DNA of 46,140 nucleotides, taken from contig JAIDSL010000181.1 in the NCBI GenBank assembly GCA_029061255.1, positions 1-46,140 on the forward strand. The letters are read 5' to 3'. The notes beneath the pieces are model-generated. The model did not search any database. It saw only the letters and a program-made list of their open reading frames with translations, and had not been told where the DNA came from. The DNA comes from Muribaculaceae bacterium (GTDB taxonomy: Bacteria; Bacteroidota; Bacteroidia; Bacteroidales; Muribaculaceae). The stretch's first letter is position 1. Each line of letters starts with the position of its first letter. The position numbers and the translations under genes are program-made. Below are positions 1 to 46,140 of this stretch, one piece after another.

Positions 1-2
1 AC

Positions 3-113
3 TCTGAGCCATCCGAGCCCACTGAGAACTCCGATTTATCCGAGCCATCCGAGAACTCCGAGCCATCCGAGAACATGGAGAATTCCGAATCTCCTGAAAA
101 CCAGACAACCTGA
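3..113 (+). CDS. C-terminal end of an upstream gene (partial), acidic Ser/Glu/Pro repeat tail
   Basis: One frame is open from the left edge to a TGA at 111-113 and gives about 36 residues made of repeated Ser-Glu-Pro-Ser-Glu-Asn words. An exact 18-bp tandem repeat (39-56 and 57-74) encodes two of these words. Such acidic low-complexity tails occur at protein ends, so this is probably the end of a gene that starts outside the window. It stops 17 bases before the PorX-like gene, so the two may be cotranscribed. A second frame is open to 129 but gives a less protein-like sequence. The body of the protein is not visible and no function can be assigned. Confidence 0.45.
   Translation, partial: SEPSEPTENSDLSEPSENSEPSENMENSESPENQTT
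39..74. repeat. 18-bp perfect tandem repeat, two copies
   Basis: Positions 39-56 and 57-74 are identical 18-base units. Degenerate copies of the same words lie on either side (about 5-20 and 75-95). In the preferred frame the unit encodes SEPSEN. It looks like replication slippage in a low-complexity tail. Confidence 0.8.
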
Positions 114-130
114 AAACCCGAAAACTTAAT

Positions 131-1669
131 ATGACCAAGATACTCTGGGCTGACGACGAGATTGACCTCCTCAAGCCCCACATAATGTTTCTCAAGACAA
201 AAGGATACGACATCGTGACCGTCAGCAACGGGCAGGATGCCCTCGACACACTCGATTCTGACAATATATCCCTTGTTCTGCTTGACGAGAACATGCCGGG
301 ACTCTCCGGACTGGAGACACTTCAGCGCATCAACCAGTCACATCCTGACGTGCCGGTCATTATGATCACGAAGTCAGAAGAGGAAAACATTATGAACCAG
401 GCTATCGGCAATAAGATCACCGACTATCTGATCAAGCCTGTCAACCCAATGCAGATACTTCTATCCATCAAGAAAAACCTGCACAGTGCCAAGATTATCG
501 CCGAGCAGACTTCATCGGGATATATGCATGAGTTTCAAAAGATTTCTTCCGACATAAATGCGGCATCATCTCTTTCTGACTGGATGGATTGCTATCGGCA
601 GCTTGTCTACTGGGAAATGAAACTTTCCGACTCGGAGAGCAATATGGACGAGATGCTGCTGATGCAAAAGCGTGATGCTAATTCCAACTTCGCAAAGTTC
701 GTGAAGCGCAACTATGAGTCATGGCTTGCTCCGGGGAGGGAACATCTCATGAGCCCTGACATTTTCAGCCGGCGGATATTTCCGCTGCTTGATGCGGGCG
801 AGAAGGTCTGCTTCGTGCTTATTGATAATTTCCGTCTTGACCAATGGCGCTCTGTGCAGCCGTTGCTTTCGGAGTTTTTCAACGTCAGCGAGGATCTCTA
901 CACCACTATCCTCCCCACGTCTACGCAATATGCCCGCAATGCGATCTTTTCGGGACTGATGCCCCTTAAGATAAAGGAAATGTTTCCCAACCTATGGGTG
1001 GAGGAAGATGAAGACGAAGGTCTCAACAACCATGAGGAGGAACTGATAGCCACTATGCTTGAGAGATACAGAAGAAAAGACAAGTTCACTTACACAAAAC
1101 TAAACGACTCTCAGGCATGCGAAAAATTCCTTACGAAACTCAATTCCATCAAGGATATTCCTCTTAATGTGATTGTGATGAATTTCATTGATATGTTGAG
1201 CCATGCCCGTACGGAATCGAAGATGATACGTGAGCTTGCCAACAGCGATGCCGCCTATCGTTCGCTTACGGAGTCATGGTTTAAGCACAGTTCAGCAGCA
1301 GAGATGTTCCGACGCATAGCTGAGCTTGGCTACAAGGTGGTGCTGACTACCGACCACGGCACTATCCGTGTCGACAATCCGATAAAGGTGGTTGGCGACC
1401 GCAACACCAATACCAATCTGCGCTATAAGGTAGGCAAGAACCTCAACTACAACCCGAAGCAGGTATATGAAATAAAGGATCCGAAGAAGTTTGGCCTCCC
1501 CTCACCCAACCTCTCCAGCACCTATATCTTTGCAACCAACGAGGACTTCTTCTCCTACCCCAACAACTACAACTACTACGTGCAGTACTACACCGGCACC
1601 TTCCAGCACGGAGGCATCTCCCTGCAGGAGATGCTCGTCCCGCTCGTCACCCTCACCCCGAAAAGCTAA
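131..1669 (+). CDS. porX: PorX-like response regulator with C-terminal PglZ (alkaline-phosphatase fold) domain
   Basis: The 512-residue length is close to that of PorX proteins. Residues 1-115 are a receiver domain: acidic pair D8/D9, phosphoacceptor D52 in LLDENMPG, T80 and K102. The C-terminal part (about 210-512) has PglZ/alkaline-phosphatase features: D232 in VLIDNFRLDQW, the Thr-rich site around T263-T265, D354 and H358, DHG at 408-410, and H493. In Porphyromonas and Flavobacterium, PorX works with the kinase PorY to control type IX secretion genes, and its PglZ domain is reported to act on nucleotide substrates. It has no signal peptide, so it is cytoplasmic. Its partner kinase and the secretion genes are not in the window. 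PorX-like proteins also occur in genomes without obvious type IX machinery, so a role in secretion is inference. Confidence 0.85.
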   Translation: MTKILWADDEIDLLKPHIMFLKTKGYDIVTVSNGQDALDTLDSDNISLVLLDENMPGLSGLETLQRINQSHPDVPVIMITKSEEENIMNQAIGNKITDYLIKPVNPMQILLSIKKNLHSAKIIAEQTSSGYMHEFQKISSDINAASSLSDWMDCYRQLVYWEMKLSDSESNMDEMLLMQKRDANSNFAKFVKRNYESWLAPGREHLMSPDIFSRRIFPLLDAGEKVCFVLIDNFRLDQWRSVQPLLSEFFNVSEDLYTTILPTSTQYARNAIFSGLMPLKIKEMFPNLWVEEDEDEGLNNHEEELIATMLERYRRKDKFTYTKLNDSQACEKFLTKLNSIKDIPLNVIVMNFIDMLSHARTESKMIRELANSDAAYRSLTESWFKHSSAAEMFRRIAELGYKVVLTTDHGTIRVDNPIKVVGDRNTNTNLRYKVGKNLNYNPKQVYEIKDPKKFGLPSPNLSSTYIFATNEDFFSYPNNYNYYVQYYTGTFQHGGISLQEMLVPLVTLTPKS

Positions 1670-1721
1670 CCATTCGTAAATGAGCAAAGGATTAGGCTTT
1701 TGACTTTTTCTTGTGGCTGAA

Positions 1722-1753
1722 TTTGGTGGATTGAAAAATAAGTTGTAACTTTG
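1722..1753 (+). promoter_or_regulatory. Bacteroidetes-type promoter for the LysM gene
   Basis: A -33 box TTTG (1722-1725) and a -7 box TAACTTTG (1746-1753) are separated by 20 bases, matching the Bacteroides consensus. Transcription would start near 1760, leaving a leader of about 58 bases before the ATG at 1818. Confidence 0.7.
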
Positions 1754-1817
1754 TGGCACCTGCCATCTCACAAAAGTAAGCTGACGGGAAGCTCAGTTTC
1801 AACTAAATATGTAACAT

Positions 1818-2543
1818 ATGAAACGGCCACACATAATATTATTATTTTTTTTGATTGCAAATCTCCATTGTTTTGCTCTTGACCATATCATCCTAAGGAA
1901 TGGACAAGCGTTTGATGTCAAGTTACACCAGATAACCGATGAAGCAGTCTCCTACAGTCTCAATGGAGACAATGATGCGGCGATTGAATCAATCCCCTCA
2001 AAGGATGTATATATGGTCTATATAGAGAAACAGGGCAATGTATATATGACTCCCGATGGGAAAAGAATAACAGGTGAGGACAAACGAGTGGACAGAAAAA
2101 AATTTGATGCGATTTATCTTGTGTCAGGTCATGAGATTGGAGCCAAGAACATAAAGGTCACTGAAGATGCCATTATATATACTCCTATTAAAAAAGGAGG
2201 AATATTATCTAATATCTTAGGCAGCTCTAACTCAGGCGGACGCAGAGCCTTTTCAAATCAGGAGGTTTTCATGATTCGCTATAAGTCAGGCATGACAGAT
2301 GTGATCACACCCTTCGACATAGTTGATGAGCCTGAAGAAGAGGTCAAAGATATTAAGAAAGAAGATCCTCAATATGTCATTTTTTACCATTCAGTGAAAA
2401 AAGGGCAGAGCCTTAAGAAAATAGCAGAACTATACAACGCCACTGTCACTCAGATAATCGAATGGAACGGACTTCCTAAGAATACTCCGCCTACCGCTCC
2501 TCTGACTGCAGGGAAACAACTGACAATCTATCTGCCAAAATAG
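1818..2543 (+). CDS. Secreted protein with C-terminal LysM domain
   Basis: This 241-residue protein begins with a signal peptide (residues 1-20, MKRPH then a hydrophobic run ending CFA). The middle (21-185) has two similar stretches beginning D-x-I-x-L-x-x-G-x-x-(I/F) that describe a beta-rich region seen in Bacteroidetes envelope proteins of unknown function. Residues 190-241 form a LysM domain (YHSVKKGQSLKKIAELY, then a WNGL turn and ITIYLP-like end), the usual peptidoglycan- or glycan-binding fold. It is therefore likely periplasmic and bound to the cell wall. It has its own promoter and no obvious operon partner. The enzymatic role, if any, is unknown. Confidence 0.75.
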   Translation: MKRPHIILLFFLIANLHCFALDHIILRNGQAFDVKLHQITDEAVSYSLNGDNDAAIESIPSKDVYMVYIEKQGNVYMTPDGKRITGEDKRVDRKKFDAIYLVSGHEIGAKNIKVTEDAIIYTPIKKGGILSNILGSSNSGGRRAFSNQEVFMIRYKSGMTDVITPFDIVDEPEEEVKDIKKEDPQYVIFYHSVKKGQSLKKIAELYNATVTQIIEWNGLPKNTPPTAPLTAGKQLTIYLPK

Positions 2544-2601
2544 ATTTGAGAAAAGATCAAAAAAAGCTGATCAATGGTTTGCGTTAATGCACTCGTTTTA
2601 T

Positions 2602-2632
2602 TTTGCATTTTGAAATAAAAATATTAAATTTG
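2602..2632 (+). promoter_or_regulatory. Bacteroidetes-type promoter for the AraC gene
   Basis: TTTG at 2602-2605 and TAAATTTG at 2625-2632 are 19 bases apart. The predicted start near 2639 leaves only about 12 bases before the ATG at 2651. Confidence 0.6.
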
Positions 2633-2650
2633 CCATCCAGAACCTACTGA

Positions 2651-3535
2651 ATGCCCATGGATGACAAAATTATCACCGAAATAACTCCACTTTCCGGGAA
2701 AGACTGTTTCTATCTCGTAGACCGATTCAAAGATCGGTTTACGTTTCCTGTACACCGTCACAACGAGTTCGAGCTCAATTTCCTCTCCAACTGTCAGGGT
2801 GCCAGGAGAATTGTCGGTGATTCCATTGAAACCGTCGACACCTGCGACCTTGTGCTTGTCGGACATGGAATAGAACATGGCTGGCTGCAACATGAGTGCT
2901 GTACGCCTGCAATACGCGAGATCACAATACAGTTTTCCGAAGACCTTTTCGGGGATGTGTTCCTCGCCAAAAACCAAATGGCAGGAATACGCAACCTCCT
3001 CATTGAAAGTGCCAACGGAGTAGCCTTCTCCATGGCTACTGTATGGAAAGTGCACTCAAAACTTGAAAAACTTTCCACTACAGAATCAGGCTTCAGGGGA
3101 CTTCTCGATTTCATGGACCTTCTCAACGAGCTTGCAGAACTCGGAGACTATCGTCTGCTCGCAACTTCTTCCTTCGCTTCCGTGAACCCTGCATGCGATA
3201 GCCGTCGCGTACAAAAAGTGCAGGCATATATCGACGAAAATTATCGGCAAGACATACGCCTTGCCGACCTTGCCGACCTTGTTGGTATGACCCCAACCGC
3301 CTTCAGCCGATTCTTCAAGCTTCGTACAGGAAAATCCATATCAGACTACATCATCGATGTACGCCTCGGTCACGCTTCCCGTATGCTCGTAGACTCCACC
3401 ACATCCATAGCCGAAATATGCTACGACTGCGGATTCAACAATATCTCAAACTTCAATCGAATATTCAAAAAGAAAAAGGGACAATCCCCGAAAATCTTCC
3501 GTGATATCTACCAGCACCACAAGAAGCTTATTTGA
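2651..3535 (+). CDS. AraC-family transcriptional regulator
   Basis: The 294-residue protein has an N-terminal cupin-like sensor domain (about 15-110, with HRHNEFEL at 36-43 and GHGIEHGW at 71-78). Its C-terminal AraC DNA-binding domain (about 187-288) carries two helix-turn-helix units: LADLADLVGMTPTAFSRFFK and IAEICYDCGFNNISNFNRIF. No signal peptide or membrane segment is present, so it is a cytoplasmic one-component regulator. A cupin-AraC protein beside carbohydrate genes normally senses a small sugar. Its position next to the GH2/esterase/mannanase arm suggests that it controls that arm, distinct from the HTCS at the far end. ATG 2657 (residue 3) is a possible alternative start. Confidence 0.88.
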   Translation: MPMDDKIITEITPLSGKDCFYLVDRFKDRFTFPVHRHNEFELNFLSNCQGARRIVGDSIETVDTCDLVLVGHGIEHGWLQHECCTPAIREITIQFSEDLFGDVFLAKNQMAGIRNLLIESANGVAFSMATVWKVHSKLEKLSTTESGFRGLLDFMDLLNELAELGDYRLLATSSFASVNPACDSRRVQKVQAYIDENYRQDIRLADLADLVGMTPTAFSRFFKLRTGKSISDYIIDVRLGHASRMLVDSTTSIAEICYDCGFNNISNFNRIFKKKKGQSPKIFRDIYQHHKKLI

Positions 3536-3574
3536 GTCTTGAGTCTTAAGTCTTAAGTATTCAGTTTAGGGTCT

Positions 3575-6166
<2,592 letters not shown>

Positions 6167-6171
6167 TCATC

Positions 6172-7614
6172 ATGAATACCAACCACACAAAATTCATACT
6201 CGCCGCCATGCTTGCCATGACGGCTTTCGGAGGCGCAGCAAAGGTTGAGCTGCCCGACATCATCAGCGACAATGCCGTGCTTCAGCAAAACTCAGATGCG
6301 AAGCTCTGGGGCTGGAGCAAACCGGGGTCATCAGTTGATGTCACCACTTCATGGAACGGAAAGACATATACCACTAAATCTGACAGCAAGACCGGACGCT
6401 GGGAGCTTACTGTCTCAACCCCGGAAGCTTCATTCACTCCGTACTCAATCGAATTCAAAGATGCTGACGGTCCGGTAAAGATCGACAATGTCCTTATTGG
6501 AGAAGTATGGTTCTGCTCCGGACAATCCAATATGGAGATGCCCTTGCGTGGTTTTGGCATACAGCCAATTGAAGGAGCTGCACAAGCAATCGCATACTCC
6601 GGGAAATATCCCGGGATAAGAATGGCAAATATCCCCAAACGTGAGGCATATACACCCCAGGAGAAAGTAGAAGGGAAATGGAATATCTCCAATCCAAAAA
6701 ATGCCGGTGAGTTCTCTGCCCTTGCTTATTTCTTCGCTCAGTCACTGACCGACCTGCTGAATGTGCCGGTCGGTATCATCAACTGCGCTTATGGAGGGTC
6801 AAAAGTGGAGGGTTGGATCCCAAAATGGAAACTCGACTCCTATGAGGGCTGGGATATGGCAGCCGAGGAGAAAAATAAAGATATGGGCGACTGGGAACGC
6901 ATCGGAGTGATGTACAACGCCATGCTAAAGCCTGTGCTTGGCTACACCGTAAAGGGATTTCTCTGGAATCAGGGAGAATCTAATGTAGGGCGTGAGAATG
7001 AATATCCTCAACACCAGAAAGACATGGTGGAAATCTGGCGCGATGAATGGGGTCTTGGCGAGCTTCCGTTCTATTTCGTGGAGCTACCGGGATGGAACTA
7101 TGACAATCCGGAAGCCGACAACGCTGCAAAATTCCGTGAATGCCAGCACAAGGCGGCTGAAATACTCCCCAACAGTGGAATAGTGTGCACCACCGACCTT
7201 GTGTATCCATATGAAGTGCCGGATATCCACGCCCGCAAGAAAAAGGAGATTGGTGAACGCCTCGCTTTTATGGCAGGAGCGCGAACATACGGCATCGAAG
7301 GCATCCCCCACATCTACCCATCCTATAAATCAGTGGAGCTCAAAGGAGACACTGCCGTCCTTACCTTCAACAACGCTATCGGAGGCCTGAATCCAAACAC
7401 CGACCTCCCGGGTTTTGAAGTGGCAGGTGAAGACCAGGTGTTCTATCCCGCAAAAGCTGTTGAAGACTGGAACTGGCCATATACTGTGACGGTATCAAGC
7501 GACAAGGTCAAAGACATCAAGGCCGTGAGATATTGCTTCAAGAACTTTGCCATCGGTCAGCTCAAGGATATGTACGGACTCCCTCTTATACCTTTCCGCA
7601 CTGACAATTGGTGA
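6172..7614 (+). CDS. SGNH-type carbohydrate esterase (sialate O-acetylesterase-like family)
   Basis: The 480-residue protein has a signal peptide (about 1-23) and an SGNH/GDSL esterase fold of the sialate O-acetylesterase (SASA) type. The nucleophile is S119 in SGQSNMEMP, WNQGESN (265-271) is the third conserved block, and D351/H353 in VPDIH complete the triad. A beta-sandwich at 24-108 precedes the catalytic domain, as is usual in this family. Members remove O-acetyl groups from sialic acid or from plant polysaccharides. Because no sialic-acid gene is nearby and every neighbour acts on mannan, I infer that it deacetylates acetyl-(galacto)glucomannan. It runs in the same direction as the GH5 gene 66 bases downstream. 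Confidence 0.85.
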   Translation: MNTNHTKFILAAMLAMTAFGGAAKVELPDIISDNAVLQQNSDAKLWGWSKPGSSVDVTTSWNGKTYTTKSDSKTGRWELTVSTPEASFTPYSIEFKDADGPVKIDNVLIGEVWFCSGQSNMEMPLRGFGIQPIEGAAQAIAYSGKYPGIRMANIPKREAYTPQEKVEGKWNISNPKNAGEFSALAYFFAQSLTDLLNVPVGIINCAYGGSKVEGWIPKWKLDSYEGWDMAAEEKNKDMGDWERIGVMYNAMLKPVLGYTVKGFLWNQGESNVGRENEYPQHQKDMVEIWRDEWGLGELPFYFVELPGWNYDNPEADNAAKFRECQHKAAEILPNSGIVCTTDLVYPYEVPDIHARKKKEIGERLAFMAGARTYGIEGIPHIYPSYKSVELKGDTAVLTFNNAIGGLNPNTDLPGFEVAGEDQVFYPAKAVEDWNWPYTVTVSSDKVKDIKAVRYCFKNFAIGQLKDMYGLPLIPFRTDNW

Positions 7615-7634
7615 CCCCTTAATGCTTAATGCAT

Positions 7635-7671
7635 AATTATATTAGACATAGCTAAGACTCACAATATAATT
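7635..7671. repeat. AT-rich inverted repeat upstream of the GH5 gene
   Basis: Perfect 9-base arms (7635-7643 and 7663-7671) flank a 19-base loop in the gap before the GH5 start at 7681. The arms are A/T only, so a weak hairpin or a protein-binding site are both possible. Confidence 0.4.
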
Positions 7672-7680
7672 CTTCAGGAT

Positions 7681-8991
7681 ATGAGATTTAGGAAATACAT
7701 AGGAATCGCCCTTATGGGTGCAGCCATCATCGGTTCGGCTTGCTCGGGAGGAAAGAAAGCCTCCGAAAAGGAAACTGACAACCAATTCGTAACCGTAAAA
7801 GACGGGGAATTCCATATCGGAGATTCTGTCTACCGATATGTAGGCACCAACTTCTGGTATGGAGCCATCCTCGCCTCCGAGGGGCAGGGGGGCGACCGCG
7901 AACGTCTTGCCCGCGAACTTGACACACTCCAGAGCATCGGCATCAACAACCTGCGTATTCTCGTAGGAGGCGACGGAGAAGAGGGCCTTGCTTCCCACAT
8001 TTCCCCGACACTCCAGAAAAGCCCCGGCGTTTACAACGACACGATCCTCAAAGGCCTCGACTATCTGCTTGACGAACTTGAACGCCGCGATATGAAGGCT
8101 GTGCTCTACCTCAACAATGCCTGGGAATGGAGCGGGGGCTTCTCAACTTATCTCGAATGGGCGGGAGAAGGAAAGGCCGTCAACCCTGCCACCGACGGAT
8201 ACCCTGCCTACATGGCATATGCCGGGAAATTCTCAGTCAATGACTCGGCTCAGAAGCTCGCTGCTGACCATGTCAGGAACATAGTGAGCCGCACAAACAG
8301 CATCACAGGCAAGCCCTACTCTGAATCGCCTGCCATAATGGCTTGGCAGATAGCCAACGAACCTCGCTGTTTTAACCCTGCCAACAAGGAAAGCTTTGCA
8401 AAATGGATAGGAGAGACAGCATCCCTGATCAAGGAAATCGACCCAAATCACCTCGTATCGACAGGCAGCGAAGGGGCATGGGGATGCGAAATGGACATGG
8501 ACCTATGGACACGTATCCACTCTTATCCCGAAGTTGACTACGCTACAATCCATATATGGCCCTACAACTGGAGCTGGGTAAACGGAGAGACCGTAACCGA
8601 CAGTGTAGCAGTCGCATGCCACAACACTTCAGACTATATCAACTCCCACTACGATGCTCTTGGGAAAGCACTTCAAGCCAAGGGAAAAGCATCGAAGCCC
8701 ATCGTGCTTGAAGAATTCGGTTATCCACGTGACGGCATGGCAATAGCACAAGGTTCACCAGTCACCGGACGCGACGCATACTACAACCATGTCTTCTCAG
8801 AGATAAAAGGTGGTGGCAAAATAAAGGGCGCCAATTTCTGGGGCTGGGGCGGACTTGCCCAGCCGGCGCATGAAGTGTGGCAGCCCGGTGATGAGTACAC
8901 CGGCGACCCGGCACAGGAGGCTCAGGGACTAAATTCTGTATTTGCCTCTGACTCCACCACCATCGCCATCATCAAGCAAGCAATACCCTGA
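7681..8991 (+). CDS. GH5 endo-beta-mannanase (subfamily 7-like), probable lipoprotein
   Basis: The 436-residue protein starts with a hydrophobic signal and a lipobox-like GSAC (Cys21; the -3 Gly is atypical). The residues after Cys (SGGKKASEK) lack the acidic surface-export signal, which suggests anchoring on the periplasmic side. The mature N-terminus contains VGTNFWYG, typical of GH5_7 mannanases. Catalytic residues are the acid/base E227 in IANEPR and the nucleophile E345 in LEEFG. HIWPYNW (291-297) carries aromatic residues usual in the mannan cleft. The enzyme would cut beta-1,4-mannan internally. It follows the esterase in the same orientation and precedes a 137-base gap with a large inverted repeat. 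Confidence 0.9.
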   Translation: MRFRKYIGIALMGAAIIGSACSGGKKASEKETDNQFVTVKDGEFHIGDSVYRYVGTNFWYGAILASEGQGGDRERLARELDTLQSIGINNLRILVGGDGEEGLASHISPTLQKSPGVYNDTILKGLDYLLDELERRDMKAVLYLNNAWEWSGGFSTYLEWAGEGKAVNPATDGYPAYMAYAGKFSVNDSAQKLAADHVRNIVSRTNSITGKPYSESPAIMAWQIANEPRCFNPANKESFAKWIGETASLIKEIDPNHLVSTGSEGAWGCEMDMDLWTRIHSYPEVDYATIHIWPYNWSWVNGETVTDSVAVACHNTSDYINSHYDALGKALQAKGKASKPIVLEEFGYPRDGMAIAQGSPVTGRDAYYNHVFSEIKGGGKIKGANFWGWGGLAQPAHEVWQPGDEYTGDPAQEAQGLNSVFASDSTTIAIIKQAIP

Positions 8992-9034
8992 AAAATTCCA
9001 ACCACTTATATTACAAATTTCATTAATTATGTTA

Positions 9035-9098
9035 GAAGTGGGTGGTCGCGAGATTCATCTCAGATTATCTTCACATTTTATCGCGACCACCCTACTTC
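9035..9098. repeat. Long inverted repeat between the GH5 and GH26 genes
   Basis: Arms 9035-9051 and 9081-9098 pair over a 12-bp perfect GC-rich core (9040-9051 with 9081-9092) plus five more pairs after a one-base bulge. The loop is 29 bases. No T-run follows on the plus strand, so a classical terminator is unlikely. An mRNA-stabilising or processing hairpin, or a regulator site, fits better. It occupies most of the gap between 8992 and 9128. Confidence 0.75.
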
Positions 9099-9128
9099 AA
9101 AACTTATAATTATTAATTTAACCAAGAT

Positions 9129-10223
9129 ATGAAATCCAGCATACTCCTATTTGCCACAGCCCTTTTGCTCTCATCGTGCGCAGGCTCAAAAAAAGAAAAA
9201 AATGAAGAACCGACTACCCAGACTCCTGCGGAATCTCTCATTGTAAGACTTGATTCTACTTCCAAGAGTGGCAGATTCTTCTTCGGGCATCATGACGACA
9301 CTGCCTACGGACACGAATGGAAATACGTGCCGGGGAAATCTGACGTAAAGGATGTCACAGGTGAATATCCGGGTCTTATGAACTGGGATCTCGGTATGAT
9401 CGAACTTGATTCAGCCCGCAACCTCGACGGGGTGCCGTTTAAGTTTATATCCGAAGAAATAATTGCCCAAAATGCCCGTGGCGGCATCAACGCCATCAGC
9501 TGGCACTTGCGCAATCCCCTCAGCGGAGGCGACTCTTGGGATGTATCAGCATCTCCTCTACAACAGTTGCAAGAGAATGCCGCGCTGTCAGACACACTTG
9601 ACCTCTGGATAGGAAGGGCGGCAGACTTCATTGCATCGCTCAAGGATGCAGAAGGGAATAATATCCCTGTAATCTTCCGTCCTTGGCATGAGAACACCGG
9701 GACATGGTTCTGGTGGGGTGCCGGCAATTCCACTCCTGAACAATACAAAGACCTTTGGAAACGCACTCGACGCATTTTTGACGAGAAGGGAATCGACAAT
9801 GTAGTATGGGCATATTCTCCCGACCGTGTACCAAATCCGGAACAATATTTCGTGACATATCCCGGTGATGAATACGTAGATATCCTCGGCAGCGACATAT
9901 ATCATTTCGGAGGAGCTGATAATGCAGACCAATACCGCCAATCAGTAAGAGGCTTGCTCCCTTATGTTGCCGAAGAAGCTGCCAAAAGAGGCAAATTGGT
10001 GGCATTCACTGAAACAGGACTCGAAAGCGTAGTCATGGACAATTGGTTTACGGAAGTGCTTCTTCCCCTTGTCAGTGACATTCCTGTAGCATATGTCTGC
10101 GTATGGAGAAATGCCAATCAGGAAGAAAAACCAATGCATTACTATGCCCCATATCCAGGACATCCTGCAGAGGCAGACTTCAAGAAATTTCACGACAATC
10201 CCAAAACTATATTTGTAAAATAA
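9129..10223 (+). CDS. GH26 endo-beta-mannanase lipoprotein (ManA-like)
   Basis: This 364-residue protein has a clean lipobox (LLLSSC, Cys17) followed by AGSKK, without the acidic surface-export signal, so it probably faces the periplasm. It is almost entirely one GH26 barrel. FGHHDD (52-57) opens the domain, the acid/base is E188 in RPWHENTG and the nucleophile is E295 in FTETGLE. WFWWGAG (193-199) is the aromatic stretch after the acid/base that GH26 mannanases share. It begins the run GH26-GH130-transporter-epimerase-GH36, where gaps are 15-25 bases. The first four genes match the B. fragilis mannan catabolic cluster, in which the GH26 releases mannobiose. Confidence 0.93.
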   Translation: MKSSILLFATALLLSSCAGSKKEKNEEPTTQTPAESLIVRLDSTSKSGRFFFGHHDDTAYGHEWKYVPGKSDVKDVTGEYPGLMNWDLGMIELDSARNLDGVPFKFISEEIIAQNARGGINAISWHLRNPLSGGDSWDVSASPLQQLQENAALSDTLDLWIGRAADFIASLKDAEGNNIPVIFRPWHENTGTWFWWGAGNSTPEQYKDLWKRTRRIFDEKGIDNVVWAYSPDRVPNPEQYFVTYPGDEYVDILGSDIYHFGGADNADQYRQSVRGLLPYVAEEAAKRGKLVAFTETGLESVVMDNWFTEVLLPLVSDIPVAYVCVWRNANQEEKPMHYYAPYPGHPAEADFKKFHDNPKTIFVK

Positions 10224-10238
10224 TCTACACTCTGAAAT

Positions 10239-11405
10239 ATGAATACTTTCGAACAGCGCAAAGCCCTTATTCTCGATCGCTATAAAGAACTTATCACCCG
10301 CCCCAACAAGGCAATCGAAGGGAACGGCATATATGAACGATATGAAAATCCGGTTGTGACGGCTGAAATGGTGCCCCCATACTGGAAATATGATTTTGAC
10401 CCCAAAACCAATCCCTATTTTATGGAGAGAATCGGTTGCAATGCCACCCTCAATTCGGGTGCCATAAAATGGGGCGACAAATATGTTATAGTAGTACGTG
10501 TAGAGGGAAGCGACCGCAAATCGTTTTTTGCAGTTGCCGAGAGTCCTACGGGTATCGACAACTTCGTATTCTGGCCTCATCCAATAACACTTCCGGATAC
10601 TGACGACCCTGCTACAAACGTATATGACATGCGTCTGACTCGCCATGAAGACGGCTGGATCTACGGTTTATTCTGCGTAGAACGTCACGACGACTCGAAA
10701 CCGGGCGACCTCTCGGCTGCCACTGCGGCATGCGGCATAGCTCGCACACACGACCTTATAAATTGGGAACGTCTTCCCGACCTCAAGAGCAAATCGCAGC
10801 AACGCAATGTGGTGCTTCATCCAGAATTTGTAGATGGAAAGTATGCTCTCTACACCCGTCCGCAGGATGGATTCATCGATACCGGAAGCGGCGGCGGAAT
10901 CGGTTGGGCTCTCATTGACGACATTTGCCACGCCGAGATAAAGGAAGAAATAATCATCGACCCACGCTACTATCACACCATCAAGGAAGTGAAAAACGGT
11001 GAGGGCCCGCACCCCATAAAGACCGACCGAGGCTGGCTTCATCTCGCCCATGGCGTAAGGGGATGCGCTTCAGGACTCCGCTATGTGCTCTATATGTACA
11101 TGACATCTCTCGATGAGCCTTGGAAAAAAATTGCATCTCCCGGCGGCTACTTTATGGCTCCGGTAGGTGAGGAATATATCGGCGACGTGATGAACGTGCT
11201 CTTCGCCAACGGCTGGATTGCTGATGAAGATGGCAAGGTATTCATCTACTACGCTTCTTCCGACACCCGCATGCATGTGGCTACATCCACTATCGACCGC
11301 CTTGTAGACTATTGCTTCAACACGCCTCAAGACGGACTTACCACAACAGAATCGGTGAAGACACTCAACCGCCTTATCGACAAGAATCTTGCCCTCGGCA
11401 TCTAA
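10239..11405 (+). CDS. GH130 4-O-beta-D-mannosyl-D-glucose phosphorylase
   Basis: This 388-residue cytoplasmic protein has no signal peptide and the length of GH130 subfamily 1. The five-bladed propeller includes [11 protein letters not shown] (72-82) and [10 protein letters not shown] (87-95), and D130 in VYDMRLT corresponds to the catalytic proton donor (D131 in the B. fragilis enzyme). The known reaction is mannosyl-beta-1,4-glucose plus phosphate giving mannose-1-phosphate and glucose. The downstream 2-epimerase supplies that substrate from mannobiose. It sits 15 bases after the GH26 gene and 19 before the transporter. Subfamily 2 enzymes that act directly on mannooligosaccharides are a less likely alternative because of the epimerase in the operon. 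Confidence 0.92.
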
Positions 11406-11424
11406 TTTCAAACCTTAGGATCTT

Positions 11425-12783
11425 ATGGCAAGTATTTCTGAAAAAATTGGCTACGCCCTCGGCGATGCCGCCTCAGGCGGTATCGTATGGAAAATCATGT
11501 CGATAGCCTTCCCGTTCTTCTTCACAAACGCTTTCGGACTCTCACTCGAAGATGCAGCGCTGCTCATGCTCATAGCGCGTCTGTTTGATGTGGTCACCGA
11601 CCCTATCATGGGTAGTCTCGCCGACCGCACCCAGAGCCGCTTTGGCACCTATCGACCTTGGCTTATCTACGGAGCTGTTCCATTTGGCATAGTGTTCGCA
11701 TTTCTGCTCTATACTCCCGACTTTGGACCGGATGGTAAACGAGTGTATGCTTATGCACTCTACCTCCTCATGATGGTGCTCTACACTGCTGTGAACGTTC
11801 CCTACGGTTCTCTGCTTGGCGTAATGACAGAGGATGACAATGAGAAAAACCAGTTTTCAGCCTACCGTATGGTTGGAGCATATGCCATGGGATTCATAAC
11901 GTTGCTGTCATTCCCCTACATCCAGAAGATGATCGGGGGAAATGAAAACGACCCGGTGGTCCTTGCTCATCAATACTCCATCATCGGTGTGATCTTCGGC
12001 ATCATTGCGGCTATCATGACTCTGGCATGTGGACTTATGACGAAGGAACGCCTGAAACCGGTTCGCGCCGAAAAATTCAGTTTCAAGCAGTTTGGTGATC
12101 TGTTCCGAAATAAGCCATGGGTATGCATGACCACCATAAGCATCCTGACCAACTTCTTCAATGGTTTCCGCTATGCTGTGGTAGCTTATATGTTCGACTA
12201 CTGTCTCGACGGAGAAGTCACTTTGGGAAGTTTCATCATCAACTATACTGTCTTTATGGCATTCGGCGAAATCACCTGTATGATTTTCGGAGGAGTCTCG
12301 CCGGTATTCACCAAGTGGGTAGGATCGAAGCGCGGTGCATTCACATGGGCAGCCACAATTTGCTGCGTCACTTCTGTGGTGTTCTTCTTCATTCCCATGA
12401 GCACTTCGTATATATGGTTGATGATAGCAGTCTCTATCATTACATCGGTCGGAGTAGGCATCTATTCACCTCTGCTTTGGTCAATGTATGCCGACGTAGC
12501 TGACTATGCTACACAGAAGAACGGAGTGTCGTCTACAGGTCTTATTTTCTCTTCAGGCACAATGGCACAGAAATTCGGAAGTGCTATCTCAGGTTCACTC
12601 ATAGCAATCCTTCTCGGGCTGGCAGGTGCCACTATGACCGAGATTGACGGCACCACCACTATAAACCCTGAATCAATCACCGCCTCAGTGCGCACCATGA
12701 TCTGGGCACTCTTCTCCCTCTTCCCTGCAGGCATAGCCGCTATCATGGGAATCATGACCTACTTCTTCCCCATAAAGAAGTAA
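11425..12783 (+). CDS. GPH-family (MelB-type) sugar:cation symporter
   Basis: The 452-residue protein has about 12 hydrophobic membrane segments and belongs to the glycoside-pentoside-hexuronide symporters of the major facilitator superfamily. The signature ARLFDVVTDPIMGSLADRT places Asp at residues 55 and 59, the same numbers as the cation-coordinating D55 and D59 of E. coli MelB, so coupling to Na+ or H+ is expected. A second family signature, RFGTYRPWL, follows at about 71-79. By position in the operon (as in the B. fragilis mannan cluster) it should carry mannobiose or short mannooligosaccharides across the inner membrane, feeding the cytoplasmic epimerase and phosphorylase. Confidence 0.92.
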   Translation: MASISEKIGYALGDAASGGIVWKIMSIAFPFFFTNAFGLSLEDAALLMLIARLFDVVTDPIMGSLADRTQSRFGTYRPWLIYGAVPFGIVFAFLLYTPDFGPDGKRVYAYALYLLMMVLYTAVNVPYGSLLGVMTEDDNEKNQFSAYRMVGAYAMGFITLLSFPYIQKMIGGNENDPVVLAHQYSIIGVIFGIIAAIMTLACGLMTKERLKPVRAEKFSFKQFGDLFRNKPWVCMTTISILTNFFNGFRYAVVAYMFDYCLDGEVTLGSFIINYTVFMAFGEITCMIFGGVSPVFTKWVGSKRGAFTWAATICCVTSVVFFFIPMSTSYIWLMIAVSIITSVGVGIYSPLLWSMYADVADYATQKNGVSSTGLIFSSGTMAQKFGSAISGSLIAILLGLAGATMTEIDGTTTINPESITASVRTMIWALFSLFPAGIAAIMGIMTYFFPIKK

Positions 12784-12808
12784 TGTGGAACCTTCAATGT
12801 AAATTTGA

Positions 12809-14059
12809 ATGTTAAAAAATATATTTAAGGAAGAACTGACCGCCAACCTTACTGAAAACATCCTCCCATACTGGATGGAGAAGATGAAAGATCCGAGGGG
12901 AGGATACTACGGTCGTCGCGACGGCAATGATATTCTTGACAAGGAAGCTCCCAAGGGTGCTATCCTTCAAGCCCGTATTCTTTGGACATTCTCTGCCGCC
13001 TACAATGCCATAAAGAAGACGAAATACCTTGAGGAAGCCCGCCACGCATATGAATTCATACGGGATCATTTCATCGATGAGAAAAATGGAGGAGCCTACT
13101 GGAGTGTGACAGCGGATGGGACCCCTCTCGACACAAAGAAGCAATTCTATGCCATTGCCTTTATAATATATGGGCTTTCTGAATATTATATAGCATCGAG
13201 CGATGAGAATGCGCTTCAGCTTGCGGTCCGGTTGTTTGACTCAATCGAAGAGCACGCACGCGACAGGGAGAAAGACGGATATATCGAAGCTGCCACCTGC
13301 GATTGGCACCCTATTGAAGACATGCGTCTCAGCGAACGCGATGCAAATGCCTCCAAGACTATGAACACTCATCTTCATATCCTTGAGGGATACACAAATC
13401 TTCTGCGCGCGCTCCGCATTGCACAAGAACGAGGCGTGAAGACAGTTTCTGAAGCCGATATTGAGAAGGTGAAGGAAGCTACAGTCTACCTGCTCCGCAT
13501 TTTCCTTGACCGCATAGAGAATCCGGAGACCCATCACCTCACCCTCTTCTTCGATGATGACTGGAACAAATATGATGATGCCGAATCTTACGGACACGAT
13601 ATTGAGGCTTCGTGGCTCCTCCTCGAGACAGCATTGGTAATCGGCGACAAGAAACTTACGGAGGAGACTCTTGAGCATACCCGCCTCATCGCACTTGCAG
13701 CTCTTAAAGGGCGCCGGGAAGATGGGAGCATGGTCTATGAGCTTCACGGCAATGGCACTCTCGATGCCGACCGCCATTGGTGGGTGCAGGCAGAAAACGT
13801 AATCGGGCAATTATATCTTGCTCGGTTCCACAGTGATCCGGAGACAGAGGCAGAATCCATCTATTGGCTGAAGTCGGCCTACGAAAGCTGGCGGTATATA
13901 GCCGACAACCTTGTGGATCCGCAGGGCGAATGGTTTTGGTCGATTAAAGCCGATGGATCCACAAACAGGGATGACGACAAGGCGGGATTCTGGAAATGTC
14001 CCTACCACAACTCCCGCATGTGCCTCGAATCAATCAAGCAACTTAACTCATTAAACTAA
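12809..14059 (+). CDS. AGE-family 2-epimerase (mannobiose/cellobiose 2-epimerase)
   Basis: The 416-residue cytoplasmic protein has the (alpha/alpha)6 barrel of the N-acylglucosamine/cellobiose 2-epimerase superfamily. Conserved histidines are visible in MNTHLHILE (H188, H190), YGHDIEASWL (H263) and KCPYHNSRMC (H400), the positions expected for the general acid/base pair. Aromatic residues W323-W325 in DRHWWVQAE match the substrate-stacking site. It converts the reducing-end mannose of mannobiose to glucose, giving the substrate of GH130. It lies 25 bases after the symporter and 18 before the GH36 gene, so cotranscription is very likely. It is not an N-acetylglucosamine epimerase by context. 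Confidence 0.92.
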   Translation: MLKNIFKEELTANLTENILPYWMEKMKDPRGGYYGRRDGNDILDKEAPKGAILQARILWTFSAAYNAIKKTKYLEEARHAYEFIRDHFIDEKNGGAYWSVTADGTPLDTKKQFYAIAFIIYGLSEYYIASSDENALQLAVRLFDSIEEHARDREKDGYIEAATCDWHPIEDMRLSERDANASKTMNTHLHILEGYTNLLRALRIAQERGVKTVSEADIEKVKEATVYLLRIFLDRIENPETHHLTLFFDDDWNKYDDAESYGHDIEASWLLLETALVIGDKKLTEETLEHTRLIALAALKGRREDGSMVYELHGNGTLDADRHWWVQAENVIGQLYLARFHSDPETEAESIYWLKSAYESWRYIADNLVDPQGEWFWSIKADGSTNRDDDKAGFWKCPYHNSRMCLESIKQLNSLN

Positions 14060-14077
14060 TCAACCTAACTTTTAGAT

Positions 14078-16282
14078 ATGAAAAAGATTTTCATGTGCCT
14101 GTCCTTTGCCATGCTGGCAGTCGCATTCTCAGCATCAGCAGAGACAGTGCATATATCTACGCCAAAGACCTCTTTGGTTCTCGATGCCACAAAGGGAGAA
14201 CAGCCAAAGTTTCTCTACTATGGCAACTCGCTTTCCACAGGCGACTTGCAAAACATCCAGGCAGCCGGCACTCCCAACCTGAATGCATATCCGGTCTACG
14301 GCTTATGGCCTGCCAACGAGGCTGCCTTCGCGGCTGTACACTCCGACGGCAACATGACACTCGATATGGTGACCGACAACGTGTCAGTAACAAAGAATCC
14401 CGATGGAGGAGAGACCACTACCATCACCATCAAAGACAAGGTGTATCCATTCACAATAGATCTCAACTACCGTACATTCCCCGGTCTTGACGTGATCGAG
14501 ACTTGGACAGAGGCATCTCACAATGAGAAAGGAAACGTAAAACTTACCCGTTTCATGTCAGGCTACCTGCCTGTCCGCCGCAACGACGTGCATGTCTCCC
14601 AGCTCTATGGCACATGGGCAAATGAAGGGCGAGTAGAAGAGGCTCCTCTTCCCCACGGCGTAAAGATGATCAAGAATAAAGACGGCGCCCGCAACTCCCA
14701 TACGGCTCACGGCGAGGTGATGATCTCGCTCGACGGGAAAGCGAAAGAAAATGACGGCAGGGTGATTGGAGCAGCCCTCTGCTATGGAGGCAACTACAAA
14801 CTGATGTTTGACACCGACGACACCGATTATCACCATTTCTTTGCCGGAATCAACGAAGAAAATTCTTCCTATAATCTCAAGAAGGGTGAAAAATTCACTA
14901 CTCCTCCGCTTGCTCTTACCTATTCTGAGGAAGGTCTTGGCGGTGCCAGCCGCAACTTCCACAAGTGGGGTCGTGAGCAGCGTCTCGCCCACGGTGACAC
15001 TCCGCGCAAGATACTTCTCAACAGCTGGGAAGGCGTATATTTCGACATCAACGAGGAAGGCATGCAGCAGATGATGACGGATATCGCCAATATGGGTGGT
15101 GAGCTCTTCGTTATGGACGACGGATGGTTTGGCACAAAATATCCTCGCAACAACGACTCTACATCACTCGGTGACTGGACTGTGGACACCAACAAGCTCC
15201 CGGGCGGCATTCAGGCTCTCTGCAATGCTGCAAAGGAGCGCGGCATCAAGTTTGGCATCTGGATTGAGCCGGAAATGGTCAATAGCGTATCTGAACTTTA
15301 CGAGAAGCACCCGGAATACGTGGTGAAGGCTCCAAACCGCGAGCCCGTGCTTGGACGCGGTGGCACACAGATGGTGCTCGACCTCGCCAACCCCAAGGTG
15401 CAGGATATCGTATTCAATATCGTGGATACCCTGCTCACAAAATATCCTGAAATCGACTATATCAAGTGGGATGCCAATGCTCCGATCATGAACCACGGAT
15501 CGCAGTATCAGACAGCCGACAACCAAAGCCATCTTTACATCGACTATCACAAGGGTTTCATCAAGGCTCTGGAGCGCATCCGCGCTAAATATCCCGACGT
15601 TACAATCCAGGCTTGCGCCAGTGGTGGCGGACGTGCCAACTGGGGCATTCTCCCCTATTTCGATGAGTTCTGGGTAAGCGACAACACCGATGCACTGCAG
15701 CGTATCTACATGCAGTGGGGTACAAGCTACTTCTTCCCTGCCATCACTATGGCATCGCACATCTCAGCTTCTCCCAACCATCAGACTAACCGCATAGTTC
15801 CCCTGAAGTTCCGCACCGACGTGGCTATGAGCGGGCGTCTCGGAATGGAGATCCAGCCCAAAAACATGACTGAGGAAGAAAAGGAGCAGAGCCGCAAGGC
15901 TATCGCAGACTATAAGTCGGTGCGCGACGTGGTGCAGTTCGGCGACCTTTACCGTCTTCTCTCGCCATATGACGGCAAGGGAGCGGCATCGCTGATGTAT
16001 GTATCTCCCGACAAGAAAGACGGAGTATTCTACTGGTGGAAGACAGAGCAGTTCGTCAACCAGCAGTTGCCACGCGTGACAATGGCTGGTCTCGACCCCA
16101 ATAAGACCTACACTGTCACCGAGCTCAACCGTATCGACAACGAGCCACTCCCCTACGAAGGCAAATCCTTCACCGGAGCCTTCCTGATGTCAAACGGCCT
16201 CGAGATGCCCCTCTCCCACAACGTAGACTGGAACAAGCGCAACGACTACGCCTCACGCGTCCTCAAGCTCACAGCGAAATAA
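14078..16282 (+). CDS. Secreted GH36 alpha-galactosidase
   Basis: The 734-residue protein has a signal peptide cleaved after ASA (residue 21), an N-terminal beta-supersandwich (22-300), a catalytic barrel (about 310-640) and a C-terminal beta domain. VMDDGWFG (345-352) is the GH36 hallmark. The nucleophile is D465 in YIKWDANAPI and the acid/base is D535 in WVSDNTDALQR. ACASGGGR (512-519) also matches the family. It should remove alpha-1,6-galactose from galactomannan in the periplasm. It ends the operon, followed 71 bases later by a strong terminator. Its presence is the main evidence that the substrate is a galactosylated mannan. Confidence 0.93.
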   Translation: MKKIFMCLSFAMLAVAFSASAETVHISTPKTSLVLDATKGEQPKFLYYGNSLSTGDLQNIQAAGTPNLNAYPVYGLWPANEAAFAAVHSDGNMTLDMVTDNVSVTKNPDGGETTTITIKDKVYPFTIDLNYRTFPGLDVIETWTEASHNEKGNVKLTRFMSGYLPVRRNDVHVSQLYGTWANEGRVEEAPLPHGVKMIKNKDGARNSHTAHGEVMISLDGKAKENDGRVIGAALCYGGNYKLMFDTDDTDYHHFFAGINEENSSYNLKKGEKFTTPPLALTYSEEGLGGASRNFHKWGREQRLAHGDTPRKILLNSWEGVYFDINEEGMQQMMTDIANMGGELFVMDDGWFGTKYPRNNDSTSLGDWTVDTNKLPGGIQALCNAAKERGIKFGIWIEPEMVNSVSELYEKHPEYVVKAPNREPVLGRGGTQMVLDLANPKVQDIVFNIVDTLLTKYPEIDYIKWDANAPIMNHGSQYQTADNQSHLYIDYHKGFIKALERIRAKYPDVTIQACASGGGRANWGILPYFDEFWVSDNTDALQRIYMQWGTSYFFPAITMASHISASPNHQTNRIVPLKFRTDVAMSGRLGMEIQPKNMTEEEKEQSRKAIADYKSVRDVVQFGDLYRLLSPYDGKGAASLMYVSPDKKDGVFYWWKTEQFVNQQLPRVTMAGLDPNKTYTVTELNRIDNEPLPYEGKSFTGAFLMSNGLEMPLSHNVDWNKRNDYASRVLKLTAK

Positions 16283-16352
16283 AATCGGCTCAAGCAGCCA
16301 CAAAAACAACACAGCATCTCCTCACCTCCAAGTATAATGGAACCCCAATGAA

Positions 16353-16377
16353 AAAGGCAGCCTCTTCGGCTGCCTTT
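16353..16377. terminator. Bidirectional intrinsic terminator
   Basis: Ten-base perfect arms (16353-16362 and 16368-16377) enclose the 5-base loop TCTTC. T-rich sequence follows on the plus strand and a T run follows on the minus strand. It lies between the convergent GH36 and ATPase genes and can serve both. Confidence 0.9.
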
Positions 16378-16387
16378 CTTTATTTAT

Positions 16388-17950
16388 CTATTTTTCGATT
16401 TTCCAATCTTCGATGCAACGAGACTCGGAGGAAAAGTTGACACCGATGCGGATGATCTGCCTGCCATCCATCTGATATTTGCGCGCGTATTTCTTCTCCT
16501 CTATCTGGCGAAGAGCCTGCTCGGCCGTGCCATCGTATTTCAACTCTATGACATAGATGTAGTCATCGGTCTTGACTGTGATATCGATACTGCCGTCGGA
16601 GGTAGCCGATTCAGTCTCAGTCTCAAGTCCTACAAGGTCCATCAGGAGGAAGAAGGCGTTATGGAAGTTGTTCTCGTTGTCCATCTTCATCTTGAAATGA
16701 ACTCCTGCGAAATATGCCTGCATGCACTTCATCGCCTTGTCAGCCTCTCCTAATATAAAGTACATCACCATGTCGCCTACGAGTTTCTTCGGCTCTTCGT
16801 CGCTGCGACACTTTACGTAATATGGCAGGAGCACATTGAAGAGTCCCTTCTTCACCTCCTCGTTAGGTATCCCCAGCCGATAGCGCTTGATTTTTGAATT
16901 ATAGCTTTTGATGGTCAAATAGCCGGTCTGGTAGAGCAACGCAAGGGGCTGTGGAGTCATAAGATCAAGCCCTTTGAGATCATCTGCGCTGCAGTAGGTG
17001 TCGAACATGGATTCAAGATCGGCATCAACTCTCTTTAAAGTCTCGGCTACAATCCTCGGCATACCGGTATCGTTCCAGTAATTGGATATTTCTGAATCCT
17101 TCATAGCGTTGAGAAGCGACCATGGATTATATATGTCACTGCCGTTTTTTGAGAAACGGTATCCGTCATAATTCCTCTTTAGCAGTCTAAGCGCAGAGTC
17201 TTTACTGATGTCGTGAGACTCGGCGAGTCTCAAAACACCTTGATGAAGGTTGCCGAGCATTTCCCGCTCCGTGATGCCACATATATCTGAGTAATCATCA
17301 AGGAAAGTGATGTCTACAAGATTATTGAGGTCGGAGAATACGCTCAGTTTTCCAAAACGGCTTACGCCGGTCAGAAAAACCATCCGAATGTGTTCGGCTG
17401 AGCTCTTGAAATTGGAATAGACCGACGATAGTTTTTCCCTATAATGGTCGATATTTTCCTTATTATTGATATTGGCAACCATTGGTTTATCGTATTCATC
17501 AACAAGAATCACCACCTGTCGACCAGTCTTTTTGTGTGCCGCCTCTATAATGTTCTCAAATCGAGCAGAGAAAGACTCGGCAATATCCGTGATTCCGTAT
17601 TCAGCCTCCCATTTCTTGAATGTGTTGTCATAGACACCATCCAGTTCACCCTGTACCTTATACCCGACACGGTTCAAATCAAGCCGTAGTACAGGATAAG
17701 ATTCCCAGGTCCAATCCATAGATTCGACATCAAGGCCTTTGAAAAGTTCCCGCCGCCCTTCGAAGAAGCATTGGAGAGTAGATAGGAAAAGGCTTTTCCC
17801 GAAACGCCGCGGACGCGCCAGAAAGCAATAACGGGACTTACTCTTGATAAGCTCCGCTACGTAGCGCGTCTTGTCGATATAGACGTAGCCCTCCTCGCGG
17901 AGTGTCTTGAAGTCCTGCAATCCGATCGGGTATACCATTTCCTGCTCCAT
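16388..17950 (-). CDS. AAA-ATPase-like protein with C-terminal PD-(D/E)XK nuclease domain
   Basis: This 520-residue protein is of the type widespread and multicopy in Bacteroidetes genomes. The N-terminal ATPase domain has the variant P-loop RPRRFGKS (46-53) and Walker B ILVDEYDKP (148-156). The C-terminal domain (about 420-520) has the nuclease-like core: D456 in SIDI, then E469-L470-K471 in VIELK, followed by a conserved Gln-rich helix. These proteins are cytoplasmic and their function is not established; a link to mobile or defence functions is often suspected. It has no carbohydrate link and sits between the two arms of the mannan locus with its own promoter, so it looks like an insertion into the locus. 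Confidence 0.85.
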   Translation of the reverse strand: MEQEMVYPIGLQDFKTLREEGYVYIDKTRYVAELIKSKSRYCFLARPRRFGKSLFLSTLQCFFEGRRELFKGLDVESMDWTWESYPVLRLDLNRVGYKVQGELDGVYDNTFKKWEAEYGITDIAESFSARFENIIEAAHKKTGRQVVILVDEYDKPMVANINNKENIDHYREKLSSVYSNFKSSAEHIRMVFLTGVSRFGKLSVFSDLNNLVDITFLDDYSDICGITEREMLGNLHQGVLRLAESHDISKDSALRLLKRNYDGYRFSKNGSDIYNPWSLLNAMKDSEISNYWNDTGMPRIVAETLKRVDADLESMFDTYCSADDLKGLDLMTPQPLALLYQTGYLTIKSYNSKIKRYRLGIPNEEVKKGLFNVLLPYYVKCRSDEEPKKLVGDMVMYFILGEADKAMKCMQAYFAGVHFKMKMDNENNFHNAFFLLMDLVGLETETESATSDGSIDITVKTDDYIYVIELKYDGTAEQALRQIEEKKYARKYQMDGRQIIRIGVNFSSESRCIEDWKIEK

Positions 17951-17987
17951 ATCTAAGGCTCTTTTAATATATAACGATTGAGATCGG

Positions 17988-17995
17988 CAAAGATA
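17988..17995 (-). promoter_or_regulatory. -7 promoter box for the ATPase/nuclease gene
   Basis: The minus strand reads TATCTTTG, a perfect TAnnTTTG box about 37 bases upstream of the ATG at 17950. No matching -33 TTTG is visible. Confidence 0.55.
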
Positions 17996-18058
17996 ATAAA
18001 AAAAATTGTCATTTGTCCGGGTAGCCTGCCATTATTTTGAAAAACAATATAAAGTAAT

Positions 18059-18084
18059 GGTACTACTCCGAGTGGAGCAGCACC
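18059..18084 (-). terminator. Probable terminator after the GH59 gene
   Basis: The minus-strand RNA forms an 11-bp stem (two G-U pairs) around a 4-base loop ACUC, 20 bases after the GH59 stop. It is followed by a T-rich stretch ending in a T5 run. It would end the susC-to-GH59 transcript before the ATPase gene. Confidence 0.6.
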
Positions 18085-18103
18085 ATAGATCTTAAGGGAA
18101 TAA

Positions 18104-20197
18104 TTAATTATTCTTACTATACAAAGGCTTTATGTCTGGCAAGGCCGGAGATGTCTGATCTACTGCAAGTGGAGCTATCCGAAGATTGTCGAAATATGGA
18201 GTGCTGACACTGCGCTCATGCAAGGGAGCCAGAAGGCCCGCCATTCCTTTGGGATACTGAGAAGAGGATGCATGGACTACCTCACGACCATCGACATAAC
18301 CGGTCAATTCGTCACCTTCCAGCCTGAGCTTTAGTGTATGCCATTCATATGGCTTTATTCCTTCCACCACAGCTTCGTCAAGAAGATATTCTCCGCCAGT
18401 CTCTACATCTGTACGGGCCTTTATGAGAGCCTGCTGCTCGGCATCGCCTATAAGTTCCTTCTGGTCGAGCTTGCCGCGTGTAATGACAAGCGAGCACTTA
18501 CCACGATCGTCGAGTTTGAGATAATAACCTTTAGCCCATATTCCATAACCGGAACCGACATCGCAGACACGCCCCATCAAAGCCGCCTCATCGCCTGAAT
18601 TCAGATATATGTCTGCACTAACCTCGTAGTCATTCCAGACAGAATCACCGACTATTGTATAATGATGCCATTCGGGAGCCCAACTGAGAGTATGCTCACC
18701 CACTGTCTGACGTATACAAGATCCGTTGCCGTCAGGACGCTCCGTCAGTTCAAAGCACCCTATGATATCAGCTGTATAGTGAGGAAGATAACCCCAATCA
18801 GAATGATTGCCGTAATCTTCAAAATCGTCAGCGTAAGGCATTGGGAATGGATTCGAAGACGGGATATTGTCAAATGAGCCTTTCTGCTGTCCTCTTGTGG
18901 TAGAAAGCGAGTAGACGGTATTAGGACGAAGCGTAAGGCTAAACGATCCTTTCACGGGTGTGATATCCTTTTCACGTACGAATTGATCTTTAGCATCGCT
19001 ACGCCAGACACAGAGTGGAGAGTCAGACAGGTCACCCTGCAGATCTATCTTGACAGTCTGTGGCTTTTTCGCATCCTTAGTCTCGATAATTATACTGTAA
19101 TCGCCATTTTCAGGATTTCTTAACGTGACCATCGAGCCGCCTCCATCAAGCAGCAAGCATCCGTCGTCAAGATAATTCCAACCTATCTGAGAGAACTGGC
19201 CATAGTGCGCATAGCCCCAAAGAGCCTCGCGCACGCCGTAGTTGCCGCTCCACGGCTCACGCGCAAGCACCATGGCAGGATCGTGACTGTATGGCTCAAG
19301 GGGATAGACACCGGCGATATCATACCAGTTCACTACGTGGGAGGCACCGCTTACGATATAGTTCTCGTTGAAGCACTTGACAATCGTAATCAACATGTCG
19401 AAACCCTTACGGTAGACATGCTCCTCACTGTTCCAGATGGTCTTTCCCATCGACTCTGCGAGCTGACGCTGCTCCTGAGTAAGTGGAATCTCGCTGAATG
19501 TGTGGGCATCGACCACGTCAAAGGCATCACGCAGCTCAGGATCGTCAGCCATAGCCTTGAGGAAATCCATTTTAGAGTCACCCCAGTTGCCAAAACCATG
19601 CAGGATTATGTCATCATAGCCGTTAGCAACCATAGCCTTTTTCAATGCCTTGGCGAAATCTCCGCTCCACCCTTTCTCGTTATGGCATCCGAGCGCATCA
19701 AGTTTGATGCCATGCGCTGACTCAAGACCGGCAAGCCAGTTAATATAGTAGTCCACCATGTCCTGCGACCAGAAATCCCCGACCCATGCCGGTGCGCTCC
19801 AGGCCGTCGCGTCAAGGTTGAGCTGTGGATTGCGTTTTCGTGCCTCCTGCATGACCCACCACGTATAGCCACGATGGAAGTTGTTATCGCCGCGCCAGTG
19901 GCTGTGGCTGGGCATAGACCCTTGTGTGGAATTACCATCACCCGGTATTTCGACAAGGAGGGCGCTAACTGACGCACCGAACATCGGCTTGTAGACAAGA
20001 TCCATGATCTCGTCGCGCTGCTGTTGCGGATAGTCTTTGAGAAGCACTGATGTCGCGCCGCCGCCATTCACTATACCAATCCCGTCAAACCTTTTGCCTT
20101 CGCAATCACTGTTAATTTTTATAGTCTGCCTAGCGGCTGACGACATAACGCATAATGCCGCAAGTGAAAGAGCAATGAATGATCTTGATATTCTCAT
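18104..20197 (-). CDS. GH59 family enzyme (galactocerebrosidase-like beta-galactosidase)
   Basis: The 697-residue protein has a signal peptide (about 1-22) and resembles animal galactocerebrosidase throughout its first 450 residues: RFDGIGIVNGGGATSVLL (36-53), VEIPGDGNSTQG (82-93), RGYTWWVMQEARKRNP (109-124) and REPWSG. The acid/base is E174 in CHNEKGW and the nucleophile is E258 in IWNSEEH. A second beta domain (about 360-430) and a C-terminal LamG-like jelly roll (about 455-675) complete the GH59 architecture. GH59 members remove terminal beta-galactose. The bacterial substrate is unknown; in this locus beta-galactosyl side chains on mannan are the natural guess. GH30 was considered, but the block motifs fit GH59 better. 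It is the last gene of the minus-strand arm. Confidence 0.85.
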   Translation of the reverse strand: MRISRSFIALSLAALCVMSSAARQTIKINSDCEGKRFDGIGIVNGGGATSVLLKDYPQQQRDEIMDLVYKPMFGASVSALLVEIPGDGNSTQGSMPSHSHWRGDNNFHRGYTWWVMQEARKRNPQLNLDATAWSAPAWVGDFWSQDMVDYYINWLAGLESAHGIKLDALGCHNEKGWSGDFAKALKKAMVANGYDDIILHGFGNWGDSKMDFLKAMADDPELRDAFDVVDAHTFSEIPLTQEQRQLAESMGKTIWNSEEHVYRKGFDMLITIVKCFNENYIVSGASHVVNWYDIAGVYPLEPYSHDPAMVLAREPWSGNYGVREALWGYAHYGQFSQIGWNYLDDGCLLLDGGGSMVTLRNPENGDYSIIIETKDAKKPQTVKIDLQGDLSDSPLCVWRSDAKDQFVREKDITPVKGSFSLTLRPNTVYSLSTTRGQQKGSFDNIPSSNPFPMPYADDFEDYGNHSDWGYLPHYTADIIGCFELTERPDGNGSCIRQTVGEHTLSWAPEWHHYTIVGDSVWNDYEVSADIYLNSGDEAALMGRVCDVGSGYGIWAKGYYLKLDDRGKCSLVITRGKLDQKELIGDAEQQALIKARTDVETGGEYLLDEAVVEGIKPYEWHTLKLRLEGDELTGYVDGREVVHASSSQYPKGMAGLLAPLHERSVSTPYFDNLRIAPLAVDQTSPALPDIKPLYSKNN

Positions 20198-20230
20198 CTA
20201 ATGAAAGTTATTGTGTTGTTGAAAAAAGAC

Positions 20231-20321
20231 AGACATCTGTTCCGGCAACCATAATAATATCTATATTTCCATAATACGTATAACATGAATAGCCAGATGA
20301 AAAAATCCGGAACAGATGTCT
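20231..20321. repeat. 15-bp perfect inverted repeat between GH26 and GH59
   Basis: Arms 20231-20245 and 20307-20321 are exact reverse complements, separated by 61 bases. They fill most of the 136-base gap. On the minus strand the second arm is followed by GTCTTTTTTC, so the structure could act as a long-loop terminator or attenuator that lowers GH59 expression relative to the upstream genes. A protein-binding pair is also possible. Confidence 0.8.
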
Positions 20322-20333
20322 AAATATAAATTT

Positions 20334-21722
20334 TTATCTGAATGAAGGTAGCATGTCGCGGGTGACAATAAACTCACACCCAAGCGCATCATTCCACCAG
20401 TCAATGCTACAACTTGCATGGTCGGTGCTGTTGAAGGAGTCTGCGTTCATATCCTGCGTACGGATGTTGTCCCACCAGGGAGTGAAATAGTTCCAATACA
20501 GACCGCGTTCCCACTGTTCTGAAATCTTCGGAATATTACCACACTCACAGATAGCACAAAGTTTAGTAGGATAGTTCTGATGCATGTAGTCATACCAGTA
20601 GGCCATATCGTCCATACTTGAGTTATAAAAATCAAAGCCCACGATATCGACATACTCATCACCAGGATACCATAGTTTGGACGATCCGATGTTGCAAACC
20701 CAAATAAGATTGGTCAGACCATGATGTTTCACCATTCTATTATACATAACCTTCCAAATTTCCACACAGGCCTCCGGACCGTCGATTCCCCACCAGAACC
20801 AGGCCTTACGCCATTCATCCTTCAGGTTCTCGTCCCAGTTACCCTGCGCCTCATGAAGCGGACGCCATAAAATGGGGATTCCTGCATCGGCAAGCGGTTT
20901 CATCCATCCGGCAATGATGTCGATATCATTGATCATTTTCTTGTAGCCATCAGATTCAGGATCAAAAATATCTGATGGAGAAAAACTTGTCTGATCCGGA
21001 GCTGTTCCGGGGGTACACGAGGAATCAATGCCGTTGTTTGCCCTTTGATTCCAGTGCCACATGGCTGAAACCACGCCATTGTTTTCCGCCCAGGAAAGTG
21101 CTGGAGTGGAATTGCCATAGTCAATCCATCCGCCAGGAAATGAATATTCATAGTGGATGAAGTCGAAATTATTGATAGCAGGATACTTACCTGTGTGCTT
21201 ATATACCCACATCGCCTCATTCTGATTCCAGTTGATGCAGGCGCAGACACCGGATAGCATTTTCTTACCGGTATTATCGCGCATATAATCAAGCAGACGC
21301 TGTGCTTCCGGAGAGTGTAGACCGGGGGTGTCCTGTTCCTGAATCGAGAACTCGGTAAGGTAGGCGCTTCTATTGGATTCAGAGGAATGGAATACAGAAA
21401 TAGCACCCTCTCCTATCTTGAAAGAGACTTTGCCGGGCTGGGTGAGGACGACCTTTGCCTTCAGGATACGGGCTACCGTATATGCATAGTCTACAGGAAT
21501 GTCATTGACTGTGATTTTAGTCGTATCGAGTATTTCAACCGGCTGGTTGAATTCAAAAGCCACTTCCACCGTCCCGACCGGGCAGTCGGTGCCCGCTTGA
21601 GGCGAAACGTTCAGCAATACAAGCTCCGAGGGGCGTATTTCCTTGCTGTCGTCGTTGTCGCAAGCTATCAGCGACAACTGCAACAAGGAAAGTATTACAA
21701 ATAATAATCTTATTGGTTTCAT
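20334..21722 (-). CDS. Surface-exposed GH26 endo-beta-mannanase lipoprotein
   Basis: This 462-residue lipoprotein has Cys21 (LSLIAC) followed by DNDDS, an acidic stretch matching the Bacteroidetes surface-export signal. Residues 33-128 form a bacterial Ig-like domain (VSPQAGTDCPVGTVEVAFEFN). The GH26 barrel follows (about 135-460). The acid/base is E291 in WRPLHEAQG and the nucleophile is E393 in CAICECGN. AMWHWN (220-225) and WFWWG (308-312) match the cleft of mannanases. It would make the first cuts on polymeric mannan at the cell surface, handing products to SusCD. Its start overlaps the SGBP stop by four bases (ATGA), which implies translational coupling. It is clearly different from the second GH26 at 9129. 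Confidence 0.92.
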   Translation of the reverse strand: MKPIRLLFVILSLLQLSLIACDNDDSKEIRPSELVLLNVSPQAGTDCPVGTVEVAFEFNQPVEILDTTKITVNDIPVDYAYTVARILKAKVVLTQPGKVSFKIGEGAISVFHSSESNRSAYLTEFSIQEQDTPGLHSPEAQRLLDYMRDNTGKKMLSGVCACINWNQNEAMWVYKHTGKYPAINNFDFIHYEYSFPGGWIDYGNSTPALSWAENNGVVSAMWHWNQRANNGIDSSCTPGTAPDQTSFSPSDIFDPESDGYKKMINDIDIIAGWMKPLADAGIPILWRPLHEAQGNWDENLKDEWRKAWFWWGIDGPEACVEIWKVMYNRMVKHHGLTNLIWVCNIGSSKLWYPGDEYVDIVGFDFYNSSMDDMAYWYDYMHQNYPTKLCAICECGNIPKISEQWERGLYWNYFTPWWDNIRTQDMNADSFNSTDHASCSIDWWNDALGCEFIVTRDMLPSFR

Positions 21723-23809
21723 AATAAATCAGTAGAATTAATGCGTTCAACCTTGGTAAGGGTATAATGTGAGCCTCTTACGAGAAGTCCACCTTCCCGA
21801 ATGCGCTTGACAGCATCGGCATCAACCACAAAGTCTACATGACCATCGGGCCATTTGCCTACCATGTCTACCCATTCCATATTCGGGAAACTTGCATCCT
21901 TGCTGTCGCGAAGGTCAAGCTGGGCAAACTGCCCATCCTCCGGGATGTAGTGGATACGGATAACGTCACCTTCCGAAAGATTGCCGAAGAGCGAAGCCTC
22001 AAGCGTAACGATAAACCAATCTCCGAAAGACTGCTCACCTTCCCAGTATATATCCGACAGACCCTTGATGATCTCAACCTTTGTCAATGTGTAATGGGAG
22101 CCTCGGATCAGGAGGCCACCCGATGTCAGACGCTTAACGGCATCGGCATCAACCTCAAAGTCAACGTAGCCATCAGGCCAGTTAGCCACCATGTCGAGCC
22201 ATTCCATACCGGGGAAGCTAACGTCATTACTGTCGCGCAAGTCGAGCTGTGCAAACTGGCCATCTTCCGGCAAGTAATGAATGCGGATTATGTCACCTTC
22301 AGCAAGATTACCGAGCAGACCGGCTTCTATCTTGACTACAGACCAGTCTCCGAAGGCCTGTTCACCTTCCCACAGAAGGTCAGAAGGTTCGGGAGCCGGA
22401 TCGCCGGGAGTAATCTCAACCTTATATAGCGTGAAGTAAGCTCCGCGTATGCGAAGGCCTCCGGCCATTATACGGTTGTAGACATCATCGTCAACCTGCA
22501 TTTTCACAACTCCATCAGGCCATTCATCCTGAGGATGTTTCCAAGCAAAGCCATTAAAGTCTGCCCAATCCACGTCTGACAGGTCAAAGTTGCTCCAGCC
22601 TGCGTCACTTGCCTCTATCTGAATCTTTATTATTGATCCCACTGTAAGGTCTGCAAAAGCATCTGCCTCAAGATAGAAGTCAAACCACTCACCGAAATCC
22701 TGCTCACCTTCCCAGACAACGAACGAAGGCACCGGACGATCGAGGCTTCCGCTGAGAATCTCCATATGCCACTGATACATAGGATTGTCAGCACCATTCT
22801 TGTTGGAATATACCTCTGAGCCGTCATCATTGCTGTCAAGACCGAAAACCACACTTGCCATCGCACGGATCTGCACGAGTCCCGGCTGGCCGAGATACTC
22901 AATCTTGAAATGCCCCTTCACCGGATCAGAAATATTTACCGGATCCACTACCCAGGCCATACGCCAGTCGTATTCGTCGCCTACCACAAGAAACTCACCG
23001 GAAGACTTGCTCTGAATATAGAACTCGTCGGTCGTCCCGGGAACTGGAAGGAATATGAACTGCTGGTCGGAACGCCCTGTATAGTCCTTGATGACCGGTA
23101 CGTCTTGTGAAAGGTCGCGTGTCAGATAACGCTCAGAACTTACACTTTGTAGAGTGAGCACGGCAGATCCATCGGGCTCTTTTTCAGCAATAAGCATATT
23201 CACCTGCGGCGACTCTATCACACTGCCGTCAAAAGCTTCCAACTTTACGGAATTCATTCCCGGACGAATGCCAACAGGCACGATCACCTTGATGTTTCCC
23301 GCCGACTTTCGCTGGAAATTCATAGCAGGCATCTCAATCTCCAGGTCATCTTCGGCTGCAGGGAATATAACCTTTTTTATACAGTCTAAGTCTTCCCCCT
23401 TGAAGGTAAGCTCTTGAAGCTCGCGTACCTCATCACCAGGGTCGATACCTGTTAGCACCGGAGTTGCAAGACGCAAGTTCAGATGACCCTCAATTATACC
23501 GTCTTCAGTGGCGAGTTTCAATTTACCCCCCTCTGGTGAGATGGCTTCCGGAACAATTACTCTTATCAAGTTGGAGGTCACAACCTCAATATCGGAAACC
23601 TCTACATCTCCCGGAAAGATTATCTTCTGCGCCTGATGCAGATTTGCACCTGTGATGTCGATCTGCATGCCCGGCATCACCGCTGTGGGCATATATGACT
23701 TTATGACCACTCCCTTCACAATACTTTCCGACAGATCTTCCTTACATGCAGTTGTAAATAACTGTAAGACAACCGCGAACGCGAGAAATAATATATTTTT
23801 ATATCGCAT
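21719..23809 (-). CDS. Surface glycan-binding lipoprotein: IPT/TIG-like domains, beta-trefoil and three repeated binding modules
   Basis: This 696-residue lipoprotein (FTTAC, Cys22, followed by KEDLSE, a clear surface-export signal) sits in the SusE/SusF position. Domains by eye: two IPT/TIG-like Ig domains (about 35-115 and 117-207), a ricin/fascin-like beta-trefoil (about 215-350, with YIQSKSSGEFL and a terminal QWHME), then three tandem modules (365-467, 479-581, 588-690). Each module starts (W)EGEQ-F-G-x-W and ends G-G-L-x-(I/V)-R-G-x-x-(Y)-T-L-x-K-V-E. Modules 2 and 3 are roughly three-quarters identical; module 1 is more divergent. Such proteins hold polysaccharide at the surface for the SusCD complex. 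Mannan binding is inferred from context. Modules of this kind were not recognised as a named CBM family. Confidence 0.85.
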   Translation of the reverse strand: MRYKNILFLAFAVVLQLFTTACKEDLSESIVKGVVIKSYMPTAVMPGMQIDITGANLHQAQKIIFPGDVEVSDIEVVTSNLIRVIVPEAISPEGGKLKLATEDGIIEGHLNLRLATPVLTGIDPGDEVRELQELTFKGEDLDCIKKVIFPAAEDDLEIEMPAMNFQRKSAGNIKVIVPVGIRPGMNSVKLEAFDGSVIESPQVNMLIAEKEPDGSAVLTLQSVSSERYLTRDLSQDVPVIKDYTGRSDQQFIFLPVPGTTDEFYIQSKSSGEFLVVGDEYDWRMAWVVDPVNISDPVKGHFKIEYLGQPGLVQIRAMASVVFGLDSNDDGSEVYSNKNGADNPMYQWHMEILSGSLDRPVPSFVVWEGEQDFGEWFDFYLEADAFADLTVGSIIKIQIEASDAGWSNFDLSDVDWADFNGFAWKHPQDEWPDGVVKMQVDDDVYNRIMAGGLRIRGAYFTLYKVEITPGDPAPEPSDLLWEGEQAFGDWSVVKIEAGLLGNLAEGDIIRIHYLPEDGQFAQLDLRDSNDVSFPGMEWLDMVANWPDGYVDFEVDADAVKRLTSGGLLIRGSHYTLTKVEIIKGLSDIYWEGEQSFGDWFIVTLEASLFGNLSEGDVIRIHYIPEDGQFAQLDLRDSKDASFPNMEWVDMVGKWPDGHVDFVVDADAVKRIREGGLLVRGSHYTLTKVERINSTDLL
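21740..22717 (-). repeat. Three tandem ~103-residue module repeats within the SGBP gene
   Basis: The coding repeats are 22409-22717 (module 1), 22067-22375 (module 2) and 21740-22048 (module 3). Modules 2 and 3 are also similar at DNA level, indicating a fairly recent duplication, while module 1 is older or under different selection. Confidence 0.8.
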
Positions 23810-23831
23810 AGTTTAATAATTATATGTCTGC

Positions 23832-25562
23832 TTACCAGCCCTGATTGGGGTATAGCTTACCGTTTTTCATTATCTCTGAATATGGAATTGGGAAGAGATT
23901 ATATTTTTCATCCCACTGGCGAGCCAATGGCACACGAGTGAGCATGATGCTTCCGTCAGTCTGTTTTTCCAGCCGCGCTCCATAGACGTTCTTGAAATAC
24001 ACCTGTCCCTTTTTCCAACGGCGTACATCCCAGAAGCGAAGATCCTCGAAAGCAAACTCCACCAGACGCTCACGCTCGTAGCGCTGTAGGAAATCGGAAG
24101 GATTGCCTTCGAAATGCGGCATCTGCACATCGCTTCGGTCGCGGACTACATTAATCGCGTCGTTTGCACTCATGCCGAACTCACCCGGAGCTGATGCATC
24201 TCCTGTCAGCGTATATATGCATTCCGCATAGTTCAAATAGAACTCGGCGAGACGCATGACGATCCATGCATGACGGAACGAACTGTTGACGTTAGGTGTA
24301 AGGTCAGTATTGCCGTCAAGATATTTGCGTAAATAGTAGCCCGTCGGAGTGGCGTTGTATTTGGGAGATGCGTTGAAACCTCCCTCATACGTCTGAATCT
24401 CACGTTGCTGATTACTGTTTAGAGGCCAGAGGTCGCCATTTTTCACAATTGTCATCGAGAAACGCGGGTCAAGTCCGTCATAGGGAGTATCCATAGTGAT
24501 GTTTATGTTTCCCGGAAATACTTCGCCGAAGGTACGACCTGCATTCTCTCCTGTCTGATACTCATACTGATCCACGAGTGTCTGCGTCGGACAGTTACCG
24601 CTCTGCGCACCTTCAAGACCAATTGGATAGTTCTGGCGTTCGAATGTATTATTTTCAGTCTGAGCCAAAGAGAATATAAACTCATTATTTGTAAAGCTGT
24701 TGTTTCCCCATAGATCAGCATACTTTCCGAGTGTTATTCCCCATTCAGCCCCGCGGTCGATGACTTCCTTGTTAGCTTTCGCGGCTGCTTCCCATTTTGA
24801 CCTATCTCCCTCGGGATTCAGCAATGGACTTGCGGCATATAATAGGGTACGAGCTTTCAGGGCAAGGACGAAAGGACGGTTAGCACGCCCCAACTGCTGG
24901 CTCATTTCCTGACGGTAGTTAATTGGCAGATATTCTGCAATCGCATCGCATTCATCGACAATGAATTTCACGATTCGCTCCACCGGAGTTCTCTCCACAT
25001 TGTTGGCCTCGTCAATACTGAGTGTGGCAAGCACAAGGGGTACCTCACCATAAGCACGTAGAAGCTCAAAGTAGAAATAAGCGCGCAGTGCGCGTATTTC
25101 ATAAGGGAAAAGCTCAAAGCGAGCCCTAAGGGTTTCATACGATGTGCCATCAGCTACGCTGTAGATATAGTCGTCAAGCGATATCTTGTCAAGCTTCTCC
25201 AGAAAATTATTGGCCTCATGAATGGCAGTATAGTTATTGCGCCAGTAGTCGGGCATTGGATTATTTGGCGACCAGCCACCGTTATAGAACTTATGGATGT
25301 CAGAATTGATGAGTGCGTAAGAGGCCTCATCGGTAGCACTCGCCAGAAGCGCACCGTTATAATTGTTCTCGAATCCGTTCATCAGCTGGGCGTAGATATC
25401 AAACACAAGTTTTTCCACGCCATATAGGGGGCTGTCGTATACCCACTCCTCGTCATTCGTTGTCACCTCATTGTAGTCGAGATCAACGCACGAGCTTGCC
25501 GAGACTGCAAGTCCGACGGAGAGCGCTATGTATTTAAGATTTTTGAGTTTCATAACATTCAT
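23832..25562 (-). CDS. SusD/RagB-family surface lipoprotein (second pair)
   Basis: The 576-residue lipoprotein (SASSC, Cys25) has the SusD TPR-like fold: an N-terminal helical region with YWRNNYTAIHEANNFLEKL (107-125), RALRAYFYFELLRAYGEVPLV (153-173), and a C-terminal LVEFAFEDLRFWDVRRWKKG stretch. SusD proteins form the lid on SusC and bind oligosaccharides at the cell surface. It starts three bases after the stop of the upstream susC-like gene; ATG 25553 (residue 4) is an equally good start. Its gene neighbours are the short-type SusC upstream and the SGBP downstream, all on the minus strand. Ligand specificity cannot be read from sequence; mannan oligosaccharides are inferred. Confidence 0.92.
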   Translation of the reverse strand: MNVMKLKNLKYIALSVGLAVSASSCVDLDYNEVTTNDEEWVYDSPLYGVEKLVFDIYAQLMNGFENNYNGALLASATDEASYALINSDIHKFYNGGWSPNNPMPDYWRNNYTAIHEANNFLEKLDKISLDDYIYSVADGTSYETLRARFELFPYEIRALRAYFYFELLRAYGEVPLVLATLSIDEANNVERTPVERIVKFIVDECDAIAEYLPINYRQEMSQQLGRANRPFVLALKARTLLYAASPLLNPEGDRSKWEAAAKANKEVIDRGAEWGITLGKYADLWGNNSFTNNEFIFSLAQTENNTFERQNYPIGLEGAQSGNCPTQTLVDQYEYQTGENAGRTFGEVFPGNINITMDTPYDGLDPRFSMTIVKNGDLWPLNSNQQREIQTYEGGFNASPKYNATPTGYYLRKYLDGNTDLTPNVNSSFRHAWIVMRLAEFYLNYAECIYTLTGDASAPGEFGMSANDAINVVRDRSDVQMPHFEGNPSDFLQRYERERLVEFAFEDLRFWDVRRWKKGQVYFKNVYGARLEKQTDGSIMLTRVPLARQWDEKYNLFPIPYSEIMKNGKLYPNQGW

Positions 25563-25565
25563 GTT

Positions 25566-28349
25566 TTAGAAATTGACTGTAACGCCAGCCGAAATACCTT
25601 TAAAAATAGGGTATGACGTGCCGAGCACTTCCGGATCCATGGTATCAATATTGCTAACTGTGAAAAGATTTTCCCCTTTCACGAATATTCGTGCGTCACG
25701 CATGGCGATTTTCTTCAAGAATTTTTCCGCCGGACGATAATACAGTTCGACGCTTCGTAGTTTCATCCAGTGTATGTTTTCATACCACACTGTGCTCCCC
25801 TGGTTATTGTTGGGATTGTCTTGCGTAGTGAGACGCGGATAACGGGCGGCTGAATTGTCGGCACCCGGATGCCAGGCATTTTCATAGTAGTGTGTGGAGA
25901 GGTTATTATTGTCGGTGATGCAACGCCATACTCCGGTTGTGCCGAGATATGCGGTCATCCCGCTTGCTCCCTGAAACTGCATGCTGATACCAAAGCGTTT
26001 GAATCCAGCTCCAATATTGAAGGAATAGTTGGTCTCGGGAACACTTTGACCATAACCGAAATATACAGCGTCGTTTTCATCAATGATGTCATCGCCGTTC
26101 TGATCCTTGTATTTGATATCGCCCGGCTTCACTTCAGAAAATGCCTGACGAGGACTGGATGCTATATCCTCCGCATCCTTGAAGAAGCCTATTGCCTGAA
26201 GCCCGTAGGGTTGGTCTACCCTTTGTCCTATATGCGATTGATAAGGCTCGTTAGGAAGCTCTATATAGCTTTTGATCTTGTTGCGTCCCCAACCGAACAT
26301 CGCGCCTGCACGTATATTGAAATCTTCCCTGAAGAAATGAATGTAGCTGAGTGCTAACTCTACACCATAGCTGTCTACCTTTCCTTCGGTCGCATAGGAG
26401 TTGGGTCGGCCCACCACCCATGAGTTAAGGTCGTTGGCATTCATCATGATGTTGCTTCTTCTGTTATAATATGCTTCAGCCGTGAAATCCAAGCCTTTGA
26501 AGAATCTGAAATCCAGACCAATATTATACTTGTGGGCCGTCTCAAGAGCGAAATCTGACAGAGGATAGTGCGACAGATAGCTACCCCAGTTATTGCCGTC
26601 GTAGTTGGGACGAAGCACTATGTTGCCGTGACATCCTTCGTAATTTTCAAGCCATAATCCGTTGATCGGCACATAATCCGAGTGCTGTATTCCCCACGAT
26701 GCCCGGATCTTGCCGAAAGTTGCATCCGACTGAAGAAAATTATAAGCGACAGCCGCCGACGGGGAGAACGACCATTTATGGGGATAGGAACGGTTGCTTC
26801 CGTTGCCTGCCAGAAGTAGAGTTGCAGCCAGTCTTCCGTTCCAGACATAGTTGAAATATCCCATTATGTTGGCACGATAAAATGTATTGTAGCGGTCCAT
26901 GGCCACATCTGCCTGAGTATTGTATATTATAGCTCCAGTCAGGTCATGGTCACCGAACTTACGGTCATAGTTCACACTGATGTCAAAATTTGTAGACCGC
27001 CATTGGTTGCTTTGCCATTTTGAGAAGCTCAGACTATTGATCTTATCTCCATAGACTGTGGTTATTACATCGCGTTTGTCTCCAAGATCACCACCGTATG
27101 TGAGATAACCATACTGAAAGCTCTTGCTGTGACGTTCGTTAATGACCGACATATTGTCATAACCCACATGTATGCTGGCATAGAGACCCGGAGTGATGAA
27201 GTCGAGATACTGGGTCAGCCGTGCGTCTGCGAAGAGTGCCCGCTGATGAGTTTTCTCCCTGCCTGTACTCTGGATCCGTGCAACCGGATTGGAATCGGTG
27301 AAATCCACGGAGCCACCCCATGTGCCATCCGGAAGGGCAACAGGAAATGCCAAAGCCGGCAGACGATAGATGAGATAATTAAGGTCGTTGGCCGAACCTG
27401 AAGCCGGATGATTGGTCTCAATGAAATTTGCAAGAAGCTTCACACTCATTTCAGTTGAGGAGGTAACCTTGAAATCAAGGTTGGCGCGGATATTGGCTTT
27501 GGAATACCGAAGCTGGGCATTGTAATCCGGCATGGACGCACCTTTTAGGTCACCGGAAGCCCCTGTGTAGTCAATCATTGTATAGTACAGCATGTTTTCG
27601 CTACCGCCATGCACTGCAAGATTGACGTTGTCTTCGGAAGCATGTCCTTTCATCATCTGGCTCCGCCAGTCTACGTTTGGATAAAACATAGGGTCTGTGC
27701 CATATTTGAAGAGATCGAGCTCAATATCCGAGTATGCAGGTGAAAGACCGTCGTTGAATCTGGCCTCGTTCATAGCCTGCGCATACCCGAACGCATCGAC
27801 AAAATCGGCATATTTTGGTGCGAACTGGAACTTGTGGGAGTAAGACACATCGATTTTAGGCTTTCCGATTTTTCCACGGCGTGTCTCTACAAGTATAGCG
27901 CCGTTTACTCCTTTGTAGCCCAGAAGGCCTACCGCAGGGGCATCCTTAAGCACGGTGACTGATTCTACTTCGTCTACGGTAAGCCGATCAATGGAACGGG
28001 GTACCCCGTCTACAAGAATCAATATTCCGTTCTCTGATAAAGTTTGGTTGCCACGGATATTGAAGTTGGCGCCATACCCTTCATCGCCGGAGAATCCACC
28101 GGTTTTGAGGGCGGTAAGCCCTGAAAGTTTTCCATAGAGGGCATCGGCAAGATTGATTGCAGCTGTGCTTCGGAGCTCATCGCCGGAAATGGTATAGGTA
28201 GAGGCCGTACTGTTTGCAGCGTTCTGGCTGATGCCGAAGCCGAGATGTACTTTGGCACTGTCCGGCTTTTCCGGCTTCGTCTGTGCGTACGCAGGCTGGG
28301 ATGCTATGATGAAGCCCGCGGCGCAGAGAAATGTTATATATTTGTGCAT
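25566..28349 (-). CDS. SusC-like TonB-dependent outer-membrane transporter, short form (second pair)
   Basis: The 927-residue protein has a signal peptide (cut after AYA, residue 22) and goes almost directly into the plug. The carboxypeptidase-regulatory-like N-terminal extension found in most SusC proteins is absent. The plug (about 50-165) includes IRGNQTLSENGILILVDGVPR and VTVLKDAPAVGLLGYKGVNGAILVET. The remaining residues form the 22-strand barrel, ending VTVNF with a terminal Phe as expected for outer-membrane insertion. It would import oligosaccharides captured by the adjacent SusD. The short N-terminus may mean different TonB coupling from the first SusC. The gene follows the first susD by 26 bases. 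Confidence 0.92.
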   Translation of the reverse strand: MHKYITFLCAAGFIIASQPAYAQTKPEKPDSAKVHLGFGISQNAANSTASTYTISGDELRSTAAINLADALYGKLSGLTALKTGGFSGDEGYGANFNIRGNQTLSENGILILVDGVPRSIDRLTVDEVESVTVLKDAPAVGLLGYKGVNGAILVETRRGKIGKPKIDVSYSHKFQFAPKYADFVDAFGYAQAMNEARFNDGLSPAYSDIELDLFKYGTDPMFYPNVDWRSQMMKGHASEDNVNLAVHGGSENMLYYTMIDYTGASGDLKGASMPDYNAQLRYSKANIRANLDFKVTSSTEMSVKLLANFIETNHPASGSANDLNYLIYRLPALAFPVALPDGTWGGSVDFTDSNPVARIQSTGREKTHQRALFADARLTQYLDFITPGLYASIHVGYDNMSVINERHSKSFQYGYLTYGGDLGDKRDVITTVYGDKINSLSFSKWQSNQWRSTNFDISVNYDRKFGDHDLTGAIIYNTQADVAMDRYNTFYRANIMGYFNYVWNGRLAATLLLAGNGSNRSYPHKWSFSPSAAVAYNFLQSDATFGKIRASWGIQHSDYVPINGLWLENYEGCHGNIVLRPNYDGNNWGSYLSHYPLSDFALETAHKYNIGLDFRFFKGLDFTAEAYYNRRSNIMMNANDLNSWVVGRPNSYATEGKVDSYGVELALSYIHFFREDFNIRAGAMFGWGRNKIKSYIELPNEPYQSHIGQRVDQPYGLQAIGFFKDAEDIASSPRQAFSEVKPGDIKYKDQNGDDIIDENDAVYFGYGQSVPETNYSFNIGAGFKRFGISMQFQGASGMTAYLGTTGVWRCITDNNNLSTHYYENAWHPGADNSAARYPRLTTQDNPNNNQGSTVWYENIHWMKLRSVELYYRPAEKFLKKIAMRDARIFVKGENLFTVSNIDTMDPEVLGTSYPIFKGISAGVTVNF

Positions 28350-28375
28350 GATTAAATTGAATTCAAGTTATCGGT

Positions 28376-30370
28376 TTACCATCCGGGGTTCTGAAATAGG
28401 CCATAGCCTTTGTTGATTTCGTCTCGGTCAATGGGAGATAGCAACCATTTATTGTCCCAGCTATTACCTTTCCACCATGCCCGCGCATAGAGTGTGATCT
28501 CAGCAGTCTCATAGATAAACTGAGGCCAGACACCGTTCATTTGGCTAAATGGGGTCTCTGTCTTGTCGCCGGTGGCTGGATCCTTAGCATATATAGTCAT
28601 TAGATGAAGCGGTGTATCGAAACATTCCGTTTTCTTGTATCGGATTATATCATAAAGACGATTGTTTTCAAGAGCGAGCTCACATGCACGCTCCCTGAGG
28701 ATTTCATCAATCAGGACATCCTTGTCATTGAGATTCAGCGTACGGTTCACCTTTAGTGACTGCAGTCCTACCCTTGACCTCACTTTGTCTACCTCCTTTA
28801 TGGCACCTTCAAAGTCTCCTGTCTGAGCAAGTGCCTCAGCATATGTCAGATGCATATCTGCCATTCGTAGGTAAGGCCATGAATAACGCTCGTTGCCGAG
28901 GTCGTAGTAATCGAGAGCCCATTTAAATTGGCCGAAGCCATGCTTGTTATAGCCTTGCGGCACGAACCATATAGTGTTGATATCACCACCGACCCAACAG
29001 TCGATAACTTTATCCATGAATGTGTTGTATTCGTTGTTTAGGTTACGCTGAGGCACGAGCATACTTTCGTAAAGGCGTGGATCGCGGCCGGCAAATATGT
29101 CAATGCCTTCAGCATTATCGGTATTATATAAGCGTTGCCCATCGAAATTGCGTCCGTCGGCCCATGGGAACATATTGAACCATTCAAGCGTCGGTGCATG
29201 GCCACCATAGTGTGATACATTGCCTGGGACATTCGAACCCCATTCAAGAAGGTACTCTCCGTCACTGTCACCGGTGCCTAAACCTCGCACCTCGATGATC
29301 TTCTCTGAAGTCTCACGTGAGAAATAGGCAGAACGGAATGCCCGCCTGTAGTCATTTTCCGTTTCTCCGTTCGGCTGAACCAAAGCAAACGGCTGCCCAG
29401 CCGACTCATTCATACGAAAAAACTCCTTGCAGGCATCAAGACACTTATTCCACAAAGACGGATCCTTACGTCCTATCCATACGCGCAAAAGAGGATCTCC
29501 ATCTATTTCCACACCGACCGGAAGTTTCAATTCGCCGTCATACTGGCGGTAGGGAGTTTCATCATTGAAGATCGGACTGGCCACGAATTGCCAGAGTTTA
29601 GCACGCAGCGCGTATGCGCCTCCTTTTGTCAGCCTCCCCCCTTCAGCAGTATAGTCCGTGATTGCAAATGGTATTGTGGGTTCCGCTATGATTTGTGCCA
29701 GCAAATTATCTATGAATTCTGCTGTCTGCTCTACAGTAGCCCTCCCTTCAATTACCTCGCTACTATCGTCGCCAGCACGGGCTGAGAGATGTCCGCCGGA
29801 AAAGTTCTCCCCTGTCTCGTAGGCGTGGTCCACAAGAGGGAGACCTCCGAAGTTTCTAAGGCCGTCATAATATCGCGTAGCTATTATCATCTTCGCCTCG
29901 GCCTTCAAGCGGTCTTTTTCCAACTGCTGCATGCCGGGTACACGGTCGATATTCTCAATAAAGATCCAGCATGCCCTTATAGTGCTCCAAATGCCCTTAC
30001 GCGGACCGGAATCACTGAACGAGAATTTATCGGCCCACTGCTTGCTACTTGCCTCCGTGTGCATCGCCGAGTAGTATTCCTCTATCACGCCCAGCCATCC
30101 TATGGCCGAATGGCATATGTCGCTGATGGCTTCCGGCATAGATGAGTTCATGCAGTTTTTCTGGTCAAACCCGTGATATAAGCCTTTATAAGATTCCCAG
30201 AGAAACATACGGGCGTATTCCGGTTTGGAGAAGATAGTATCGATGGTCACGTCTACACCCGGTTGCTTCTCCAGAAAACCATCGCCCACCGCAATGCTGT
30301 CGACGCATCCTGACAATGCTATGGATGAGAAGATCGCACATGCTATGATATGTCTAATTTTTGTTTTCAT
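28376..30370 (-). CDS. SusD/RagB-family surface lipoprotein (first pair)
   Basis: This 664-residue lipoprotein (ALSGC, Cys22) is at the long end of the SusD range. Typical features are RKGIWSTIRACWIFIENIDRVPGM in the N-terminal helical region, AEAKMIIATRYYDGLRNFGGLPLVD in the TPR core, RMADMHLTYAEALAQTGDFEGAIKEVDKVRSRVGL, and ILRERACELALENNRLYDIIRYKK near the C-terminus (cited here as overlapping short blocks). It is the partner of the full-length SusC that ends four bases upstream. Two unlike SusCD pairs in one operon suggest that they take up differently sized or decorated products of the same glycan. Confidence 0.92.
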   Translation of the reverse strand: MKTKIRHIIACAIFSSIALSGCVDSIAVGDGFLEKQPGVDVTIDTIFSKPEYARMFLWESYKGLYHGFDQKNCMNSSMPEAISDICHSAIGWLGVIEEYYSAMHTEASSKQWADKFSFSDSGPRKGIWSTIRACWIFIENIDRVPGMQQLEKDRLKAEAKMIIATRYYDGLRNFGGLPLVDHAYETGENFSGGHLSARAGDDSSEVIEGRATVEQTAEFIDNLLAQIIAEPTIPFAITDYTAEGGRLTKGGAYALRAKLWQFVASPIFNDETPYRQYDGELKLPVGVEIDGDPLLRVWIGRKDPSLWNKCLDACKEFFRMNESAGQPFALVQPNGETENDYRRAFRSAYFSRETSEKIIEVRGLGTGDSDGEYLLEWGSNVPGNVSHYGGHAPTLEWFNMFPWADGRNFDGQRLYNTDNAEGIDIFAGRDPRLYESMLVPQRNLNNEYNTFMDKVIDCWVGGDINTIWFVPQGYNKHGFGQFKWALDYYDLGNERYSWPYLRMADMHLTYAEALAQTGDFEGAIKEVDKVRSRVGLQSLKVNRTLNLNDKDVLIDEILRERACELALENNRLYDIIRYKKTECFDTPLHLMTIYAKDPATGDKTETPFSQMNGVWPQFIYETAEITLYARAWWKGNSWDNKWLLSPIDRDEINKGYGLFQNPGW

Positions 30371-30374
30371 AACT

Positions 30375-33300
30375 TTAGAAATTTAAGTTGACGCCGAGAT
30401 TGAAAAGGCGTGTGATCGGGTATGTGATCTGACTGGTTGCACTCTCAGGGTCATTGGCCTTGAATTTTGAGAATGACAAGAGGTTATAGCCTGAGAAGTA
30501 TATTCGCAGTGACTGAAGTGCAGGCAGGAACTTAACATTGGTGAAGGAATATCCTATTTCGATATTTTTAAGGCGTATGTAAGAAGCATCTACATAATAG
30601 ATACTCGACGGTAGGGTGTTGTTGCTCTTGCTCATGAACGACAGGCGCGGCAGCGTGGCAGTTTCTGCTGTGGCAGGAGTCCAGCTGTTGTCTGCTATCC
30701 ACTGCAGCATGCCTGAGCGGTTGTTCTGGCCAAACATCTGGCGGTATGGCCAGCTGAGATCACGCGTCACATTGGTAGCCCCTATCCATAGCATGGAGAA
30801 ATCAAGTCCTTTCCATGAGAGGGATGCATTAAGAGAGAATGTATACTCAGGCTGATCGCTGTAGAACATGGCATGCATGTCGTTCTCATCGACGACTCCA
30901 TCACCAGTAAGGTCTGCATACACACAGTCGCCTGCCTTGACATCTACCATCTGCCTTGGCATCTCGACTCCATATACCTTCCTGTAGTGTTCCTCAGTTT
31001 TACCGGGATTGTAGAATTCGAAAAACTCATATCCCCTTCGCTGGCCAACCGGATACCCGATCCCGGAAAGATGCTCGTAAAGCGGAGGCACCTCACCGTT
31101 TTCAATCACCTTATTGCGCGCATAGGCTATGGATGGAGTGATCGAGTATCTGAAATCATTGCCCACATAATCTGACCATGTAAGGGAGACCTCATAACCA
31201 TGGTTTTTCACACGTCCCATATTTACCGATGAAGGTTTCTGCGCTGTGATGCCGGGAAGCATGGATGTATTATCAATCAAGATATCCTTGCGGTTTTCAA
31301 AGAATATGTCGACCGAGCCCTTGAGCTGGCTATTGCCTAAGAGATGGATATCTATACCATAGTTCTGCTTGGTAGCGGTTTCCCATGTCACAAACGGGTT
31401 GCCGGCTGTCTGTTCATATGCAGACCCTGTCCATGTCCCTAAGCCGAAATTATAGCCACCTTCAGGACTCATATAGTAGCTACCGAGAAGGTACAGGAAA
31501 CGTCGGCCATTCATATTGTCATTACCGACCTGCCCTACTGACCCTCTAAGCTTAAGATAGGGTATGACATTCGCCACTGATTCCCAGAATTTCTCATTGG
31601 AGGCTATCCATCCAAGAGAGACAGAAGGGAATGTACCGTAACGGTAACCTTTGGCAAAGTTCTCAGAACCGTTATAGCCGATATTGAAGTCTATGAGATA
31701 TCGCATCTTATAATTGTAAGTGGCACGTCCTACGAGGCCTACATATCCATGCGGAATGTCGTCATAATTACCGGGATAATAGTACTTGCTCTGATTGTAG
31801 AGGAGTAGGGCAGTGACTTCGTGGTCACCGAACTTGTGCGAGTAGTTGAAGCTTGCTTCTGCATACCAGTCGCGGGCAAACCAATAGGATTCCTCGTAGC
31901 CAAGATTCCAAGCATCACCCTTTTTGCTTAGAGCCACTGATCCATCTGGAGTGAGAACGGGTTGATAGGTCACCCCCTCATAGAGTGTACGTCTCTTCTG
32001 CTGGGTATAGCTGCTGTTGTAAGCTCCTTTTATACGGAAATCAAGTCCAGGGGTAAGGGCATCAAGCGAGAGTTTATATATGAGGTCGAAATTCAACACA
32101 TTGGTCGACTGACGGTTATAGCCGCGTCCGTAAAATGAGAAAAGTCCGTCATTGTCGTATTCTCCTACGTACTCCTTATTTGCCACTATTCGTCTTCCCT
32201 CAGAGTCTATGCCGGCCCCGGCAAAGGGTGCCGCACATATGATGCCGTTAAATACCTCGCTTTCTCCCTGGGCCATCTCATACCGGTCTTCGAGACGGCC
32301 ACCGATGTTAATCGAAAGTTCGTTTATGCTTCCGAGAGAGAGATCAACATTGCCACGATAGTTATATCTGTTGTAGCTGAAGTTAGTGTTCTTGTCTTTC
32401 GAGAATGTATTGAAGAGGCCGTCCTGATTCAGCATACCGAGTGATACAAAATACCTTGCTATCTTATTGCCTCCTTTTACCGATACGTTATACTGCTGTT
32501 GAGGAGCTGTCTTTTTCATTACATAGTCTATCCAATTGACATTTGGATAAAGCAACGGCTGGTCGCCATCTTTGAAATGCTGTATGACCTCGGGACTAAA
32601 CCTCAGCATATCCTCGGCGGTCCCATCGCTGCGCTGCGCCTCGTTGTAGAGAGTGGCCCACGTATAAGAGTCTACATTCTTCAAAAATTCAGAAACCTGC
32701 TGAATCCCGAAGGAAGCCGATACACTGATGTCGGTCTTTCCGATATCACCTCGCTTCGTGGTGATGAGAATCACTCCATTTGCTCCACGTACACCAAACA
32801 CAGCGGTAGCGGACGCATCTTTCAATATTGAAATATCCTGCACCTCGTTGGGATCTATTTGGCTGAAGCTGCGTTCGACTCCATCTACAAGTATAAGAGG
32901 ATCTGATCCATTGAACGAACCTACCCCTCGAATCATAATGGTAGGATCATCGCCACCGGGACGACCTGAGTACTGAACCGTTGACACTCCCGGCAGCTTA
33001 CCCGACAGGGCATTTCCTATTGATGCAGCCGGAGATTTCAGCAGTTCCTTTCCGCTGATATTGCTCACAGCACCGGTCATGGTGACCTTTTTTGTTGTGC
33101 CATAGCCAATGACCACGACTTCGTCAAGTGATTCCGAGGATGATTCAAGCACAACATCAATTACAGAGCGGGATTCGACACGCACCTGCTTCGTATCATA
33201 CCCTACATAGGAAAACTCAAGGATAGCGTTTGCCGGTACATCAAGCTTGTAGTATCCGTCAAGATCGGTCACCGTGCCGGTTTTTCCACCCTTGACCATA

Positions 33301-33443
33301 ACCGTTGCCCCGATCAGCACTTCTCCGTCAGTGTCTGTCACTGTTCCAGAAACAGACACTACCGACTGGGCAGATAGAGATTGTGGCATTAACAACAATA
33401 TTGCAAGCCACAACCAGATTCTGAATTTGATTCTTTCTTCCAT
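30375..33443 (-). CDS. SusC-like TonB-dependent outer-membrane transporter, full form (first pair)
   Basis: The 1022-residue protein has a signal peptide (cut after SLSA, about residue 25), a carboxypeptidase-regulatory-like domain (27-100, VSGTVTDTDGEVLIGATV), a TonB box DEVVVIGYGT (107-116), a plug (about 125-235, with IMIRGVGSFNGSDPLILVDG) and a 22-strand barrel ending LGVNLNF. This is the first gene of the minus-strand operon susC-susD-susC-susD-SGBP-GH26-GH59, where gaps are short until the one before GH59. It is divergent from the HTCS gene, the normal arrangement for HTCS-controlled polysaccharide loci. It imports oligosaccharides through the outer membrane. Confidence 0.95.
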   Translation of the reverse strand: MEERIKFRIWLWLAILLLMPQSLSAQSVVSVSGTVTDTDGEVLIGATVMVKGGKTGTVTDLDGYYKLDVPANAILEFSYVGYDTKQVRVESRSVIDVVLESSSESLDEVVVIGYGTTKKVTMTGAVSNISGKELLKSPAASIGNALSGKLPGVSTVQYSGRPGGDDPTIMIRGVGSFNGSDPLILVDGVERSFSQIDPNEVQDISILKDASATAVFGVRGANGVILITTKRGDIGKTDISVSASFGIQQVSEFLKNVDSYTWATLYNEAQRSDGTAEDMLRFSPEVIQHFKDGDQPLLYPNVNWIDYVMKKTAPQQQYNVSVKGGNKIARYFVSLGMLNQDGLFNTFSKDKNTNFSYNRYNYRGNVDLSLGSINELSINIGGRLEDRYEMAQGESEVFNGIICAAPFAGAGIDSEGRRIVANKEYVGEYDNDGLFSFYGRGYNRQSTNVLNFDLIYKLSLDALTPGLDFRIKGAYNSSYTQQKRRTLYEGVTYQPVLTPDGSVALSKKGDAWNLGYEESYWFARDWYAEASFNYSHKFGDHEVTALLLYNQSKYYYPGNYDDIPHGYVGLVGRATYNYKMRYLIDFNIGYNGSENFAKGYRYGTFPSVSLGWIASNEKFWESVANVIPYLKLRGSVGQVGNDNMNGRRFLYLLGSYYMSPEGGYNFGLGTWTGSAYEQTAGNPFVTWETATKQNYGIDIHLLGNSQLKGSVDIFFENRKDILIDNTSMLPGITAQKPSSVNMGRVKNHGYEVSLTWSDYVGNDFRYSITPSIAYARNKVIENGEVPPLYEHLSGIGYPVGQRRGYEFFEFYNPGKTEEHYRKVYGVEMPRQMVDVKAGDCVYADLTGDGVVDENDMHAMFYSDQPEYTFSLNASLSWKGLDFSMLWIGATNVTRDLSWPYRQMFGQNNRSGMLQWIADNSWTPATAETATLPRLSFMSKSNNTLPSSIYYVDASYIRLKNIEIGYSFTNVKFLPALQSLRIYFSGYNLLSFSKFKANDPESATSQITYPITRLFNLGVNLNF

Positions 33444-33500
33444 TATGGTATTTATTGAAATTAGTTTGTCATGATTTATGTCAGGTCCTTATTTGGGTTG

Positions 33501-33508
33501 CAATATTA
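33501..33508 (-). promoter_or_regulatory. Possible -7 box for the susC operon
   Basis: The minus strand reads TAATATTG, one mismatch from TAnnTTTG, about 58 bases upstream of the susC start. An imperfect box without a clear -33 element fits an activator-dependent promoter controlled by the neighbouring HTCS. This is a weak call. Confidence 0.35.
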
Positions 33509-33540
33509 ATAAAGAAATGGCATTAAGGCATTCCCGATTA

Positions 33541-33602
33541 TCCCATTTGTTGTCCTTCAAACAGTTTTGACACATTTGATGATGCAAAATGCATCAAATG
33601 GG
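33541..33602. promoter_or_regulatory. Candidate HTCS operator: repeated CATTTG words
   Basis: TCCCATTTG (33541-33549) is exactly inverted at CAAATGGGA (33594-33602). A further CATTTGATG lies at 33573-33581 and is inverted by CATCAAATG (33592-33600) around an A-rich centre. The elements lie between the divergent susC and HTCS starts, just upstream of the HTCS -7 box, where an AraC-type DNA-binding domain would be expected to bind. Confidence 0.5.
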
Positions 33603-33626
33603 AAGATAACGGAACCATTTTTTTAG

Positions 33627-33635
33627 TAACTTTGC
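33627..33635 (+). promoter_or_regulatory. -7 promoter box for the HTCS gene
   Basis: TAACTTTGC is a perfect TAnnTTTG box ending only six bases before the ATG at 33641. Transcription from it would begin at or next to the start codon, implying a leaderless or nearly leaderless mRNA. No -33 TTTG lies at the normal distance. Confidence 0.55.
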
Positions 33636-33640
33636 ACTAT

Positions 33641-36600
33641 ATGAAAAAGACATTGATCTCATTTGCTTTTATGCTTCTCGCTCTTATGGCAGCAGCGAGA
33701 GGCAACTACATATTCAGGCCACTTACGGCAAACGATGTGATGACTGATAACTATATTCACTCAGTGATGCGGGATCATAACGGCTTTATGTGGGTGGTAA
33801 GCAGTGACGGTATCCATCGCTATGACGGTTTCGAGTATAAATTCTACACAGCTCCAGGAGGACGATATGAAAAGTATTTTCTTCGGGAAGACGCGAAAAA
33901 AATATTGTGGATCCGCACCGGAGAAAATACCTTCATTTACGATAGGGAAAACGACAGTATCTCAGCAGACATAAACAGACACCTTGATGAACCTTCCGAT
34001 GAAAAGCCTCCCAAAGTATATTGCGTAGACCACGACGGGAATCTATGGTATGGTAAATCCGGGAAGTTGGTTTATCTTGAGAGAGTATCTGGAAAGAAGA
34101 CCCTTTTCTCGTCAATAAATTCTGACGACATCCTAAGTTTGGAATGCAGAGGAGACAAGGCCTATATCCTAAATGCCGATGGAACACTGAAACGCATCGA
34201 CCTCAAAAAAAAGACATGCAGCGATGTGATTACAGTAGCATTGTCCAACCATATGCATCATATGCTCTATCTGGATTTTTCGGATACCTTGTGGATTTTC
34301 TCGCCACACTCGTCGATGGATGTTCTGCGCTATTTCGATGAGAGTAGGAAAGAGATTCAGGTTTTCACCGACAACAATAAGAATGCAATAAATTTTGTCA
34401 CAGCTGTTCTTGACGACGGGAGGGGAAATATCTGGATTGGCACTGACAATGCGGGGATTTTGGTATACAGCAAGAAAGACCCATACTTCGTCCATATAAA
34501 ATATGATTCACAAAACCTTTTCTCGATTCCCAGCGACCATATAAACTGTTTTTTTCTCGACACGCAAGACTGCATGTGGGTAGGAACGACAAAACACGGA
34601 GTAGCTTTCACAAGTCTCGACGAAATGGAAATCGAACGCCACACTCTGTCTAATTCCGATGATATAAACAGCATAATGGAAGATAAGGATGGTAATCTAT
34701 GGTTTGGCACCGACGGAAATGGAATATTTCAGATTTCCACCGGCCACGCCATGAATGTCGACTTCCCTGCCAAATTGGTCACGTGCTCATGTGTCGAACC
34801 GAATGGCCGAATATGGTTCGGCACCTACGGTTCAGGGGTCTTTTACAGAGAGGGAGATCACTTCATACCGATGAACTATGTTGTAGATGGTGTGGATCGT
34901 ATGAAAGGTGTGCGATGCATTACAGCCGACACTTTTGGCAACATCTGGGTTGGAACCGTGATGGACGGGCTCTACTGTATAGACAGACATGGCACAGTCA
35001 CTCCGTATGTTGCTGACGATGTAGCCTTGAGATCCAACAGTATCACCTCCCTTCATTGTAGAAATTCACAGAAACTTTATGTCATGACGGCCGATGGCCC
35101 TGCAGTAGTTGATACCTACACCAGAAAAATAAGTCCGTTATCCGACAACGATGCTCTTGCTGACGAGCTCAACATTTTTTCTACCTTTATATATAAAGAC
35201 AGCCGTGGGTTCATATGGCTTGGTGGTGAAAAACATCTTGGTGTATATCTTCCGAAAAGTCATAGGTTTATAAATCTTTCTGACCGGTTTCGGATACACA
35301 ATGAATATGTCAAGGCTATCACAGAAGACGATAACCGCAACATATGGGTCAGCACAAATGCAGGGCTCAGCAACTTGTTCGTAGCCATAAATCCCAGCGA
35401 CAATGAACCTATAATACGCCGGAAAGATTATACCGGGCTGAACGGTATAGAGCCTATCACATTCAATGGGCAGTCAATATGCAAACGCAATGACGGCGAG
35501 ATGATAGTTGGAGGAATTGGTGGCTATGTATCTTTCCGGCCTGATGAGTTTGTGGCGGAACAAAGCGAACACCCTGTCATGTTCACTTCTCTGCTTATCG
35601 ACGACACTCCTGTAGGCATAGGTGAGGAAAGAAACGGCAAGGTCATTCTTGACAGGAACATAGAGTTGCTTGAAAGGATAACTCTTGATTATGCACTCAA
35701 TTCATTTTCGCTTTACGTATCGTGTATGGATTATTCCGACTCTCACAGAAAAGTTATGGCCTACAGACTTCACGATTCTGAAGATTGGGTTGAGCTCGCA
35801 GGGAATAAGATCTCGTTCTCGAAACTGGCACCCGGTGACTACAACCTTCAGGTAAAGGTTTATGACGACAACCATGAAAACACTGGCATCTCAAGCCTTA
35901 AGATACGCATTCGTCCACCAATGTGGCAATCTTCGGGAGCATACGTACTATATGGGCTAATTCTACTTACTACTGTCGGAGGCATCATAATTTATATACG
36001 CCGTAAGGCCCAGTCGAAACTGAAAATGCACGAAATGGAAATGAATTTTGCCAAGCAAAAGGAGCTTGAGGAATCCCAGATGCAATTTTTCACAAATATC
36101 AGCCATGACCTACGCACTCCGCTTTCCCTTATACTTCTACCCCTCAACAAGCTCATGGCAGCAAATAATCTGGATGTCGACACGCGTGAGCAACTGAATA
36201 TGATGCGACGAAACGCAGAGATACTCATGACAGAGGTCAATCAGTTGCTTGATCTGCGCAAGCTCGACAATGGCAAAGCTACCATTCAGCTGACAACCGG
36301 AAATCTAACGGAATTTGTACGCGATATATGTTCGAATTTCGAGCCTTATTCCAAGAACATGGCGGTAGATCTTCACGTGATACTCCCCGACACTCCAATC
36401 ATCCTTGATTTCGACCGCAACAAGATACAGCGTATTCTGATGAATCTGCTCAGCAACGCCTACAAATTCAATCGCAAGAATGGAACTATATCTTTAGAAG
36501 TCAGACAGTCTCTTTCCGGCTCACAGGAAATGGCTCAGATCATAGTCGCCGATACAGGCATAGGGATTAGCAAGTCAGGGAAAGACCATATTTTCGAGCG

Positions 36601-37570
36601 TTTCTTTCAAGAAACTCAAAAGACCGACAATATTGGCAACGGAATTGGTCTGCATATCGTCAAAGAATACGTCAGTATGCACGGTGGCACAATCGAGGTG
36701 TCAGACAACCAACCATACGGAACAGTTTTCACCATCAGTCTACCTATAGATAGGACGGAAGAGGCGGCTCCCCTTCCTAAAGCTTCAGACAATAAAGAGC
36801 CTGACAAATATTCAACTGATACGCTTCCAATCCTCGTGGTGGATGACAACGATGATTTCCGTCAGTTTATAATATCATGCCTTAAGGAAACATATCCTAT
36901 GATATCCGCTTCCAATGGGAAGGAAGCCCTGGCTATATTGGAATCGCAACCTGTGAGTATGGTGATAAGCGATGTTATGATGCCCGTAATGGATGGTCTG
37001 GAGCTTTGCAACAGAATAAAATCCGACATTGCCACTTCACATATTCCTGTGATACTTCTGACAGCCAAAGCCGCCGACGAGCATGTGCTCAACGGACTCC
37101 GGGAAGGAGCCGATGAATATATCACCAAACCCTTCAATCTCGACATACTTATGCTCCGCATCGCGCGTCTGCTCGAGAATAAGGAAAAATCCATACAGAA
37201 ATTCAAGACTGTAGTCGAAGTTAAGCCGAGTGAGATTACCATAAGCACTCTCGACGAGCAGATCATCGAGCGTGCGATTGCAATTGTGGAGAGCAACATT
37301 GACAAGTCAGACTTCTCCGTCGAGCAACTCGGAGAGCAACTCGGACTCAGCCGAAGCCATCTTTACAGAAAACTTATGGCTATCACAGGCATGACTCCTT
37401 TGGAATTCATTCATTCAATAAGAGTAAAGCGAGGCAAACAGCTGTTGGAACAAGGGCAGCTGCCGGTTTCAGAAGTCGCTTTCATGGTAGGTCTCTCCCC
37501 TAAACAGTTTTCAAAATATTTCAAGGATACCTTCGGAGTGCTCCCTTCTGCTTTTAAGCGAAATCTATAG
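33641..37570 (+). CDS. Hybrid two-component system regulator (HTCS)
   Basis: I chose ATG 33641 (1309 residues) over a TTG three codons earlier because the signal sequence MKKTLISFAFMLLALMAAA starts there. Residues 25-680 are a periplasmic double propeller of two-component regulator repeats (D-x-x-G-x-(I/L/M)-W-x-G-T pattern repeated), followed by a Y_Y_Y domain (about 690-755), one membrane helix (about 766-787), a HisKA domain with H822 in ISHDLRTPLS, and a HATPase with VADTGIGIS and GNGIGLHIV. A receiver with D1111 in ISDVMMPVMDG and an AraC-type DNA-binding domain (about 1220-1309) complete it. HTCS proteins bind a specific oligosaccharide in the periplasm and activate the adjacent locus. 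The ligand here is probably a mannan fragment. Confidence 0.95.
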   Translation: MKKTLISFAFMLLALMAAARGNYIFRPLTANDVMTDNYIHSVMRDHNGFMWVVSSDGIHRYDGFEYKFYTAPGGRYEKYFLREDAKKILWIRTGENTFIYDRENDSISADINRHLDEPSDEKPPKVYCVDHDGNLWYGKSGKLVYLERVSGKKTLFSSINSDDILSLECRGDKAYILNADGTLKRIDLKKKTCSDVITVALSNHMHHMLYLDFSDTLWIFSPHSSMDVLRYFDESRKEIQVFTDNNKNAINFVTAVLDDGRGNIWIGTDNAGILVYSKKDPYFVHIKYDSQNLFSIPSDHINCFFLDTQDCMWVGTTKHGVAFTSLDEMEIERHTLSNSDDINSIMEDKDGNLWFGTDGNGIFQISTGHAMNVDFPAKLVTCSCVEPNGRIWFGTYGSGVFYREGDHFIPMNYVVDGVDRMKGVRCITADTFGNIWVGTVMDGLYCIDRHGTVTPYVADDVALRSNSITSLHCRNSQKLYVMTADGPAVVDTYTRKISPLSDNDALADELNIFSTFIYKDSRGFIWLGGEKHLGVYLPKSHRFINLSDRFRIHNEYVKAITEDDNRNIWVSTNAGLSNLFVAINPSDNEPIIRRKDYTGLNGIEPITFNGQSICKRNDGEMIVGGIGGYVSFRPDEFVAEQSEHPVMFTSLLIDDTPVGIGEERNGKVILDRNIELLERITLDYALNSFSLYVSCMDYSDSHRKVMAYRLHDSEDWVELAGNKISFSKLAPGDYNLQVKVYDDNHENTGISSLKIRIRPPMWQSSGAYVLYGLILLTTVGGIIIYIRRKAQSKLKMHEMEMNFAKQKELEESQMQFFTNISHDLRTPLSLILLPLNKLMAANNLDVDTREQLNMMRRNAEILMTEVNQLLDLRKLDNGKATIQLTTGNLTEFVRDICSNFEPYSKNMAVDLHVILPDTPIILDFDRNKIQRILMNLLSNAYKFNRKNGTISLEVRQSLSGSQEMAQIIVADTGIGISKSGKDHIFERFFQETQKTDNIGNGIGLHIVKEYVSMHGGTIEVSDNQPYGTVFTISLPIDRTEEAAPLPKASDNKEPDKYSTDTLPILVVDDNDDFRQFIISCLKETYPMISASNGKEALAILESQPVSMVISDVMMPVMDGLELCNRIKSDIATSHIPVILLTAKAADEHVLNGLREGADEYITKPFNLDILMLRIARLLENKEKSIQKFKTVVEVKPSEITISTLDEQIIERAIAIVESNIDKSDFSVEQLGEQLGLSRSHLYRKLMAITGMTPLEFIHSIRVKRGKQLLEQGQLPVSEVAFMVGLSPKQFSKYFKDTFGVLPSAFKRNL

Positions 37571-37598
37571 AGAGTTTATCTTTGATTTTCCATGTAAA

Positions 37599-37632
37599 AG
37601 GCTGATTCCTTACGTATAAGAGGAATCAGCCT
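37599..37632. terminator. Bidirectional intrinsic terminator
   Basis: Perfect 12-base arms (37599-37610 and 37621-37632) enclose a 10-base loop. AATTTTGTTT follows on the plus strand and a T4 run on the minus strand. It separates the convergent HTCS gene and the minus-strand gene at 37679. Confidence 0.88.
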
Positions 37633-37678
37633 AATTTTGTTTGGACTTTCTTTATGAAATATTCAGTTAGGATTTATA

Positions 37679-38623
37679 TTATCGTATGAGTATCTTCTCC
37701 ACTTTATCACCCTGTCGGCGAATGCAGAGGGTGCCTCTGGCAGGAGCTGCTATCCTTACTCCCTGGAGAGTGAAGAATTCCACACTGTTATTATTACTGT
37801 TTTCAACTAAGTTTACTGCAACAGTAGCGGAACGTTCAAGATACAACTTGTTTATCGTACCTCCGTCACCCTGTATTACCATACCTTTTTCATTAAGTAT
37901 CGCTATATCTTCAGCCGTCAGTTTAAACTTTACCGTATGCTCGCCGGCTTCAAAGGGTGCGATTCCATATTCCTCATTATAACCTTCAGCTTGCGTAAGG
38001 AACGGATAAGCACCCCAGCCGTCCGGATTCACAATCTTATAGGCTCCTCCGTTCTCTGATATATAGTCCATGCATATCACGTCTCCCTCTGCCAATTGGG
38101 CTACCACAAAGTTATATGGTACGATATTGAAATAATTCCAATCCGTCAGTGTCTGTGGATTCTCGATAAAGTCGACAGGTGCATCGGGATCGAAGGGTGC
38201 AGTACTCTGAAGATAAGCTGCCTTTACCACTATATCACCGGGTTCTGAAGATTGAAGCCATATAGCCTGAACCTTGTTCTTTCGTTCGGGGTCAAGAAGG
38301 CATACGATTTTGGAGGTACCTGCCTCGGCAGTGGCGCTACTTTGTTTATCAGAGTCTTCCACATAGGAAACTGCGAGGAAGACAGCATAGTCGAGAGGTT
38401 CGATTTCCATTACCATCTCATCGTAGGCTGTATAGTCAGCCTCGCCTAACCACCAGCCTCCGGCGCTCCATGCCGATTCAATCGTGATCGTATGCGTTTC
38501 CGAGTTATAAGTACTTCCCCAACCACCGTTTCCGAGAGAAGGAAGCATGTCGAATTCGATGGCATTCGCCCCGACAGTCATGCAACTGCATGCTACAAAT
38601 GTAAAGAGTAATTTTTTTAACAT
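37679..38623 (-). CDS. Secreted protein with two beta-sandwich binding-like modules and a type IX-like C-terminal tail
   Basis: The start was set at ATG 38623 (314 residues), where a signal peptide begins (MLKKLLFTFVACSCMTVGANA). Sixteen extra residues of the longer frame precede the promoter-proximal start and look non-coding. Module 1 (about 22-140) is rich in Trp and beta strands (GGWGSTYN, SAGGWWLGEADY). Module 2 (about 155-264) matches the repeated module of the SGBP: LTDWN, LAEGDVICMDYI, EHTVKFKLTAEDI, KGMVIQGDGGTINKLYLE in short blocks. The last 32 residues (FFTLQGVRIAAPARGTLCI onward) resemble the short C-terminal sorting tails of Bacteroidetes secreted proteins. No catalytic site is visible. 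It is probably a secreted or surface glycan-binding protein tied to the mannan locus. Confidence 0.7.
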   Translation of the reverse strand: MLKKLLFTFVACSCMTVGANAIEFDMLPSLGNGGWGSTYNSETHTITIESAWSAGGWWLGEADYTAYDEMVMEIEPLDYAVFLAVSYVEDSDKQSSATAEAGTSKIVCLLDPERKNKVQAIWLQSSEPGDIVVKAAYLQSTAPFDPDAPVDFIENPQTLTDWNYFNIVPYNFVVAQLAEGDVICMDYISENGGAYKIVNPDGWGAYPFLTQAEGYNEEYGIAPFEAGEHTVKFKLTAEDIAILNEKGMVIQGDGGTINKLYLERSATVAVNLVENSNNNSVEFFTLQGVRIAAPARGTLCIRRQGDKVEKILIR

Positions 38624-38656
38624 ACTGGTATAATTTTGTTGATAAAATTGTGGGTG

Positions 38657-38664
38657 CAAATATA
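38657..38664 (-). promoter_or_regulatory. -7 promoter box for the gene at 37679-38623
   Basis: The minus strand reads TATATTTG, a perfect TAnnTTTG box 33 bases upstream of the chosen ATG at 38623. It lies inside the longer reading frame, which supports the shorter start. Confidence 0.55.
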
Positions 38665-39040
38665 CAAGCAATTTCTAAAAAACATCTTCCCAAATGTTGC
38701 AAAAGACTGTCAAGGACGTGTCAAGACCGATATTAGGCCTATAAATGAGATTATAACGAAGGAGAAACGTGAAATTTCACTTCAAGAGGAGAAAACAAAA
38801 AGAAAACCCGGAAAAGCATTCGGCTTTCCGGGTTCCTGCATCCATTATACCTTAAGTTTTCTGCGCAACAAATTGCTTATTCAATGTTTTGACCAATCTA
38901 ACTCCAATAAGTTAAATCTTAATCCTAAATTTTAGCATTTTTTTACATTTCACCTTTAGTCACATTCGTTTCAGGGCTCACACTGCAAGCACAATCTACT
39001 AAAAACCTGTCAATAATTTCAAGAATTCAAATATTATAGT
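38665..39040. other. Gene-poor intergenic stretch (about 375 bases)
   Basis: No convincing protein gene is seen between the promoter at 38657 and the promoter at 39041. Open frames here are short, lack a promoter or start context, and have no recognisable domain. The stretch contains one terminator-like hairpin (38805-38834) oriented to the minus strand. Confidence 0.6.
38805..38834 (-). terminator. Orphan terminator-like hairpin, minus strand
   Basis: Ten-base perfect arms (38805-38814 and 38825-38834) are followed on the minus strand by TTCTTTTTGTTTTC. No T run follows on the plus strand. No minus-strand gene is recognised upstream of it, so it may end an unannotated small RNA. Confidence 0.7.
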
Positions 39041-39048
39041 TATCTTTG
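39041..39048 (+). promoter_or_regulatory. -7 promoter box for the Sel1-repeat gene
   Basis: TATCTTTG is a perfect TAnnTTTG box about 41 bases before the ATG at 39090. The -33 element is weak (TTTC near 39017). Confidence 0.55.
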
Positions 39049-39089
39049 CCAAATGAATTACAGATAACTGACAGGTTTGAATTGAGAAG

Positions 39090-39839
39090 ATGGATTTTAA
39101 GCGAATAATCATTCTGATGCTACTAATAGTGCCTTTCGCAGGGAAGGCGCAGGAGTCTCTTACTGAATCGTCAGAGAATCAACTAACTGATCTACCGGCA
39201 CAGGCATATGAAATAATCGGATCGCAAGAAGAGGAAATGGATGATACAGTCCTGACAGCTCGGAAGATGTATGATAAAGGAAGGGCTGCGTATGATAAGA
39301 AGGATTATACGGAAGCCTTAGAATGGTACCGTAAGGCAGCGGAACAGGGATTTGCCAGTGCCCAAAATAATCTTGGGACGATGTATCATGAAGGAGCTGG
39401 TGTACCTCAGGACTACAATGAGGCAGTAGCATGGTACCGTAAGGCAGCCGATCAAGGACTTGCCGCAGCAGAATGCAATCTTGGAAATATGTATCGAAGA
39501 GGATTCGGTGTGAAGCGAAATAATAAGGAGGCCGTAAAATGGATACGCAAAGCGGCCGATCAGGGTTATCCTGTAGGGCAATACTTGCTCGGATATATGT
39601 ATATTTCAGGATTAGGCGTGATTGAGAATTATGTCAAGGGGGAAGAATGGTTGCTTAAATCGGCTGAGCAGGGACTTGCCCTTGCTCAATACAATCTTGG
39701 CCGTCTGTATCAATACGTTGAATGTGACCTGAAAAAGGCTAAAAAATGGTACAGGAAAGCGGCTAAGCAGGGTCACGCCAAGGCTATCGACAGATTGAAC
39801 CAGATTGAAATTGAAGGAATCAAGACGCCTAATTGGTGA
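39090..39839 (+). CDS. Secreted Sel1-like repeat protein
   Basis: The 249-residue protein has a signal peptide (about 1-20, ending GKAQ) and a 40-residue acidic linker. About five Sel1-type repeats follow from residue 64 to 240, each with the pattern A-x-x-W-Y-R-K-A-A-(E/D)-Q-G-x-A-x-A-Q-x-N-L-G-x-M-Y. Sel1 repeats form alpha-solenoids that serve as protein-protein scaffolds. It is exported to the periplasm or surface. The gene stands alone between its own promoter and the convergent DUF2461 gene. No partner can be deduced from the neighbours. Confidence 0.85.
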   Translation: MDFKRIIILMLLIVPFAGKAQESLTESSENQLTDLPAQAYEIIGSQEEEMDDTVLTARKMYDKGRAAYDKKDYTEALEWYRKAAEQGFASAQNNLGTMYHEGAGVPQDYNEAVAWYRKAADQGLAAAECNLGNMYRRGFGVKRNNKEAVKWIRKAADQGYPVGQYLLGYMYISGLGVIENYVKGEEWLLKSAEQGLALAQYNLGRLYQYVECDLKKAKKWYRKAAKQGHAKAIDRLNQIEIEGIKTPNW

Positions 39840-39878
39840 GTTGCGCTTTCTTTCGAAATGCAGAACTGACCTGAACCC

Positions 39879-40571
39879 TTACCTGCGCTTAGGTGTGCGC
39901 ACGGCGAGCTCGGGATGCTCCTCAAGGGTGAAATTGAAGAAATCATTGTAGGGCTTGAGGATACGGAATAGATCCGAAAGCTTCCTTACGATATTCTTTG
40001 ACTCGAAGGCCCTGTCGGTAAGCGACGAAGAGTAGACGAAACTCTTGGGTTTAAGCAGGTCGATATGCTCCCAGTCTTTCGGGAAACCCTTCGGTGCGGT
40101 CTTCAGCGGCTCCTGCCAATATGGCTCATAATGCTTTGCAAACTCAGGATTTTGTATTATTTCCAGATACTCATCAATATTGCTGTAGATCTCGCTTCGG
40201 TATTCTTTAAGAAGAGGAGCCTCCGGAAACCATGCACCACCCGATACAGAGCACTCGCCGGGCTGGAGATGTACATAGTAGCCGCAGAATTCACTTTTCT
40301 TTCCGCCACGAGGATTGATATATATGCCGATATGGTTCTTATACGGTGTCTTGTCGGCAGAGAAGCGTGTATCGCGGTAGATTCTATACAGACAATCCGC
40401 CGGAGTAAGCATCGCAGCTTCCGGCTCAAGTTTCGTCACCGCATCGATCAGCTTCTGCGTGAACTCTTCTACACTGGCCTTCACCTTCAGGTATTCGTCT
40501 TTATGCGCGTTAAACCAGTCGCGGTCGTTGTTTGCCGCCAACTGCCTTAGAAATTCAAGTATCTCTTTCAT
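39879..40571 (-). CDS. DUF2461 family protein
   Basis: The 230-residue cytoplasmic protein matches the DUF2461/TIGR02453 family over its full length: LRQLAANNDRDWFNAHKDEY near the start, YRIYRDTRFSADKTPYKNHIG at 63-83, and GGYYVHLQPGE-type and RRSEIY-like stretches in the middle (here FCGYYVHLQPGECSVSGGAW). The conserved Arg, Asp and Lys residues suggest an enzyme or binding protein, but no biochemical function is established. The gene is monocistronic, convergent with the Sel1 gene and divergent from the sigma-factor gene. Confidence 0.85.
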   Translation of the reverse strand: MKEILEFLRQLAANNDRDWFNAHKDEYLKVKASVEEFTQKLIDAVTKLEPEAAMLTPADCLYRIYRDTRFSADKTPYKNHIGIYINPRGGKKSEFCGYYVHLQPGECSVSGGAWFPEAPLLKEYRSEIYSNIDEYLEIIQNPEFAKHYEPYWQEPLKTAPKGFPKDWEHIDLLKPKSFVYSSSLTDRAFESKNIVRKLSDLFRILKPYNDFFNFTLEEHPELAVRTPKRR

Positions 40572-40588
40572 CTGTATGTCTTATCTTT

Positions 40589-40596
40589 CAAATATA
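40589..40596 (-). promoter_or_regulatory. -7 promoter box for the DUF2461 gene
   Basis: The minus strand reads TATATTTG, a perfect TAnnTTTG box 17 bases upstream of the ATG at 40571. Confidence 0.5.
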
Positions 40597-40657
40597 ACAA
40601 TCTATCATAAACATAAGTTAAGATTTTTCATCACTTACGCTCTTTTGCCTCTCATTA

Positions 40658-40689
40658 TTTGGATAGGTTACATAAAATATCTAACTTTG
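40658..40689 (+). promoter_or_regulatory. Bacteroidetes-type promoter for the ECF sigma gene
   Basis: TTTG (40658-40661) and TAACTTTG (40682-40689) are 20 bases apart, a consensus housekeeping promoter. Transcription would begin near 40696, about 30 bases before the ATG at 40727. Confidence 0.7.
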
Positions 40690-40726
40690 TGTCGTAAATC
40701 AGGCATCAAGGACTACAGGTAGAACA

Positions 40727-41227
40727 ATGACAAGTCGCGAATTCGACATATTTTTCCGCAGGATGTATCTTCCGCTCGGTATGTACGCGCTCCGCATCAT
40801 CGATGATGCGCCGAGTGCCGAAGACATAGTGGAGGATGCTTTCACCAAGGCCTGGCAACTGATAGAAGGAGGGAAAGAGATCGCCGACTTCAAGTCATAC
40901 ATGTACCGGATGGTCCACAACGGCTGCATATCCTTCCTGCGCAGCAAGAAAGAAACCGTAGGACTCGAATTCGTGGCTGAAGCCGATGAGGAAGCTGTAG
41001 ATACATCCGAGCGTGATGCGATGATTTGGAAAGCAATCGACGAACTCCCCGACAAATGCCGCGAGATATTCCTGCTCAGCAAGCGCGATGGTCTTTCCAA
41101 CGATGAGATTGCCCTGCAAATGGGAATATCAGTAAAGACAGTCAAGAACCAGATGACCAAAGCCTTCTCCCGACTCCGCGAGGCTCTCTCGTCAGGCCAC
41201 AGACCTTTCTTCCTCCCCTTCCTCTGA
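40727..41227 (+). CDS. ECF-family RNA polymerase sigma factor
   Basis: The 166-residue protein has the two domains of an ECF sigma factor. Sigma region 2 (about 8-75) includes APSAEDIVEDAFTKAWQ and DFKSYMYRMVHNGCISFLR. Sigma region 4 (about 102-152) includes LPDKCREIFLLSKRDGLS and the helix-turn-helix NDEIALQMGISVKTVKNQMTKAF. This type (Bacteroidetes ECF, FecI-like) is usually paired with a FecR-like anti-sigma factor and a TonB-dependent receptor with an STN domain. Both are encoded downstream (41972 and 42415). A small OM barrel gene lies between. The housekeeping-type promoter implies constitutive production, with activity set by the anti-sigma factor. Confidence 0.9.
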   Translation: MTSREFDIFFRRMYLPLGMYALRIIDDAPSAEDIVEDAFTKAWQLIEGGKEIADFKSYMYRMVHNGCISFLRSKKETVGLEFVAEADEEAVDTSERDAMIWKAIDELPDKCREIFLLSKRDGLSNDEIALQMGISVKTVKNQMTKAFSRLREALSSGHRPFFLPFL

Positions 41228-41276
41228 AAGATAAAAAAATTTTTCCGTCAATAATAGGACCTTTCAGTGAGCTATG

Positions 41277-41306
41277 CGTCTTAGATGCAAAAGAAACATT
41301 AAGACG
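41277..41306. repeat. Short inverted repeat before the OM barrel gene
   Basis: Seven-base perfect arms (41277-41283 and 41300-41306) flank a 16-base loop directly before the ATG at 41309. It could modulate translation or mark an operator. Confidence 0.35.
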
Positions 41307-41308
41307 AC

Positions 41309-41929
41309 ATGAAAAGATACTTAATCGCCTCATTTGCAATTTTACTTTCGGCAGTCTTCGGCTTCGCACGCCAGCCTGAGCGCGGCTACCGTGGATTCGC
41401 GGAATGGACCAACCGCATCTATCATGACTCCTACAATTATAGCTACAGGAGCAATACGCATTACTCTCCGGGCATTGCCACATCTCATGGGTATCAATTT
41501 AATCCATGGCTCTTCATAGGAGCCGGAATAGACTATACCCTTGACGACAGAAGCTATTACATATATAAAGAAGACGGCAATCTCCACAACCATCTTCACT
41601 ATGACCCGAGCGAATATTTACTTTCGATTTTTGTCCACGGACGCACCGACCTTCAATTAGGCAAATTCACTCCCTTTGCCGACGTACGCCTGGGATGGAA
41701 TGCATCATCCAATGGCACTGTCTACTTCTCCCCCTCTGTAGGCTATCGCTTCAATTGGGGCAGAAAGGTGGGTCTTAACGTAGGACTGGGCTATACCCTT
41801 GATTCCTTCCGCTATCAAGAATTTAAGCAAGTCGATACAATTTATGGATACCAAACATGGGTCCCGACAGGAAAATATTACAACCTCAACATTTCATCCT
41901 TCACATTCCGTGTGGGTATCGATTTCTAA
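41309..41929 (+). CDS. Small outer-membrane beta-barrel protein
   Basis: The 206-residue protein has a signal peptide (about 1-20). The mature part alternates hydrophobic and polar residues in about eight to ten strands (for example YQFNPWLFIGAGIDYTL, TPFADVRLGWNASS, VYFSPSVGYRFNWG, VGLNVGLGYTLDSF) and ends in FTFRVGIDF, the C-terminal aromatic signal for the BAM machinery. It resembles the OmpA/OmpW-like 'outer membrane beta-barrel' group of Bacteroidetes. Its place between the sigma factor and the anti-sigma factor suggests that it belongs to the same regulon. No specific ligand can be deduced. Confidence 0.8.
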   Translation: MKRYLIASFAILLSAVFGFARQPERGYRGFAEWTNRIYHDSYNYSYRSNTHYSPGIATSHGYQFNPWLFIGAGIDYTLDDRSYYIYKEDGNLHNHLHYDPSEYLLSIFVHGRTDLQLGKFTPFADVRLGWNASSNGTVYFSPSVGYRFNWGRKVGLNVGLGYTLDSFRYQEFKQVDTIYGYQTWVPTGKYYNLNISSFTFRVGIDF

Positions 41930-41971
41930 CCTCGACGACAACGATGAAAACGATGAAAACGACAAAGAACC

Positions 41972-42418
41972 ATGGATAACAAAGACATAAAATACATTGC
42001 CCGCCACTACAGAAAAGGACTGTTTGCCGTAGAGCCCGCCTTGCGTCGAATAAAACCTGGTGCCACCCGATGGTGGACCCGCTCACGCATTGCGGCAGCT
42101 TGCATCGGAGCTGTAGTGCTTACAGCTACAGCAGCTGTTTTCGTGCATAAAAGCTATTTTGCACAGCCATCATCCGACACCGAGGTGTTGCAACCCGCAA
42201 CTGTCCCGGCTTCTGAAATAGTACGCAGCATCGACTTCGAGAATGCACCGCTCCCCACAGTAGTGCAGAAGATACGTGAAGTCTATGGAGTAGAAGTAAT
42301 CGACATGCCTGACAATGCGAATGACTACACGCTATCACTGCATTATGTAGGCTCCGCCACCGACCTCGTGGAGACAATCAACGATATTCTCGACACAAAC
42401 ATGAAAATTGAGGAATGA
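41972..42418 (+). CDS. Short FecR-like anti-sigma factor
   Basis: This 148-residue protein has a basic cytoplasmic N-terminus (1-38), one membrane helix (about 39-58) and a periplasmic domain (about 86-148). That domain matches the C-terminal DUF4974 domain of FecR proteins: SIDFENAPLPTVVQKIREVYGVEV and then a VETINDILDTNMKIEE end (cited in blocks). The central FecR domain of usual 300-400-residue anti-sigma factors is missing, and the N-terminal sigma-binding part is very short, so it is a minimal form. It would hold the ECF sigma factor and respond to the STN domain of the receptor. Its stop overlaps the receptor's start by four bases (ATGA). The function is inferred from layout. Confidence 0.7.
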   Translation: MDNKDIKYIARHYRKGLFAVEPALRRIKPGATRWWTRSRIAAACIGAVVLTATAAVFVHKSYFAQPSSDTEVLQPATVPASEIVRSIDFENAPLPTVVQKIREVYGVEVIDMPDNANDYTLSLHYVGSATDLVETINDILDTNMKIEE

Positions 42419-44892
42419 TGAGAAGATTCACAATATTATTGATGTTGCTCCTTTTCTGCTCACTCTGCTTACGGGCGCAGAATATCACAATCAGGGCTGT
42501 AGACAAGCCCGCAGCCGAGGTGTTCCGGAGCATCATGGGGCAGACCGACAAAAACTTCGTCTACTCCTCCGAGCTTCTGAAAGACATGAAGATAACTATC
42601 AACGCCAACAAAAAGCCTCTGAAGAAGGTGCTCGACGAGATATTTCACAACAGCGGGATAAAGTATGAGATTAAAGGCAACAACGTTATCCTTAAGAAGA
42701 AGAAAAGCAAGGAGCAACCAAAGAAGACAATCACTCCGAAGAAACACACCGAAACCAAGATCCATACATCCGACAGCGTGCGTATCACAATGTTGCAGCC
42801 CGTAGATGTGGTTTCACAGCCTGAGAACCATCCTCTTGAAACAGCGAAACTCGGAGTAAGCACCCTTAGCGCGGCCGACATCAGGAATACCCCTGCCCTT
42901 TTCGGGGAGCCTGACCTTATAAAGACCATACAAATTCTTCCGGGTGTCTCAGAATCCACTGCCGGAGTGGCGGGAATGAACGTACATGGAGGCAACGCTG
43001 ATGAAAACATGTATATTCTCGACAATGTTCCCTTATACCAAGTGGAGCATTTCGCCGGTCTTTTCTCTCCATTCAACACCGACATTGTGAAACAATCGGA
43101 TTTCTACCGCACTTCTGTGCCGGCAAAATACGACGGGCGATTATCTTCCTTCCTTGATGTGCATCTTAAAAACGGAAACCGTGAGGGTCACCATGGCTCC
43201 GCAAGACTCGGGCTCACTGCCGGAGCCTTCAATATCTCGGGACCAATCGGAAGCAAGACTACCTATCTTGTCGGACTTCGCCGCTCTTGGTATGATGTAT
43301 TTACAGCGCCTATATTCGCAATTGTCAATAGCAGGAAGACGGAGGAAAAGACCACCTTCCAATATCACTTTATGGATTTCAACGCCCGCATTGAGCATCG
43401 GTTTTCCGACAACACCGGTGCGTTCATAAGTGCCTATTACGGCGACGACCTGCTGAAGGTAGTGACTAAAGACAATTATGCTCTTGATAACTATTATTGC
43501 AAAGACAAGCGCAGTTTCAATTGGGGAAATTTTCTTATCCAGGCAGGCATCAACCATAAATTCCGTCAAAATTTGACCGGAGAGTTTTCCGTAGCTTATA
43601 CACGCTATTTTTCTCATATGGGGTATGATTTATTAGAAAACCGCTCCTCAGCAAGAGACACCATCTCTGAAAGAGAAAAAATGAAAAGCTCCAACAATAT
43701 CAACACATGGAGCGCACGTGGCGATTTCAGCTGGGACCTTGCCGAAAACTCCAGGGTCAGATTTGGAGCAGCTTATTCATTACAATCTTTTCTGCCCGAC
43801 CGAAAGCTGAAAGAATTCACCAACAACGACACCACCCTTGTCACAAGAATACCCGGTGAGTACGTCCATGCCAACGAAGTGGATGCATATATAGAAGATG
43901 ATTGGATGATTTCCGACAAAGTTCATGCAGAAGCGGGTATACATGCCTCTCTTTTCAGCATAAGTAAAAGGACCAAATGGGGAATTTCACCGAGGTTTTC
44001 CTTAAGTTTTAATCCTACATCTTCCTGGGCATTGAAAGTAGCCTACAGCCGCACTGTGCAATACGTGCACCGAATGGACGTGACCTACCTTTCGCTTCCT
44101 TGCGACAGATGGGTGCCTGCCGTAGGCGATCTCAAGCCTATGACCGCCGATAAAATTGGCATCGGAGGATATTGGCAGACGCAAGGCGGCGACTATGCAT
44201 TCTCCGTGGAGGGATATTATAAATTCATGCACAATCTCATCGATTACTGCGATTATTATTATCTTATGGTGCCTGCAGGAGACTGGAGCAATCAGCTTAC
44301 TTCCGGGAAAGGCACGGCAAAAGGGCTCGACTTTGCTGTGGAGAAGAAAACTGGGAAGCTTACAGGACGCCTGAGCTATTCCTTGGCGTGGTCAGACCGT
44401 CAGTTTGCCAACCGGAATGGAGGTCATCCTTACCCGGCTCGCTTCGACCATCGCCATACAATAAAGGCTTTCCTGAACTGGGATATAAGCGACAAAGTAT
44501 CTCTCAATGCTCTTTGGACAGGACACTCAGGCGATCGCTTCACCCTCTTGCCACAACGCTTTGAAGTGCCGGATTTTCCTGAAGACTATGGTTTTAGCGA
44601 GGATGCCCCACTGAGAGCCAAGATCAACAATTATCAACTCCCATTTTATCACCGCCTTGACCTCTCATGCACTGTAAAGAACCGCCACGGCTACTGGACA
44701 TTTGGCCTCTACAATGCCTATTGCAATATGAACACCATTGCTATTGTACCCGGATATACAGAACAACACGGGAAATGGGTCGAAAATGAAAACGGATTAT
44801 GGGAATTCGTAAACGAATATGGCAACCCAACTTTTCAAAAACTTAAATTAATTCCAATAATACCCTCAGTTTCTTACACATGGCTATTCTAA
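42415..44892 (+). CDS. TonB-dependent receptor with N-terminal STN signalling domain
   Basis: The 825-residue protein has a signal peptide (about 1-21) and an STN domain (about 25-95: KPAAEVFRSIMGQTDKNFVY, ELLKDMKITINA, LKKVLDEIFHNSGIKY). A Lys-rich linker (95-118) leads to a plug (about 120-250, with LPGVSESTAGVAGMNVHGG and NMYILDNVPLYQVEHFAGLFS) and a barrel ending SYTWLF. STN-bearing receptors pass a surface signal to an anti-sigma factor, so this one probably both transports and signals through the FecR-like protein just upstream. The transported substrate is unknown; siderophores, peptides or glycans are all possible. ATG 42418 is an alternative start. It overlaps the DUF4249 gene by 13 bases. 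Confidence 0.9.
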   Translation: MMRRFTILLMLLLFCSLCLRAQNITIRAVDKPAAEVFRSIMGQTDKNFVYSSELLKDMKITINANKKPLKKVLDEIFHNSGIKYEIKGNNVILKKKKSKEQPKKTITPKKHTETKIHTSDSVRITMLQPVDVVSQPENHPLETAKLGVSTLSAADIRNTPALFGEPDLIKTIQILPGVSESTAGVAGMNVHGGNADENMYILDNVPLYQVEHFAGLFSPFNTDIVKQSDFYRTSVPAKYDGRLSSFLDVHLKNGNREGHHGSARLGLTAGAFNISGPIGSKTTYLVGLRRSWYDVFTAPIFAIVNSRKTEEKTTFQYHFMDFNARIEHRFSDNTGAFISAYYGDDLLKVVTKDNYALDNYYCKDKRSFNWGNFLIQAGINHKFRQNLTGEFSVAYTRYFSHMGYDLLENRSSARDTISEREKMKSSNNINTWSARGDFSWDLAENSRVRFGAAYSLQSFLPDRKLKEFTNNDTTLVTRIPGEYVHANEVDAYIEDDWMISDKVHAEAGIHASLFSISKRTKWGISPRFSLSFNPTSSWALKVAYSRTVQYVHRMDVTYLSLPCDRWVPAVGDLKPMTADKIGIGGYWQTQGGDYAFSVEGYYKFMHNLIDYCDYYYLMVPAGDWSNQLTSGKGTAKGLDFAVEKKTGKLTGRLSYSLAWSDRQFANRNGGHPYPARFDHRHTIKAFLNWDISDKVSLNALWTGHSGDRFTLLPQRFEVPDFPEDYGFSEDAPLRAKINNYQLPFYHRLDLSCTVKNRHGYWTFGLYNAYCNMNTIAIVPGYTEQHGKWVENENGLWEFVNEYGNPTFQKLKLIPIIPSVSYTWLF

Positions 44893-45923
44893 AAAAGATA
44901 ATAATCGCCTCTCTCCCCTTTCTCCTCTATGGCTGCCGGGAAGATATAGAACCCCTTATTGACACCAAGCCGGTGTTATGCCTCAACTCACTGATCACTG
45001 CCGGTGAACCCATCGAAGTCTCAGTGACTCACACATGGGTCTACACAGACTTAAAAGGAGAAAAAGATCATTCCGTAAGTGATGCCAAGGTCAGTATATA
45101 TGCAAATGGCAATCTTGTCAGCGACGACTATCTCGCTCAGGAAGGCGACATCATAAGAATCGAAGCATATAGCAATACCTATGGAGCCGCATGGGCGGAA
45201 GTTACAGTGCCTGTAGCCACGCCAATATCCAGTGCCAAATCCACTCCCACGGTTAAGAATTTATGGTATAATGACCTTGATGAATGGGGAGTCTCTTTAG
45301 ACCTCACCTTCGATATTTCCACGACACTGTCCATACCCAACGACCCCCAAGCTAATCTTTTTTACGATCTTGACTTCACCACCTTCTCCCCTGCTGACGA
45401 AGTGGATTCAGATTCTTCTGATGATTATGATGCACCCGGTGAACTCATGCGATGGGTCACTCCGCCATCGGAAGTACATTTCTATGGAGGCAGTTGCATT
45501 TTGAGGGATCCATTTTTCTCTGAATTTGTGGGAGTATTCGATGCGGTAATGGATTGGGCTGATACTTACGACACATTTTTCAGCAACTATCAGTTTGAAG
45601 GAACCACTCAAGACATTCATGTGGATTTCCAAGATTGCAGTTTCAGAATCACCCAATGGGATAGAAACCCGGAGCTCCTGGAATGTGGCTACGTATTTAC
45701 GCTTCATTCCATTTCTGAAAGCTACTGCAAATGGCTCAACTACCGCTGGCAGAGCGACCAAAGCCTTATGGGAGAAATAATAGATATAGGACTTGCCGAA
45801 CCAATGTGGGGCTACAGCAACGTCTCTACGGGTGCTGGCGTAGTGGCGGCCCAGTCATCCCGCACTGTCACGATCGACATCAAAGACTTCCTTCTCTACA
45901 CCCTCACCGACACCACCCGATAA
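44880..45923 (+). CDS. DUF4249 family lipoprotein
   Basis: The 347-residue lipoprotein (LLYGC, Cys19, followed by REDIEP, compatible with surface exposure) matches the DUF4249 family: PVLCLNSLITAGEPIEVSVTHTW (31-53) is the typical N-terminal block, followed by a beta-rich body with an acidic segment (EVDSDSSDDYD). DUF4249 genes are commonly found directly downstream of STN-type TonB receptors, as here, and are thought to be their surface partners, analogous to SusD. The 13-base overlap with the receptor gene indicates tight coupling. It is the last gene of the sigma-factor cluster. Confidence 0.85.
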   Translation: MAILKKIIIASLPFLLYGCREDIEPLIDTKPVLCLNSLITAGEPIEVSVTHTWVYTDLKGEKDHSVSDAKVSIYANGNLVSDDYLAQEGDIIRIEAYSNTYGAAWAEVTVPVATPISSAKSTPTVKNLWYNDLDEWGVSLDLTFDISTTLSIPNDPQANLFYDLDFTTFSPADEVDSDSSDDYDAPGELMRWVTPPSEVHFYGGSCILRDPFFSEFVGVFDAVMDWADTYDTFFSNYQFEGTTQDIHVDFQDCSFRITQWDRNPELLECGYVFTLHSISESYCKWLNYRWQSDQSLMGEIIDIGLAEPMWGYSNVSTGAGVVAAQSSRTVTIDIKDFLLYTLTDTTR

Positions 45924-45956
45924 CACTCCATACCACCCTTACGTCCTCAACTCCCC

Positions 45957-46035
45957 GCGCCCTCTGCTCCTCCGCCCCTCAGCGTGACAAATAATCCTCA
46001 GCGCCCTCTGCTCCTCCGCCCCTCAGCGTGACAAA
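45957..46035. repeat. Two perfect 35-bp direct repeats
   Basis: Positions 45957-45991 and 46001-46035 are identical C/T-rich units with a 44-base period and 9 bases between. They fill the gap between the DUF4249 gene and the tRNA terminator. No coding potential is seen. Confidence 0.85.
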
Positions 46036-46036
46036 A

Positions 46037-46074
46037 AAGAGCAGTATGCGACCGAAGTCAACAATACTGCTCTT
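46037..46074 (-). terminator. Terminator of the tRNA-Asp transcript
   Basis: Perfect 11-base arms (46037-46047 and 46064-46074) enclose a 16-base loop. On the minus strand a T6 run follows, just after the tRNA 3' end at 46088. On the plus strand there is no T run, but a C/T-rich stretch follows. Confidence 0.85.
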
Positions 46075-46087
46075 CCTCTCTCCTCGG

Positions 46088-46140
46088 CGGTGCGGACGGG
46101 ACTTGAACCCGCGACCTCCGGCGTGACAGGCCGGCATTCT
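46088..46140 (-). tRNA. tRNA-Asp (anticodon GTC), 5' part outside the window
   Basis: On the minus strand the visible part holds the anticodon stem-loop with loop CTGTCAC (GTC at 46125-46127), the variable region, the T arm (GCGGG, TTCAAGT, CCCGT) and the 3' acceptor strand CCGCACC with discriminator G at 46088, an identity base for tRNA-Asp. CCA is not encoded. The D arm and 5' acceptor lie beyond the window edge. Confidence 0.9.

Follow-up and report, generated by a model that had tools for sequence, protein, structure and literature searches.

Which plant polysaccharide does the locus at positions 2651-37570 serve, and what does a GH59 enzyme do among its mannan genes? The window in which the locus lies is the whole 46,140-nucleotide stretch analysed here, from a Muribaculaceae bacterium whose genome comprises 3.66 Mb in 228 contigs and is 86.6% complete. 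The first-pass annotation had named GH2, acetylesterase, GH26, GH130, symporter, 2-epimerase, GH36 and GH59 genes and had read them as a system for beta-galactoglucomannan (beta-GGM) in which GH2 and GH59 both take part. Profile and structure matches recovered all of these families. Left unnamed there were a GH5_7-like gene, a second GH26, two SusC/SusD pairs, a lipoprotein in the position of a surface glycan-binding protein (SGBP) and an AAA-ATPase/PDDEXK gene (16388-17950) between the two arms.

The mannan pathway on two arms

Judged from its SusC/D genes, the locus is a two-armed Bacteroidota glycan-utilisation locus. The plus-strand arm begins with a SASA-type acetylesterase (6172-7614; PF03629; carbohydrate esterase FI8, 9h4u, E = 7.4e-74; signal peptide by eye), followed by a GH5_7-like exo-beta-mannosidase or mannanase (7681-8991; NEP and EEFG motifs) whose subfamily label we assume and whose best match is MAN5A (1uuq, E = 1.4e-90), which we take to be Cellvibrio mixtus Man5A. 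Next come a BoMan26A/CjMan26C-like GH26 lipoprotein (9129-10223; PF02156; 4zxo, E = 7e-98; 2vx4, E = 5.3e-72; lipobox LSSC) and a GH130_1-type 4-O-beta-mannosyl-glucose phosphorylase without signal peptide (10239-11405), a clear homologue of the solved mannosylglucose phosphorylase 3was (676.5 bits, E = 1.2e-202), presumably from B. fragilis. The arm continues with a GPH-family sugar:cation symporter (11425-12783; TIGR00792, 258.7 bits against a cut-off of 231.35) and a mannobiose/cellobiose 2-epimerase-like gene (12809-14059; PF07221; NF041848, 308.2 bits, below its cut-off of 800), and ends with a GH36 alpha-galactosidase (14078-16282; PF02065, E = 2.1e-114; KWD and SDN motifs; signal peptide by eye). 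Divergent from this arm, on the minus strand, lies a GH2 beta-galactosidase of GalA type (3575-6010; NCBIfam NF041462, 1012.7 bits against a cut-off of 900); its frame opens at 6136, and the position of the signal peptide places the start near 6010. An AraC-family regulator (2651-3535, plus strand; PF12833) stands at one end of the locus and a hybrid two-component regulator (33632-37570, plus strand; Reg_prop, HisKA, HATPase_c, Response_reg, HTH_18) at the other.

The minus-strand arm holds a first pair of SusC-like (30375-33443; TIGR04056, 921.7 bits) and SusD-like (28376-30370; PF07980) genes, a second such pair (25566-28349; TIGR04056, 567.7 bits; and 23832-25562; PF07980), the SGBP-position lipoprotein (21719-23809), a GH26 lipoprotein of the BoMan26B-like endo-mannanase type (20334-21722; PF02156; 6hf2/6hf4, E = 3.3e-61; lipobox) and, directly downstream of it, the key enzyme, a putative GH59 exo-beta-galactosidase (18104-20197; PF02057, E = 2.5e-79; PF17387; PF21708) that matches galactocerebrosidase (4ccc, E = 2.3e-74), the enzyme lost in human Krabbe disease. 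The SGBP-position lipoprotein carries three C-terminal repeats, belongs to no Pfam family, is CBM112-like by architecture only and found no relative better than E = 0.013 among solved structures; related modules occur inside GH26s of mannan loci in the window's family. Inverted repeats sought across 3400-38700 amounted to three weak pairs, and none of them resembles a locus boundary.

We found that the window holds the components of the mannobiose/mannosylglucose pathway: SusC/D (two pairs), two GH26 mannanases, and GH130_1, epimerase and symporter together, a grouping that recurs in relatives. The genome has three GH26 matches, two of them inside the window, and with three matches the chance of any GH26 falling within a 22-kb stretch is about 1.8%. 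The mannan pathway itself is already known. The Bacteroides ovatus galactomannan locus (bacova_02087-02097) likewise has two GH26 genes, GH36, SusC/D and an HTCS, and shares genes annotated in that study as isomerase, symporter and mannoglucosyl phosphorylase; it differs in that one SusC and one SusD are named, against two pairs in the window, and in that the available text lacks the term 'beta-galactosidase' and describes neither GH5_7 nor an acetylesterase (PMC5217682). The Bacteroides cellulosilyticus locus BcMUL shares GH26A, GH26B, GH5_7, GH130_1, an MFS transporter and an esterase with the window but adds GH5_2, GH3 and CE7, and neither 'beta-galactosidase' nor 'GH59' occurs in the text available (PMC13276840). 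PUL32 of B. cellulosilyticus WH2, in the accessible part of its description, is without GH36, unlike the window (PMC13357471). The B. fragilis mannobiose pathway (GH26, epimerase and mannosylglucose phosphorylase) follows the same intracellular logic and, in the portion of PMC13276840 that describes it, is without side-chain enzymes, unlike the window.

GH59 neighbourhoods in other genomes

A GH59 scan of a species-genome collection confirmed 167 relatives, and the following counts use the best 80 of these 167 loci; flanks reach at most 10 kb and are often shorter, and many contigs end close by, so that every count of linkage is a minimum. In 36 of the 80 loci the flank contains, as a gene of its own, GH26, GH130 (identity of 45% or above) or an epimerase (35% or above). 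Separate neighbours comprised GH26 (33 loci), epimerase (22), GH130 (20), AraC of at least 40% identity (18), GPH (16), GH36 (14) and GH5_7 (1); AraC relatives adjoin the epimerase in many GH59-mannan loci, and GH36 is the next gene downstream of GH59 in 12 of the 80. Moreover, GH59 and GH26 share one reading frame in 22 of the 80 loci, 20 times as GH59-GH26 with a C-terminal GH26 like that at 9129-10223 and twice as GH26-GH59 with an N-terminal GH26 like that at 20334-21722, and Pfam confirmed all six of the fusions sent. Five loci carry this same type of GH26 joined to a GH27 alpha-galactosidase (three of three sent were confirmed by Pfam). Two loci (L097 and L102) are linked through fusion only, which brings the mannan-linked total to 38 of 80. 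Ranked by identity, all 38 come from the 60 loci at or above about 63%, and the remaining 20 contain none; this border was chosen after the ranking was seen, and the linked loci share ancestry, so we read them as a pattern and not as 38 independent events. Fisher and binomial values take no account of that ancestry and carry no weight here as proof. No mannan gene was seen in the other 42 loci, many of whose contigs end nearby.

Several calls were corrected along the way. Local profiles had counted 23 fusions and 39 linked loci; the additional fusion (L096) was dropped since Pfam shows no GH26 in it, and this locus is still labelled mannan in the tree and residue counts below. The fused frame of L091 has a GH26 portion of just some 160 residues, with further GH26 sequence in the frame that follows. 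An apparent 'GH59~AraC' in L099 was profile noise, and the local AraC profile also matches hybrid regulators; neither is used here. ORF calling overlooked GH59 in L089 and L134, and in L176 and L186 it put an overlapping frame in place of GH130. The matches in L078 and L085, which contain an in-frame stop, enter neither the tree nor the residue counts.

These neighbourhoods also bear on how the two arms relate. The genes of the Prevotella sp. P6B1 locus (L098) run SusC-SusD-SusC-SusD-SGBP-GH26~GH59-GH27-GH26, which as far as GH59 repeats the order of the window's minus arm, the first SusC being cut by the edge of the stretch (identity to the window: SusD1 40%, SusC2 46%, SusD2 52%). In six MAGs assigned to Bacteroidales, Bacteroidaceae or Prevotellaceae (L060, L063, L068, L075, L077 and L090), GH59 sits with epimerase, AraC, GH36, GH130 and GPH, the genes of the plus side. 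GH59 neighbourhoods in other genomes suggest that the two arms may be one system; among the loci compared, no second genome held both arms in one stretch. Five arrangements were seen: GH26 and GH59 as neighbours, GH26-GH59, GH59-GH26, GH26/GH59/GH26-esterase/GH27-GH26, and GH26 on the opposite strand. A distant GH59 from a separate search (L046, 51%) likewise has SusC/D and GH26 around it, though with a GH78-type and a GH35-like gene next to it.

The company that GH59 keeps includes side-chain enzymes. The 38 linked loci hold an AXE1-type esterase in 22 cases, an alpha-galactosidase in 21, a GH5 of cellulase type in seven and GH3 in six, gene company that would fit a branched, acetylated glucomannan; the SASA type of acetylesterase was found by local profiles in none of the 80 loci. 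Where GH59 and GH130 occur together (20 loci), 16 loci hold GH36/GH27 and 16 an AXE1-type esterase. By comparison, 20 GH130 loci of the window's family, drawn mostly by best score from 49 other genomes with a match, hold no GH59, one GH36/GH27 (a GH36) and four esterases of the kinds sought, SASA included. As the two groups differ in taxon, this excess of alpha-galactosidases beside GH59 and GH130 is no more than suggestive.

The GH59 pocket, the GH2 and rival readings

The predicted fold of the window GH59 matches galactocerebrosidase 4ccc across 609 residues, and the next fold neighbours are GH30 xylanases and glucosidases. With mammalian galactocerebrosidase (GALC; 4ccc, 3zr5), to which it is about 31% identical, the enzyme shares this fold, the catalytic residues and part of the galactose pocket. 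The acid/base and nucleophile glutamates, E174 and E258, occur in every one of 81 close and five distant GH59s, and mouse GALC G48, T93, W135, E182 and E258 are conserved across all 81 close ones (residue roles in GALC from PMC4445328). Among the galactose contacts of GALC (G48, T93, W135, S261 and R380), the first three are kept in the window GH59 and two differ: S261 is V, and the R380 loop is shortened, with K at the aligned position, which is R in 17 of 81. We infer that the aglycone is a sugar rather than ceramide.

The enzyme is rare around its host. Its genome is the sole strong GH59 carrier among 297 genomes of the family; PF02057 matched 43 of the 297, its own included, and we judged the other 42 matches, weak and partial (best E = 6e-12), to be GH30-like clan relatives. 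A GH59 protein search found 10 of 393 genomes in the order sample and 3 of 395 in the phylum sample, own included, and the nearest relative there (64% identical; L044/L045) has no mannan gene within the stretches fetched. A plasmid search returned one Kitasatospora record (33%). Together with an end branch of 0.44 in the tree against a median of 0.11, the lone strong occurrence in the family indicates that the window GH59 may be a recent import.

Not all GH59 loci look like mannan loci. Among the 41 of 80 called unlinked by local profiles, GH115 occurs in seven (confirmed by Pfam in L062, from Phocaeicola plebeius DSM 17135, and in L114, by local profile in the others), and GH43 or GH51 in some. 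In the GH59 tree, seven of eight xylan-like rows fall outside a 52-row set (support 88) that contains the window and comprises 39 mannan-labelled rows (window and L096 included), one xylan-like and 12 unlabelled. Alpha-L-arabinopyranose shares its ring configuration with beta-D-galactose. In Arabidopsis primary-wall xylan a pentose, probably alpha-L-arabinopyranose, is 1,2-linked to the GlcA branch, according to the part of PMC4528235 available. We put forward tentatively, as a possibility with the balance against it, that the GH59 clade removes caps from two eudicot primary-wall hemicelluloses, taking the outermost, 1,2-linked, branch-blocking sugar in one pocket. GH59 would then take beta-1,2-Gal off alpha-Gal branches before GH36/GH27 acts in mannan loci, and a 1,2-linked pentose off GlcA branches before GH115 acts in loci with GH115, GH43 and GH51.

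Alternatively, this could be an ordinary locus for galactomannan or acetylated glucomannan, with GH59 and GH2 as passengers acting on other beta-galactosides such as arabinogalactan, pectin side chains or galactolipids. Speaking for this are the 41 loci that local profiles left unlinked, seven with GH115, the mannan loci of B. ovatus and B. cellulosilyticus, described without beta-galactosidase in the available texts (PMC5217682; PMC13276840), and the GH2 itself. Relatives of the GH2 (53-79% identity) occur in 13 other genomes among 149 of the family searched, own included, and none of their 13 loci (7.9 to 19.9 kb each) holds GH26 or GH130; the nearest (L201, 79%) forms a GH2-GH36 pair. For GH59, however, the passenger role is hard to square with 22 fusions to GH26 in two orders and with runs of GH59-GH36-GH130, and we regard this reading of the locus as unlikely.

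Another reading gives both enzymes a role on beta-GGM, for example on oligosaccharides of different sizes. The GH2 stands divergent beside the mannan operon, and all 14 family genomes with this GH2 (own included) are also listed as GH130_1 carriers, a co-occurrence at genome level that mildly favours the role proposed for it earlier. On the other side, relatives' GH2 loci are without GH26 or GH130, and the flanks of the 80 GH59 loci are free of any GH2 that reaches 40% identity. The genome itself has 14 GH2_N matches, 13 over the cut-off, with the window GH2 among them. The GH2, as far as gene context can tell, is probably a general beta-galactosidase and not specific to the mannan pathway; as a specific claim its membership in the mannan system found no support, and a shared role on beta-GGM seems quite improbable. 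It is very doubtful that the window GH59 has drifted to another backbone exo-activity, such as beta-glucosidase or beta-mannosidase, to supply the missing Glc-removing step: S261 and the R380 loop are not kept, no GH3 was found in the window and the closest folds after GALC are of GH30 type, but G48, T93 and W135 are kept in all 81 close GH59s, whether the setting is mannan or xylan-like, and GH3 also occurs in six of the 38 linked loci, so that GH59 and GH3 are not simple replacements.

Substrate and meaning

We consider it probable that this is a two-armed locus for branched glucomannan or galactoglucomannan in which GH59 removes beta-Gal caps and GH36 follows. The surface arm, with its two SusC/D pairs, SGBP and lipoprotein GH26, would cut and import oligosaccharides that bear side chains. 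In the periplasm, GH59 would take off the beta-linked galactose at the end of the side chain, most probably a beta-1,2-Gal attached to an alpha-1,6-Gal branch, and so expose alpha-galactose to GH36; the SASA esterase would deacetylate, and the bare backbone would be left for the GH5_7-like enzyme and the second GH26 to cleave. Man-Man and Man-Glc would enter through the GPH symporter, and the epimerase would turn Man-Man into Man-Glc for phosphorolysis by GH130_1. Gene families and order, the linkage and fusions in relatives, the catalytic and pocket residues and the predicted fold are computed here; cell locations, reaction order and exact substrate are our interpretation.

Plant chemistry agrees with this order. 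Beta-GGM side chains are beta-1,2-Gal-alpha-1,6-Gal, and capped oligosaccharides are unchanged by alpha-galactosidase, with beta-galactosidase yielding uncapped ones, in the portions available of PMC9614514 and PMC10735049; GH59 acting ahead of GH36 matches this behaviour. The earlier proposal of beta-GGM as substrate is supported in its GH59 part, through the mannan neighbourhood, the fusions, the GH36 downstream and the partly kept pocket, and is not supported in its GH2 part: GH59 carries the fit, together with plant chemistry and with those relatives whose loci bring in GH3, GH5 and acetylesterases, and the GH2 does not contribute to it. Acetylated galactoglucomannan of other kinds would suit the enzyme set as well, and the accessible part of PMC10735049 describes acetylation for AcGGM rather than beta-GGM. 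Beta-GGM has a Glc-Man repeat and should need a beta-glucosidase. That profile searches of the window found no family of this kind counts against it as substrate, as does the restriction of GH3 to six of the 38 linked loci; outside the window the genome has six GH3 matches. Also weighing against the main reading are the two altered galactose contacts, the possible recent import, the 42 GH59 loci that show no mannan gene and the absence of SASA hits when local profiles were run on the 80 loci.

The definition of eudicot primary-wall beta-GGM dates from 2022, as given in the available part of PMC9614514, and a salmon feed study applies the name to acetylated feed fibre in the part available (PMC11511968). 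Among the matches listed under the name of beta-GGM, themselves available in part, none describes a bacterial enzyme system for its beta-galactose caps. Nor was GH59 evident in mannan, GH26, GH115, Bacteroides or galactoglucomannan settings among the open-access matches listed, subscription literature aside. Bxy_22780 of B. xylanisolvens is a beta-1,2-galactosidase from a Bacteroides PUL that hydrolyses beta-1,2-galactobiose, but it belongs to GH35, its locus has GH144 and the word 'mannan' is absent from the text available (PMC11739564). PMC12704710, on S. copri, mentions a beta-galactosidase just once, for a GH1 enzyme that belongs to a different species.

Because some of its relatives in gut and rumen bacteria are fused to a mannan-cutting enzyme, GH59 probably trims galactose caps from a mannan of leafy plants and fruit. 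If GH59 is the cap enzyme, a family discussed mainly as galactosylceramidase would also serve bacteria of gut and rumen in the use of dietary fibre, GH59-GH26 fusions would become tools for wall analysis, and a GH59 inside a mannan locus would mark the use of eudicot mannan.

Repeats of the SGBP-position protein

The lipoprotein in the SGBP position, encoded between the GH26 gene and the second SusC/SusD pair (21719-23809, minus strand), carries three C-terminal repeats of about 100 residues each, for which a Pfam search returned no family. Modules akin to these repeats were found within the GH26 frame in two mannan loci from the window's family (L172 and L173; E about 2e-4). This GH26-internal placement matches the CBM112 architecture as described in PMC13357471, and we regard the repeats as putatively CBM112-like, by architecture only. 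A secreted-looking protein of 330 residues (37679-38671, minus strand), also assigned to no family by Pfam search, shows weak similarity to the repeats (E 2.65e-5).

GH26 in related loci

In other genomes, GH26 is fused to a GH27 alpha-galactosidase at L103:14419-16656, L084:12965-15196, and L073:17872-20178, and to an AXE1 acetylesterase in L057 (4189-6495). Within the family of the window, the GH130 mannan locus L168 has a GH94 phosphorylase gene (6427-8865) lying between the two GH26 genes.

Other genes of the window

Between the two arms, an AAA-ATPase/PDDEXK_9 gene (16388-17950, minus strand) appears to be an unrelated insertion. On the plus strand, 131-1669 encodes PorX, a type IX secretion response regulator with a PglZ domain (NF052313, 797.9 bits), and 40727-44892, by reading, looks like a candidate run of sigma factor, FecR-like protein, and TonB-dependent receptor.

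GH59 and GH115 in shared loci

Seven GH59 loci also encode GH115 (L062, L078, L080, L087, L105, L114, and L130), some of them together with GH43/GH51, a xylan-like setting. Here, GH59 is possibly a cap remover that would take the outermost 1,2-linked sugar off branches of primary-wall xylan.
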